From the NCBI GenBank assembly GCA_949710005.1, contig OX453287.1, positions 10,741,805-10,805,804 on the forward strand: 64,000 nt of DNA. Reading direction: 5' to 3'. This document shows positions 1 to 64,000 of this stretch, one piece after another (position 1 is the first letter of the stretch; each line of letters opens with the position of its first letter). The notes beneath the pieces were generated by a model. That model saw only the letters and a program-made list of their open reading frames with translations. It was not told the DNA's origin and ran no database searches. The position numbers were made by a program, and so were the translations under genes. The DNA comes from Ricordea florida (Eukaryota > Cnidaria > Anthozoa > Corallimorpharia > Ricordeidae).

Positions 1-3000
1 GGTACTGAACATTTGGTACTGAACATAAGTGAATCAGCCGATGTGAACTTCAGATCTCCCATTGTATTGAATTGCAGCTTAGTTTACAGCGTGGATGCCC
101 GCTAACGTTGACTTTCACCATGGTTACACAAGACTATGATTTGCTCTATTACCTCCATGAGTTTGACTAAACTTTATTAGTTTTGCGGCAAGACTCAAAG
201 GGAATTAACACAATCACCAATTAAACGGAGAGGCCTTAGGCTACAAAACGAGAAAATGAAGCAAACACTACACAATAAGACAAATCTAATTGTTTCAAAA
301 GGTCGTCGGCTCTTCATTTAGAGCCACAATTAATAGATCAAATTGATTGCCGCCAATTTAAAGCTATTTATTACTCCGCGATACAATCGACTGTTATGTA
401 TGACCAACCGTCTCTATTGGGTTAATTTATAATACCTACCCCCTAGGGACAAACGATTTACTAGCAAAGCCGCTTTGTGATGCTTACTATATCAAGGAGC
501 TCGCGATTCCCTGTCGGTAAGCAGCCATACCGTGGGTGCTAATACTTGCCCACTACACTGAGTATCGCCGGACTGTAATTTAGTCCTATCTAACTTCGTT
601 AATTTCGTTTTTAGGCAGCAATTCGTGGACTTTCGACGCAAACTATCGAACACTATAGGAATAAATGAACGCCGTCGAAATTCCATAATGCATTTTAATC
701 TACCAATGCAATTCACAAAGCTCAACACTTTTAATATAGCGTGATAACGGGAACCTCACTGGGTTCTATTTACTTTTCGCTTAGGCTTGTTATCTTTACA
801 TATTTGTTTTTTGAAATTACAACATTTGAAAACCGAAAAAGGCGACATGGCGTTCAGTCATGTGCAGGTGTTATAATGCTGAATCCGTGTAAATATGATG
901 CCGGAGTTCCTAACGGGAAAGGTTTTCTATCTGGGTTGAAGGTAATGAGAACCAACCCGAGACTCAGAATAAACTGAGACAAACTGGGTCATGCGTTTGG
1001 TGGCGTTAATTCATCAACAGAGGGCGGCCCACGTGTTTAAAGGCAAACAAATCTTTCTGAAAGCAAAGATGATAATTTTAAACTACCACAATGTCTGTTA
1101 TAAAGACAATTTCATCTGAGGGATCCTATAAAGAAAAAAAGGACGAGCTTATTTCTCTTCCCAAGATGATGTAAAAAGTGTTCCCCCACATGTGTGAAGC
1201 AAAACAGAAACAGTTCAGTACCGGAAAAATGGTTTCAACAAGAATACTTTTGGAATTTGGTGAATGTTCGTATAATAGCTGCTAATATGAGTAAAAACGA
1301 TATAAATTGCACTCCTTGTGCCCCCAGCCGGGCTCCTACAAAGCTTTATCGAGACGCAAGCGGGACATCTTTGTCAGCTTTCGGAAACAATCAAAATCAA
1401 AGGGTTGTGTTTATAGAGGCAAACAAAGTTTACTCCCTTAATTATTCGACTCCATCGTGGGTTTTCTCATTAAGTTTATTTACTTAGCCTTTGAAGGACT
1501 TATTTAATTAACTTGTTCGCTATGGTTTAGACTTGCTTCTCTTCAGACGTAATAATGGTCGATTCGGTGAATAAACAAATTACCTGAAAGCTTCGAATGA
1601 CGGCCGATTTTTCCTTTTATCTTTACCGACAGGATTGTGGCTCGATTAGGGTGAATGAAAGCCAAGCGCTGGTCAAATTCCCAGTGGCAATAAACTCACA
1701 CCGTCATTCGAGAGAATCAGGACAAAGATCTTAAACTAGTTAAGAAATTTTGTCCCAGACCAGCGAGATGAAAGCAACATTAAAGTATGTTCGAATCCTT
1801 CCCGTCTGTTATACTCTTGTCAAGAAATAATTCCTCTAGGATTTGTTTAAACAAAAAAAAAAACAAAGTGTTTGAAGATATTGTTCTATAACATTGTCTT
1901 CGTAATCGTGTGGAGTCACCGCCGAAGTATTTAATCGTACAGATGCGGTGCTCTTGTGTTAAATACGAATTCACATGCAATTTCAATTAAGTGTAATCTA
2001 TACCTCTGTCGGGCTCAGTAGTAACTTGGCATACGCCATTAGCTGGACTTTGATAGGGAAAATATCAATAGTACACGATACTTTTTCTCCGAAAACAGAA
2101 ATCTCAATTCAAGTTATAGTTCTGGAGACGTCAATCGAAAGCAAGAACTATGTAGAGGAAGTAGTTCACCCAGCTTACTATGTGCTTAAAAGCAAATTTT
2201 CAAAAGTTCCACATTCTTGCGTGCTACATTTATCCCTTTTACTGTTAGGAAACTGTTATCAAGCATATCAGCTATATTTACCATTCCGTGGAAAAGTTGA
2301 TTAAGTTGCTGTCCTTTTCTGCATGTTATCCCGTATATGCGAGATAACCAAGAAACCACAGGTCTGCTATTGAAAAGGAATACAGGCTCAAAACGGGAGA
2401 ATTTCAAGGATGCCTCTCCACTATGAATTATCTGACAGGATATGTGGTTTAAGCGGTATATAATTATTTGTTTCTACGGATGAAAGACAATAACATGCTA
2501 GCTCAGTGTACGCTGTCTTAAGTCAGTTGTACTGGGCTCGGCTTGCTGTTGTGAGTTACTACAGTGATTCATTACAATAGTGCTTTAAAACCGAAAATCG
2601 TCGATTGTGATTCGACGGAATATTTTTTTTGTGTGTGTGGCTTTTCCGAGTCGTATAGTTGGTCTCTAAGCTTCCAACTGCCATTTGCTTGACTAATGAT
2701 TTGCACCAGTCGGGTATGCAAAAGTGTAGTGACCAGGAGATGAAACTGAGTCACAAAAAAACACCGTAAGTGATTATGACAACAGCAAACTACATAACCG
2801 CTGCACCAATAGAAAGGTATCAGAAAGTTTCCTCGTAGGGTTAGGGTTGATGGAGGTACTCGTGCTCACGTGCAGATGAATATCAAGTAATTTTGTCTCA
2901 GTTGCTTGACAGCAGCGCAACAGCCCACCTAATGAAAAATTAAATTGCGAAAAAATTTAGAAGAAATAAAAAAGATGAGCTTATAGACACGATGTAGTTT

Positions 3001-5476
3001 AACTACATAGCTAAGTCTACAGCCCTTGAAGCAATGACATAAAAAACTGAACTCGACAGACTGAAGATGGCTTGGCCATTCAGTTATCTCACGTCCCTCT
3101 CACCTTCCACTCATTTGCCGCTGAATTTCTTTTGATCACTTTCGGCTACGATCATTGCCAGTTACTGCAGTGCTCACTGTTACCACCAAGAACACGGTAA
3201 AGACAACATTGAATCCCCTTCTACCCTTATTCTCAAGTAGGAACCCATTGGGCACACTGAATGATGTAATTTCTGTTTGGCCTATCTTAGAGGTTTTGCT
3301 CCTTAGTTCTTGTCTTACAGTAAACGGGAAGCCGGGAAAAACGTCCAACACATTAAATGTTTATCACTCTGACGCTGGTATAATTAAGCATTATCAGAAA
3401 TTTAAAGAAATTTTTCATGATACAAGCTAGTTTAGTTTAACACGGCCAACTGGATGTGTCCAACGACTGTGATTTCCCCTTGGAGTGTCCCACGTGGCTG
3501 CATACTCTATCATTAGTCTCTGGTAGTCTTATAATTACAACTACAGTAGTCTCCCCTTATGAAACTCATCCTCAATATCACAAAACACTCCAGTTGTTTC
3601 TTTTTAGTTCGGAAGAATGCTTATGTGGCGCCATGTTAACAAACGTTTTGACCACAAATTATAAGGTTTTGCTTCAGGGTCACAGACAGTATCTGTTATC
3701 TACTGCCGTATATGCTTGAAAAAACCTTCTCTAAAGAAACCGGCTTCTTTTGTTCAAGTGAGAACCATTTAATTAAAATCAAAGAGCAAAGGATAGAAGA
3801 AAACGAGCTTTCCCAATATGAAAGCTAAAACACAATTAACTCGCGCGAATATGATGTGAATGCTTTGGAGAACTGAGATCCTCAAATAAGAAATACAAAT
3901 GTCTCTGCCTACTTTGCAAGTTAGAATACTCAAAGTAACTAAAAACTGCAACACACTAAAACAATATCATGATCGTCGCGCTTCCGTGGAATGGTTAGCT
4001 TGTGTTTATGGTATGATTTCTTCAGATACTGATTATAGTTAGAAGGATTCACATGACCAGAGCAGGGTATCTCAGTGATAGGCTTTGGCCCAGGGAACAG
4101 TTACATTCATGGAAAAAAAATTAATAATATCATTTGGAGGTAATGGTCTATGGATACCGTTAAATTATAAAATTATGTCAACAATTAACCAATAAAGATA
4201 AAAAAACAGATTGCATTTTTTGCCAAGGAACTGAGACCGCTAAGCTATCACGAAATGGAACAACAGCTCCAGTGGCCAACGGATTGTGACAATGGCTACT
4301 CTCAAAGTCAAGGTCTTGCCTGAATATTATTGAAATTTGTGTAACGCAGGTGTGTCTAAAAACCACGCATAATCTCCGTCTTGAATGTCTTTTTAACGAA
4401 AGCATCAGAAATTGATGTTAAATTAAGCATTTGCACCACGATTCACATATCATTTCTGTGCGAAGAAACCGAGGAAGACTTAGTTAATCATCCCTACGTT
4501 TTACCAGCAGTATAACAACATTACACATAGTTTAACAAGAGGCGGTTCATTCCAGCTTTGAAAGGTAAGCTTTGTTTTACCAATTAGCAAAACAAATTTT
4601 CTGGAGCGCTGAAGACAGTTATTTATGGCACAAAGTTGTCAAAATGTGATTGAAGTCCAACTATGTTATTGTTCAGTGTTTAATGCTAACACGCATAATT
4701 TTCCTTTACAGATAGTGCACCTCAATATATATCCTACTTGGCAACTAAGCCCCACCTGGCTTCCATGATCACTGGTTTCGTCGTCTTTCTTCTTGAAGTT
4801 GTTCAGTCAGTAAAGCTGGTAGCAAATCGGCAAAGAAAAATAGCATATTCAAGCAATGAGTCGTTTCTCTTGCATGAAAAAATCAACTGCCTCAAATCGT
4901 TCGAACCATCTACTTCCCACATCCATTATACTCTTATTTGTTACAATCTTGATTTAGTAATAAACCTTTATCACAACTGTGGCCTTACAGAAAACGTAAT
5001 ATTTACAACTCACGTGAAAGACAAATGTCTATAATGTTGATACTTCCACGTCTCCTATCGCGCTTTCAAACCAAACACTGCTCAGCCGCGAAGTCAATAA
5101 GTTTTGAACTTTATGTTAGCGCCGCATTTTGTTTGAAGGAGGAAATGCTGCTGGGTGTTTTTATTTCGATTTTCGTTCAAATCTGGGGTAAGCGTGTATT
5201 ATCCTCCAGCAAACACAGGAAACAAAGGAAACTCACAAGCGAATTTCGTTTCCTTTAGTTCTTGTGTCAGATATTAGATCAAAATAAATCAATATTCCCA
5301 GTATGCAACTTCCTTCTCTGATATACTTTAATAGACACTGCATAACTCAGGTGCAAGTTTAAGAGCAGACATGGAATTATTGTAACGAACACAAAAATTG
5401 AGACATAATTCTTCATCATAAATTCATGTCTTGACTGTGCTATCAACGGATGCGCATCTGATTGTATCTTCATTTG
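1..5476. other. Non-coding host DNA, no gene supported
   Basis: AT-rich sequence with only short ORFs lacking recognisable domains, consistent codon bias or splice structure. A single telomere-like GGGTTAGGGTT lies near 2836 but is not tandem. It is the region 3' of the homeobox gene and may hold its 3' UTR, which I could not delimit. Confidence 0.5.
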
Positions 5477-6780
<1,304 letters not shown>

Positions 6781-9700
6781 CCCTGGTAGTATTTTTGTTT
6801 TGAATTTTATGGCGACTTGGTGTGCCCTGTTCGCTTCAGCGCCCGCCGCGTTACTTCACCTTTGCCTACGCTATTGGGGGTGGATTAAATTCGGTGTCTA
6901 TACTAAAGCGATGTGCGGCGGTACAATAGAAGTCACCGTCGGTCGTTGAGCTTGTTTTGATTGCAGCGTGCACGCATAATTGTCTTCCAAATTAATTGAA
7001 TGATTTGACAACCTCAAGTGGCGATGAGTTGTGATAACGATTAGCACCTAATGCTCACTTAGGGTAAAACCTTCACTTCAGAATAATTACTTGGAAGAAA
7101 GATAAAACCCATATCTCTCGGTAGGAAGTTTCGTTGCAGAGCGGAACTGGAAAAACGTAAGTGCAAAACCATCATATTTCTGATTTGAAGGAGGAACCGA
7201 TCGAACAAAGCCATACAATTTGAGAACGGGAAGCATTCATTGGTCTCAATCCATTTGACAAGCATGAAGCCGGACTGCTGTGATGTTACCGACGAGTGTC
7301 TCATTAAAGAACCTATCCTTGCAAAAACACTGTCACTCGTACATTTCATTTAAACATGATGTCCAGAAATATATTTCCTCCTCAACCTGTTGCGTTGACG
7401 AGTTATGCTTGGCTTCGTCAAACTACTTAATTGAAATATCTACCACAACAAGGGTTAGGCCTGAAGCACCCATGCACTTTGTATTTAAATTTTCATCATA
7501 GGATGGTAGCATAATATTAGTGAATATGCTCCGTCTCTGTCGGTATATATAAAACCTGCTGTGAACTAAAGATAAACTGTACTTTTATTTGGGTTGCATT
7601 GAGAACTCTGATAACTAAAAGAACATTAAGCCAAGGAGTGTAGTTCGATCAATATTTACACTCCTGAAGGGTCAAATAAATTAAAAAGAAAGCCATGAAA
7701 TATAGTTGAGATATTCATAGAAATGGAACCTACCAATTTGCTGAATTCGCCGCGCCATTTCAAGAAACTTAAACTAATCACGAAGAATATGATGATCTCT
7801 GTATATTTCGTTGGCGATGACCCGACCCGACATACCGCTGTTTATTCTAGCTTGTTTAACCATAATTAGAACAAATCACCATCTTATCAGCTCTGAACTG
7901 TAAGAAATCATCGTTAGGGTCTGTTATTTGCCGAACACTTTCCTCTGCGATAAGGCGGTAAATGTTTTACCGAGTTAACAACAATACTAATAGCCACGGC
8001 AATTACGAACAATCCACGAAACTTAAAACTAGATAAAGATCTGTAATGTTCTCATCCCACTGTCATATTCCTTGGAACGGGAGTGTTGGTTTTAGATATT
8101 TTGTGTTAATGAGCTTGCAATGTCGGTACTACTGATTCGAAACCGCATCGTTCTCAATAGTACAATGCAGTATTATACAATTCAAATATTATGAATATTT
8201 CCTGTAAATACCGCCATTGTGGTTTTGGAGGGGCAACTTTAAGCACTTCGTACAAATTTGCGAATCTTCGACATAAGCAAAGTGTGCATGCTTCCCGGCA
8301 AAAGATTTCCTAAACGGACGTCATTAACTGACAAGTAACGTTGTTTTATAGCATGTAAATTTGCTTGAGGGATTAAGGTTTCTACGTTTGCTTAAGAGTT
8401 TCTACACTTCTGTTTTCACATGACAAGAAACGGTTCACTGCACGGAATTGTTATTCCCAAAGCTTGCTATTGTGAAGAGGTTATTATTCGAAGACAAGCA
8501 CAGGAAATTAAATCATTAGCATGAAAAGTTCCGAATGAATTGGGCTACCTTTGCCAACAGAACATAGGTTTTCATTGAACGGCAGATAATCTGGTTGCTA
8601 CTATATCATTTGAGATGACAATTTGGCAAACTAGACGAAAGGAATAAAGCAACAAGACAGTCATAGATGTGACAGGAACAAACAATGATTGGAAAAGTCT
8701 TTTGCGGAGGTTCCAATCAATCGTGTTTGATGAATTGAAAGAAAAAAGGAAATGCAGCCAGCTGGAGTTTGGTTAGAGTAAACAGTCTTCGGGGAAGAAA
8801 GGAAGAATATGGAACAGAGGTTAATCCAGTAAACATGGCAAGAGAATATAATAAAGTTGTTTAATAAAAGATGAAAGACCGCAAGAGGGGTGAAAAATGT
8901 TAAAATGTTATACATAGACTGCATTTTGAGAGGTTTGGATACTTTATTGAGTTGTCGTCAAAAACACACGAATAGATACCAATGCGAATCTAAATTACTA
9001 TACGTCAACCTAGAATCAAAACAAATACCATTAGCATGAAGGACTTCTTTGGAGTGACGATATTTACTATAAATAATAGTAGTGTACTTTTAATTAAGGT
9101 GATTTCAGGGTATGTTCTAATTGTTACGGTACACATGTCTCGCTTTGTTACAGCCAGGTGGACTCTGATTCACGGCAGAAGTGAAACTAAATATAGTACA
9201 CGTTCGTTACTTTTACTTTTAGGAGGAAAAAATCGGAATGTTCAGTGTATTTTGCTATTTTACAATAGAAAGAGCCAAAAATGGAAACGGTAAAAATATG
9301 CATGAACAATAATGATGATGAGAAAAAGTACAATTGGATGCTTCTGTAGTTCATGGGAACACAAACTATGAGACAGAAACAGTGTTGAGACAACTACAAT
9401 AGAAAACAACCCAGTGTTTATTTGCAGATGAAACCACTCGGTTTTGATTAATAAAGATATGACCTTCCAGCGTGTTGCGAATTTCCTTTGGTACAAGTCC
9501 AAGTTTTGCCTTTGAATTTCACGGTATGATACGATATGATACGATGAAAACTGTTGACAAACTACCCGTCATTGAACACGTTGAAAACGATCAAACAAAT
9601 CGAGTTGATGTATTGAAAGAGCCGCTCTTTACAATTTCATTTTCTATGTTTGCAAAGCCGTTTCTTTCGTCCGGAGGTGAATAAGCTAAGGCTGCTCGCT

Positions 9701-12700
9701 GATTATGTAAATCGCATTTTCAGGGAGCAAACATCAGTAAAGCCATCGCTTGGTACACCATTAAACAACATAACACCTCTCTGTACAAAGTAGGGACGCA
9801 CGTTTGTTTCTCTGGAACAAATAAAAGATTCTTCATGCTGAAAACTGCTTTAGCCGAACCTCAGCTTATCTTCCGAAAAGAAATTTGCTTCCCTTGCTGC
9901 TTGCAAAACACGCTAAATTCCTATTATGTATTGTAAGATACCGGCTGATCTTAATACTGATCCTAAGCTGGTTTAAGGTGCGCTTAAAAGAGCACGTCTA
10001 CCCTCCTAAACGGAATGTGTTATTTTCAAGGTTAAAGAACAAGAGACGCTTACATTCGTCATTAGCTTCAGCTAGGAATAAAATAATTTGATTGAACGAT
10101 TTAATTTGATGCAATCAAAATTGAGAAGGAAATGTCAAATTTACCTTGAAGGGTTCATGCCTTCTCTTTTTTCCAGTTTGTCTGACCTGGATATGCTTCA
10201 AGTCTACGTGTCTTTGAAGCGCGGGCAGTTTGACTGGAACTGTTTCCTTTTTCTAACCTTAAGTCTCTCACAACGATGGTCTCAATATTAATGTTATTAT
10301 ACTTATTGTTACTTCTCAATCAAATTGCCTCCACCCACTCTGCTCCGATTGCCATTTCCTAGCTTTGTTTTGGATCGATTTAAAAATCTGCCGACAAACA
10401 ACTGTTAATATTAAAAAAAAGTCGATAATAAACTTAATATTCCATAACACAGAGTAGCGTACCCGCATGAACCTTATTACGTTGTCAATAATACACAAAA
10501 AGCTTTTCATTATCGCATCCTTGTTTTCGCAAATGTACCCCTCGAAGAAATTTCTCTCTTTGGAAAAGAGTACATCTTGCTGTTTGTATTATAAATTCCG
10601 GCACCTTTAATTTCACTTATCGAAAACGTTGGTTCTATGCTTTTTATAATGTAAAGTTCCTGCCTATTTATATTGCTCTGTGTTTATCATTCACTCCTTC
10701 AATACTTTATTGTCCTCGAATAAACGCCTCTTGAGAAATGGGAATGTAAAAGTCATGATTACATACGCCCTTGTAAGAGTGTATTCACAATAAATCATCT
10801 CAAAAAAAAAAAAATCTTTAAATTGATGTATGATACGCCTTTGAACTGAATCTTTAGATAGATGATAAGTCCTTGATCGTGGCACTGTGCTGAAGGACAT
10901 ACCGGACAGCCTGTTCTGCCCAGCCTTTTGATTGAGTTCCAACTGATTTTCATAATTCTGCCGTGCGGATATGAAACGGGAATGGATATTCCTATCGTCG
11001 CTATTTTCTTTCGTGTACCTTCAGCTTGAGGTCTTAGCTATTTCGTTTAAATGGATCGTGACTTGAATTAGAAAATGTATGCTCTGCTAAGTTTCTAAAA
11101 GGCTTTTCCATCTGCCACTAAAACCGGGAGCAATTTATTTATCGGTTTTTCGAAAATGGATTAGCTTTATTTCGTTGGTCCAGTAGTATTATCTAAGATC
11201 ATATTTTGCAATTAAAAGCCATTTGGGGTTTTTCTGCCGTCCACATACATTTTAATATGTCTTTGTGAGTCTTACATGACTAGGTCAGGTGCAAAGAAGG
11301 AAAGAGACAAAACTAGTTGAAGCCGTGCGCAACCAACTACTCTGACTTGTTAATTGGTGTCCGTCTTCAGTGCTACATGAAATGAATTATAGTTTATTAA
11401 ATATCATCGATATACATAATCAGCAAATGGTTTCATTCACGTCAGTGAAATAAACTATCTAAAGTTACTTCCACTGGGTTTTAAAATTGTACTCGTGCTA
11501 CACTTTCTTTCGCATTCAGCGTTTATCGCCTTTAACTCTGAATTAAACGTTTACTTAATCAATTAAGACCCAATATGGACATCAAATTCTCCTTTTGATT
11601 CCCCATCTATCGACCACAAGTGCTTGAAAGCAATTTCGAAGAGTTCCGACAACGTTACGACTGAAGTGTGGTTCTTTTCGTGCCGATTTTTATAAACACT
11701 ATATTTTGGGGTATGATTCAATAAATAACAACATTCGAATTGAATTGGTATATTATTTCTGAACAGTGATCCATTTCATGTTGACTTAGAAGACTTTCGC
11801 AAGCTTTCCAGGCGATCGCCTTTTTGAATCATATTTTAACTTGCTTGCTAGGTGAAAAATTAAAACAGATTTTCCAAAATTGGTGAGACTGACCATCCTG
11901 ACCTTCTGTTTTCTTCTCAATTACGCTCAAATCCCTGGAGTCTCCCGCTTGTTGAGGATAAACACTCTTTCTCTTGTAATCAAGATCACAGTAAAATCAT
12001 ATTTATTTTAATGAACATGATTATTTGAATTACATTAGAAGATGCTTTCTAATTAAGATAAGTATTACTTCGCCACGTTTGTTTAGTTTAATGGAAACTT
12101 GAGAAGTCGAATTTCACTTTCCGATTTGCGCAGTCAGGGAATTCAGTGGACTAGTTCAATAACAAACACAAGCTTTTCTTCCCTCCCTCACCCATGTATT
12201 CTCGTTGTGCCATTCACAACAGATTCTTGAGTCAAAATTACGCGACTGTACAATCTTGGTAAAAATCTAAAAAACGGACCAAATTTTCAAGTTAAACAAC
12301 CACAGAGTATTTGTACGTAGTTGGACTTCCTATTCCAAAGACTGAGAATATGAGTTTTGTGATACAAACTAACATTTTATAGTGGGAATGAACGAAAAGC
12401 AGTTATCTTGTGGGGCTGTTCTAGCACAGTTCCAAGCTCCAACTTAGTTATTCAAACCGCTTTTGGGTATTATGGCCAATAAAGATTATTTAAATTTCAG
12501 ACATACGCATGAGGTCAGAACTGCAACAAAATAGTGTTATGAACACTGTCTACGAAGAGTTGAGGTAGAACTTTTAACACGGGTTAATTTTGTTAACGTT
12601 CAAGACCAGCCTGATCATTAAGAGCTAAACCAGAGCAAGTGTTTCAGCAAAAAGGTGCATACTGTTGAGACTTTACGGTGGTGGCACCTTTTACACGCAA

Positions 12701-15700
12701 CAACGCAAAGAGAATAGCAAGTTGTCATTTACCATTCTTTGCTACTACCATCAAGTTTTCCACAAATTAGTTTAGAATTCAAACCAACTATTATTATTTT
12801 TCTGAAAGATCTCAATTAATACTAAGAATATTTACGAAGAACCTTTTCTGGTAAATTATACTTCCATTACTGAAGACTGAGTTTATGCTATTCTTTGTGA
12901 AGTAATAAAAATGAAAGCAGTATTAGATCGATTTTTGTTCCCCCACCTTTGGGTCGCGTGATAAAAAAATTCTCACCAGAAGTCAATACTGTGAGAAATC
13001 CTTCGAAAAAATACTTATAAATAAAAAAAATAAAAATTAAAAATAGCAAATTGGAGATTTAGCACTGGGAAATTTTCTTGTGAGGAATTAGAATAATTAC
13101 ACAACAAAGAACCATGTCTAACGATATGAATCATATAAACAGCCTGCGTTGAAAAAAAAATTGACATAGCAATCTCTCCTTGTCTTCTTACGATTATTCC
13201 TTAGAACTGTTCTCGATTACAATAGGAAAGGTTCGATTTACTTATCTCTCGATCTAAATCGCTCCCTAAGACCGGAACATTAATAAGTTAATAGAAGATT
13301 AAAAAGCATCTTCAAATTGTCTTTTTTATGGTTAAACTTATTAGATTTTCGGTCCTTTCTTAACACTTCCTTCAAGAGAAAGCAATTTTCATGACAGAGC
13401 TACGGATATCCAGCAGTTTACTTCGAGATTAGAGGATATTAAAGGGGTGATTTCCGAGGGTGATTTTTAAATGCTTTTGTTCCCGGCAGTTGATTAACTC
13501 ATGATAAACCTAACTTTTTAGCCATGCTGTGATTTCCTTTGAGCTGTAAGTTAATATTTTTCACTTTGGGAAACACGTGCTTTTCAAAATTCTTTTGTAA
13601 ATCGAAACAGATAAAGATTTTTTCTTGATAACTGCCAACATTTGCAACAGATCTAGGATACAAATTGAAAAAACATTTACCTTTTTAACAGGGAGTTGAA
13701 AATAATTTCATCTTTATTTAATTTAAAGCTTAGAGAGAGGAACCTTTTATCGGAAAACAAAGGCGGGAAGTTAAAGCGACAACTGGCAACTTTAGCCGAC
13801 GTCGAGTCCAAACCAACCAAGAAAACACAAAAGATACGCAAAACATCAAAACATAATTCCATTTACGCTCCGGAAACCTTGAAAAACATGTCAAAACTGA
13901 GATAAATTATCACAGATCATTTTAACTCACCTATTGTGGGCATTGAAGTCGATAAGCAAGTTATCAGCTGCATGGCTTTGAGTGCAACCGTGTGTTACCG
14001 ATATTTATCTGCAGATTACTTCTATGGAAGCCTTTATATGCATGCTTATATTTATACCTCCCGTTTGGCAAACCTACTTGGCCAAGAAATAATATTTTGG
14101 CAGTATTGAAGAAAAATTCCTTAAAATTCTTACTTGATAGGAACTTGGTTAACAAATAAACTCACTCTTATTTGAACGTGCGATTCAGAACGTTAACGAT
14201 ATTCATGGTACATTTTGTTGGAATAATTAGGATAAGGGCAATTTAAAACTTTCGGGTACGGATTTTAAGCGATTCGTCGAGATATCTGATAAATCATGCC
14301 TCACAAATGACTAGTTAAAATAATATTATGGCAAATTTCTTGTTATCGCCGCTTTTAAGTGGTCAGAAAATTCTACATTAAGACATCCGGTTCGTGAGTG
14401 AACAACAATCACTCCTAATGCATTACCCACCTAAATGTTTTGATTCGTAAGCCTTTATCGTTCTAAGAGATTGCACTTGAAGGGAACACGCCTAATGGAT
14501 CTGTCGGAATAAGATGTGCAATTGCCACAAAAATGTCTTGCAACGCGAAAATACGTATGCTATCATAACAACGCGATTACTGGTGCCAGGTTTCCGCTAC
14601 AGAATGGGCTTTCAAAGCTTCGATGTGACGACCATTACAACCAAAATTATTATTTCTAGTTGATGGCGAACAACAATAAAGTTATTGTGGCTCGGGGCAC
14701 GCGTTGATTCGCCTGAATGTTGAGGAGCTTCGTTGTTTCTGTCACAACTTCAGGGAGATAATTATGCAGGCCGGTGAAATGATCACAACAGTGAATTTGA
14801 CACTCTCAATACAGATTTACCATCAATGTCCATCCTTTCCTGGTATATAAAACACAAATAAACAGCTATTTATGCTACAAATTGAGAGAAATCCGAAGGT
14901 GTAACACGTAAATGTGCGAGCATTGTCAATTCTTCCATATTAATTACTTAACTGTACCAGCTTAAAGGTGAAAGCAGATCGGCGCTATTATCACATATAT
15001 TCTTATTAACGCTTGAATACGTGGTAGTAACTGTTGTTTCGAGTAGAGTATTTAATCCTAACAACAGTGAATTACCCTTCGTACTTGTCTCAGGATACGA
15101 AATAACAACTGCTGTAATAGACTTAAGTGGCTTGAAATACTTCTGCATGAAACATCGGTTTCTGTGGAATTTTGCCTATAAGCACAAAGAAAGAAAACAT
15201 TGCTGTCTAAATTAGAGGACCGTGTCATGGTGTGCTAAATTTCTGATTTATTATCACGAATTTGTGAGAATGACCCAAATGGATACAGGACGTCTTAAAT
15301 CAAATAGGAATACTCGAAAGATGATGAGAGGAGAAAAGACGAACGTCTCACATGTCCGAATACAATACAAACGTTTCGATAGGTCCCAAGCCTTTTTAAC
15401 GTTATACTGTAAACTGAAGAAGCCCGTATATATGTAAGTTTTATTTAGCGATATTTTCCAACTGAATCGTGCTTCCATCCTAAACTGACAACAAATTTGT
15501 GTCTTTTTCCTAGCATTCCCGCTGCATAATCGTCAGGTGAAGTAATTATTACTGTACAAGTTGAAAAGATGTGCGCAACCACTACATCCACTACAGAATA
15601 AAAATTTTTGATTTGAAACTCAAAATAGTTTTCTTCAGGAATAGTGATTTAAGCGAAGCAAGTCCTTTGATTGATTTTGCATCAATGAAGCAATTATTGG

Positions 15701-16330
15701 AGGATGACTTAACGTAGATGCGTCACGTAACTGAGACTATCAGAAATCTGCTTCGTAAAATTGGTTGGAAATCCATGTAATGACACTTTTAATATCACTT
15801 GGCATTATCGATTACAACTTAAGTTTCTAAATCCAGAGCCGAAATCATCCCATGAAGACTTCATTTATCTTATCTTCCTAATCCCATCTTATTTGATCCA
15901 ATATGCGCGGTAATCCGATTATGTTATATTTTTTTCCAATCTGGGCGGTTTCTTTAGAAACTAGTGTAGGTTGACTTCCACAACCAATAGTGCTTTCTGA
16001 TACACATTCACCTTTGATTTCTCTTTAAACGTTATCAAATAGCAAAAATCAGCAATTGCGATTCCACAATTATTCTTGTTCTAGATTGAGTTATGGGATA
16101 ATTTGAAATAAGGAAAAACAGTTTGAGCTCATGGTAAAAATAAGTCATGTTAACTCTTCCCTCCAAGAATTCTGCTCGTCCTCGGTCATTTTGACAAAAG
16201 CAGGTTCAAATCTTGCACCTGCAAAACTCATTAATAAATTGTAAGGACTTTTCTGTGGAACACTAAAACGTCTTGTCTTGAAAGCTCTAGCGCATTCAAA
16301 ATATAATACCTACACTTGGCAATGACGGAT
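6781..16330. other. Non-coding host DNA upstream of the homeobox gene
   Basis: About 9.5 kb of AT-rich sequence with only short ORFs and no recognised domain, splice-linked exons or repeat family. It lies 5' of the Nkx1 gene, so it probably contains that gene's promoter and possibly distal enhancers, but I see no motif cluster that I can defend. Confidence 0.45.
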
Positions 16331-17744
16331 CTTTATTCCTAGCGAAACGAGGTCACTAATCGTGTTGCTTTCGGTCAGACCACGTGGCTCGCAAGCCTGA
16401 GTAAATCGAGCCGAGAGTTTTTATATGTGTATATAACTGATATGTATATTTTAAAGATGTCCGTTCGCAGGCCTGGTCACTTGGGAATTCGGTGAATGCG
16501 CTTTTGAAAATAATGTAAATTTTGGGAAAACCGATTTCACTCATTCTGGAAGTACATCCCAGCAAGAAGATCTGCGAGATATACAAGAAAGAGCAGCGAG
16601 AGATCTTCGTCGAGTAAGTTTGAATTTGAAAGTCGCAAAAATCAGCACACCGAATGCGCGATTCGAAGCAGGACAAGCTGAGATAGTGAAACGACGGCAG
16701 GGAGAATAACAATAGACATAGCAACAAACTGCTCGCTCAAAAAATGCAAAGGAAACAGCAGAGAAAGGGACCAGGAATGCAAACAAGATACGTTGGAAAT
16801 TGTATGTGTTATCGATAGAAACAAGACTCGTTTTTCCTGCACAGGACATAAGCGAACGATTACATAACGAAATTGGCGAAAAAAAATTAGCGACACATAG
16901 CGGAAAACGAGTAGGAACGATTTCACCGATTGGAGAGTTTTCGGGAAAATAGTTCTGCAGGACGACAAACGAAATAGGAAGACGAGAAACTAAACAGATT
17001 TTAGAATTCTTGGGAAAAATTATCCCAACAGAATACACTGTCAGACATAATCAGAAGGCAAACAATGAAAGCAGATTGAGAATTTAAGGAAAATTGTGCC
17101 AACAGCATACAGACAGAATAAGGAGACGAACGACAAAACAGATAACCAAATCGTCGTGAAAAAGGTGCCTGGAAAAGGGAAAGAGAAACCAAACGCAGAC
17201 ATGAAAGATTACAGTGACCTTGCATTTATACTGCAACTAGAATGCAATTAGATATTTTTCGTAACAAAACGATAGCCTTTCCATTTTCAAGTTGAAAAAA
17301 ATTCCCAATACAGAGGTGTTATAGCAATCATTTATAATGATGTGATTTGATATCATTGCAACAGCGAAAATATTGTCAATTTGTTTGATGTAGCAGTTAT
17401 GTTAAGCACTTTCAACAGTTGCCAAACACTGAGCACTGTTTTTGCAACATTATCAGTGATCAATGCAATTACTTGACAATAAAGCAGATGTTATTACTGA
17501 ATTCTGGGCAGTATTGTTCTTTGCTATATATCTCTGCTATATATATGTATTATGTAATTAATAGGTTTGGTTGGGACAGACAAGTTCCATAGCCTTTTTA
17601 AAATGGGAATTACTCTCTTAGCCCCCTGCCCCTTTCCCACAAATGAAAAGTTAATTTTAATCCCACTTTGGAAAATTGGACATAAATTAAATTAAGCGTT
17701 TTTAACTCGTGAAATTGGGATAATCAAACGAATTGTTAAATTAA
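16331..17744. other. Low-complexity or degenerate repeat, no gene supported
   Basis: The segment around 16540-17225 is purine-rich (many GAAA and AGAAG runs on the plus strand), which creates long open frames on the minus strand, the longest 165 codons. The translations are Ser/Phe/Leu-rich with no motif. Similar phrases (GGAAAAT followed by a CAACAG- or CTGCAG-type word and AGACGA) recur at roughly 16945, 17015 and 17090, suggesting an old degenerate tandem repeat. The remainder to 17744 is AT-rich. Confidence 0.35.
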
Positions 17745-18420
17745 GCTATACCACCGTAAGGTAAAAGGGTGTTGCTGACGTTTCGAGCGTTAGCGAATGA
17801 GAGATTGTGGGTTATATTACGTGCATAAATTTATATAGAGAAGTTTGGAGCTATGCTATTGGTGGAACCATAGCAGAATGTGAATGGAAGTAAATAAATT
17901 AGATGAATAATTAAATGAATGAGAAACGTTCGTTGATACCGTGGGGATTAAGAGAACCGAGTTGGAAGATAAACTTCTGTTCTAGGTTTTTGCGGCTTTC
18001 CATGTTGCCACATACCGCCATGTTTTGAGTGGAGTGTTATGGCAGATTCAAGTGTCGCGCTACAGGTTTAGATGCATCTTTGTCATTTCGTTCGACGTCA
18101 CGTAGATGTTCGCGGAAACGGTCACCTAATCTTCTTCCAGTCTCGCCGATGTATATCTTCTGCACAAGGTGCATTTTATGCAATTCGGCGGAAGTGCATG
18201 TGAAACGGTCGGTGATTTTAATCGATCGCTTAGGTCCTGTTACTTTGTCTGTGTTGTGGATGAAAGGGCAAGTTTTGCATCTTTTGCGTGTGCAGTTGAA
18301 GTGTTTTAACTCGTCAATGCGAAGCAATGAACGAGTTACAACGATTCCACTTCCGTCACTTGGTCCCTCGATCGATGTTAATTAAAGTTTTGGGAGTCTG
18401 CTGATCGGAAATGTGACCGC
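17745..18420 (-). mobile_element. Penelope-like retroelement, 3' terminal fragment
   Basis: Read on the minus strand, the fragment contains the end of a Penelope-like element ORF with a GIY-YIG endonuclease, a short 3' untranslated region, and the phrase GCTAACGCTCGAAACGTCAG (about 17774-17796) that I know as a common feature of Penelope-like termini. No reverse transcriptase is present, so the element is truncated at its 5' side. It borders an unrelated interspersed repeat on the right. Confidence 0.8.
17908..18327 (-). pseudogene. GIY-YIG endonuclease domain of a Penelope-like element (broken)
   Basis: The minus-strand reading frame shows the Cys-rich linker CKTCPFI followed by the core IYIGETGRRLGDRFREHL, the GIY-YIG active-site signature in its Penelope variant, with the catalytic Tyr, Arg and flanking residues visible. 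In Penelope-like elements this C-terminal nuclease nicks target DNA for reverse transcription. About ten residues between the linker and the YIG core appear lost or altered compared with the usual pattern. An in-frame TAA interrupts the frame just after the ARHLNLP phrase, yet the frame continues with family-like sequence (NMESRKNLEQKF) to about 17908. The copy is therefore dead. Confidence 0.8.
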
Positions 18421-18539
18421 AGACTCACAGAGGTCCGGAATACCGACTTTAACATGAAGAAACTATGGAGAAATGTTGTTTTGTAACCGAAGTTGTTCTA
18501 GAGCACCACTTCGGAAACGACGGGTTTTTTGAGGCGATG

Positions 18540-19850
18540 GTTTTTATTCTGTAGGGATCTGTTCAGATGTCTGGCATTTCTTTTACCTTGGGAAGTACCC
18601 TCGCTAGTTTGGCGCCGTAAACTGCTCGTCGAATGGATTTCCATTTCCAACTTGTCTTGTAAGAAAGTCTTCACGAATCCATGTGAAATACGAACAAATT
18701 TACGCTAAGTACGAGCAAATGTACTCCAAACACTGTGTGAACACGAACGAGTTTACAGGCACGACCACCTCGACTCAATTATGTTCAAATATTCGCCAAG
18801 TGTAAAGAAATGCGAACGAGACGGGCAAATTCACGCTAAAGACGGACAAATCAACCCCAAAGGGAAACAAATCTACGTCAAATCCAAACAAATCTACAGT
18901 GAGCGGGTAAAAATCTGTGGTGAACGCGAGCAGACAAGAAAGAATAATTCTGTGAATAAACAGCTTGCAACAAACGAAAATGAATGTACCAACCAGAGAT
19001 CACCACGTAACACACCAACTGATAATTTAACAAGCGCTGATGAGTTGCATTCAAATGAAATGAATTGTAGGAGATCACGTGTAAGGTATATACGTGCGGC
19101 ACGTATCATGAGAGACTCTAGATGGGATGCCCACTCTGATGTGTTATTTAAAGAGCTAAACATTGTTCCTTTTCAAGAGAGAGTAAAGAAAGCAAAGGCA
19201 AAGACGATCTTCAAAGCTTTAAATGGACAATGTCCGACTTACTTAAGAGATACGTTTAAGCTTTTCCGCGAAATTCATGCTAAGGAAACAAGAAATTCGG
19301 CTCACAATATCGTACTTCCGAAAGTTAAGAAAGGGTCGGGTGTGCGAACTTTTACCTTCAGTGCAGCAAAAATTTGGAATAGTCTGCCAATTGAAATGAA
19401 AGCGTGTAAATCATATGATGGTTTCTGTAGCCAATTCAAAAGTGTGACTCTTTCGGCTTAGGTAGCTTTCTAGTAATTAATTTGTCATTTAGATCTACGT
19501 AGCTAGGGATTTATACTTTGACTTATATATTTTAGCTTAGTTTTGTTTCTTTGAGGGCCGCGTGTATACTATCTGTAGATATTTAGTCCTCATTAAAAAG
19601 CGTTTATTATTATTATTATTATTGTTATTATTATTAAGACGTGAAACAGAACCTTCCAGAATTTCCTACATGAAAATAATCAAACTATTTAGAAAGACAA
19701 AAATAATTCGAGATTCTGCCAAATCATGTCTGAAGAAGTGTATTCCAAATTCATCGAAGCTTAAGTTGATGCAGTTCGAGTACAATCGTTTGCACTTCAT
19801 GGAAAGTAGGTGCGAAGACGAAAGGTTGCTTTCTCAAAACTGAGTACTTC
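18540..19850 (+). repeat. Interspersed repeat, copy A (split by a LINE)
   Basis: This stretch matches 47661-48390 over most of its length: both contain the phrase TCTGTTCAGATGTCTGGCAT, an array of 21-bp units around ACAAATCAACSCYAAAG, and the downstream phrase CTTCCAGAATT. The 21-bp array reads as heptad-like peptide units of the form KQINAKD. In this copy the sequence is interrupted at about 19089-19637 by a truncated LINE. The family is unknown to me. An open frame of 226 codons (18781-19461) is a fusion of the repeat with the LINE tail and is unlikely to be a gene. Confidence 0.75.
19089..19637 (+). mobile_element. Truncated non-LTR retrotransposon (LINE) 3' end, nested in repeat A
   Basis: The plus-strand frame encodes the C-terminal tail of a LINE reverse transcriptase ORF: RAARIMRDSRWDAHSDVLF, then VPFQERVKKAKAKTIFKALN, then FSAAKIWNSLP, the order typical of CR1/RTE-like elements in marine invertebrates. 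A stop at 19459-19461 is followed by about 130 bp of 3' UTR and a (TTA)n tail at 19607-19637. The copy lacks the reverse transcriptase core and is 5' truncated, as expected of target-primed reverse transcription. The uninterrupted repeat at about 48175 serves as the pre-insertion site. Confidence 0.82.
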
Positions 19851-20632
19851 TCACAGAGAAGGTCGAAGGATACGAATTCACCATTGTTTTGCATGTATGT
19901 AGATGGGAGATTGTTGAAGCAATTTAAACACTGTAGGTTTAGAACCTATGATTGTTTTGTAGACTAGTCTCTTTAGTGGAAGAGAACCCTGGGCCATCAG
20001 ATCATTGCACTGCAGATACCAATTGCGTTTCACTACTAGAATGTGTGAATTACATAGAACTCCACTTGATGTAGGAGGAGTAGGTGATTGCTCTTTACCT
20101 CATGGTATGAACGTCATACCATGAGGTATAGTGATGGTTGGATTGGTCACTCCATTCCCGTTAGACAATTAATTTATGCATTAAATCAGCACTAAATGTG
20201 AATTGAACAGGTTTTCCCCTTTCTCCCCTACTAGATTTCGTTTTGTCCACAAAGTTGTACAATTGTTTTACGTTCACATATGTGGGGGGAGGGGGTGAGA
20301 CAAAGTGGCAGCAAATGTTTACAAAATGGCGTCTGTTGAGTCGACCCGACGCAAAGATTGTCAAAGCGGGTTTTCGTTTCTTTCCATCTTTGATCAAAAT
20401 ACACTTTTAAAGATCTCGCGAGCGAACAGGAAATGTGTTCAAGAATGCTCGAGTGGAAAGAAATGGGTTTTAAACTCTTAACATTGGCGCTGTCTCCAAT
20501 TTGGACGACGAGTAATCGATCAGTCGTAGCATGAGTGCACAAAACGAACTATTCCGTATGAATGCTTTACGGTCTGGGGAAAGGACAGCACTTCATGCAA
20601 TAACTACCACAGACAATGAGGTAGCTCGAAGG
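19851..20632. other. Intergenic DNA left of the Polinton, no gene supported
   Basis: Roughly 780 bp containing only short ORFs without motifs, one perfect hairpin (20096-20128), and the sequence into which the Polinton inserted. Confidence 0.5.
20096..20128. repeat. Perfect 15-bp hairpin with 3-base loop
   Basis: TACCTCATGGTATGA, a 3-base spacer ACG, then TCATACCATGAGGTA: an exact inverted repeat. It could be a cruciform, a protein-binding palindrome or the remnant of a fold-back element. No associated gene is visible. Confidence 0.85.
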
Positions 20633-20639
20633 AGCTTTT
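20633..20639. repeat. Left target-site duplication of the Polinton (AGCTTTT)
   Basis: AGCTTTT directly abuts the left TIR and is repeated directly abutting the right TIR at 42961-42967. Polintons usually duplicate 6 bp; seven matching bases could mean a true 7-bp duplication or a chance extra match. Confidence 0.8.
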
Positions 20640-20657
20640 GATGATATGAAAGGGGGG

Positions 20658-21028
20658 TTCTGGCACATTTTCATTACGATTTCATTACGATTTCATTACT
20701 AAGCGCGTTGCTAGCACAATTTGATGATCTGTGCATGAAATTGTAATGAAAATATGCCAAAGCCTTCTTACATATCATGCCAAGCCTGTGCAAAGTCTCC
20801 GCCAAGCCCCTATAGTCAAGAGGGGCCGACAGGCGGAGCGAGCTGCGCGGGGGTTCTGGCATATTTTCATTACGATTTCATTACTAAGCGCGTTGCTAGC
20901 ACAATTTGATGATCTGTGCATGAAATTGTAATGAAAATATGCCAAAGCCTTCTTACATATCATGCCAAGCCTGTGCAAAGTCTCCGCCAAGCCCCTATAG
21001 TCAAGAGGGGCCGACAGGCGGAGCGAGC
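20658..21028 (+). repeat. Internal tandem duplication in the left TIR, period about 196 bp
   Basis: Two near-identical units start with TTCTGGCAYATTTTCATTAC at 20658 and 20854 and end with the GC-rich phrase GGCCGACAGGCGGAGCGAGC. The first unit has one more copy of the 11-mer GATTTCATTAC than the second. The mirrored arrangement exists in the right TIR (about 42566-42942). Confidence 0.9.
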
Positions 21029-21283
21029 GGAGGGCGAATTTGCCCCCAGAGGCAAAGTCTCTGCAAAGTCTCGGACAAGCGGGCGGGTACCCCTCCGCGA
21101 AATTGTTAAGTTTCTGTTAATGATACAAAGCTGGCACAAAAACTATTTTGAAATTGGCGATGGCTGGGATCTGGCACATTTGATGAAACTGATACTAAGC
21201 CTATGTGAAACCCTCCCCAGAAATTTGATGATGAGGATCTGGCACATTCGAAAAAAATGATTTTCAAAAGAAAAAAATACCTA

Positions 21284-21291
21284 TTTAAAAA
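21284..21291 (+). promoter_or_regulatory. Octamer TTTAAAAA, 26 nt before the polymerase start
   Basis: This is a member of the element-wide T-Y-T-A-R-A-R-R motif set. It lies inside the TIR and is therefore mirrored before the last gene. Confidence 0.4.
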
Positions 21292-21309
21292 GAAGAATCA
21301 TTACACAAA

Positions 21310-24300
21310 ATGGAACAAGAATTACGGAGATTAAATGTACCGCAACTAAAATCTTTAGTTAGATGGTATAATATTCGTGGACGATCGGCGTTTAATAAAG
21401 CAGAACTTATTGGAGCATTGGTTAATATACCAGAAATAACTAATAACATTCAAGAAATAGTTGATAATATTGCTGGAATTGTTGGCGAGCTACGTAATAT
21501 ACCAATGAGACCAAGAAATCAACCAAATTTACCTCTTCCAATTCCGAATACTAACCCAACACCAATTAGGATAAGAAGACAAACAAATTTACCACCTTTA
21601 ACTATTCCCCCGCCAATTCCCGGAACACCGCCCGGGTCGCCAGATATAATTAGGCCGGGAACTCCTCCAGGCCCGCCCCCACCAAACCAACCTAGAATAA
21701 ATATTAATAAATATATATCACCACCCAAACCAAAAACAAAACAAACCCCCTTTTTGGGAAATGTGTTAAATAAGTTTTGGAATTTTGTGAAACCGTACAT
21801 TCCAGAAAAAGCAAAAAATAAAACAGAAGAATTAGCCAAAAAATTTATAGAAAGATACAAAAAAGTAAATAAGCCAAAAGAAATAAAACCGCCAAAAAGA
21901 AAGAGAGCAAGACCAAAAACAAAAAGAAATGAGAATGTGGAATATTTCACGCCAAGAGAATATGAATCAGCCATTAATGGTAATTATATAAGCTATAGGA
22001 TTGAAGGAAATGAAAATAATGATGAAAAGATATTCCTACATAAAATAAAACCAAAAGTTATGGATTTAATTAGAAAGAGAGTTGAATCACAAAAATCATT
22101 GAAGGTCAAATTTATATTTGCATGTAGATTCAAAATAAAAATATTAAAAAATGAAATAGAAATATTTGAATACTGCGATGCTAATTTTCCTTCTGAAAAA
22201 TCAGAAATTGTTCTTGAGGCAACAGATTTATCAGAATTATTTGATAGATTAACAAATCAACAACTTGTATTATTTGAAAATTTTATGAATAATGGGTCTG
22301 GTTGGGTATTTGAAAAAGTACTATTTTTTGACATTTTCATTGATCGTTTTGTTCCGCTTTTGGGTGGATCTTATATTCCATTACCAAAAGAATTGTTAAA
22401 TAGGAATGCGATTATTAATCCACAGAATTATAATGATGATGAATGTTTCAAGTGGTGTGTAACACGAGCAGTTTATCCGACTGATAAAAATCCACAAAGA
22501 ATAACTAAAGAATTGAAAGAACAATCAAAGAATTTTAATTGGGATGGAATTAATTTCCCGAGCACAATTCAAGATATTGTTAATTTTGAAAACCAAAATG
22601 ATTATGATATTGCTATATATGGATATGATGAGAAAATAGGGGTATATCCTATAAAAAGAAGTAGTAAACGAGGATTTAAATTGATCAGATTACTTTTATT
22701 AACAGAAGAAACAGAAGATGAAGAACCAAAGAAACACTTCGTTTTGATAAAGAATATTAGCGCACTTATATGCAGGCAAGTTACTAAACGTAAATGTAAG
22801 TTGTACTTTTGTGATAATTGTTTGAGCCCTTTTTACTTAAAAAGATCATTAGAAAAGCATGAAGGATATTGTTTTTTGTACAATGAAGTAAGGATTGATA
22901 TGCTAAAAAATGAAGATGGTAGTCCATGTTTTCTTTCTTTTAGAAATTTTGTGAAAAAAATGAGAGTACCTTTTGTAGCATTCGCCGATTTTGAGTGTGT
23001 TTTGAATAAAATAAAACAAATGGGCCTGCTAGATAAAAATAAGAGTTACACTAATAAATATCAGGCACACAAACCGGTTGCATTCGGATGTTATATTAAG
23101 AGTTTTAATGAAAAAATATGCAAATCCCGATTTTATAGATATACTGCCGAATCACCCGAAGATGATGTTGCACAGAAATTTGTGGAATATCTAGAGAAAG
23201 AATTTAAGGAAATTTATAAAAAATGCATTAGTTATAATGTAAAAAGATTCAAAAAGTTTAATAAGAAGAATATGACAGAAGATGAAAAAATAAACTATGA
23301 AAACGCAACTCATTGCCATATCTGTGAGAAAGAATTGGGTAAAGATAAGGTAATAGATCATTGCCATCTTACAGGAAAGTACAGAGGTGCGGCACATAAG
23401 GATTGCAATTTAAATTATAAGATCCCAAAATTCTTCCCCGTTATAATTCACAATTTATCCGGGTATGATTCCCATCTATTTATTAATAATCTTGCAAAAA
23501 CAGAAGGTAAAATAAAACTTATACCTAATAACGAGGAAAAGTATATTTCTTTCTCAAAAGAGATTGTGGTTGATACCTTCAAAGATAAAAAAAGCGGGGA
23601 GATGAAAGATGTTGTCAGGGATATCAGGTTCATAGATTCATTAAAATTTATGCCATCCAGTCTTGATAATTTGTCTGGCAATCTTACTAAATGCGGGGAG
23701 TGCGGCGTTTGTAAAGGTGAAATAAAAGGGAGGTGTCTTAATCCGACAGATAAAAACCTACATGAAACTACAAAGTATTTTGAAGGCAAAGAATTAAAGT
23801 TATTAATGAGAAAGGGAGTATTCCCATATGATTGGCTTGATGATTTTGATAAATTAAACGAAACCCAACTTCCGCCGAAGAAAGAGTTTTACTCAAAACT
23901 TAGAGGCGAAGATATTTCAGATGAAGATTATGAACATGCTAAAAAGGTATGGGAAACATTTAATATGAAAACAATGCGAGATTACCTTGATCTATATCTC
24001 AAGTCTGATGTGTTATTATTAGCTGATGTATTTGAAAACTTTAGAGATGTTTGTCAAAATGCCTATAGATTAGATCCTGCTTGGTATTATACAGCACCAG
24101 GGCTTGCTTGGGATGCTATGTTGAAAAAAACTAAGGTTCAATTAGAGATGATAAATGACATTGATATGCTAATTATGATTGAGAAAGGTGTTAGAGGGGG
24201 TATATCTCAGATATCAAACAGATATGCTAAAGCTAATAACAAATACATGAAAGAATATGACCCAAAAATGGTAGCAAATTACATAGAATATCTCGACGCA

Positions 24301-25506
24301 AACAATTTATATGGCGGGGCAATGAGTGAATCATTACCAACTCATGGATTAAAATGGATGAGTGAAAATGAGAAAACAAATTGGAGAAATATTCCATGTA
24401 TAGTAGAGGTTGATTTAAAATATCCGCGACATCTTCATGATTTACATAGTGATTATCCGCTTGCTCCGGAAAGAATTAAGGTAAATAGGGTTGAGAAACT
24501 AATACCAAATCTTAACAATAAGAAAAATTATGTTGTTCATCATGAAACATTAAAACTTTATGAAAGTCTAGGATTAGAAGTAACAAAGATTCATAGAGGA
24601 ATTAAATTTGAAGAGTCAAAATGGTTAAAATCTTACATAGATTTGAATACCAAACTCAGGGCGGAAGCAAAGAATGATTTTGAAAAAGATTTCTTCAAAC
24701 TCATGAACAACTCTGTATTTGGTAAAACAATGGAAAATCTTAGAAAAAGGGTTGATATAAGATTGGTTAATAATGAGAAAGATGCAAGAAAATTAATATC
24801 AAAAGCTAACTATAATCGCCGTACTATTTTTTCTGAAAATCTTATGGCCGTACATATGAATAAAACACATATAAAATACAACAAACCTATTTACTTAGGA
24901 ATGTGTATTTTAGATATAAGTAAAGCAATGATGTATGATTTTCATTATAATTATATTAAACCAAAGTATGGTGAAAAATCTAAATTACTTATGACGGATA
25001 CAGATAGTCTTGTATATGATATAGAAACCGAGGATTTCTATAAGGATATTGCCCCAGATGTGATGGAAAGGTTTGATACAAGTAATTTTCCTAAAAAACA
25101 TGGGTCGGGTATTTGGACTGATAAAAACAAAAAAGTAATTGGTAAGTTTAAAGATGAGGCCGGCGGAAAAATTATCACCGAATTTGTTGGCCTACGAGCT
25201 AAGCTTTACTCGTACAGGTTGGATGGGGGTGAAGAGATAAAAAAGGACAAGGGGGTAAAGTCATCAGTAGTAAAAAAGACAATAAGCTTTAATGATTACA
25301 AGGAATGTTTGGAAAGTAAAGTAAAGCAGATGAGGGAGATGCAGGTAATAAGAAGTTACAAACATTTTGTTTATACTGAAACTGTAAATAAAGTTTCACT
25401 ATCAGCTGATGATGATAAGAGAATAATTTGTAAAGATGGAAAACATACTCTGCCATATGGGCATTATCTCACTAAAACAGAATCAGGCGGCAACACAGTA
25501 TCATAA
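21310..25506 (+). CDS. PolB: Protein-primed family B DNA polymerase of the Polinton
   Basis: An intact 1398-residue ORF that would replicate the linear element DNA with protein priming at the TIR ends. In order it shows a SAP-like N-terminus (1-45), a proline-rich linker (about 75-140), a basic region, a Polinton-type middle region (GGSYIPLP), and 3'-5' exonuclease motif I FADFEC (Asp560, Glu562). Next come an HNH-like zinc module (CHIC at 669-672, DHCHLTGKYRG at 683) and exonuclease motif II NLSGYDSH (Asp720). The polymerase motifs are A, YLDANNLYGG (Asp996); B, KLMNNSVFGKT; and C, TDTDS (Asp1230, Asp1232). All catalytic residues I looked for are present. The first 14 codons lie in the TIR and are shared with the last gene. 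The 3' end overlaps the convergent integrase gene by 43 nt. Confidence 0.97.
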   Translation: MEQELRRLNVPQLKSLVRWYNIRGRSAFNKAELIGALVNIPEITNNIQEIVDNIAGIVGELRNIPMRPRNQPNLPLPIPNTNPTPIRIRRQTNLPPLTIPPPIPGTPPGSPDIIRPGTPPGPPPPNQPRININKYISPPKPKTKQTPFLGNVLNKFWNFVKPYIPEKAKNKTEELAKKFIERYKKVNKPKEIKPPKRKRARPKTKRNENVEYFTPREYESAINGNYISYRIEGNENNDEKIFLHKIKPKVMDLIRKRVESQKSLKVKFIFACRFKIKILKNEIEIFEYCDANFPSEKSEIVLEATDLSELFDRLTNQQLVLFENFMNNGSGWVFEKVLFFDIFIDRFVPLLGGSYIPLPKELLNRNAIINPQNYNDDECFKWCVTRAVYPTDKNPQRITKELKEQSKNFNWDGINFPSTIQDIVNFENQNDYDIAIYGYDEKIGVYPIKRSSKRGFKLIRLLLLTEETEDEEPKKHFVLIKNISALICRQVTKRKCKLYFCDNCLSPFYLKRSLEKHEGYCFLYNEVRIDMLKNEDGSPCFLSFRNFVKKMRVPFVAFADFECVLNKIKQMGLLDKNKSYTNKYQAHKPVAFGCYIKSFNEKICKSRFYRYTAESPEDDVAQKFVEYLEKEFKEIYKKCISYNVKRFKKFNKKNMTEDEKINYENATHCHICEKELGKDKVIDHCHLTGKYRGAAHKDCNLNYKIPKFFPVIIHNLSGYDSHLFINNLAKTEGKIKLIPNNEEKYISFSKEIVVDTFKDKKSGEMKDVVRDIRFIDSLKFMPSSLDNLSGNLTKCGECGVCKGEIKGRCLNPTDKNLHETTKYFEGKELKLLMRKGVFPYDWLDDFDKLNETQLPPKKEFYSKLRGEDISDEDYEHAKKVWETFNMKTMRDYLDLYLKSDVLLLADVFENFRDVCQNAYRLDPAWYYTAPGLAWDAMLKKTKVQLEMINDIDMLIMIEKGVRGGISQISNRYAKANNKYMKEYDPKMVANYIEYLDANNLYGGAMSESLPTHGLKWMSENEKTNWRNIPCIVEVDLKYPRHLHDLHSDYPLAPERIKVNRVEKLIPNLNNKKNYVVHHETLKLYESLGLEVTKIHRGIKFEESKWLKSYIDLNTKLRAEAKNDFEKDFFKLMNNSVFGKTMENLRKRVDIRLVNNEKDARKLISKANYNRRTIFSENLMAVHMNKTHIKYNKPIYLGMCILDISKAMMYDFHYNYIKPKYGEKSKLLMTDTDSLVYDIETEDFYKDIAPDVMERFDTSNFPKKHGSGIWTDKNKKVIGKFKDEAGGKIITEFVGLRAKLYSYRLDGGEEIKKDKGVKSSVVKKTISFNDYKECLESKVKQMREMQVIRSYKHFVYTETVNKVSLSADDDKRIICKDGKHTLPYGHYLTKTESGGNTVS

Positions 25507-26456
25507 GGTATAACTTGTAATTCTTCCCTTACAAAACCTCGTCTAGGTCCGTCAGTTAAATAATATAAAACAGGCTGATTTGGCGCAATCATACTTTTTG
25601 AAATATCATAAACTTTGAGACTCCAAATAGGATCCGTGGCTCTTCTTCGTTCTCCTCCTTCAAGTTCGCCCGGAAATAATAGATATCTAACTTTAACCGC
25701 TGGCGGTAATCTAACTTCATCAAGCCCAACAACCCGCTGATAATTTTTGGTGTTAATATTAACCTCTTTCAGTTTTATAGCCTCATCAGGCTCTTTACCG
25801 GTTATTCTCGTTTTTGTATTATTCAAAGTTTTTAGAATAGCTGGTAATCTTTTTACCCATACTCTTGATCGAGCATCACTTACCATTTCTTGCGCATATT
25901 GATGACTAAATAATCTTTCTCCTAATATTCTGTTTGCATTTTCCACAAATGCTTGGGCTCTATGATTACCGGCTTCACTTCTCTGTATTTTCACATTATG
26001 GTAATTCATGAGTTTACTAACTTCTCCCATAAATTCTTTCCCAGGATCAACCATTAATGTTTTTGGGTATTTTAATCTTCTAGAATATATTTTTGTAAAA
26101 GCTTCTGATATCTCTCGACTTTCTTTTGAGGTTAATGGCTCAGCATCTTTATATCTCGAGGCGATATCAACCACAACTAACGCGTTTTTATATGTTTTTC
26201 TTCCAACTCTATCATGCGGTAAAAATAATAAATCTGCTTGGTGTATATGATTTGGTTTATCCAAAGTCCAATGTGGCCTTGGAATATACTTTGGAGGAGG
26301 AAGATAGATTTGCCATATTGCTTGTTTCTGCAACCATTGTTTTACCTCATTTTCACTTACTTTTGATTTCTCAGCTAATTTTGGAATTGCAGAATATCCT
26401 TTCCAATATCCTTCAGCCGAATAATATATTTTTGAGAGAATATTTTCGTTGCTCAT
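25464..26456 (-). CDS. INT: Retroviral-type (RVE) DDE integrase of the Polinton
   Basis: An intact 330-residue ORF, convergent with the polymerase. The core has the DDE triad: Asp75 in HQADLLFLP, Asp137 in LMVDPGKEF and Glu172 in QAFVENANRILGERLFSHQY, with about 34 residues between the last two as in retroviral integrases. The C-terminal part (PVLYYLTDGPRRGFVREELQ) has the SH3/chromo-like tail pattern of Polinton integrases. It inserts the linear element into the genome with a short target duplication. A decayed relative of the same subfamily lies at 49404-49930. The start codon is divergent from, and only 30 bp from, the next small ORF, so the two share a promoter region. Confidence 0.95.
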   Translation of the reverse strand: MSNENILSKIYYSAEGYWKGYSAIPKLAEKSKVSENEVKQWLQKQAIWQIYLPPPKYIPRPHWTLDKPNHIHQADLLFLPHDRVGRKTYKNALVVVDIASRYKDAEPLTSKESREISEAFTKIYSRRLKYPKTLMVDPGKEFMGEVSKLMNYHNVKIQRSEAGNHRAQAFVENANRILGERLFSHQYAQEMVSDARSRVWVKRLPAILKTLNNTKTRITGKEPDEAIKLKEVNINTKNYQRVVGLDEVRLPPAVKVRYLLFPGELEGGERRRATDPIWSLKVYDISKSMIAPNQPVLYYLTDGPRRGFVREELQVIPYDTVLPPDSVLVR

Positions 26457-26463
26457 TTAAAAA
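26456..26463 (+). promoter_or_regulatory. Octamer TTTAAAAA, 31 nt before the 63-codon ORF
   Basis: It fits the element-wide octamer and its spacing. It overlaps the first base of the divergent integrase start codon, so the two genes have a very compact shared control region. Confidence 0.4.
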
Positions 26464-26473
26464 TAAACAAGTA

Positions 26474-26481
26474 TCTTATAA
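26474..26481 (-). promoter_or_regulatory. Octamer TTTATAAG, 25 nt before the integrase start
   Basis: Part of the 12-mer ATTTATAAGATA (minus strand, 26482-26471). Near-identical 12-mers precede the two other internal minus-strand genes (30644-30633 and 41765-41754), and one reversed copy lies at 26692-26703 next to the capsid gene. Confidence 0.45.
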
Positions 26482-26486
26482 ATCAA

Positions 26487-26678
26487 ATGGTTGAGGAGGA
26501 AGAAGAAATGAAATTTACCGAATACCAAATCAACATTATGAAAAAAATTATTAGGAAAAAAATTCTATATATGGAAGACGGCGATCAAATTTTTAATATT
26601 ATGATTTTAATTCCCGAGGCAAGAGAGGGTTTATTAAAACATATTACCGAGTTAGAAAATAGGACAACACAGGTTTAA
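26487..26678 (+). CDS. Small acidic Polinton ORF, unknown function (63 aa)
   Basis: This short ORF sits between the divergent integrase and the capsid gene. It is unrecognised. The protein begins with an acidic run (VEEEEE) followed by a predicted helical stretch rich in Ile and Lys and a C-terminal Glu/Leu-rich helix. Support for a real gene: it fills the only gap between two genes, ends 30 bp before the capsid start, and has an octamer 31 nt before its ATG as the other genes do. Against: it is short and I know no homologue. A small regulatory or scaffold protein is a guess. Confidence 0.5.
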   Translation: MVEEEEEMKFTEYQINIMKKIIRKKILYMEDGDQIFNIMILIPEAREGLLKHITELENRTTQV

Positions 26679-26681
26679 AGG
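26674..26681 (+). promoter_or_regulatory. Octamer TTTAAAGG, 34 nt before the capsid start
   Basis: A member of the element-wide motif set with standard spacing. The 12-mer TATCTTATAAAT also lies at 26692-26703, between this octamer and the ATG. Confidence 0.5.
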
Positions 26682-26707
26682 TTAACCAAAGTATCTTATA
26701 AATTACA

Positions 26708-27949
26708 ATGACGTCTGAAAAAATTAACCCAAACAGAATTCCTAAAGAACCATTTGGTTTGAAAGCAGAATCAACCCTGAATCGAATTACTCTAAATCCA
26801 TCCACAGCCAGCCCAGGAGAAACATTATACATAAATATTCCAAAACTCGCCGAGAATTTGGTGATTGTGCCTGGAAGCGTATCCCTTCTATTTGATTTAG
26901 ATGTTGGGGGTCATGCTAATAACACAGTTGTGAATAATGTGGGCCGTAATCTTGTAACCAGACTGAAAGTTCTTTTTGGAGGAGAAACATTGCAAGATAC
27001 TCAAGGATATGATTTATTTCAAACCTATCATGATTTATTCTTAACTGAAGAAGAGCGCGAAGATAGATTAAAACAAGGTATTTCTTCGTTAAATATTAGA
27101 AAACTTAGAACAAAAGCCGGAGATATGAAAACACAAGATGTAAAAGAAGTTGCCCTCGCCAATGTTCATGGTTCAAAGTACAGAATACCATTAAATCACC
27201 CCATTCTAAATGACCACGGAGTATTTTACCCCAAAGCTCTTGAAAACCATCTAATATTTGAGATCACACTTGCCCCGATCGCTAATATTCTTATTTATTC
27301 TGATACAACTAAAGCACCATCATATTCAATCAAAAACTTAGAGTTAGAATATTCCTCAATTTCTAGCGAATACTTAGCGCGCGAGGCTCAAGCAGCCTAT
27401 CAAGTCGGCAAAGGATTCTTTTATGAAAATGTTACCCTGCACAAAACTTTTACATTTTCCATTGGCGGTGACGGTGTTATTAATCAACATATTAATTTAC
27501 CGAGAAGATCAATGACAGGAATATTGTTTTTGTTTTTAATTCCTCAAGCTGCAGGAGCAAGGGATTCTGAAAATTTTTATAATCCGGGGATATCTTCCGT
27601 TGAAATTGATGTTGATGGTGTACCAAATAGAATATACTCTAGAGGAATGATTCCGTCCGATTTTTGGGAATCCGTGAAAAAAAGATTTCACCGCGGTGAT
27701 GGTTTACAAATTTCATTGAAAGAAAAAGAATTTTACGCGGATAAGTTTGCTCTTTGGGTTGATACTAGAACTCATCCAGATAATGGTATTCATGGAGGCG
27801 GACTTGCTCTAAATAATACTCATGACGGTGTAAAAGTAGAAATTAAAAGGAAACAAGGCGGATCTGGAACCGTAACTTGCCATATGTTCGTAGTAGCGGA
27901 TGCAATGATGGAGATTATGAATTCAGGTTTGAGAGCAATTAAGTACTGA
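26708..27949 (+). CDS. Probable major capsid protein (double jelly-roll candidate)
   Basis: An intact 413-residue ORF directly before the packaging ATPase. The sequence is beta-rich with many short hydrophobic strands and has no signal peptide or membrane segment, as expected of a capsid protein. Recognisable phrases are INIPKLAENLVIVPGS, VVNNVGRNLVTRLKVLFGGE and YDLFQTYHDLF in the first half, and SMTGILFLFL with FYNPGISSVEIDVDGVPN in the second. I associate this protein family with capsids of virus-like elements in cnidarian genomes. Length suits a compact double jelly-roll of the PRD1/adenovirus lineage. A decayed relative lies beside a Polinton polymerase remnant at 60776-61020, which supports its being a core Polinton gene. 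A structure prediction would settle the fold. Confidence 0.68.
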   Translation: MTSEKINPNRIPKEPFGLKAESTLNRITLNPSTASPGETLYINIPKLAENLVIVPGSVSLLFDLDVGGHANNTVVNNVGRNLVTRLKVLFGGETLQDTQGYDLFQTYHDLFLTEEEREDRLKQGISSLNIRKLRTKAGDMKTQDVKEVALANVHGSKYRIPLNHPILNDHGVFYPKALENHLIFEITLAPIANILIYSDTTKAPSYSIKNLELEYSSISSEYLAREAQAAYQVGKGFFYENVTLHKTFTFSIGGDGVINQHINLPRRSMTGILFLFLIPQAAGARDSENFYNPGISSVEIDVDGVPNRIYSRGMIPSDFWESVKKRFHRGDGLQISLKEKEFYADKFALWVDTRTHPDNGIHGGGLALNNTHDGVKVEIKRKQGGSGTVTCHMFVVADAMMEIMNSGLRAIKY

Positions 27950-27956
27950 CCGAGAA

Positions 27957-27964
27957 TCTAAAAA
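27957..27964 (+). promoter_or_regulatory. Octamer TCTAAAAA, 31 nt before the ATPase start
   Basis: A member of the element-wide T-Y-T-A-R-A-R-R set, in the short gap after the capsid gene. Confidence 0.55.
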
Positions 27965-27987
27965 CATAATGTTATGATACAAAAATC

Positions 27988-28614
27988 ATGGAAGATTTAC
28001 GAGATAAAATCCCATTCCACTGTATAATAACAGGACCCACAAATTGCGGAAAAACAAAGTATTTAATTGAACAGCTCCGCGGACCATTCCGAAAAGTTTT
28101 TGAATATATTGTGTTAATTTGCCCAACCTATTCTAAAAATAAAACTTATCATAATTTTGCTCGAGGAGATGAACATTTTTATGTATTATCGCCGGACGCA
28201 AGTAATTCGGATGAGATTAATGAGTTATTAAATGATTGCCAAACTTTATTCTCTGGTACGAATACATTAATAATTCTAGATGATTGCGCGGTTTCCTCCG
28301 ATCTGAAGAAAAGATCCAATAAATTTATAGATTTAGCATTCTCCGGTAGGCATCATGGTTTATCGGTTTGGGTTCTAACCCAGCAATTAACTTCGATAGC
28401 AAAACCATTCCGCGAAAATGTAGCCTGCGTTGTTACTTTTCATAATCCTTCCCAGAAAGGTATGAAAATGTTTTTCGAGGATTACGGAGGTGATTTAGAT
28501 TATGAATTGGGTAAAAAGTTTTTGCATCTCCTGAAAACCGAAAAATATTCTAGGTTGTGTTTGAGTTTGCGATATCCATTTAATTGCTATTTAGAGATTC
28601 CCAAAGTGATTTAA
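27988..28614 (+). CDS. DNA packaging ATPase (FtsK/HerA, A32-like)
   Basis: An intact 208-residue ORF. Walker A is GPTNCGKT at residues 16-23; Walker B is TLIILDDC with Asp98-Asp99. A later Gln-rich segment (WVLTQQLTSIAKPFREN) fits the sensor region of A32-like ATPases. Such enzymes pump viral DNA into a preformed capsid in the PRD1-adenovirus lineage, Polintons and virophages. It follows the capsid gene by 38 bp, a common virion-gene order. Decayed homologous pieces are found at 59598-60268. The next gene starts 6 bp after its stop and draws its upstream octamer from within this gene. Confidence 0.93.
   Translation: MEDLRDKIPFHCIITGPTNCGKTKYLIEQLRGPFRKVFEYIVLICPTYSKNKTYHNFARGDEHFYVLSPDASNSDEINELLNDCQTLFSGTNTLIILDDCAVSSDLKKRSNKFIDLAFSGRHHGLSVWVLTQQLTSIAKPFRENVACVVTFHNPSQKGMKMFFEDYGGDLDYELGKKFLHLLKTEKYSRLCLSLRYPFNCYLEIPKVI
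28590..28597 (+). promoter_or_regulatory. Octamer TTTAGAGA, 30 nt before the next start, inside the ATPase gene
   Basis: A G-containing variant of the motif placed in the coding end of the ATPase gene. Keeping the spacing despite coding constraint is notable. Confidence 0.45.
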
Positions 28615-28619
28615 CAAAT

Positions 28620-29168
28620 ATGACAAACGTAGAAGATTATATTAAAGAAAATAACAACCAACCTAATGAGGAAACGGTAAAAGATAATGAGGATCTTGAA
28701 ATAAAACAAGAATCGCTTGCCATTCTCGCGGCCTTGGGAACAACAAAGGAATATTTAGGGATAGAAATGAGTTTGGGCGATATAAAGAAATTATCTGCAA
28801 AAGATGTTGAAAAGTATTTTAATAGATATCAGGCAGTAATGGGTAAGAAAATTAACGGTGGATTAGTAGATTCATCCCTTCAATTAGTTTCCAAACTTAT
28901 TTCTTATTTAGTTCCAGTTGATGATATAGAATCTCTTTGCAAAGATCTGAAGAATGATGATTTGGTAAATCGCGAACTAACAAACATTGTAGGACTCTTG
29001 GCATTGAAAGCAGGAAGGCTGGCAGCACTTGCTAGCGGACTATTTCAAGTAGCTAAACACATAAAATTCAACAAAAACCAACATTTTTCAAGAGGCGAGC
29101 CAGTAAATGGTAGCACAACTGCCCAGGAAACTAAGCAATCTGCTGAAGGCGTTGATACAGTATATTAA
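28620..29168 (+). CDS. Polinton protein of unknown function (182 aa)
   Basis: I chose the ATG at 28620 because it lies after the ATPase stop and has an octamer 30 nt upstream; the frame is open further 5' but overlaps the ATPase. The N-terminal 30 residues are acidic and polar; the middle (about 45-150) is helical with conserved-looking hydrophobic phrases (LAILAALGTTKEYLG, LVSKLISYLVPVDDIE, LLALKAGRLAALASGLFQ). The C-terminus is polar. No membrane segment is convincing, though the Ala/Leu-rich stretch near 135-150 could be amphipathic. I do not recognise it beyond a general resemblance to ORFs in other cnidarian Polintons. A structural or maturation role is inferred only from its place among virion genes. 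Confidence 0.78.
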   Translation: MTNVEDYIKENNNQPNEETVKDNEDLEIKQESLAILAALGTTKEYLGIEMSLGDIKKLSAKDVEKYFNRYQAVMGKKINGGLVDSSLQLVSKLISYLVPVDDIESLCKDLKNDDLVNRELTNIVGLLALKAGRLAALASGLFQVAKHIKFNKNQHFSRGEPVNGSTTAQETKQSAEGVDTVY

Positions 29169-29173
29169 ACAGA

Positions 29174-29181
29174 TCTAAAAA
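29174..29181 (+). promoter_or_regulatory. Octamer TCTAAAAA, 32 nt before the 147-aa gene
   Basis: A member of the element-wide motif set, in the 37-bp intergenic gap. Confidence 0.55.
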
Positions 29182-29205
29182 CTTATTTATAGCATCTAAA
29201 TAACA

Positions 29206-29649
29206 ATGTCTGAACAAACTGAAGTAGAAGTAAAAAATACTGAGCAAATTACCGCCGACCCAGCACCCGGAAATAAAGATACTAAAAAGAGGGAGAAAGA
29301 TCCTAAAAAAGTCGCAGCTGGAAAGAAATTAGCAGAATATAATAAAAAAGCAAAAGAAGCATTAGCTAGGGAAATGAAACGAGAAGAAGAGCCAGCCCCG
29401 GCGGGCCGCGGAGAAAATGAAAATACATATAGTGAAGCGAAATCATGGCTTCCAGAGTTATCTTTTACTACTGTTTTATCTGTTGTTGGATTGGGGTTTA
29501 CAGCATTTGATCTTTTTATGAGATATCGAGAAAAAGCCGGGGAGGGCTTCGTCCGATATTCCAGTAGGATAGCTGATTTATCACAAGTACCACAAATACC
29601 CCAACCGGCAAAAATTCCATTGACCTCAAAATCTTTAGGAATGGAATAA
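29206..29649 (+). CDS. Single-pass membrane protein, unknown function (147 aa)
   Basis: The N-terminal 75 residues are highly charged and Lys/Glu-rich (KKREKDPKKVAAGKKLAEY), probably helical. One clear hydrophobic segment (FTTVLSVVGLGFTAFDLFM, about 87-105) is followed by a short basic stretch (RYREK) and a Pro-rich tail (QVPQIPQPAKIP). The topology suggests a membrane-anchored virion component with a long charged domain. It has no family I can name. It is part of a run of four small genes on the plus strand with 2-37 bp gaps, several hydrophobic, resembling minor virion or internal-membrane proteins of related viruses; that role is inference. Confidence 0.75.
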   Translation: MSEQTEVEVKNTEQITADPAPGNKDTKKREKDPKKVAAGKKLAEYNKKAKEALAREMKREEEPAPAGRGENENTYSEAKSWLPELSFTTVLSVVGLGFTAFDLFMRYREKAGEGFVRYSSRIADLSQVPQIPQPAKIPLTSKSLGME

Positions 29650-29654
29650 AGTCA

Positions 29655-29662
29655 TTTAAAAG
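29655..29662 (+). promoter_or_regulatory. Octamer TTTAAAAG, 32 nt before the 72-aa gene
   Basis: A member of the element-wide motif set. Confidence 0.5.
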
Positions 29663-29686
29663 TTACTCAATGATACAGTAAAAATT

Positions 29687-29905
29687 ATGTCAACTGAAAA
29701 CAAACTTGTGAAAACTGTAACTGATTCAGCGGTACTTATCGGATTGGGCGCTGGGGTTGGTTATGTGGCTAAGAAGCTAATGAAAGAATCATTTTTGAGT
29801 GATCCATCCTCAAGCATTACAAATTATGCAAAATGGGTTGCGGTATTATCCGGAAGCATGTATCTTAAAACATATTTAGAGGATCAAAAGATTTTACCAA
29901 AATAA
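29687..29905 (+). CDS. Small hydrophobic protein (72 aa)
   Basis: This small ORF has a Gly-rich hydrophobic segment (VLIGLGAGVGYVAKKL, about 17-32) and a second moderately hydrophobic stretch (WVAVLSGSMYLKTYL, about 46-60), so one or two membrane passes are likely. It ends one base before the next start codon. I do not recognise the family. Its size and hydrophobicity resemble small membrane virion proteins. Support for reality is its tight packing and its octamer at the standard distance. Confidence 0.7.
   Translation: MSTENKLVKTVTDSAVLIGLGAGVGYVAKKLMKESFLSDPSSSITNYAKWVAVLSGSMYLKTYLEDQKILPK
29875..29882 (+). promoter_or_regulatory. Octamer TTTAGAGG, 32 nt before the 130-aa gene, inside the 72-aa gene
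   Basis: A G-containing variant of the motif, kept at standard spacing although it lies within coding sequence. Confidence 0.5.
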
Positions 29906-29906
29906 A

Positions 29907-30299
29907 ATGGCAGCAATAGCGATGATGATTGGTGGGGCTATATTGAATGCAACGGCATTTACTGGTGGAAATTATCTTGCAAAATATTTATCTGGACGCG
30001 ACGTTGATACTGAAAAAATACGCCACGACAAAGCAATGGAAAAATATCAAAGAGATTACGAAGCATATCAGGAAAAAAGACAAAAAATGCTTGATTGGAA
30101 AATGAAGAAAAAAGATGAAAAATATCAGGCAACAAAAAATATTTCAACTACAAATCAGGCTTTTGAATTGTACGGGCAAATGACTGAACCAAAATTCTCT
30201 GATTATTACAAACCAAGCGATGAACAAAAAACAGGAGAAATGGCATATGTCGGAGCTGGAATGTTGGGTTTGGGGTACGCGGCAAGTAAAATATTATAA
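29907..30299 (+). CDS. Membrane/coiled-coil protein conserved-looking in cnidarian Polintons (130 aa)
   Basis: The N-terminus is a hydrophobic segment (AAIAMMIGGAILNATAFTGG) suited to membrane insertion, followed by a charged coiled-coil-like helix (about 38-80: EKYQRDYEAYQEKRQKMLDW). The C-terminus ends in a second hydrophobic Gly/Ala-rich segment (AYVGAGMLGLGYAASKIL). The pattern suggests a hairpin or two-pass protein with an exposed coil. I have seen similar ORFs in cnidarian sequence but know no function. It is the last gene of the left plus-strand run; the next gene is on the other strand. Confidence 0.75.
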   Translation: MAAIAMMIGGAILNATAFTGGNYLAKYLSGRDVDTEKIRHDKAMEKYQRDYEAYQEKRQKMLDWKMKKKDEKYQATKNISTTNQAFELYGQMTEPKFSDYYKPSDEQKTGEMAYVGAGMLGLGYAASKIL

Positions 30300-30349
30300 A
30301 TTATTATATAACTTGTAATACAGCAATTAAAATAAGTTATATAACATAA

Positions 30350-30607
30350 TTAAAGTATTCGTATACCATATAATTCCTCAGTTATCATAATTTTTGCCAC
30401 ATTTTTTTCTTTTTCTTCAAATTCATCAATATTCTTTACCAAATTAAATAAAAAATTTAGTTTTTCTTCTTTTTCTTTATTATCTTTTGTTCCAACAGCT
30501 AAATCATATAATAAGCCAAATTTTTTTCTTTTTTCCCCTTCTTCCTCATCAAAATCTTTAAGTATAGATCCCCATAAAAGTCTTTTTGCTATATTTTCGC
30601 TTGTCAT
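30350..30607 (-). CDS. Small acidic Polinton protein, minus strand (85 aa)
   Basis: An unrecognised ORF that is very rich in Glu and Lys (DFDEEEGEKRKKFG, FEEKEKNVAKIM), probably all helical and soluble. It sits between plus-strand genes on the opposite strand and is preceded by the 12-mer ATTTAAAAGATA (minus strand, 30644-30633), the same word that precedes the acidic gene at 41737. Shared promoter word and strand suggest these two genes, with the integrase, form an expression class distinct from the virion genes. That is inference. Confidence 0.6.
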   Translation of the reverse strand: MTSENIAKRLLWGSILKDFDEEEGEKRKKFGLLYDLAVGTKDNKEKEEKLNFLFNLVKNIDEFEEKEKNVAKIMITEELYGIRIL

Positions 30608-30635
30608 TTTATTTCTTTTTATTTATTCCCCTTAT

Positions 30636-30643
30636 CTTTTAAA
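30636..30643 (-). promoter_or_regulatory. Octamer TTTAAAAG (12-mer ATTTAAAAGATA), 36 nt before the 85-aa gene
   Basis: An identical 12-mer precedes the minus-strand gene starting at 41737; a one-base variant precedes the integrase. Confidence 0.5.
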
Positions 30644-30668
30644 TCAATTTTTCTTCAGTTCTAAGGGG

Positions 30669-30676
30669 TCTAAAGA
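30669..30676 (+). promoter_or_regulatory. Octamer TCTAAAGA, 32 nt before the coiled-coil membrane gene
   Basis: Same exact octamer as at 38721 and 40388; a member of the element-wide set. Confidence 0.6.
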
Positions 30677-31771
30677 TTTCATACTGATGAGTAAAAAATT
30701 ATGGCGGAAGAAGAAATACCAATGGAAGATTTTCCTAAGGGAACTGATGAAGATGATTATGATTGGGATGATACAACTTTTCAAACCCCAAATACATCTA
30801 CAAACCGCATAGAATATCCCGGTTATGACGAGGATGAAGGAAGAAGACGAGAAGAATGGGATATTCCATCTGAAAGAATTAATTTGGGCGATGAGGATTA
30901 TGATAGAAGGGTAGAAGCGGGGCAATACCTAAGACGTTATTTTCCAGACTTCAATCCAAGGGATGCGTCATTTAATGTTGAATTTGAAGAAGATGGAAGT
31001 ATAACCGGGAGATTAAGTGATAGGGAAAATGCCAAGAAGCATATCATACTTGATAAAGATAAAAATCTTAGGGTTGAAGATTTACCAAAAGGAATGAGAA
31101 AAGAACTGGGCGCTGATTATGAAACAATGTTTGAAAAATATAATAATGCCGCTTCAGAATTAAAACAGTCCGATGAAAAAATTAAGGAATTAGATAATGC
31201 ATTGCAAGGATTTAAAGCAACAGCAGAAGTATATCCCCTAGAGATTGAACGATATGCGGAAAGAGAAAAAGAACTTAGGGAATTCATTGAGAGACAACAG
31301 GTACAAAAAGCAGAGACTAAAAGCCTTTTCGATCAAACCGTTAAACAGAATATAGAATTAAAAATACAAGCGGAAAAACTTTTGGAAGAGGTAAAATTAT
31401 ACAAAGAAGAAATAGACAAATATAAGAAGGGTAAATCAAATGAATCAAAATTAAAACAAAGCAATGAACGATTAAAATCTGAGTTAGATAAATTAAGAGA
31501 ACAGATTAGAAATAAAGCAATTTCAAACGCAGAACAATTATCAGATATTGATGGTAAAAAAGATGAAATACTTAAAAATTTACCTCTTAGGGAGAGATTA
31601 AAGTATATATTCAAAAAGTATGGTTTTACAGTTTTTGCCGTTCTAAGTGCGGTAGGAGTAATCATTGGGGTTATAGTTTCTAATCTTTCAAAGGGTTTAT
31701 CTGCTTTGGGGAAAGGAGTGGGAAATGGTTTGAAAACTCTTGGTAAAAAACTGGGTGAAATATTACCAGGA

Positions 31772-31774
31772 ATG
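31772..31774. repeat. Left target duplication of the CACTA element (ATG)
   Basis: The 3-bp ATG before the left terminus CACTAG is repeated at 37848-37850 after the right terminus. Three bases is the usual duplication for EnSpm/CACTA. Confidence 0.8.
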
Positions 31775-31990
31775 CACTAGACCAAAAGCCACATTTTAAT
31801 CACATTTAAGTTGCATTAAACAACCCTAGAACTTGGGTCTACATTTAAGTCTAGTTTAATTGTTTAAAACATCACTTAAATCAATGCTATTGTCATAGTG
31901 GGGTTTAAGTGCCCCTGAAACATACATTATACACCTGAAGCCATTTAAGTTCCTTAAATGGAGATTAAACATTCTCTAAATTAATGGTTG
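31775..31990. repeat. Left subterminal repeat block of the CACTA element
   Basis: About ten copies of TTTAAG/CTTAAA-type words in both orientations within 216 bp. In CACTA elements such arrays bind the element's own DNA-binding protein. Confidence 0.75.
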
Positions 31991-32835
31991 TGTTTTGGTT
32001 CACATAAATGACTATTTATTGATATATAACAGGAATAGTAAGAATTATAATTGTCCAGTGTGTAACATCACTGTGCACTTCATTGCTCAAGTATCTTCAA
32101 ATTGTCTCTTTTCTCCATAACAGAATCAGAACACCAAAACATGAAAGCAACGTAAAAATGTCTTGACATTTTGAACTCAGTTCAATAAAAAAGTAATATA
32201 ATTTTAAAAAAATATCATCAAGAAGAAAAATGACCATATTTCACTAATCACACTAAGACAAGTGTATTAAGAAACTTTAATTTTATCCGTATATGTAGTT
32301 TCCATGTCCACAGTCATGTACCCTTATTAGCTTATGCATCAAAATTTTGATACAGTGTATATATGTTGTCAAGTAACCACAATGTACAAATGTGTCAATC
32401 TCCAAATCGAAAGACAATGTAAGATGGAACAGAACGATATTTTTACACTTACACAACATTTGCATCAACATTAACACCTGATCTAACAAGTAGCATATGA
32501 CAATTTGCAAAAGTGGTGTGAACTGTCAATCAAAAGTAGTCATTTGTATATGCACTTTCCTATGTACCAATTTATTTCAGCTGGTTAAACCTAAGTTTGT
32601 ATGCAATCCGTAGTGCCACAGTACTGTTAAGAAAATACTGGTGCCTTCAGAACTCAAATACTGTCCAGTCATATCATAATAAAAATTATTTTTTCAGAGA
32701 AAAAAAGAGAAATAAGGAGAACGTTTGCTTCAATGATACAGTCTCTTCTTAGCTAAGAACCCTATCAATGACTTAATCTAAATCTGTAAAATGCCAGCAC
32801 GACGAGGTATAGGGCAAACTGCCATAAGTTTGGCA
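31991..32835. other. Non-coding part of the CACTA element
   Basis: AT-rich sequence with no ORF or splice-linked exon that I can support. It may be the 3' region of the minus-strand zinc-finger gene. Confidence 0.5.
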
Positions 32836-33057
32836 TTACCTAGAGAAAGATAAGCTGCAGTAAAGAGGCTGTGAAAAAAAATCAAAAAAAAATCGCCGAC
32901 GGCGACGCTTTAGCGATTGAGATGAACATTTCGTTTTTGTGTGACGGCGATACGAAGATGAATGTGCGAAGGACTTTCCGCAAGTTTCACACTTATCACA
33001 GAAGAAAGGGCTTGGAGTGTTTTCGACGAAACTTGTTTCAGGATAATCTTCGGCCAT
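32836..33057 (-). CDS. C2HC zinc-finger ORF in the CACTA element (possible first exon)
   Basis: From the ATG at 33057 the minus strand encodes about 73 residues with a single finger CETCGKSFAHSSSYRRHTKTKC-like in spacing: C-x2-C-x12-H-x5-C, a C2HC variant of the classical finger, followed by a very basic run (LKRRRRR) that could be a nuclear signal. An in-frame ATG 18 codons further upstream exists. The ORF is divergent from the five-exon gene, with start codons about 280 bp apart, so the pair may share a promoter. It could be a complete small DNA-binding protein or the first exon of a longer gene running left, but I see no continuing exon. Confidence 0.55.
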   Translation of the reverse strand: MAEDYPETSFVENTPSPFFCDKCETCGKSFAHSSSYRRHTKTKCSSQSLKRRRRRFFFDFFSQPLYCSLSFSR

Positions 33058-33339
33058 TTTGTTGATTATCAAAGACGGAAACCGCAATCGGTAATGATTG
33101 ATTTGCGTCACGAGCCATGAATGGCCCTATTGTTATCCCAAGCAATTTGCATTTGGTTTTTCTGCTTCATTGCAATTGGTTGGTTTTCGATAGTAAGCCA
33201 ATCAGAAAGTGAGAGTGTCGGTCGCGGGATGTATGTTTCATGTAGTTAGCGTCATTTAGAAGTTCGCATTCCAGCTTCGTTCCTTGCCGTGTGCTCGCTC
33301 GTGTTTTACAGTTAGTTACACTTCACTTTTCCGGTAACG

Positions 33340-36300
33340 ATGACTGCACTAGGTGCTCAACAGGAACGACAGCTTCTTCTGATTGAAAGGATGAGCGGTA
33401 AAATGGATGCGATTTGCGACAGTCAAAAGAGACTCCAGGATGCCAATGCAAGCCTGCGACAGGAGAACGAAAGACTAAGAGACGAATTACAAAAGAAGGA
33501 GAAGCAGGGCAACCGACGTGGTTTGAGAAATTCACGGCGGAGTTCTACAGTTGAAATTCCAAATGAACTAAGGGTGAGTAGATCTTTTTGTTTTCGTGGA
33601 GCAACTTCAGAATACCCGTCCACTCATTTACATGTGTCGGGGGCTTTTGAAGAACGAGGTATATCACAATGGACTCTTTTGTTATTCATCAGTATGTAAA
33701 TAAGTGGACGGGTATTCTGGAGTCTGACGCCATTTCATTTACTTCTTTTTGTTGAAGCAAAACATTGTATGCTAGATGAATTCGAAGTAAAAAGACGAGT
33801 ACCTATTATTATTAGTTAGTATACCTATTACTTCGTGTGTGGGCGCATGAAGCTCGAACGTGGTGGTGAGTTAACTTTAGTGTGGGGACGAAGTGACTGG
33901 TTTTCAATTTGCATCGTGTACTCAAGCCACAGCTGTGCGTGTATGAGGGCCATGAGACGGCGATCTTTTCAGTTTTGTTGAAAATCTTTTCAATCTTAGC
34001 TTCAGTAAAGATCTTTTAATCAAAGATTTTAATCTCCTCAAAAACCACAAAAACTCAAGTTCATTTCTTAATATAATTATGCCCCGTACTCATTGCACTT
34101 GTTTAGAGAGGGCTTTGCGGTAAGATTTCCGCACAGGTCCCTACTTCATTATGCATTCTGTAACTATACTATTTCGTTCTTCGAACACAAGAAATATTTG
34201 CACGTGAATTACACCAGACAAGACAGCTTCCGCATGCATAATGAGTAGGGACCTGTGCGGAAATCATTCCGCGCGACTACACCAGGAATAATGAAGTATG
34301 GGGTTTAATAGGGAATTCTTGCCCTTTTTACAGTGTTTGATTCGATATCTGAGAAGCAGTCTAGTAATACAGGAAAGTGGTTGCATTATCTTCCTTATGC
34401 GCGACAATATGTAATTAGCATCGTGAGGAGCAGTTGTTCCGACCTGTAACCTCAAAAACTTCATTAATTCTTGCACTGATTTTGTATTATCACGCTCTTG
34501 CAGAAACGGTTTCGATTTATTTACAAGAAGTTGGTGGAAAAGAAGATGTTAAAGGGCTTCATTGTTGATGAGGAGTATGTATTCAATTTCCTTTTACATT
34601 ATCAGAGCCATGATCAGTAATTTAGAGATGAACCAAGGCACTTTCCTTTGTCATTTTTTCCTTATTTCCTGTACAACATTTAACATGCTATTGTTTTAAA
34701 TTTAGTGGAAATTGGGATCTTGATGACTTCTGGGGCTATATAAAACACAGAATGTTTGTAAAATAATACTGATCCCATTGCTGTCATCATAAACACCCCA
34801 ATTATTTAGAAATAGAATTTAACCAATTTACATTGCCTCATTTTTTTCTGGTTACATTCTTGGTTGTAGATATAAACACTGAGGACATTTCCTTATTTCC
34901 AAATAATTTGACTCAAGAGTGCGGTGGTGGGCATGTATTTTAAGGTGCTCGGTATTCAGCGATAAATTGTCTAAACAACACTAGTACTTATAACTGGTCT
35001 GGGAGCTCTACTACTACAGCAAATGAGAAACATGCTGATGCTGGAGCTGGCTACTTAAATTAGTGGTCCTAGCTGGTGGTGTCCACTATAGGTTTATTAG
35101 AATTTGTCCATGCACAAGCGTATAGGTTGTTTTGAGTTTTTGTTGGGTAGGCATTTGTAGAACCGGCTGCTTATGGAAATTTCCATGGGAACCTATATTC
35201 CAGAGAGTTAATGTTATGTGCTCCACTTAAAGCACAGTCTGTGATGATTGTATTGCATGACCTTAAGTTTTGTTAAATAATTTTAAATATGCTGTTTTTT
35301 CTTTTAAGTCCATCGTCTGAGGGAAACCAGATTGTTTTTACCCAAATTAAAGAAATTTTGAGGAAAGAACATGGTGGCGAAAACTGTCCTTGGACTGAAT
35401 TACAAATGGAAGGTTTGTACATTATTTTATTCTGTTCAAAGCTTATTGAGAGATAATATTGTGTGGTGCAAATGTCTTTGTTGAATCAAAACCCAAAGTG
35501 TTTTAAAACTGTAGGATTCCATTTTATATAAATCCTAGGGAGCACGATTTATTTGATATAATTGTTAATTGATAATTTTTCAACAGCCCAGTTTTGTCGC
35601 TATTTCACTACAATACGGGAAAGGGACTTGAGGATCAGGACAGGCAAAAATAAAGAACACAAAGAAAAATGCAAAAAGAACAGACGGCTGTTAACTGTGA
35701 GTCTAGAAATATATTCATTTAATTGATTATTGCATTTTGTAGTAATTATAATTTGTGTGTCAAATTGTTTTAACCATAAAAATGTATCTATTGAGCTGAG
35801 GGCTGATAGTTCCTTTGTCTGAACAATTTGCATTTTGATCCTACTGGGATGTTCAAATGTCCTGCCTGTTTCCATGCTTATAACAGTGTGCACGTAATGT
35901 ATGGTTCTGAGGGAAAGTTTCATGAGAGTCCTGATGTTTCCTGAGATGAAGTCGAGGGAAACTTTAGGACCCAGAGGAAAACAAAACTAATCGTTATATA
36001 CCTAGACTTTCACTCAACAAAATGAGCACTGTGATTGGTCGATTGTTGATCACATGCCCCCGATCAAATTTAAATGTGTATTACAGGAAAAATGAACAAA
36101 GATGATACAACTGGCACACAGACAAAATTCTAATATTTGGATTTATGTTTTGATATTTAGACGCTTATGGTACCGTAGATATGAATTTTTTTGACTAGCT
36201 TTTATATTATAAAGATTAAGAAAAGTTGGAGAATTCGGACTTCTTAAAGTTCTTATTATTTAAATTTTCAACCCTGCTTTCAGAAATTATCACAAAAAAA

Positions 36301-37137
36301 TATGCAATATAGCAAACAGGTTATTCTTACCCTTGGACTCTCAATGTTTGACAAGTAAATAATTATCCTTGGTATATTTACACATTTGTTGGTTTGGAGA
36401 ATTTTGTAGGTTAATTCAGTATTAAAGTGTTGATAATTGTAATGATGTTTATGATATGATGCTTAATGATGATATGATATTAATGTCAGCTGCATTGCCA
36501 TAAATTTTCTATCTTATCAAAAAGCTCCTTATAACTTTTAGAGTCAGGGGGTTGGGTAAAAATGAATCACAAACTCATACAATTGAAGGAGTATTAATTG
36601 AACCTTGGATTAAGCACCTAGAGTGAATCAGGCTTTTTTTTCTTTGCTTTGAGCAATTATTGTTTTTTTCAATGTAGCAATCATCATTTCCTCTTGTACT
36701 TCTTCTTATGACTTAACTTGCAGCTTCCTTTATTTATTCTCAATTGATTTAATATCATTCTCTGTTAGAAACTGGAAAGACGGAATCGTGCATTTGAGTT
36801 GGTTCAATCAAGCATGACAGCAACACAACGGCAGTGTGCTAGTGAGGTCCTGTTTATTGACTACATGAGCAGTGAGGAGTCAGATTATGATGAGATAGAG
36901 GACCCCATTACAGGAGAAAAGCAGAGAAAACTTGCAAGATACCATAAAAAAAGGTTGCCATGGGAAAGGTCAAGCCTAAAAAACTTGAAACAAAAGTTGG
37001 ATCGCGCATACCATGACAGCCTGTCATTGCATGCTAGAGCCATGTCCAAGGCCAGAGAGGTGCATGGTGTGTCAACAAGACCAGCACCTGAAGGTCCAGC
37101 TTGGGCTGTTAGACAGATTGATACTGTTTATTCTTAG
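33340..37137 (+). CDS. Five-exon gene inside the CACTA element, unknown function (295 aa)
   Basis: Exons: 33340-33573, 34504-34574, 35309-35412, 35587-35696, 36769-37137. Every junction has GT-AG borders (donors GTGAGT, GTATGT, GTTTGT, GTGAGT) and phases match throughout (0, 2, 1, 0), ending at TAG 37135-37137. The product starts with a coiled coil (about 5-60: RMSGKMDAICDSQKRLQDAN) and a basic stretch, continues with helical basic segments (KKLVEKKMLKGF, CKKNRRLL), and ends with a domain containing FIDYMSSEESDYDEIEDP and RLPWERSSLKNLKQKLD. I do not recognise a named family. It might be the transposon's own DNA-binding protein or a captured host gene; the preserved splice structure argues it is or was recently functional. 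Confidence 0.82.
33604..33723. repeat. Fold-back insertion in intron 1 (30-bp arms)
   Basis: Arms 33604-33633 and 33694-33723 are inverted repeats matching at 28 of 30 positions (core AGAATACCCGTCCACT). The loop is 60 bp. It looks like a small MITE or a hairpin within the intron. Confidence 0.85.
34075..34315. repeat. MITE-like inverted repeat in intron 1
   Basis: Inner arms 34124-34156 and 34234-34265 match in inverted orientation except one extra T (core TTCCGCACAGGTCCCTAC). Weaker outer arms extend to about 34075 and 34315 (ACCCCATACTTCATTA-like). The size and symmetry suit a MITE; I did not define its target duplication. Confidence 0.7.
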
Positions 37138-37847
37138 GCCAATGGATCTCATGCTACTTTAAATGAGACCTTTTTTTCACACAGCAGACAATTGGCTCTA
37201 CTGTAAAAAATGCTACCAAAAAAGCAGTGTACTTTTAGATATTTTTAGTCACAACATTGTGAAACATTTTTCATATGTAAAGATTTATGACATGTAGGTC
37301 TTACTTAATTGAATAAAAAAAATGTTTTTCTTAATAAAAGGTATTTTTAATATAATCAAACAAGTGTACTGCAAGTGTTGGGTGGGTTTGCTGCAAAGCA
37401 ACAACAACTAAGACAACAGCAAATGAAATATACACTGTACATGTAACGACCAAGTAAAAAACACCACTGTTTATGAAGGAATACATTTGGTGGGTGACTT
37501 AAAACATGCTTATGAAATGAATATGGCCAAAAAGATATAGTTGAACCCTCTAAAATTAAATATAATTATGATCATTTAATTACCCTAAAACATGACTTTT
37601 ACACACATTTAGAATGTGTTTAAGTTTCTAATTAAACATAACGTAAACGTCAGAAGATATTTTGGTTGTATTTAATGCTCACTTAAACATACATTAAGCT
37701 TTAGCCTTAAGGGTGTTTAAGGCGGGTTTAAGGTGAAATTAAACATATTTTTAAGTTCTTAAACCTCTAATTAAATGTAGTAAACATAAGTTTAAGCCAA
37801 GATTAATTTCAGTTTAAGTCTGCTTAAATGTTCTTTTTCTCCTTGTG
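37138..37847. other. 3' non-coding region and right subterminal repeats of the CACTA element
   Basis: After the stop of the five-exon gene come AT-rich sequence, a possible polyadenylation signal (AATAAA at about 37312 and 37335), then from about 37590 to 37847 more than a dozen TTTAAG/CTTAAA-type words mirroring the left end. Confidence 0.65.
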
Positions 37848-37850
37848 ATG
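37848..37850. repeat. Right target duplication of the CACTA element (ATG)
   Basis: It matches 31772-31774. The Polinton gene resumes in phase directly after it. Confidence 0.8.
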
Positions 37851-37986
37851 GTTGGGGCAATAGTCAGCTTTCTTTTCAAAACCGCGGGCCAGGTTATTGG
37901 ATTTTTAGGTGAAAATGCTTGGTTATTGATAATGGCGGTAGTTCTATATTTTGTGGAAAGTATAAAAAAGAAGAGAAAGTAACAAA

Positions 37987-37994
37987 TTTAAAGA
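37987..37994 (+). promoter_or_regulatory. Octamer TTTAAAGA, 34 nt before the 206-aa gene
   Basis: A member of the element-wide set, 5 bp after the stop of the split gene. Confidence 0.55.
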
Positions 37995-38020
37995 CATCAT
38001 GCCGTTCAGTAAAATACAAT

Positions 38021-38641
38021 ATGGGTGAATACAATGGAATTTATCCTCAAATACCTAATAATAATTTCCAAACACAAAGCGGAGATAATTTGATTAATTT
38101 CAGACTACAAAAATCAAGCGAGGTATTGCAAAATCTCGAGAAGGAAATTAAACATTACGAAGAAGTGAGGAAAAAATATAATAGGGCAAGAGGAATATGT
38201 ACAAAAATTAGTGTTTCTGGCGGATTTATTTCAGTTCTTCTATCAGCAAGCGGATTAGGAACTTCTCTCACAGGTTTTGGTGCTGTTGTTGGCGTGCCTT
38301 TGGGAGTGGTTGGGGGTGTTTTTGGAGGTTTGTCGATTGGATTTGGTTTTGCCTCTAAAAGTCTTTCTGGTAAAGTTAGTAAACACGAACAAACCGTTGC
38401 AATTGCAAAATCAAAATTAAACACCATTAGCGATTTAGTCTCAAAAGCACTGAAAGATAATGCTATATCCGATCAAGAATTTTCCATAATTTTAGCAGAA
38501 TTGGAAAAGTTTCAAAAACTGAAACAAGAAATACGGCAAAAATTCAGAAAAGATACAGAAAAAAACTTCGACATGAGTATTATAAGGAAGAAAGTTCGAG
38601 AAGATCTATTAAAAGAACTTACCGGAGGGAAAGGACATTAA
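38021..38641 (+). CDS. Gly-rich hydrophobic protein with coils (206 aa), Polinton
   Basis: I chose the ATG at 38021 because the longer open frame upstream overlaps the tail of the preceding gene in another frame and the octamer lies 34 nt before this start. The N-terminal 60 residues form a helical region (VLQNLEKEIKHYEEVRKKY). The centre (about 64-112) is a long Gly/Val-rich hydrophobic stretch (VVGVPLGVVGGVFGGLSIGFGF) that could span a membrane twice or act as a membrane-penetrating segment. The C-terminal half is a charged coil (ISDQEFSIILAELEKFQKL). Similar ORFs recur in cnidarian genomes as far as I recall. An internal-membrane or membrane-disrupting virion role is only an inference. Confidence 0.8.
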   Translation: MGEYNGIYPQIPNNNFQTQSGDNLINFRLQKSSEVLQNLEKEIKHYEEVRKKYNRARGICTKISVSGGFISVLLSASGLGTSLTGFGAVVGVPLGVVGGVFGGLSIGFGFASKSLSGKVSKHEQTVAIAKSKLNTISDLVSKALKDNAISDQEFSIILAELEKFQKLKQEIRQKFRKDTEKNFDMSIIRKKVREDLLKELTGGKGH

Positions 38642-38720
38642 AACTAGTATATGAGAAAACTGAAGTTGGGTGTAATTGTTTTGCGGGGGTTAATTGATTT
38701 TACATCTTATTCTTAAAAGA

Positions 38721-38728
38721 TCTAAAGA
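38721..38728 (+). promoter_or_regulatory. Octamer TCTAAAGA, 36 nt before the 537-aa gene
   Basis: Its position supports the ATG at 38757 as the start. Confidence 0.55.
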
Positions 38729-38756
38729 TCAGAAAAATTGGAAAACAAAGAATAAG

Positions 38757-40370
38757 ATGTTATTGGACGATTTCAAAACTAGGTATCCAAAAGCTAACTC
38801 AGAAAAATTTACATTTGTGGATGATTCATTCGGGGGATATATTGAATGGAAAGTTAATGGAACAACAATTATGTCAAAGGATGATCCTTCTGGAAAAACT
38901 TGGACAGTGGATCTTTCAAATAATATGAAAACATTATTATGGGAAGATTTGGGAGTCGAAAATAAAGTAAAGGTGAGTTCTTTTCCCACAAGTTTGAAAT
39001 TCACAAAACAAATATATCCAATACCAGGGATAAAATTTGAAGTATTTGCTCTTAATGTGACAAAATTATTAACCAGCCTAAATGTATATGTTTCAGAAAA
39101 AGATAGTTTTACTGCAGAAATGATAAATGTTTTTAAAAATCAAACTGTGGGGTTTACTAGTGGAAAAGAAGCTAGAGCTTGGTTGAGTAAACCAAATATT
39201 AGTCAATGGCCACAACAGTTAAATATGGCAGTTTGGTGCGCAACATCTGGATGCGGAGTAAGTTTGAGCGATATTTTTAGTTACCCGAAAGTTATTAAAA
39301 GTTTTTTCTTATTTCACATATACTTTACAATAAGAAGAATATTAGTGGAATTAAAAGTAGTATTTCCCGATGAAGAAACTTTTTCTATTAAAAATAATCA
39401 TTACGACAAAAATGCTTATAATAGATTATGCGCAGAATTTGGGTTAAGTAATAATCAAGATTTTAAGGGGTGGAAAAAACCTTTAGCTGATTTTAGATTC
39501 AAGGGAGGAACAAACAATGGGGTTGGAGATATATTTGTTGATTACGGGGAAGGATATGCAGACCCGGGAAGCGTTCCTGGGAGTGCGGCTGCACAAAAAA
39601 CGGGTGGCGGATTCCAAAATGTTAGAATTATAAGGGGTTATGATAAAGAAGCTAATATTTGGCCAAGCAGAGAAAATAAATTTTACGACGATGGCGGAAG
39701 AAAAAATAAGGGTGATTTAATCTCAATGATGAGAAATGACCATTTTGTTGATTTTCAATATGCTTGGTTTATAGCAGAATCTGGGCATGGATTAACAAAG
39801 GCTGGGTTGGGGAGAATAAATAGATCAGTTGAAGCTTTTGTATATTGTATATTAGGGGCACAAGTTAATACCAGAAATTCTATTGTGGGGAATGGCGGAG
39901 GAGCAAACGAAACGCAAAATGAATTCAAATATTTATTCGAAAGTTCTGTTAAAGTAAATAATATTTCTAAATCCGTTCAAAATTACCAAAAATCTGTACA
40001 GGAAACTAAATTAAGGCTTGATTTGGCTGTTGCTCCTGGTGTTTGGCTGATGCCGAGTAATTTAATTATAAATACAGAGAGTGTGATTGGGTACAATAAT
40101 GATCTGAAAATAGCAACAGAAGATATGACTTTTGGGGTAAATAATTCAGTAAATGTTGAAACAAAATCTGTTGGAATACCAAATAGTTTGGGAACATCAA
40201 AGGTTATATTAAATACCAATCCTCAACCAATCAAACTCAAATCAAATGAAAAGGAGGAACCTGGAGAAGATGAAGAACAAGTTAGTAATATAGAAACATC
40301 TCCTCATCAAAATAATCTTATTATTTTTGCGATTGGCGGAGCATTAATATCATGGTTTTTGTTTCGTTAA
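38757..40370 (+). CDS. Large tail-anchored Polinton protein, unknown function (537 aa)
   Basis: The frame is open a little further upstream but without an ATG, so 38757 is the first possible start. The protein is soluble-looking for about 515 residues and ends in a single hydrophobic anchor (LIIFAIGGALISWFLF) followed by one Arg. Distinct phrases are NMAVWCATSGCGVSL, LTKAGLGRINRSVEAFVYCI, LGAQVNTRNSIVGNGG and LDLAVAPGVWLMP. A low-complexity acidic linker precedes the anchor. It resembles ORFs in other cnidarian Polintons but I know no function. Position before the penton candidate and the membrane anchor suggest a virion protein, possibly an attachment or entry factor; this is inference. Long beta-rich regions do not exclude a capsid role. 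Confidence 0.8.
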   Translation: MLLDDFKTRYPKANSEKFTFVDDSFGGYIEWKVNGTTIMSKDDPSGKTWTVDLSNNMKTLLWEDLGVENKVKVSSFPTSLKFTKQIYPIPGIKFEVFALNVTKLLTSLNVYVSEKDSFTAEMINVFKNQTVGFTSGKEARAWLSKPNISQWPQQLNMAVWCATSGCGVSLSDIFSYPKVIKSFFLFHIYFTIRRILVELKVVFPDEETFSIKNNHYDKNAYNRLCAEFGLSNNQDFKGWKKPLADFRFKGGTNNGVGDIFVDYGEGYADPGSVPGSAAAQKTGGGFQNVRIIRGYDKEANIWPSRENKFYDDGGRKNKGDLISMMRNDHFVDFQYAWFIAESGHGLTKAGLGRINRSVEAFVYCILGAQVNTRNSIVGNGGGANETQNEFKYLFESSVKVNNISKSVQNYQKSVQETKLRLDLAVAPGVWLMPSNLIINTESVIGYNNDLKIATEDMTFGVNNSVNVETKSVGIPNSLGTSKVILNTNPQPIKLKSNEKEEPGEDEEQVSNIETSPHQNNLIIFAIGGALISWFLFR

Positions 40371-40387
40371 TGTTTTGATTATATAAA

Positions 40388-40395
40388 TCTAAAGA
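40388..40395 (+). promoter_or_regulatory. Octamer TCTAAAGA, 33 nt before the penton candidate
   Basis: It is preceded by TATATAAA, giving the most TATA-like context of the set. Confidence 0.6.
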
Positions 40396-40420
40396 TGAAC
40401 ATAATGTAATCAAAACAAAA

Positions 40421-41056
40421 ATGTTAAGTATTACAATTTACGATTCAGAAACTAGAATTTATTTGGATCCGCCGCTGAAAAATCTTCGGGAGATACAGCT
40501 CCTGGATTGTAATTTAAACACCAAAAGATTGATTAATTTAAAGGATCAACAGATATTATTCAATGATAATAATCAGCCTCTCATAATAATACAACCTGGC
40601 AAATATTCGTTGCGTGATATCCAATCGATCTTTCTTAATGATACTAATAGGGAAAAGATAACAATCATTGAGACAGACACTGTTGACTATCTTTATTCCA
40701 ATAAGAACTTCAAAATAAAAATTACGAGAGGATTAGCGATTGGTTTAGGCGTGCCCGAAGTTATAAATCCTGGTAAATTATATCCAATAAATATAAATAT
40801 TAAAGAGCCATTGAGACTTATGTGTAGTATAGTGGATAATAAGTCTTCATATTTGAACAAAACCAAAAATTCTGAACTTGTGAAACTCATGCCATCACAC
40901 CTACTCGCGAACATACCCTCAAAGGATTACCCGACAATTCCGGTTCAAAAATACGAGAACCCCATAAACCACTTTGATTTAACTATCTTTGGCAATGATT
41001 GGAAAAAACTTGATCTTAGGGGCTCACCCATAACTTTTAGTTTAAGATTTAGATAA
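40421..41056 (+). CDS. Probable minor capsid (penton) protein, single jelly-roll candidate
   Basis: An intact 211-residue ORF composed mostly of short hydrophobic strands with turns, without membrane segments or coils. It opens with an extended strand region (LSITIYDSETRIYLDPPLKNLREIQLLDC) and has the phrase QPGKYSLRDIQSIFLND, then a Gly/Pro-bounded strand pair (ITRGLAIGLGVPE), ending in strands (GSPITFSLRFR). Size and composition agree with penton-base-like single jelly-roll proteins of Polintons and virophages, and it is adjacent to a likely virion gene. The fold is inferred from pattern; a structure prediction would be decisive. Confidence 0.6.
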   Translation: MLSITIYDSETRIYLDPPLKNLREIQLLDCNLNTKRLINLKDQQILFNDNNQPLIIIQPGKYSLRDIQSIFLNDTNREKITIIETDTVDYLYSNKNFKIKITRGLAIGLGVPEVINPGKLYPININIKEPLRLMCSIVDNKSSYLNKTKNSELVKLMPSHLLANIPSKDYPTIPVQKYENPINHFDLTIFGNDWKKLDLRGSPITFSLRFR

Positions 41057-41101
41057 ATTTTTGTTATGTAACCATTTGTTGGGTTATATAACATAATTAT
41101 T

Positions 41102-41737
41102 TTAAAACAAATCTACGCCCCATCTCTTTTTCAAATCTCTCAACTCTTGAAAATCAATACACCAATCTAAAACCCTAATTGGTTTCCATGCTTCGGCTAC
41201 TAAATCATTATGCAAATCATTATAAAATTTCTTTTTGTGTAATGCCTTGTGCAAATCTTTATATAATGTGATTTTAATTGAATTAATAATAAAATCATTC
41301 GTGTTATTTGAATATTCATCTTCATCTTCTTCGTCTGATTCTACATCTTCATCATCTTCTTCATATCCATTTTCGGGATGATAAACTCGCATAAGATATT
41401 TTTGTTTTTGATAATTATTATAATAAATTTCGTTCGCATTTTCCATTAATATCTCAGAAATTTCGTCAGCAGGTAATATAAAACCCTTATCAAAATCTAT
41501 TTCGCCATCTTCGCCGCAATAATATTCGAAAATTTCCCCGTCATTCTTTCCAGAGTATATAATTTCAATATCAGACCAACTATCTTTATCTAAAAACCCA
41601 TAATTTTTTGATATTACTTTTAACAAATCCTTATTCATTGAATCAATGAAATCGCTGATTTCCAGCTCTTTTTCATTAGAATAAGAAATAGTAATAATTC
41701 TATTTTCAATATATTCTTGACTTGTCAAACCTTCCAT
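41102..41737 (-). CDS. Acidic protein with C-terminal W-P-R-W motif, minus strand (211 aa)
   Basis: An unrecognised ORF on the minus strand, 45 bp from the convergent penton gene. It has a dense acidic run (EEDDEDVESDEEDEDE, about 125-140) and a C-terminal helical domain ending in EAWKPIRVLDWCIDFQ. That last phrase resembles a short C-terminal motif (W-x-P-x-R-x2-x-W-C) I associate with many nucleocytoplasmic large DNA virus proteins of unknown function. The resemblance is from memory and untested. It may be an early or regulatory gene given its strand and its 12-mer ATTTAAAAGATA upstream, shared with the 85-aa gene. Confidence 0.68.
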   Translation of the reverse strand: MEGLTSQEYIENRIITISYSNEKELEISDFIDSMNKDLLKVISKNYGFLDKDSWSDIEIIYSGKNDGEIFEYYCGEDGEIDFDKGFILPADEISEILMENANEIYYNNYQKQKYLMRVYHPENGYEEDDEDVESDEEDEDEYSNNTNDFIINSIKITLYKDLHKALHKKKFYNDLHNDLVAEAWKPIRVLDWCIDFQELRDLKKRWGVDLF

Positions 41738-41756
41738 CTTTTATTTTATATTTTAT

Positions 41757-41764
41757 CTTTTAAA
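41757..41764 (-). promoter_or_regulatory. Octamer TTTAAAAG (12-mer ATTTAAAAGATA), 27 nt before the 211-aa acidic gene
   Basis: An identical 12-mer lies before the gene starting at 30607. Confidence 0.5.
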
Positions 41765-41844
41765 TTAAAATTCATTTTTAAAAATATCTATTTCGTTAAG
41801 TTCTTCTGTTATGAAACCAAAATAGGGGTTTCATAACATAATGT

Positions 41845-42279
41845 TCAACATTCTTTGCAAAAATATTTTTGTTTATTATGAACACATATTTGTGATCCGC
41901 CGCATTCTTTACAAAAACTTTTTTGATGATTGTGAAAACATATTTGTGACCCATCACATAATACGCAGTAAGATTTTCTTTTCCTGTGAATGCATATTTG
42001 TGATCCGCCGCATTCTTTACATTGATACTTTATTTTCCCATGAGTACATATTTGTGATCCCCCACATTCTTTACAAAAATATTTTTTAATTCCATGTACG
42101 CAGGGGTAATTATACATTAAAATAGCTTTTGTAATTAACTCATCAATATCCTCATCAGTAAATTTTTCCAACTCATTAATTAAATTATCTTTAAACATTC
42201 TAGACCTACCATTAATTTTCAACTCTTTTGCAATAAATTTTAGTTGCGGTACATTTAATCTCCGTAATTCTTGTTCCAT
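41845..42279 (-). CDS. Terminal gene: SAP-like N-terminus plus tandem CxxCGGSQICxH zinc repeats (144 aa)
   Basis: The first 14 codons come from the TIR and equal those of the polymerase (MEQELRRLNVPQLK). The following 30 residues keep a SAP-like pattern (KELKINGRSRMFKDNLINEL) but differ from the polymerase. From about residue 60 there are five tandem units of a Cys/His module, typically KxxCKECGGSQICxHxxxK, spaced about 17-18 residues, likely zinc-binding. I have seen this CxxCGGSQICxH repeat in giant-virus and protist proteins; its function there is unknown to me. A SAP plus zinc array suggests DNA binding, perhaps at the element ends. The gene reads inward from the right TIR, mirroring the polymerase. 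Confidence 0.85.
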   Translation of the reverse strand: MEQELRRLNVPQLKFIAKELKINGRSRMFKDNLINELEKFTDEDIDELITKAILMYNYPCVHGIKKYFCKECGGSQICTHGKIKYQCKECGGSQICIHRKRKSYCVLCDGSQICFHNHQKSFCKECGGSQICVHNKQKYFCKEC

Positions 42280-42960
42280 TTTGTGTAATGATTCTTCTTT
42301 TTAAATAGGTATTTTTTTCTTTTGAAAATCATTTTTTTCGAATGTGCCAGATCCTCATCATCAAATTTCTGGGGAGGGTTTCACATAGGCTTAGTATCAG
42401 TTTCATCAAATGTGCCAGATCCCAGCCATCGCCAATTTCAAAATAGTTTTTGTGCCAGCTTTGTATCATTAACAGAAACTTAACAATTTCGCGGAGGGGT
42501 ACCCGCCCGCTTGTCCGAGACTTTGCAGAGACTTTGCCTCTGGGGGCAAATTCGCCCTCCGCTCGCTCCGCCTGTCGGCCCCTCTTGACTGTAGGGGCTT
42601 GGCGGAGACTTTGCACAGGCTTGGCATGATATGTAAGAAGGCTTTGGCATATTTTCATTACAATTTCATGCACAGATCATCAAATTGTGCTAGCAACGCG
42701 CTTAGTAATGAAATCGTAATGAAATCGTAATGAAAATATGCCAGAACCCTCGCGCAGCTCGCTCCGCCTGTCGGCCCCTCTTGACTATAGGGGCTTGGCG
42801 GAGACTTTGCACAGGCTTGGCATGATATGTAAGAAGGCTTTGGCATATTTTCATTACAATTTCATACACAGATCATCAAATTGTGCTAGCAACGCGCTTA
42901 GTAATGAAATCGTAATGAAATCGTAATGAAAATGTGCCAGAACCCCCCTTTCATATCATC
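42237..42960 (-). repeat. Polinton right terminal inverted repeat (724 bp)
   Basis: The reverse complement matches 20640-21352. It is 11 bp longer, owing to one more copy of the 11-mer ATCGTAATGAA in its inner tandem unit. A single base change (TGTAGGGGC against TATAGGGGC) was noticed at about 42591. Confidence 0.95.
42298..42305 (-). promoter_or_regulatory. Octamer TTTAAAAA, 26 nt before the terminal zinc-repeat gene
   Basis: The mirror copy, within the TIR, of the octamer before the polymerase. Confidence 0.4.
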
Positions 42961-42967
42961 AGCTTTT
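42961..42967. repeat. Right target-site duplication of the Polinton (AGCTTTT)
   Basis: It directly abuts the right TIR and matches 20633-20639. Confidence 0.8.
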
Positions 42968-43145
42968 GATTTCGAGCTGTATCACATCAACTCTATGGCA
43001 ATCCTCATAATCATTTACATGTGCGTAGCCGTGGTATTCAATATTTGCTGCATAACCCCGAATAGTTTATAGAAAGTAACACTGGCTACTCGTTATGTCA
43101 GGGAACATGGGCTGATGCAATCATAATTCAAGCAGTGGTCTGGAG

Positions 43146-43150
43146 GGATC
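43146..43150. repeat. Left target duplication of the Gypsy element (GGATC)
   Basis: The partner at 47661-47665 reads GGTTC, one base different. Repeat copy A has the uninterrupted GGGATCTGTTCAG at this point, supporting GGATC as the original target. Confidence 0.7.
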
Positions 43151-43340
43151 TGTGACGAAACTAATGTGGTTTATCTCGAAACCACAAGGGTTGACCGAAA
43201 TAGTTTACGTGTCTGTAGTATCTATTACCGGAAATAGGTAAGAATTTTGCTAGTCACTTTAGCACATGTATTTTTTTGTATTTTATCCGCTCAACAATAA
43301 ACGTCGCTTGCTAAAACAAAGTCTCTCGCGTGTTGTTACA
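43151..43340 (+). repeat. Left LTR of the Gypsy element (190 bp)
   Basis: It runs from TGTGACGAAAC to GTTGTTACA, matching 47491-47660. It contains the phrase ACATGTATTTTTTTGTATTT and a possible polyadenylation signal AATAAA near 43299. Confidence 0.88.
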
Positions 43341-43414
43341 TGGTGGCAGCGAGTGGAGAGCTATAGTGGTACAATATTACACATAGTTTCTCATAAACGC
43401 GCCGAGAAAAAAGA

Positions 43415-44250
43415 ATGGCATCGGGATACTCCCTACCACCTCCAGCGCACCTCGAGATTCATGACTCGAACGCTGCGGAAAAGTGGAAAAAGTTCCTGTT
43501 AGCATGAGAAAACTACGCTCTCGCCACAGAGCTCAGCGAGAAGTCGCAGCCAGCACAGGTAGCCACACTCATGACAGTGATAGGCGAAGAAGCAAGAGAG
43601 GTGTACTCCAACTTTAACGACTGGGAAAACGAGGGAGACGACAAGAAAATCGAACCAGTACTAATGAAACTAGGCATGGGCTCCTGAACTAGGAGATTAC
43701 TGCGAACCACGCACGAACATTCCCTTCGAAAGATATTGCTTCAACTGACGTATGCAATAGCCAGTATCGTACGGCACTTCGAAAGTTAGCCGAGGGTTGC
43801 ACATTGGGAACAATAACTCCCGAAGAAATACTTCGCGACCGCCTGTTGTTTGGAATTCGTGACAACAAGCTCAGAGAGAGATTGTGAGAGACAAAATTAA
43901 CACTCGCCAAAACAGACGAAATCTGCAGGGCATCCGAGAGCACGACTGCTCAGATGAAACTTATGGAAAAGGAGGAAAATCCATCAAGCACCGTAAATGC
44001 AGTCAGAGAACAAAGCAAGAAGCTTAAAGTGCCAAGAAAACGAAATCTCAAACTGAAGGCAAGGACTCCCAAAGAATGCGAGAGGTGTGGCAAGGAAAAA
44101 ACAATGTCCGGCTTTCGGCAAGACGTGTTTGAAGTGTGGTAAACTATCGCATTTTGCGGCTTAATGTCGCAGTAAGAAACGAGACAACAACACTCGCACG
44201 TTTGTTAGAGCCGTCGACAACGTCAGCGAATCCGAGGTATTCTACGCCGA
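43415..44250 (+). pseudogene. gag: Gypsy gag, broken
   Basis: From ATG 43415 the frame reads MASGYSLPPPAHLEIHD and then a Gag-like helical region (AAEKWKKFLLA), interrupted by an in-frame TGA about 30 codons in (43505-43507); it resumes with QPAQVATLMTVIGEEAREVY. Further stops and frame changes follow. Remnants of CCHC zinc knuckles appear near 44080-44170 (CERCGKE, then a frame-shifted second knuckle with CLKCGKLSHFA-like reading). Gag would form the retrotransposon particle; this copy cannot. Confidence 0.75.
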
Positions 44251-44251
44251 C

Positions 44252-47196
44252 ATGATATCAGCGGTAGATCTGGATGATTCCCAACTCGTAAAACTGGAGT
44301 CTGGCAATTATCTGCGGTTTCAACCGGACACTGGAGCACAATGCAATGTAATTCTGGTAAGCCTCTACAAGAAAGCCACAAAAGACCACAAATTGGAACG
44401 CGTGACACCATTGAACACTCAACTATCAGCCTACGGTGGTTCGAAATTGCAAGTTGTGGGCCAAGTTAACGTTTGCATTACCGTGGGGCGTGACAACTAC
44501 AGATGTCAGTTGGATTGTAAACTTGTTGACAACAACACAATCAATCCCCTCCTTGGAAGAAAAGCCTGTGTGTGAAGATCATAAATACACTGACAATGAT
44601 CAATTAAACAAACCACAAACAGGAAATGCCCCAGTGTACTCGCTCGAAACGGCAGCAAAAGTAACTCAAGCGCCCATTACCAAAATGGCCCTGATTAAGA
44701 AATACCCGCAAGTTTTCGGCGAAGGTGTCGGAAAGCTAGCCGGTGAAAACCATATTAGAATTGACAGCACCGTTAACCCTGTACAGTACGCACCGCGTCG
44801 TGTACCTGTATCATTCAGAGCCAAAGTGAAAGAAACCTTAGAAGACTTGGAGAAACAGGAAGTCATTGCACCCGTGACCTCTCCCACAGCATCGATAAGC
44901 TCCATGGTAACTGTACAGAATAAAAACAGAAAACTACGCGTATGCCTGGACCCCAGGGACCTCAACCGTGCCGTCCAACGCGAGCACTACCCTCTCCCAA
45001 CAATTGAAGACATCGCTACTCGACTGCATGGCGCGAAAGTCTTCACAAAGCTCGATGTACGAAACGGATTCTGGCAGGTGGCCCTTGATGCAGAGTCGTC
45101 CTACCTGACAACCCTTTACACCCCGTTTTGACGTTACCGTTGGCGACGCCTGCTTTTCGGTATCAGATCAGCTCCTGAAGTCTTCCAACGCACAATGCAC
45201 GAGCTTATTGAAAGACTTTCAGGCATCGAAGTCGTGGCAGATGATTTTATTGCAATTGGTTGCGGAAACACAGTTGAAGAGGCCACTGATGACCACGACA
45301 CAGTCCTGATTAGATTCCTGGAATGCTGCAAAGAGCGAGGCGTTACGCTCAACACGGACAAGCTTAACCTCCGACTAACGGAAGTCCCGTTCATCGGACA
45401 CGTCGCCACAGACAAAGGTCTATGTGTCACCCCGCAAACGTCCGGGCGATCAGCGAAATGCCAGCACCCACAGACAAGGCCGGAGTTCAGAGATTGCTGG
45501 GACTCGCACAGTATCTCAGCAATTTCCTACCACGTCTGTCTGACATCACAAAGCCATTAAGAGGACTCACTCTGAACGACATATAATAGACCTGGGAAAC
45601 TGCCCAAGAAGAGGTATTGGTGGCGCTAAAGAATGCTGTCATGACTACCCCAGTCTTGCGCTACTACAACCTAGAGGAAGAAGTCACGCTCCTGTGTGAC
45701 GCCTCTCAGTTTGGGTTAGGCGCCGCCCTATTACAAAACGGACAGCCGGTGGCCTACGCATCCCGTGCTCTTACAGATGCAGAAACACGCTATGCCCAAA
45801 TAGAGAAAGAACTGTTCGCAATCGTTTTTGTGTGCAAACGTTTTGAGCCGTATGCCGTGTGGAAAGCGACCACCAGCCCTTAGATTCAATCTTTCTAAAG
45901 CCACTCCACTCAGCACCTAAACGACACCAACTGAGACTCCAAAAGTACAGCCTTCGAGTGACTTACAAAAAAGGTCACGGCATGTTTCTGGCCGGCACCC
46001 TAAGCAGAGCTTTCCTTCCAGAGGTCAACGCCTGTGAGTTCACGCAAGAGCTCGAGGAAGTGGATCACACAGCCTCACTACCAGTCAGTGACGAGGGTTG
46101 GCAGCAGATCAGGCATGCATCGGCAGATGATCGGTAGTTGCAGCAGCTACGTGCAACTATACGCCGGGGATGGCCAGAAACCAGATCCGAAATTCCGGGA
46201 TGTCTGTACCCCTACTTCGACATGAGAGATGTGCTGACTGTCCAGAACGAACTCGTCTTCAAAGGACAACTTCTCGTAGTACCAGCCGCCCTACGTAAGG
46301 AGCTCATGGCAGTGGTACACAGCTCGCATATCGGCGTTGAAGGGTGTATACGCAGAGCACGTGATACCCTCTACTGGCCCCGCATGGCAACCGAGTTACG
46401 AGAGTACATCTCAAAGTGTGACGTATGCCTAGGGAACCGCACCGGAGAAGCAAAGAAACACTCGTACAGCACGAAGTGGCGGCCCGTCCCTTGTCCAAAG
46501 TCGCCGCTGATCTTCGTGAGCTAGACAACCGCACACTCCTAGTTATCTCTGACTACTACAGTAACTTCACAGAAGTTGCTCGACTCAACACCGTGACGTC
46601 ACGCAACGTCATCAAAGAAATGAAAGCCGTATTTGCCAAGTATGGCATGCCAGACGTCCTCGTGACGGATAATGGCCCCCAGTTTGCATCCGGCGAATTC
46701 GCTGTCTTTGCGAAAACCTGGATGTTCAAACACATTACATTATCACCATACCATCCACAGTCCAATGGAAAGGCTGAGAACGCCGTTAAAACAGTGAAAT
46801 GCTGTTTACCGAGTATAAAGAGTCTGGCCAATCAGAGTTCCTAGAACTGTTAGATTGGCGTAACACCCCGACTGAAGGAATTGGCACCAGCCCCGCCCAG
46901 CGCCTATTGGGACGTCGCTTCAAGACCCTCATTCTTGTCGCCGGTACCCTGTTACAGCCTCGTTACTCAACAAAAGAGGAGAAACGCGCGCTTATTGGCC
47001 ACAAACAGCGGCAGCAGCATTACTACAACAAGCATGCAAGGCCGGCACTGCGACCAATCGGACAAGGTGAAACTGTGCGCATGAAACTACCTGGTCAGAA
47101 AACCTGGAGCGCTGGTACCTGCATGGCACAAGCTGGTCCGCGCAGCTACGATGTGAAAGTCGGCGAGACCTACACTGTCGCAACCGCCGCCAGCTG
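44252..47196 (+). pseudogene. pol: Gypsy pol (protease, RT, RNase H, integrase), broken
   Basis: An aspartic protease motif, RFQPDTGAQCNVI, lies near 44320. Reverse transcriptase follows with KLRVCLDPRDLN, VFTKLDVRNGFWQV and the catalytic pair in VVADDFIAIG (about 45235). A TGA interrupts at 45129-45131, where GRYRW is expected. RNase H (VTLLCDASQFGLGAAL, ALTDAETRYAQIEKE) runs to a stop near 45880. Integrase has the HHCC finger (SSHIGVEGCIRRA to CDVCLGNRTG), DYYSNF, VLVTDNGPQF and the Glu in SNGKAENAVK. At least two stops and several frameshifts (near 44570, 45440 and 46500) make it non-functional. The pattern is like metazoan Gypsy elements of the K02A2.6 type. Confidence 0.92.
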
Positions 47197-47490
47197 ATTC
47201 AGTCCAAAGAACCTCCCATTGTAGACTCCAGGGAGCCAGAACCTTCTACATCATGCGCAGAGACAAAACCTCAACAGATTGAACTAGCCAATCAGCCGCC
47301 GACCAAAGCATCCCGCACCCCTGACTCCCAACCTGTTGGTATACGCAGATCACAACGCACCCGCAGACCGCCAGCTCACCTAAAGGACTTTGTCACCAAA
47401 TAAACTATTAGTTCCTCTAAATACTTGTTGATTCGATCTTGATTTATTAGATGAAACACATGTAGCTTACTTTCTTTATAGGAGGAAAGA

Positions 47491-47660
47491 TGTGAAGAAA
47501 CTAATGTGGTTTATCTCGAAACCACAAGGCCTGACCGAAATAGTTTATGTGTCTGTAGTATCTATTACCGGTAATAGTTTAGATTTTTGCTAGCCACTTT
47601 AGCACATGTATTTTTTGTATTTTATCCGCTCTACAATTAAGTCTCTCGCGTGTTTTTACA
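47491..47660 (+). repeat. Right LTR of the Gypsy element (170 bp)
   Basis: It starts TGTGAAGAAAC and ends GTTTTTACA. It lacks about 18-20 bp present in the left LTR before the phrase AAGTCTCTCGCGTG. Confidence 0.88.
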
Positions 47661-48390
47661 GGTTCTGTTCAGATGTCTGGCATTTCTTTTACCTTGAGAA
47701 GTACTCTCGCTGGTTTGGCGACGTAAACTGCTCTGACGGCGAATGGACTTCCGTTTTGTCTTGCAAGAAAGTCTTCACGAATCCACGTGAAATACGAACA
47801 AATTTACGCTAAGTACGAGCAAACGTACTCCAAATACTGTGCGGACACGAACGAGTTTACAGGCACGACCAACTCAACTCCATTTATGTACAAATATTCG
47901 CCAAGTGTAAAGAAATACGAACGAGACTGCCAAATCCACGCTAAAGACAAACAAATCAACGCTAAAGACGAACAAATCAACCCCAAAGGTAAACAAATCT
48001 ACGAAAAATCCAAACAAATCTACAGTGAGCTATAAAAGATCTGTGGCGAACGCGAACAGACATGTGAGAATAATTCTGTAAATGAACAGCTTGCAACAAA
48101 CGGAATTGAATGTACAGCGCTGATGAGTTGCATTCAAATGAAATGAAGTGTAGGCGATCACGGGTAAGGTATGTTTCTACCTTACATTTTAGAGGAGGAC
48201 GTGAAAGTGAACCTTCCAGAATTCCCTACAAGAAAATAATCAAACTATTTGGAAAGACAAAGATATATCGAGATGCTGCCAAATCATATCTAAAGAAGAC
48301 GTTCCAAATTCATTCAAGCTTATGTTTATGCACAACCCAGAACACATAAGGGAAATCACCAGGAATGCTAAAGTGAAAAGTAGAAGGAAA
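47661..48390 (+). repeat. Interspersed repeat, copy B (Gypsy inserted at its left edge)
   Basis: It matches copy A at 18540-19850 without the LINE. The 21-bp units encode the heptad-like peptide run QINAKDE, QINPKGK, QIYEKSK (82-codon ORF, 47787-48035). This copy preserves the empty site of the LINE at about 48175 (GTAAGGTATG). The Gypsy element inserted at its GGATC-TGTTCAG position. Confidence 0.75.
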
Positions 48391-48484
48391 GTTAGCAAGT
48401 TGTAAGCAACAATAGCAGGTACTGAAACGCAATTATGTCAAGCAAAGAAAAATGAACACAATAATATAGTGAGTGGAGACTGAG

Positions 48485-48813
48485 TGGAGACTTGAACAAT
48501 TTGTCTAGTTTATTCGTATTTCGCCCACACTGGACTCCAAAACAAACACACGGTAAACAAAATGCACCATCGACATATTTAGAGTATGCTTGCCAGGTTG
48601 AAATCTTTTCAGCCAGCTCCACACAAAATGACGGCTAGAATTCGAACATTCCACTGACGCTGGGAAATCAAATAGCTCACCTGGTTTCCACACATTCTCT
48701 ATGAACTTGAACTTGTCCTGGTCCGAATATGAGTTGATTTCCTTGAAAACTAAGCCAACATCATACTGTGAACAGTCCTCCTTCCGACAAACTGGATCGC
48801 CTCGAACCATCAT
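48485..48813 (-). pseudogene. hAT-like transposase N-terminal fragment with TTF-type zinc finger
   Basis: The minus strand reads an N-terminal segment (FKFIENVWKPGELFDFP, SSRHFVWSWLKRF) and, after an indel near 48600 that changes frame, YSKYVDGAFCLPCVCFG and LDKLFKSPL. This order (FxFP, WL, Y, GAFCxPCxxF) is the TTF-type zinc-finger region of hAT-derived proteins related to zinc finger MYM-type 1. No dimerisation or catalytic region follows, so it is a truncated relic. Confidence 0.75.
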
Positions 48814-49403
48814 TTATAATTAAAATTTCCCTTGTCTTCCTCCGTAGCAAGTTACTTTAACAATGAACTCTGATCGGAGCAAGAACAAACGAGGGACTTT
48901 CGGGGAGAGGCTTCCTTTTATATACGATTGTCAGTAGTTTGCACGGTAGTTTGCGTCCTGGATAGCCAATCACAACCGAGTTTTAGTAGTTCGCAAGACA
49001 ATGCGAGTGATTCTGGCCAATAGAGGAGGGTTTTGAGTGATTTGTGGAAAGATCTATAAACTCACCACTCCCACCCACTGCGTACAAATTTTGTCCGGTC
49101 GTGCCTACGAATTTTTTCGTGTTGTTCCCCGAAGTCTCGACAAAGGACGAAAGCGCGCGAGCGGAGATTCGTCAAATTCGTTCGGAAAGGACTGGGTTTG
49201 CTGTGTAATCGACGGTATAACGAGATTCGACGATTTTTTTCTTTGTTTTATTTCATAATAAACACTGCAACAAGAAGGATAATTGATTTCTTGAGCTTCA
49301 AGAAACAACCCGAGAAATAACAAACCCAGGTTTGGAAACATTTGAGTGATTTCTGGAAATCACTTGAACTACTCTGGATCCGCCCCTGGAAAGGCATCGT
49401 GTA
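48814..49403. other. No gene supported
   Basis: About 590 bp between the hAT relic and the second Polinton. Short ORFs on both strands have no motifs. The GC-rich stretch at 49080-49220 and a TATA-like word at 48919 could be an old promoter, but nothing links them to a gene. Confidence 0.4.
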
Positions 49404-49930
49404 ACAATACAACGAAGTGAAGCTGGAAACCATAGAGCTCAAGCTTTTGTGGAGAGGGCTAATAGAACGATAGGCGATAAATTGTTTAGCCATCAATATG
49501 CACAGGAAATGGTGAGTGGTGATAGGTCTAGACTTTGGGTGAAGAGGTTGCCCTATATCCTCAAGACTCTAAATTCGGAACCTACTAAAATCACCGGTAA
49601 AGAACCTGCTAAAGCTATTGAAATGAAAGAGATTGAATTGAAAGATAAGAATTATAAGCGACCAGTTGGGATTAATGAAAAGAGGTTGCCTCCAGGGGTT
49701 ATGGTTAGATGTTTGTACGCACCAGGTGAATATGAAGGTGGTGAGAGACGAAGAGCCACAGATCCGATCTGGAGTCTGGAGATTTACAATTTATCTCGCA
49801 GTGTTGTATCACCTAATCAGCCAGTGTTGTATTATTTACTGGATGGGCCGAGGCGTGGATTTGTTTGAGAGGAGATTCAAGTTGTGGCAGAAAATACCGA
49901 ATTACCACCGGATAGCGTTCTGAAAATGCC
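49404..49930 (+). pseudogene. Polinton integrase, C-terminal part
   Basis: The frame begins in the middle of the core (RSEAGNHRAQAFVERANRT, containing the third catalytic Glu) and continues with FSHQYAQEMVSGDRSRLW, LPPGVMVR and PVLYYLLDGPRRGFV to a stop at 49866-49868, where the intact relative continues with REELQ. After the stop family-like sequence persists. The first two catalytic Asp residues are absent because of 5' truncation. It is closely related to the integrase at 25464-26456. Confidence 0.9.
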
Positions 49931-52640
49931 GTCCACTCTGATGATTCGCTTATCATCTTCGTGTGATAATGCAACCTTATTAACTGTTTCAGTATACACA
50001 TCATGTAGATGAGATCTGATTACATTCATCTTCAGTTACGCATCTGAGGTATTTTATTGAAAAGGCAGTTCTTATAATCCTCAAAACTGATGCTCTTCTT
50101 CACGACTACCTTCGTGACGCCCTTACACTTCTTTTCCTCATTTCCATCACCATCCATCCGATATGTACAGAGTTTGGCTCGTAGGCCCACAAATTCAGCT
50201 ATCTGTTTGCCACCGGCCTCGTCCTTGAACATACCTATGACTTTCTTGTTCGAACCAATTTCGATTCCAGAGGGATGATCTTTTGGGTAGTTGCTGGTAT
50301 CGAACATGGATCTCACGTCTGAGCTGGTGTCCTTGTAAAAGTCGTTAGTTTCAATCTCAAAGGCGAGGGAATCCGTATCCGTGAACAAAAGCTTAGCATT
50401 TTCACCATATTTAGGTTTGATGTAATTGTAATGAAAGTCATACATCAACGTTTTACTTTAGTCCAGAATGGAAGCGCCTTAGTAAATAGGCTTATTAAAT
50501 GTCAGCTTCGTCTTCTTCATGCGGACGGCGATCAAATCCCCGCAAAAGATAGTGCGATGTTGAAAGTTTGGTTTTGATATCAACTTACGCGTCTGTGACT
50601 TGCTTGTAACTAATCGGATGTCCACCCTATTTCTGATGTTCTCTATGGTTTTAGCAAACACGGCATTATTCATTAATTTTAAGAAATCTTTCTCAAAGTC
50701 GTTGGTTGCTTTGGCTCTGAGTTTGGTATTCAGATCAATGTAGGGCTTCAACCATGCAGACTCTTCGAATGTAATTCCCCTATGGATCTTGGTGACTTTT
50801 AGTCTGAGGGTTATGTAAAGTTTCAAGGACTGGTTATGCACTATATACTTTGTTTTATTGCTGAGTCTTGGCACTAACTTTTCAACCTTGTCGACCACAA
50901 TACGCTTCGGTGCCAGTGAATAATCGTTGTGCAGGTCGTGTACGTGTTCAGGATACTCTAGGTCAACCTCTAGAATGCATGGTAGATTTTCCCAGTCTGT
51001 TAACTCTTGGTCAGTCATCCACCTAAAACCATGAGTTGGTAGAGGTTTGCTCATTGCCCAGCCGTATAAGTTGTTTGCGTCTAGATATGTGATATACTTT
51101 GTGGGTTGGTTAGGGTTATATTCCTTCATATATGGATTGTTGGCTTTACCATATCGCGTAGAGATCATGGACACACCCCCTCGAATACCACTCTCAATCA
51201 TTAGAAGCATGTCGGGGTCTGTCAAAAGCTCCAACTTCACTCCGGTCAACTTCAACGTTGCGTCCCAAGCTTGTCCGGGCGCTGTGTAATACCAAGCTGG
51301 ATCCAATCCATAATTATTCACACAAACATCTCGGAAGTTCTCAAAGACATCAGCTAGTAAAAGCACATCTGACTCGAGGTATAGGTCATGGTAATCCCGC
51401 ATTGGTTTCATCTCAAACGCCTCCCATACCTTTTGCGCGTGTTGATAGTCATCCTCTGATATGTCAGTGTCATTGAGCTTTGAGTAGAATGCCTCCTTTG
51501 GTGGAAGCTGGGTTGCGTTGAGCTTTTTGAATCGGTTGAACCAGTCATATGGGAAGATGCCCTTTCCCAACAACAACAGTTGTAGCTTTTCACCTTCATA
51601 ATTACTTTCGAGGTTATTAAAAGCTGTCCTCGGTAGATTATTCGGTAGATTATCCAAACTGCATGCCATGAATTTAAAGCTGTCGATGAATCTTATATCT
51701 CGTTTAACATCAACTTGCTTGCCTTATTTGTTTGTAAATGTGTCCACTACAATCTGTTTCGTCAAAGATATGTACTTCTCTTCATTATTCGGAATGCAGT
51801 TTATTTTACCTTCCGATATTCCAAGATTCTTGATGAACAGATGAGAGACATGGCCAGATAAATTGTGGAAGATGACTGGAAAGAACTTTGGAATGTTATA
51901 GTTTAAGTTGTTTCCTTGTGTGCTGCGCCTCTGTACTTACATGTAAAATGACAGTGGTCTAATACCTTATCTCCGCCTAATTCACCCCCACAGATATGGC
52001 AGTGAGCAGCATTTTTATGGGCGATTATATCATTTGATGTCATTTGTACCTCCTTAGAGAACTTGAACTTATTGTAAATTTTCTTAATATCTATCTCTAA
52101 ATTTTGCACAAAAATCTCTGCGATATCCTCTTTTAAGGATTCAATTGTGTGCCGTCTAAGAATGGGTGGAAATATATCATCATTAAAGCACTTGATTAGA
52201 TAGCAGTAGCCTGATGGTTTGTGCTTCTGGTATTGCACAGTAAAGCTTGTACTTTCATCTGAAGAGCATGTCTCTATGCCTTCAGTGAAGCTCTCAAAAT
52301 CTGCATAAATAATGAAGGGAACCCTCATTTTTCTGTTGAAGTTTTTGAAGGATAAATAGTTACCTTCCTTATCTACCGGCCTAACAATCTTGACTACCTC
52401 ATTTTTGGAACAATATTCAAGATGTTACTCCAATGATTTCTTACACCAAAACACGTTTAAGCATCTAGGACAAGAATGTGTCTTGCTTTTGTGTTTGTCT
52501 ACTTTTCCAGCTAACAGTCTACTCATGTCCTTGATCCAACAGTAGTGATTTGTCTCTTCGTTTGATATGAGGAGTAAGTAGATCGCCTCCCCTTCTAGTT
52601 TCTTACTTATTCTTAGAGGGCGTACTTCAGTTTCATATTC

Positions 52641-52648
52641 GTTAAGAA
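52641..52648. repeat. Left target duplication of the fold-back element (GTTAAGAA)
   Basis: The partner is GTTAAGAT at 53196-53203: 7 of 8 bases identical. Confidence 0.7.
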
Positions 52649-53195
52649 GGATGTCGGTCGTTTCGCATACAAGTCGTTTCGCATACAAGTCGATTCGCAT
52701 ACATCGAGGTCGTTTCGCATACAAGGTCTTGGTCGATTCGCATACATCGAAGTCGTTTCGCCGACACGAACAGATGTCGGTCGTTTGATATTTCGTGGCC
52801 GGGTTTAGTATCAAACCGCGAAAAGCATTTAAACAACATAACAAAATTCTTCTAGATATAGTGCATGGTAAGTTAAACTTGAACTTAGTCTATCCGCTAT
52901 CAACACGTTCGCTGTGCCGAACAGAAATAACGCACGATACATAATAACAACACGCGCATATCGCCGGGTTGAGGTTAAGTTTATTTCTCTGTCCTATAGC
53001 TATCTTGTTAGAGTGTTTATGAGAACTTTTTCAATGTATTTTGCACTTTTTCGATGTATGCGAATCGACCAAGATCGTGTCGGCGAAACGACTTCGATGT
53101 ATGCGAATCGACCAAGACCTTGTATGCGAAACGACCTCGATGTATGCGAATCGACTTGTATGCGAAACGACTTGTATGCGAAACGACCGGCTTCC
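52649..53195. mobile_element. Fold-back element with minisatellite arms (547 bp), inserted in polymerase 2
   Basis: Ends are GGATGTCGGTCGTTTCGCAT on the left and, reverse-complemented, GGAAGCCGGTCGTTTCGCAT on the right. Both arms (52649-52785 and 53066-53195) are built of tandem TATGCGAAACGAC and TATGCGAATCGAC units in inverted orientation. The middle (about 52786-53065) is unique and non-coding. Polymerase-like reading resumes on each side, and an 8-bp imperfect duplication flanks it, pointing to a hAT-type (8-bp duplicating) helper. Confidence 0.85.
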
Positions 53196-54126
53196 GTTAA
53201 GATTAATCCTATAAGGATTCTGATTTTCAAACTTATTAATGTGTTTAGATGAAACGGGAAACTAATCAAAGTTCTTAGAATTCTCTCCCATTTGTTTATT
53301 GAGTCTTTGGGGATTTCTTTCCTTAGGAAATACAGTAGAGGTTACTACCCACTTGAAACATTCATGATTCTTTTCGTTCCTAACATTGATAATTGCTTGC
53401 TTGGAAGCTAAGGTTTCTGGTAGTGGAATATAAGAACTTCCAGAAAGTGGTTCAAATAGGTTGAGGTTTATGTCAAAGTATTCAACATAGTCAAACACCC
53501 ATTTAGAGTGACTATCTATAAACTTTTGGATTGATTCAAGTTGTACTTCAGTCATAGTTTTGTAAATGTTACGAAAATAAGTTGACTTAGTGATAATTTC
53601 TACAGGGGAATAAGAGTAATATGATTTTAGATCAATCTGCCCGGTAATAAGGTTTTCTTTCGTGAAATGACAAGTAAAGGTAGACTTCAACTTGAGTGGT
53701 TTCTTTTTTTTGATTGATTAAATTTAGAACTCTTTCCTCAATCTCATCAATGAATTTTTTGGGACCATATCCCTTCTGCCCCTCTATCCTATATGTTTTC
53801 AGGTATCCTTTCCTCTTGAAAATACGATTTACTTTCTCCTTCAAGCCGTCGACTCGCTTATCTACCGCCTTTTTGATAGGCTTGGGTACATAAGATGAAA
53901 TTTAGTAGGTTTTAGAATAGGTTCTTTGATCTCCGGTATTGGATCATCAGGTGCAATGGGTGGGGGAGTGGGGGAGTGGGTGATGGAGTGGGTGGGGGTT
54001 GTGTGGGGGGTGGGGGAGTGGGTGGGCGCTGTAATGCTTCTATAAGTTTGGCTTTATGCATTCGATAATATCCATTGATGCCTCTCTCTCTGCCAATGGA
54101 TTTCAATTCACTGTCTTCTTATCCAT

Positions 54127-55059
54127 GTTTATTACTGTAGTCCATTCTCTTTAGATCAATTATATGGGCGGGGCATTTTGATTGACAGTTCAAAATTAAT
54201 TGACTTGATTGACAGGTTGTGCTCGTTCCCGCATTTTGCATCTACTCTAACCTTCCGGACGCAGTCGCCGTCGTCAAAAGTCGAGGTGCTGAAGGTCCCT
54301 ATTTAAAGAGCCGCGAAGCGGGGAGGTAAATATCCACCGCTAGTCACCGACACTGAGGTGAATAGTTGTTTCAGTATATACTAAAACAGTGAGATAATGT
54401 ACACGAGAAAAAGAAAATAGCTTGCAAAATGGAGGACTTAAATGACAACCAATGCAGCGCGAATCGCCGTAAGGGATTTTTTTGTTGTAATTGCTGCCGC
54501 ACGTCCCGTTTTATTACTGACAGAAAAATTGTTTAGTTCTAGTGGCGACATTTCTTCAAATGGGGTTGCAAACTCTTTCTGTATTTGAAACCATTCTGTA
54601 AAAAAATAAAATTCAACTTTGGTTCTCAAGTGAACAAGTGACATCAAATTTAGTTACGCAAGATCAATTTGCATCTGTAAACAAAACCTTTCTCGTTGGT
54701 TTTTATCGCTTAACTCCGAAATAAAAAACATAAACCATTTCCTCTGAACACGGCCAAGCCAAATTTAGTCGCTTTCTTGGAGTTTTCAGGGACTGCTTTG
54801 TTGTTAATTTGGATTATTTCTTCGCTGGGTCACGGATGCAAACCGGGACCCCATATTCACGCGGCGTAACGAAAATCTCGCAAGTTGCTCGGAGGTAAAT
54901 AGCACAGGATATTCGGAGTTTAACTGGCCAATCAGAGCGCACCTTTAACGCTATCCAATGTTTTAGTATATAGTAAATATAAATGATGCTGAGATAAGTA
55001 TAACACATAAGTTTTGATGCTGAGATAAGTACAACAAATAAAGAAGAAGAAGAAGAAGA
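54127..55059. other. No gene supported; possible promoter region and short tandem repeat
   Basis: This stretch separates the second Polinton from the Crypton-like gene. A duplicated phrase GATGCTGAGATAAGTA occurs at about 54984 and 55018, followed by a GAAGAA run (55041-55060). ORFs here have no motif. Confidence 0.4.
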
Positions 55060-55864
55060 AGCGAAAACAGTCGAGAACTCGCGTTTTGCCGAGCTTTCGG
55101 AGGATGACCTCGACGTTACCGTTGAGCGTGCCGAGGCTCAGGCCACCAAGAACACAACAAAATGGGGAGAGAAACTATTTGAAGGTAAGCGCAAAACAAT
55201 GAAAAATTAAAAATTTTTTGACTGAAAGTCTTTTATTATAATTCTCTGTAGATTTGCAACAATTTAAGTAACAAGCTAGAAACTTACAACCTGCAACGAT
55301 CAACAAAATGGCTGAACAGCACATGTACAAAACATAAACAATTTAAAACGAGTAAAGTTAAGTGTTCTGTGTGAATAAAAATAGGCTCAATGTATTTTTT
55401 GAGACTAGTGTAATGACAGAGGGGTGGACAAAAAGCTTTCCGAGCTCAGTGAGATGGAGTTGGACCAGGTTTTGCGGCGATTTTATGCCAAAGCCCGGTC
55501 GAAAAAATGGCGAATTATACAGTCGCTCCTCATCATAAGAAATGCAATTGAACGGTTCTTAAAAAACCCTCCACACAATACAGGCATAAAAATAACAAAA
55601 GGTGAAGACTTTCAGTTGTGTAATAAAATCATTATGCTAAATTCCAAAATTCAGGTCCAGAAGAAAGACGGCAAAGAGAACGTAAAACATAAGCCAGCCA
55701 TATCTCCAGGAGATCTCCGAAAGCTAAGTGCTTCAAGCGTAATAGATTGTTTTCACGTGATGTCACCAAATTTCTGGTCGCCATATTGGATGGACAGATT
55801 TTTCCCGCGAAATTACAAAATAGCCACAAGTTCTAAAGAGAGTGAAGTCAAGCGAAAATATTGA
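55060..55864 (+). pseudogene. Crypton/DUF3504-like tyrosine recombinase N-terminal fragment
   Basis: A first exon-like segment (about 55060-55182) reads RFAELSEDDLDVTVERAEA and ends KLFEG at a GTAAGC donor. A second segment (about 55420-55864) reads KLSELSEMELDQVLRRFYA, RNAIERFLKNPPHN, then ENVKHKPAISPGDLRKL, which is the SAM-like core-binding region of DUF3504/KCTD1-type proteins derived from Crypton recombinases. The catalytic tyrosine-recombinase domain does not follow; the frame stops at 55862 and a different family begins. A truncated relic or chimera. Confidence 0.58.
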
Positions 55865-56660
55865 AACAAAGCTTTCCATGCCCCTTTCCGATTATGCAGA
55901 TAAGTTGGAGGAGCTCGTTAGGAAGCGTTATATTTAAAAAATAGCAGCAATTGGAATCGATCCTGTGTTAAATCGAAGGCAAGTATTTCGAATCTGATTG
56001 TTTACCTCGCGTGGAATCGACTGATCGATTATTTTACCTTGTTTTGGAGACGAGTTTCTACGCGAAACAGCAATTTACAGCTTTTCGTAGCCTGCAAGCA
56101 TACAATCAGATGGTGTCTGGTCTTATATCAAGTGTGCAGGGCCATATTATCAAGAATAAATTTGTTGTTTCGTCGAAGGTACGACATTCACAAAGAATGA
56201 ACGACGTGTTAATTCCAGTACGGATCATTACCGAAAAGCACGGAACGATCATTTCCGCTCATTGTTGTGGCTGTAAAGCTGGTCTTGGAGAGTCCTGCTC
56301 GCACGTTGCTTGTGTTTTATTTTACCTTGAAGCATGGACAAAAATTAATGGCAAGCTATCGTGTACTCAAGTGAAATTTTCGTGGATTCTTCCTTCGTAT
56401 GTACCGGAAGTAGATTACTCCAAGGTTCGTGACATCAACTCTACCCCGGCAAAGAAGATGAAATCCGACTATTTATGGACTTTCTGATGTATCAGAAGTC
56501 GAAAACTTGGCCGAAGAGCCCAAACGTGAGCTGAAGAGGATCCAAGTCCCAACAAAAGAGGAAATGGACTCTTTCTTTGTCGATTTAAGCTCGTGTAAAT
56601 TCAAGCCCATAGCCCTGAGTTTAGTCACCCCTTATGCAGATAGCTTTGTAAATTCTTGAA
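55850..56660 (+). pseudogene. SWIM zinc-finger protein fragment (YqaJ-associated type)
   Basis: A plus-strand reading with at least two frame breaks: PLSDYADKLEELVRKRY (about 55880), then VESTDRLFYLVLETSFYAKQ (56008 on), then a SWIM finger of the form C-x-C-x(n)-C-x-H (SAHCCGCKAGLGESCSHVACVLFY, split here for length: CCGCKAG and SCSHVAC). It ends with TKEEMDSFFVDLSSCKFKP and [13 protein letters not shown] (about 56545-56655) in another frame. I associate this architecture with multicopy invertebrate proteins often followed by a YqaJ-like nuclease; the nuclease is missing. Transposon-derived relic, family uncertain. Confidence 0.65.
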
Positions 56661-57380
56661 AAGGAGTCACAAACTGTGATTTCCGAGTTACAAAGGGAAC
56701 AAATTGAGTGAAAACGGTGTTCAAGATGTCAAATGAAGGTAATACAGTGTAAAAATGTACCTTTTGGTGGTCATTGCGAAATTCTTCTTCGCCAAATGGT
56801 CGCTGCGCTGGTACCGCATTCACTAGGTAGTCGAATTCCTTTGTCTGTGTACTGCCAGCTTTTCAACTTCTTCGGCAAAGCAAAGTTTCAGAAACTTGCT
56901 CATCCGTGTGTTGTAACTTGAGTTTTTTGGCTCCAACTTCTTCCTTGAGCGCGCGTTCTCTCTCTAGTTGCTCTTTCCGTTTCCTTTCTTTCGCGTTATC
57001 TCTTTGCCCTCTCTTTGTTGCTTGTTCGAGATTTTTCCTCTCAACCTTCTTTGTATGGCCCAGATTTAGTGTTGGCACCCAGTCAACATTGTATCTGTCC
57101 CAACTTTTTGCTGCGATTCCCGAGACAAAATGTCGGCTGCATACTCAATCGTTCTCAAGAATCTGTTCCGTTAAATCATCTCGGCTAATAGCCGAAATCC
57201 ACTGCGACCGCCTTTCTCTTGATAATTTCTCTGCTTCCAGTCTCCCTGGCTTGTAATTATTGATGGCACTCGAGAAAATCTAAGACCTTTCTCTCGACTG
57301 CTATTTTTTCCACAACCAACTATCAGGCAAAATACAATCTTCACACTGATCATGCAATGCAGTTTGACCCACCAATATGG
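56632..57380 (-). pseudogene. THAP-domain DDE transposase N-terminal fragment
   Basis: Minus-strand pieces read a degenerate THAP zinc finger ([22 protein letters not shown] from about 57350, then [12 protein letters not shown]), a linker [16 protein letters not shown] from 57078 and a coiled basic run. A helix-turn-helix-type segment then follows ([40 protein letters not shown]) to about 56632. This order, THAP then HTH then DDE, is seen in DDE_Tnp_4-type transposases; the catalytic part is missing. Frame breaks at about 57170 and 57080 and stops near 56880 make it dead. It is convergent with the SWIM fragment. Confidence 0.7.
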
Positions 57381-57945
57381 CGGCGTAGCGACGGTTGCTA
57401 GGATTTTGGTCACGTGAGTGAAAACGATCTATACATCCGTATATTGAAGGTTTCAAACAAAAAATTAAAATTAACTATAAGACAGAAAAGTACATTGCCT
57501 CAAAAAAATAACGATCTGTTAAACTTTTATAATAAGTGGCCAGAAAATATTTCTCTTTAATCTGTATTCCCCTAATTTTGTTAATGTTTTCTTATTAATG
57601 ACAAATGTATGTACAAATGAACGTTTTCTTACAATATCACAAAACACTGTATTATTATATAAGATGAAGTGTAGCATTGAAAAAATGTAATTATTTATTC
57701 AAGTTAAGAACAGAAAAAAGTCATATTAATGATATAAATATGTATAAATAGTAAAAAAGAAAAAACAGTAATTGCGTAACAATGTTTTTTCTTTTTTTTT
57801 GAAAGTGTAAAGTATGTAATTGTAAGTTATTGTAAGTGACTGTAAGTAACTGTAAGTGTAAGTAAGTATGTAAGTAGTGTTGTAAGTATTGTAATAATAA
57901 ATAAATAATATTAAAGAAAAGAAAAAAGAAAACGCCGGGAGGCGC
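57381..57945. other. AT-rich intergenic stretch
   Basis: No ORF of interest. It contains a short GTAAGT-rich minisatellite at 57814-57892. Confidence 0.5.
57814..57892 (+). repeat. Short TGTAAGT-rich minisatellite
   Basis: Eight or so copies of GTAAGT spaced 4-10 bp apart (GTAAGTTATT, GTAAGTGACT, GTAAGTAACT and so on). It consists of repeated 5' splice-site-like words, probably by tandem duplication. Confidence 0.75.
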
Positions 57946-59597
57946 ACACACGCCGGATAACATACCAGCTACGTTGGCCGAGCATCTGGCTTCACCTCTC
58001 ACGCACATCATCAACTCATGCCATGACAGAAAACAAATATCCTCTGTTGTGGAAAACTGCGTGCATTAGTCCTATTCCTAAAGTGGATGAGGCCCGGACA
58101 AATGACGATTACCGACCTATCTCTATCTTACCTGTATTATCTACGGTTTATGAGAAGTAAGCTCTCCGACAAATCACTGATTTTCTCCCGAAGAATGCCA
58201 TCTTACAATCTAAAAGTTCATATTAGAAATGTCACTCCGCTACAACCACAATGTTGGCGATAAGGGATGATATTTTAAAGGCCATGAAATGGGGTGAATC
58301 ACACTGGCCGTCATGGCAGACTTCTCTAAAGCTTTCGATACCGTTGCCTTCAAGAAAGTTTCTCAAGATCCGCCCTGCAGTCACGGATAACAAGTTATTT
58401 AATGGGTCGGAAACAGTTTGCGCAAATGAATGACCCCTCATCAACATAGATCAGTACTACTTACAGAGCCCCTCGGGGATCAATTCAAGGACCTATCTTG
58501 TTCAATCTTAATGTGAATGACCCATCTTCTGCTCTTTCATCTGACGTTGTATGTTTTGAGTAGGTGGACGACACGACGATGTACACTCACTTCAGGCCAT
58601 CTGATTTTAAAGTCGGCCGATCGGTGATCCAAGACGCGCTAACCAAGCTGTCAGACTGGTCCTTAGAATGCAGCCTGGCTCTGAATCCAAAGAAAACAAA
58701 GGTGATGATGCTGTCATCGGCTCAGATGTCAAGGGCGCATGGTTATGTTCACTTAATCTCAGAGTCAAGGGGAATAGGCTTGAGCGTGTCTCAAACGTTC
58801 GCCTGCTTGGGACCCATGTAAATCAACACCTCAACTGGAAGGAGGAGATTACCTCGTAGATCTGCAGCTGCTACGCTACACCCACTGTAATTAGAAAACT
58901 CAGTAAAGCACTTAGCTCCCTTCCATGTCAGAAAGCAACTGGCGGAATGCCTGATTTTATCAAAAATTGACTATAATAACATTGTTAGTAATCTAAATCC
59001 CGGAATACCTAATTACGCGCCTACAACGTGTGCAGTTAGCTGCCTCAGGTTTTGTTTTCATGCGCTATGCACATATGCAGGATCTAACCAAACTAGGCTG
59101 GCTACCAATAAAGGAACTCAGATTGAATCAAGTATTTAACCTCGTTTTCAAGGCCTTGCATTATGATGACTGGCGATAATAAGACATTCATAATCCAACT
59201 CGGACGCTGAGGTCTTCAAAAGACACGATTCTAAAAGTACCTTTTGAGTCGAGTCCTTTCCAGGACAGTGCCTCAAATGTTTTTAATTCATTACCCTCCG
59301 CTGCAAAGAACTCCGTAGTTTTTAGTGATTTTAAAAGTCTAGTAAGGAAGTATTTGATAAAAAGAGCAGATATTCGTTTGATTTCTCAACTTGTGTATAT
59401 TTTACCTTACTCTAATTTGCGTACATAGTTTAGTTTTTCCCCAAGATTCGTCAGTCGCATCTCTAATGTTGTATATTGTTAGACCTCTATTGACTTTACT
59501 ATTAATATTAATGTGAATTTTACAGATGAAGAGGCACTATTTTCAGTGGAAATACTGTAATAAAGTCATTATTATCATTATTATTATTACATGGTCT
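57946..59597 (+). mobile_element. LINE (non-LTR retrotransposon), 5' truncated and decayed
   Basis: Plus-strand reverse transcriptase remnants in order: WKTACISPIPKVDEARTNDD with YRPISILPVLS (about 58050-58150), FSKAF-like region frame-shifted near 58320, GSIQGPILFNL (about 58480), VDDTTMY (58566, preceded by an in-frame stop where YVDD or YADD is expected), LNPKKTKVMML, then the C-terminal GWLPIKELRLNQVFNLVF and SNVFNSLPSAAKNS (to about 59310). It ends with an (ATT)n tail at about 59567-59597. Its 3' end joins ATPase sequence of the third Polinton, so it inserted into that gene. Clade looks CR1/RTE-like but I cannot fix it. Confidence 0.85.
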
Positions 59598-60268
59598 TGG
59601 TTCCCACTTGCGATGGACTTTAAAACGCCACCACACACGCCACGAAAAGGTTTGGAGACAGAGGTTAACTGTTGCGTCAAGATCCACACCGACAGACCAC
59701 TGTCTGCCAGAAAAAGCCAGGTTTATAAACTTGTTGGATCGTCTCTTGAGATCTTTGGAAACGGGACAATCATCAAGGATGAGGACGGTATTGGTCCCAG
59801 CAAACAGCATCGCACAGTCTTCGAGGATTGCATCGATTTCCTCGGTATTGCTACAACTGGGTGCAAAATTACTTGAGACACTACACCTATTTGGAGGGTT
59901 ACTAATTAAACAATGCTCTCATACAATAAAGTTCCCCTTCTCCCCAATGTTGCCACTAATGCAAAACTATGCTGAAAAGTGAAACATACAACATTGAAAA
60001 GGGGAGAGGGAGGGGGAAGCTGGAAAATCAACAATTTTTGTCCTGGTAGTCGTTGAAAGGAAGAAGAGGTGCTTTTTACCGACAGTGTCTAAACACTTTT
60101 TGCAACCCGTTGTAGCACTGGGTGACACCGCAAAGGGGCGTGTGTCTCCTTGGGCAAAGCCTCGGTATGTCTTGTTCATGGCATACATGGGACAGACCAA
60201 GACGATGTACGAAAAGACACCATGAAAAGGACCCTGCAGTTGGTCCACCAGGTATCGGGTTTCTTCCG
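59598..60268 (-). pseudogene. Polinton packaging ATPase, broken
   Basis: The minus strand reads TRYLVDQLQGPFHGVF, then YIVLVCPMYAMNKTYRGFAQGD, an extra stretch of about 230 bp without family similarity, then EEIDAILEDCAMLFAGTNT, the Walker B phrase VLILDDCPVS, and NKFINLAFSGR with SKPFRG beyond a frame change. The Walker A loop is largely lost: the LINE fragment starts where it should be. The 3' end is cut by another LINE at 59597. Homologous to 27988-28614. Confidence 0.88.
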
Positions 60269-60775
60269 CAATTGACTGATCATTAGCTTTTGTAATAATA
60301 TATTGTGCGACACAGTATCAAAGGCTTTGGTGAGATCAACAAATAATACTCCCACCAGTAGCTTCCTACTCACTTCTCTGTTATGTGTGTTAGTAGCTGT
60401 TCTGTCAATTTTCCCTCCTTATTGCCCATTGTCTGTCATCAAGTAGATTTCCTGTGATCACATGATCAATGATGTTACTTGCAACACATAATTCCATTAA
60501 CTTGCTTGGGATACTATGCAAAGAGAGTGGTCTGTAGCATGTCCTGTCTACCTTTTTTGAAAACTGCGCTAACCCTGGCTATCTACCACTGAACTGTTGG
60601 CTTGCAAGCTTAGGCACTGTGTTCGAATACTTTCTTGTGAGATAGAGCAATTGACCTCCCCGCGGACTTCAAAAGTCGTGCTGGTACCCCATCTGGTCCT
60701 GTTGCTTCTTTTCCTTTTAGCTTACTGATGTTGTATACAATTTCTTTTCTGTCTAATGGTACAATGTTTTCTCAT
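60269..60775 (-). mobile_element. LINE reverse transcriptase fragment
   Basis: The minus strand encodes ISKLKGKEATGPDGVPARLL (about 60680-60740), VSAVFKKGR (about 60550) and the RT motif A VGVLFVDLTKAFDTVSHN (about 60300-60355) with several stops. It inserted between capsid and ATPase sequences of the third Polinton. Motif order places it N-terminal in the RT domain; no tail is seen, so boundaries are approximate. Confidence 0.8.
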
Positions 60776-61020
60776 GCCAAGGAAGCAGATGCCTTCGTAA
60801 TAGATCTTCACGTTCTTCTTTGCGAAGAAATAGATCAAGGTAGATTTGGAAGAGGTCGTAGCCACCCTCAAACGTCAACTTAAGATTGGAGACAAGGTTT
60901 CGCCTCAGGTTGTTCATGACCGTGTTGCTCTCATGACCCTTGACCTCAAAGTTAAACACGAGATAGGCGCTCCCTGGGATCAGGACCACATTGTCTGCCA
61001 GCTTGGGGATGTGCATGTTT
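60776..61020 (-). pseudogene. Polinton capsid-like protein fragment
   Basis: The minus strand reads MHIPKLADNVVLIPGSAYLV, then SNTVMNNLRRNLVSNLKLTF, GYDLFQIYLDLFL and KEEREDLL, matching the N-terminal third of the protein at 26708-27949 (IPKLAENLVIVPGS, VNNVGRNLVTRLKVLF, YDLFQTYHDLFL, EEERED). About seven residues are missing between the Gly pair and YDLF. Truncated on both sides. Confidence 0.88.
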
Positions 61021-61044
61021 CTCCTCGTTGAGCGGTGGGCGGGG

Positions 61045-62100
61045 TCAACGTAATACGACTGTCGTCTTCATTTTCTTGTATTTCGTCTCTTTCTTTTCAT
61101 CATCCTTCTTGTAGGCACAGAGTTTTGTTCTCGACCCTACAAACTCTGTAATGAAAACCCCACTCACTTCATCTTTAAATATGCCAATGACTTTCTTATT
61201 CACCCCTGTCTCAATGCCGCTACTGTGATCTTTGGGATAGTTGCTTGTGTCAAACAATCGTTTTATATCCGGAGCTATGTCCTCGTAGAAATCCTCTGTC
61301 TAAATTTAATACATAAAAGAGTCCGTATCCGTATATAGTAGTTGGGCACATTACCCATACTTGGTTGTAGTTGGATGGTTTACATGTCTCTCTTACTCTG
61401 GTCCAAGATAACCAAACCCACGTAGATTGTTTTGTTAAACCAGATGTTTTTCCTCTTCATGTGAATGCCAATGATATGTTTGTCAAACACATTTCTACCA
61501 TCATATTTTTGTTGGGCGATTAAGTTTCTTGCCTTTTCCTCGTGGGTGCCAAGACGAACATCCAACCGTTTCCTGATGTTTTCCATAACCTTTCCATACA
61601 CTGAGTTGTTCAACAGCTCAAAAAAGCCTTCTCAATGTCATTGGTGGCCTTTGCTCAGACGCGTATTGAGGTCGATGTAGGGCTTCAACAAGGGGGATTC
61701 CACAGACCTTCTTTAACACCAACCCCAACTCCAAGTATTTCTTAAGTGCCGCATAATGCACAATATAGCTCTCTCATCCACCAGGATATGGGATGCGTTT
61801 CTTCTCCTTGCCTTTTTCCATGGTCTCTGGTGCACATAGATAGTCATTGTGCAAGTCACGAAGCTCAACCAGATAGTCCAGATCCACCTCCATGATAAGG
61901 AAACCCCACTTTCTAAAATTCATTCATCCATGGAAACCCTACCTCGTATTCCTTTCTCTATCATCAGCAACATATCCTGGTCGGTAAGAAGCTCAAAGTC
62001 GACCTTTGTATACTTTAACATAGCATCCCATGCGAGACCAGGGGACGTGCAATACCAAACGGGCCCACTTTGTAATTTGTCACAGTTCTTATAATCTCCG
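61045..62100 (-). pseudogene. Polinton DNA polymerase B, C-terminal remnant
   Basis: On the minus strand from about 62100: GLAWDAMLKYTKVDFELLT, QDMLLMIEKGIRGR, then after breaks NNSVYGKVMENIRKRLDVRL (61610 on), IYVGLVILDQSK, a broken motif C region (SVYD- and DSF-like near 61310), and MFDTSNYPKDHSSGIETG, KVIGIFKDEVSG, ITEFVGSRTKLCAYK. The segment containing motif A (DxNNLYG) appears deleted at about 61910. Frames change at least four times. Distinct in sequence from both other polymerases. Confidence 0.9.
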
Positions 62101-62559
62101 TTAATTTAAACCCTTGAAAAATTTCTACCTAACTCTTATGAAAATTTCGCTACAGGTAGAACGATTGAACAACACTGAAGTTTAATAACCCTGAAGTGCA
62201 ACTAAAACTAATGACAAAGAGCAAAATATTTCTGCTTTCGAATGAGTTTTTGAACACTAGTTTTACATGTTACAAAGTGGAATTAAACGTTCTTCAGTAA
62301 CGCTTTGTTCATACTTAAGTGCCCAATAACTCATTCTTGGTCACTTTCGTAAGCACTGCTTCCGCATTTGTATGCATATTTATTGTTTCAGAGCCACTTC
62401 CCCATTAATCCACTGCTTTATGTATCCATAATTCCCTGCTGTGCTCATAATTCGAAATCGCGTGTGTTAGAGTGAAACAAGGCAAATGAATACAGTTACT
62501 ACACATCAGAGGCCCAGTAAAGCCTGGTTCACACACACGATGCAAATGTTTGTTAGTTT
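62101..62559. other. No gene supported
   Basis: AT-rich sequence between the third Polinton remnant and a LINE tail; nothing recognised. Confidence 0.4.
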
Positions 62560-63200
62560 TAGTTTTATTGTTTTCGTCACAAAAATTAGATATATTTTAC
62601 AAAAGATTTACATCTATGACAGGAGGATGAAACAGGGCAAACCCCAATTGACATCAACCCCCTACAATATGTTACAAAAATATAAAATATACGAGACTAA
62701 AATATAATGCATAGAAAATTTAAAAAGGCTGCTGAGAAAGGAAAACCTATGGCGGCCGATACATACTTAACTTATTTACATAATATTCGTTGAATTGATG
62801 AATTGAGTTGATTGAGCTTATCTTAAGATGACTGGGGAGATTGTTCCAATTCTTAACAGTTCCTGGAAAATATGAGTTTGAAAAATGTGCCTGGCGGTGG
62901 GAAGTGTTTAAGATGGAAATTAGCTAGGTCGAAGTTACGTGTGAAATAAGAGGAATTTATAGGTTGTAGGAAGTTACCAAAATTAGCATTAAGTAGGCCG
63001 ATTTTATATTTAAATAGGAGAGTCAGATCCTGTATATCTCTACGATATTCCAGAGGCAATAACTCAAGTATAAGTAATTTCTCTTGGCGGATAGTTCAGT
63101 ATAAATTTAGTAGCTCTTCGTTGTATGTCTTCGAGTAGACCCTTGTGTTTTGCGGTATAGGGAGACCATGCCGCATGGTTATTTTTTGGACTCTGCTGGA
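62560..63200 (-). mobile_element. LINE 3' terminal fragment
   Basis: The minus strand encodes the C-terminal tail of a LINE ORF: AAWSPYTAKHKGLLEDIQRR, ATKFILNYPP, then RLLPLEYRRDIQDLTLLFKY, TRNFDLANFHL, which is the usual tail after the reverse transcriptase in CR1/L2-like elements. The reverse transcriptase itself is missing (5' truncated near 63200). A T-rich stretch at 62545-62590 (A-rich on the minus strand) may be the 3' UTR. One frame change near 63060. Confidence 0.75.
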
Positions 63201-64000
63201 AGCCATAGTTGCCACAGACGCTCTGCCTAATTACATTAAAACATCATCCCTCTTCAAAAATTGAATTATTCATAGGTGTCGAAGTGATCCCCTATGGGCC
63301 ACTTTTAATTGAAAAGTGATATGATACGAGAGATGTGTTGTCATTATCATTTTACCGTTGATGTTGACGTTTCCCAGAAACGATGAGTGATCGAGCTTTT
63401 CCAGTCAACAGAGCTGTTTTTTCGGCTTTACACAATTTTCCACTTTTCGAAAACTGTCAGCTCATTTTGATCTTAGTCAACTATAAACCTAAGCACAAAT
63501 TCTATGTGCTTCCACCGCGGGAATTTTTCGGTAGCGACTGATCTCAATTGCATGTCGCATGCGATCAGTATATCAAGTATATAATGCGCTTCTAAGACTT
63601 AATTCCATTTGAAGACTGCAATCAATTGCTTTTTTCGGTCGTTGAAAAAGAAGGGAAGCGAGAGCAGAAAAAAAAAAATGCGATTTCTTCCTAAACTGCC
63701 TGAACCCTCCTCCCTCGACGATCAATGAGACTCTGCAAATTAAATTGCAAGCTCAAATGTCGGACAAAAAATAACCTCGCAGAAACGAAATGTTTTTGGT
63801 TAGTTTGACCTTGAGTCACGACCCTTTTTGGAGAGATCGAACTAACTTGGAAATAACCGACGTTTCAATTTTTTGGTCATTAGTTGTGTTCTTTTCTTCG
63901 TGTCATGAAGTCACATATCAGAAAGATTACGAACGCAGACCTTCGGAGACCGAGCCTGCACAGTGGCCTGCGGTGCAACATGTCAAAAAGACGAAACACA
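63201..64000. other. No gene supported
   Basis: Host-like unique sequence to the end of the window with no ORF, repeat or splice signal set that I can defend. Confidence 0.4.

Follow-up and report, generated by a model that had tools for sequence, protein, structure and literature searches.

The 64,000-nt stretch of Ricordea florida DNA analysed here (the window; contig OX453287.1, positions 10,741,805 to 10,805,804) carries a Polinton-type element, and the question raised by this locus is how the genes of such an element are switched on in an animal, and by whose machinery. The element (20639..42961) was delimited by terminal inverted repeats, ORFs and Pfam matches. The repeat arms were 97-99% complementary in the repeat search, and an apparent nested insertion was located at about 31781-37830 (limits set by eye).

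The ORF at 21310..25506 (plus strand, 1398 aa) was assigned to a protein-primed DNA polymerase (pPolB) by homology, with named relatives from Stylophora and Nematostella, among others; motifs that we take to be those of pPolB were used alongside, and the sole Pfam match was Endonuclease_7. An rve integrase ORF (PF00665) was found at 25464..26456 on the minus strand, and a packaging ATPase ORF (Pox_A32, PF04665) at 27988..28614 on the plus strand. The ORF at 26708..27949 (plus strand) is the predicted major capsid protein (MCP). Its match to Capsid_N was below the cut-off (19 bits against 24 bits); the assignment was based on structure comparison, in which the protein model (mean pLDDT 64) had giant-virus capsids as its top solved structures, with those of Sputnik and mavirus next. 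The element was classed as Polinton/Maverick by pPolB, rve integrase, MCP and packaging ATPase flanked by terminal inverted repeats.

Among the 16 ORFs there was no Pfam match to RNA polymerase, TBP, TFIIB or capping-enzyme families (E ≤ 0.01; divergent members could escape Pfam), nor to the helicase family of yeast virus-like elements (VLEs) at the same threshold. Rfam at the gathering threshold gave 0 families in 20600-43000, and 0 tRNAs were predicted in the whole 64-kb window. All box and hairpin statistics given below were obtained from this one element.

A shared box upstream of the genes

The sequence-only reading had described an octamer, TYTARARR, before almost every gene. In a gene list drawn up from the ORFs (n=16), which included the 11 genes of that reading, the octamer was present 26-36 nt before the ATG in 15. 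On the plus strand, the box TTTAAAAA (21284..21291) was located within the left terminal repeat, 26 nt before the pPolB ATG. It was followed by TTTAAAAA (26456..26463) 31 nt before a 63-aa ORF, TTTAAAGG (26674..26681) 34 nt before the MCP ATG, TCTAAAAA (27957..27964) 31 nt before the ATPase ATG, TTTAGAGA (28590..28597) 30 nt before the 28620 ORF, TCTAAAAA (29174..29181) 32 nt before the 29206 ORF, TTTAAAAG (29655..29662) 32 nt before the 29687 ORF, and TTTAGAGG (29875..29882) 32 nt before the 29907 ORF. Further to the right were TCTAAAGA (30669..30676) 32 nt before the 30701 ORF, TTTAAAGA (37987..37994) 34 nt before the 38021 ORF, TCTAAAGA (38721..38728) 36 nt before the 38757 ORF, and TCTAAAGA (40388..40395) 33 nt before the 40421 ORF.

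On the minus strand, TTTAAAAG was located at 30636..30643, 36 nt before the 30607 ORF, and again at 41757..41764, 27 nt before the 41737 ORF, which had a second octamer at 45 nt. The box at 42298..42305, 26 nt before the 42279 ORF and within the right terminal repeat, was TTTAAAAA, identical to the left-repeat copy. The integrase gene carried a variant, TTTATAAG (26475..26482, minus strand), 26 nt before its ATG, with no fit to TYTARARR.

The eleven distances of the sequence-only reading (plus strand, 26456 to 40388) were reproduced exactly, as was the exact triplicate TCTAAAGA. It had also placed two copies within coding sequence; such overlap was found, at four sites rather than two: 26456 (the integrase start codon, opposite strand), 26674 (the stop of the 63-aa ORF), 28590 (within the ATPase ORF) and 29875 (within the 29687-29905 ORF).

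Two controls named in that reading, shuffled sequence and internal coding sequence, were run. Dinucleotide shuffles of the 60-nt upstream stretches gave a mean of 0.54 and a maximum of 4 genes with the octamer, and 0 of 5000 reached 15. The octamer was found at promoter distance before 1 of 85 in-frame internal ATGs of the same ORFs and before 3 of 312 internal ATGs in any frame. It was absent in antisense from the 26-36 nt zone of all 16 genes, and from promoter distance in all 64 ORFs of the flanks and the insertion (23 + 6 + 35). Enrichment at the 11 original sites is circular, because the octamer was derived from them; of the five genes outside that list, four had the octamer (two of these sharing one terminal-repeat promoter) and the integrase did not.

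When ORFs were instead picked by a mechanical rule (non-overlapping ATG ORFs, both parts of the element), the octamer preceded 12/15 at a cut-off of at least 100 aa, 15/20 at a cut-off of at least 60 aa, and 15/21 at both 40 and 30 aa. With the 60-aa cut-off, the integrase and four ORFs within the terminal repeats accounted for the five misses; a 44-aa ORF (37848) was the extra miss at 30 aa. On both strands of the scanned parts there were 34 copies of the octamer, 15 of them at promoter distance. The other 19 copies, elsewhere in the element, illustrate how many similar octamers A/T-rich DNA yields, but chance or base composition (the sequence-only reading had judged base composition alone a poor explanation) was already refuted by the shuffles, the internal ATGs and the flank and insertion ORFs, and has next to no probability left. 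The octamer is thus confirmed as real, far beyond chance.

De novo motif search by EM without a position prior, run on 15 upstream sequences in which the two identical terminal-repeat promoters were represented once, recovered the same box, (R)TYTARAR. The log-likelihood ratio was 29.9 (shuffles: mean 22.6, maximum 28.5, 0/60; 300 seeds for the real set and 150 for the shuffles), and the SD of the site offset was 3.05 nt (shuffles: mean 25.6, minimum 16.6). A matrix built from the octamers of eight left-hand genes placed the best site at -26 to -36 in 7/7 held-out genes, with the lowest score for the integrase (5.9 bits against 9.5-10.9). At position 2 the de novo matrix had T 0.66, C 0.32 and A 0.01; all 15 best sites had T or C there and none had A, despite the A/T-rich DNA. 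The strict copies were TTTA in 10/15 and TCTA in 5/15. An early/late gene split by TCTA and TTTA was considered and rejected because the boxes of MCP and pPolB are both TTTA. No second motif between box and ATG beat the shuffles (widths 6 and 8 below the shuffle mean, width 10 within range).

Hairpins at gene ends

The 14 intergenic pieces (828 nt, each extended by 15 nt on both sides) were searched for hairpins with a stem of at least 12 bp and a loop of up to 35 nt, thresholds that were fixed after a first scan. Five were found, all at or near gene ends. Two were located between convergent ORFs: 30304..30344 (13-bp stem with one G-U, loop 15), 5 and 6 nt from the stops, and 41062..41093 (12-bp stem with one G-U, loop 8), 6 and 9 nt from the stops. 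The hairpin at 41807..41838 (12-bp stem, loop 8) began 7 nt after the stop of the 42279 ORF. The remaining two contained the next box in their loops: 40371..40417 (14-bp stem with one G-U, loop 19) began at the first base past the stop of the 38757 ORF, and 38702..38760 (13-bp stem, loop 33) lay 61 nt after the stop of the 38021 ORF, its right arm spanning the ATG of the 38757 ORF. Four of the five therefore started 1-9 nt from a stop, the fifth at 61 nt.

The same criteria gave 0 hairpins in 14,136 nt of ORFs and 2 in the flanks and insertion together (about 47.6 kb). In shuffled intergenic pieces the mean was 0.067 and the maximum 2, and 0/1000 reached five. When the criteria were relaxed to allow longer loops or shorter stems, ORFs also contained hairpins of 10-12 bp, and the terminal repeats hairpins of 17-25 bp. 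Nine of the 14 intergenic pieces had no hairpin; such hairpins were absent from six tandem gene ends (63-aa ORF, MCP, ATPase, 28620, 29206, 29687) and from the pPolB/integrase ends. Five folds of gene-end stretches lacking a called hairpin, two of which covered a single place, had z from 0.90 to -1.39. Host-type poly(A) signals were not enriched: AWTAAA lay within 120 nt of 5/16 stops (35% of random positions) and AATAAA of 3/16 (17%). The hairpins are enriched at gene ends and may act as 3'-end signals there. They were not described in the sequence-only reading, and they strengthen the virus-type reading of the box.

The reader of the box

Nearly all genes of this Polinton probably have the octamer as their core promoter element, with several RNAs ending at the hairpins. 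The box RTYTARAR would be bound by an initiation factor, and RNA synthesis would begin some 20-30 nt past it, no more than about 13 nt from the ATG. Each gene would thus be transcribed into a separate mRNA that has hardly any 5' leader, and at several gene ends a hairpin of 12-14 bp, located at the stop or close to it, would end or process the RNA. We infer both the promoter role and this start-site zone from the layout and from the stretches between box and ATG. Six upstream ATGs were found there, in 5/15 genes, all out of frame and at -14 to -22; the last 12 nt before the ATG had none (59% A). This pattern fits an RNA start downstream of the upstream ATGs, the absence of ATG from the last 12 nt being weak evidence because there is so little G. 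The leaders of the 63-aa ORF and of MCP each contained TATAAA, as did the DNA immediately before the 40421 box.

A host Pol II core promoter is the strongest alternative, to which we give a substantial chance, short of even. Host TBP would then bind the box as a TATA variant (TTTAAA/TCTAAA), transcription would start near the ATG, and the hairpins would be incidental or would block read-through between convergent genes. The metazoan TATA box is TATAWAAR, with A at position 2. The Ricordea box is likewise an A/T-rich octamer, resembles TATAWAAR except at position 2, and lies at the TATA-to-start spacing if the mRNAs are nearly leaderless; TTTATAAG, the variant before the integrase, comes near to a TATA box, and the ORFs gave no match to an RNA polymerase family. 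TTTAAA-type TATA elements with very short leaders are found in Entamoeba. Against host Pol II stand the C or T at position 2 in every best de novo site, in DNA rich in A/T, and gene ends enriched in hairpins and not in host poly(A) signals.

By analogy, the layout is of the virophage or yeast cytoplasmic VLE type rather than of the typical animal gene type. The CroV late promoter precedes all Mavirus genes (PMC6723459), and the search that recovered the Mavirus motif used 30-nt upstream windows (PMC5636890). Like the TCTA motif of Mavirus and EMALE type 4 (PMC8547959, PMC6723459), the Ricordea box is a single short motif, flanked by A/T, that precedes the genes of an element related to Polintons; it differs in its TTTA core in 10/15 copies, followed by RARR and starting 26-36 nt upstream, and in its animal host. 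Of the virus-type promoter suggested in the sequence-only reading, a positionally enriched, promoter-type signal is strongly supported; the tie to the TCTA promoters of CroV and Mavirus is weak, TCTA being present in 5/15 strict copies only.

Sputnik, with Mimivirus, likewise combines gene-end hairpins (poly(A) signals at 16 gene ends) with a shared promoter motif (PMC6723459); the Ricordea hairpins are present in 5/14 intergenic pieces only and are predictions from DNA. In pGKL-type yeast linear plasmids, an upstream element (UCS) lies 20-40 nt before each ORF, there is almost no intergenic DNA, and stem loops near stops influence 3' ends (PMC6211774). The Ricordea element likewise has a box for each of 15/16 genes, at 26-36 nt, very little DNA between its genes, and hairpins near stops; in contrast, its consensus is RTYTARAR and not ATNTGA, and the RNA polymerase, capping enzyme and helicase encoded by those plasmids were not matched in it.

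As to what recognises the box, we slightly favour a polymerase or initiation factor of virus type that comes from outside the element. Two cis-signatures, a box per gene and hairpins behind genes, have been read as evidence that virophages borrow the transcription machinery of a giant virus, and this element carries both. It may therefore be transcribed by the polymerase of another, as yet undescribed virus and be an animal counterpart of a virophage, a reading that we consider unlikely. To our knowledge, animal Polintons have no recognised helper giant virus. Signatures of this kind are an imperfect guide to helper use, because 8/21 Sputnik genes lacked known promoter motifs (PMC11998528). 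Replication without a helper giant virus is reported for some Polinton-like viruses (PMC10945749).

An RNA-level element acting on translation or stability in the 5' leader would account for the fixed distance to the ATG, but a transcribed box would place out-of-frame upstream ATGs before the start in 5/15 genes, with 3/6 of their frames overrunning the start codon, and this reading is very improbable. Even less probable is a branch point or other splice signal, with ATG-proximal acceptors taking a spliced or trans-spliced leader: TYTARAR loosely resembles a branch point, the box is some 31 nt ahead of the start, and AG occurs somewhere in 12/15 leaders, but the leaders are A-rich and not pyrimidine-rich, and the reading was rejected because three of them (ATPase, 40421, integrase) have no AG.

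Distant relatives and biological meaning

Viral contig scans with MCP, an MCP alignment, pPolB (two alignments, a piece and the whole) and ATPase returned only two distant contigs (L001/L009 and L002/L010), with pPolB identities of 40% (L001) and 38% (L002); genome contig scans returned six short contigs (L003-L008). The octamer was present at 26-36 nt in 2/48 ORFs of L001-L008, both in L002 and one of them pPolB, these contigs being too distant for a test of conservation in animal Polintons. De novo search gave TATATATA at varying distance in L001 (14 ORFs) and nothing consistent in L002 (11 ORFs) or L005 (5 ORFs). Hairpins of at least 12 bp numbered one in L001 (intergenic, 38 nt behind an ORF end), three in L002 (two intergenic, neither near a stop, and one inside an ORF) and one in L005 (inside an ORF), and were not placed at stops as in the Ricordea Polinton. 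A tblastn search of the phage collection with part of pPolB gave no match.

Cnidarian MCPs are described as the sole metazoan ones outside the main Maverick-Polinton cluster (PMC10120064). No promoter motif was found in the available portions of the literature on cnidarian Polintons (Stylophora, Nematostella), and none for Polintons among the literature matches listed, by title or abstract start, which is not proof of absence. The word "promoter" was absent from the available text of PMC4642659, PMC4028283, PMC10120064, PMC11071308, PMC11071296, PMC12220804 and PMC9952930, and occurred twice in that of PMC8097293, where one instance concerned a growth hormone gene and the other stood in a reference.

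The layout of a box per gene and gene-end hairpins may reveal how genes are turned on in such elements. Being readable from sequence, it gives precise predictions of start and end sites and a way to find active Polinton copies. It would also test reliance on host Pol II against reliance on a helper virus, which matters for the proposal that giant viruses and linear plasmids descend from Polinton-like ancestors. The layout is relevant, too, to capsid gene expression in animal Polintons and to whether virions are still made.

The box before the genes

The octamer TYTARARR (hereafter the box) was found 26–36 nt before the ATG in 15 of 16 genes of the Polinton-type element; the gene set comprised the 11 genes listed in the sequence-only reading and five more. 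Plus-strand genes had box-to-ATG distances of 26, 31, 34, 31, 30, 32, 32, 32, 32, 34, 36, and 33 nt, and minus-strand genes had distances of 36, 27, and 26 nt. The sixteenth gene, the integrase, had TTTATAAG at -26 in place of the octamer. Since two terminal-repeat genes have one common promoter sequence, the octamer was present at 14 of 15 independent promoters. The octamer was derived from the 11 listed sites, so the five unlisted genes were the cleaner test; four of them carried it.

The near-constant position claimed by the sequence-only reading was upheld against both kinds of control. Shuffled sequences gave a mean octamer count of 0.54 and a maximum of 4, and a count of 15 was reached in 0 of 5000 shuffles. 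The octamer preceded 1 of 85 in-frame internal ATGs and 3 of 312 internal ATGs of any frame. At promoter distance it was found in 0 of 64 ORFs of the flanks and the probable insertion; within the latter (about 31781–37830), 0 of 6 ORFs of at least 60 aa had a box. Among mechanically called ORFs of the element, 12 of 15 (at least 100 aa) and 15 of 20 (at least 60 aa) had the octamer. A 44-aa ORF directly behind the insertion (37848–37982) had no box at 26–36 nt.

Motif discovery without a position prior returned RTYTARAR as the top motif in 15 upstream regions. Its score exceeded that of every one of 60 shuffles, with 300 seeds run on the real set and 150 on each shuffle, and the standard deviation of its offset was 3.05 nt, compared with a shuffled mean of 25.6. 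A matrix built from eight left-hand genes located the site in 7 of 7 held-out genes. Chance or base composition as the source of the box was excluded by the shuffle and internal-ATG results and by the ORFs of flanks and insertion.

Six upstream ATGs lay between box and start codon in 5 of 15 genes, all out of frame and 14–22 nt before the true start, and three of their reading frames extended beyond the start codon. A seventh overlapped the final base of the box of the 40421 ORF. The last 12 nt before the start held no ATG and were 59% A; this absence was not significant alone because G was so scarce there. With an RNA start at the box or upstream of it the upstream ATGs would interfere, so transcription probably begins within roughly the final 13 nt ahead of the start codon.

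Hairpins at gene ends

The 14 intergenic pieces (828 nt), each extended by 15 nt on either side, were searched one by one for hairpins with stems of 12 bp or more, permitting one G-U pair and loops of up to 35; these criteria were fixed after an initial scan. Five were found, at 30304–30344, 38702–38760, 40371–40417, 41062–41093, and 41807–41838. In the identical search the ORFs (14,136 nt) yielded none, and the flanks and insertion (about 47.6 kb) yielded two. In dinucleotide-shuffled pieces the count averaged 0.067 and peaked at 2, and five were reached in 0 of 1000 shuffles. Under looser limits, ORFs also contained stems of 10–12 bp, and the terminal repeats contained long palindromes. The start of the hairpin lay 1–9 nt from a stop codon in four of the five cases and 61 nt away in the other; in two hairpins, the box of the next gene sat in the loop.

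RNA folding of the plus strand was consistent with every hairpin (z -2.55 to -4.42), and minus-strand folding of three hairpins gave z of -2.17 to -5.49. For gene-end stretches in which no hairpin had been called, z ranged from 0.90 to -1.39 over five folds. In 9 of the 14 pieces, among them those following the capsid protein and ATPase genes, and at the overlapping pPolB and integrase ends, no hairpin of at least 12 bp was found; hairpins are thus not a rule for every gene. Host-type poly(A) signals were at background: AWTAAA at 5 of 16 stops compared with 35% of random positions, and AATAAA at 3 of 16 compared with 17%.

The searched parts of the element held six copies of the sequence AACATAAT (27963, 30343, 40398, 41090, and 41835 on the plus strand, 24534 on the minus strand). 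Five copies were intergenic; four of those lay behind same-strand stops, and three lay at right arms of hairpins.

Genes and surroundings of the element

A repeat search placed the element at about 20639–42961, with inverted repeats of 97–99% at both ends. It contained ORFs for pPolB (21310–25506), an rve integrase (25464–26456, minus strand, PF00665), a capsid protein (26708–27949) and a Pox_A32-type ATPase (27988–28614, PF04665). The few named organisms among the 120 pPolB relatives listed were Stylophora pistillata, Nematostella vectensis, a scallop (Ylistrum) and a sea spider (Nymphon), which makes a cnidarian host likely. For the capsid protein, AlphaFold gave a model with a mean pLDDT of 64 and a pTM of 0.63. 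Among solved structures, the predicted fold best matched giant-virus capsids (PBCV-1 and grouper iridovirus), and Sputnik and mavirus came 27th and 28th; among predicted viral structures, giant-virus, ascovirus, adintovirus, virophage and MELD-virus proteins were in its top fifteen.

The terminal repeats took in, at 21284–21380 and 42209–42305, the promoter and first codons of pPolB and of a 144-aa ORF (41845–42279, minus strand), and these two genes therefore had an identical box and N-terminus. The 144-aa ORF had a Rho_N match at this repeat-encoded N-terminus and 54-nt cysteine-rich repeats, zinc-binding in appearance. The 30701 ORF and the right-hand gene block were parted by the probable nested insertion, a candidate with limits set by eye (about 31781–37830) and with pPolB, integrase, capsid and ATPase genes all absent. 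Direct repeats (18555–18895 and 47661–48000), 29.1 kb apart, flanked the Polinton, which may thus be nested within another repeat element.

Reading of the box and comparison with known systems

The simplest account of the box, its spacing and the packed genes would be that each gene is under its own core promoter; the hairpins may act as RNA ends or barriers. Host TBP possibly reads the box as a weak TATA variant: TATAAA was present in two of the leaders and next to one of the boxes, but T or C stood at position 2 in all 15 best de novo sites, which points to a factor with another preference. Pfam recognised no RNA polymerase or initiation factor among the 16 ORFs, and several weak, sub-cut-off matches were to unrelated families.

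The results on box and hairpins come from one element. Viral and prokaryote contig collections yielded only distant relatives, and among these the octamer stood at 26–36 nt in 2 of 48 ORFs. Contig L002 (IMGVR_UViG_3300007522_001028) had TTTAAAAG or TTTAAAAA upstream of 2 of 12 ORFs (9554 and 4526), pPolB included, at distances of 28 and 27 nt from the ATG. Contig L001 (IMGVR_UViG_3300028392_002905) had TATATATA-type stretches shortly upstream of several ATGs, a candidate promoter habit unlike the box.

Yeast linear plasmids are described as having a conserved sequence before each ORF, usually 20–40 nt from the start, and RNA ends shaped by stem loops near stops (PMC6211774); however, they use ATNTGA and encode an RNA polymerase, and the Polinton differs in both. 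The CroV late promoter is reported before all Mavirus genes, and 16 Sputnik genes as followed by Mimivirus-type hairpin signals (PMC6723459). A later study places known motifs upstream of 13 of 21 Sputnik genes (PMC11998528), so the signature appears imperfect even there; EMALEs of other types are reported to have other motifs (PMC8547959). The box is not the TCTA motif that the sequence-only reading cited from CroV and Mavirus: only 5 of 15 box copies were TCTA and 10 were TTTA. Judged from sequence, the Polinton would resemble yeast linear plasmids and virophages in layout; membership in any of these systems would be putative. The only metazoan capsid genes outside the main Maverick-Polinton cluster are reported to be cnidarian (PMC10120064), which fits an element with habits of its own.
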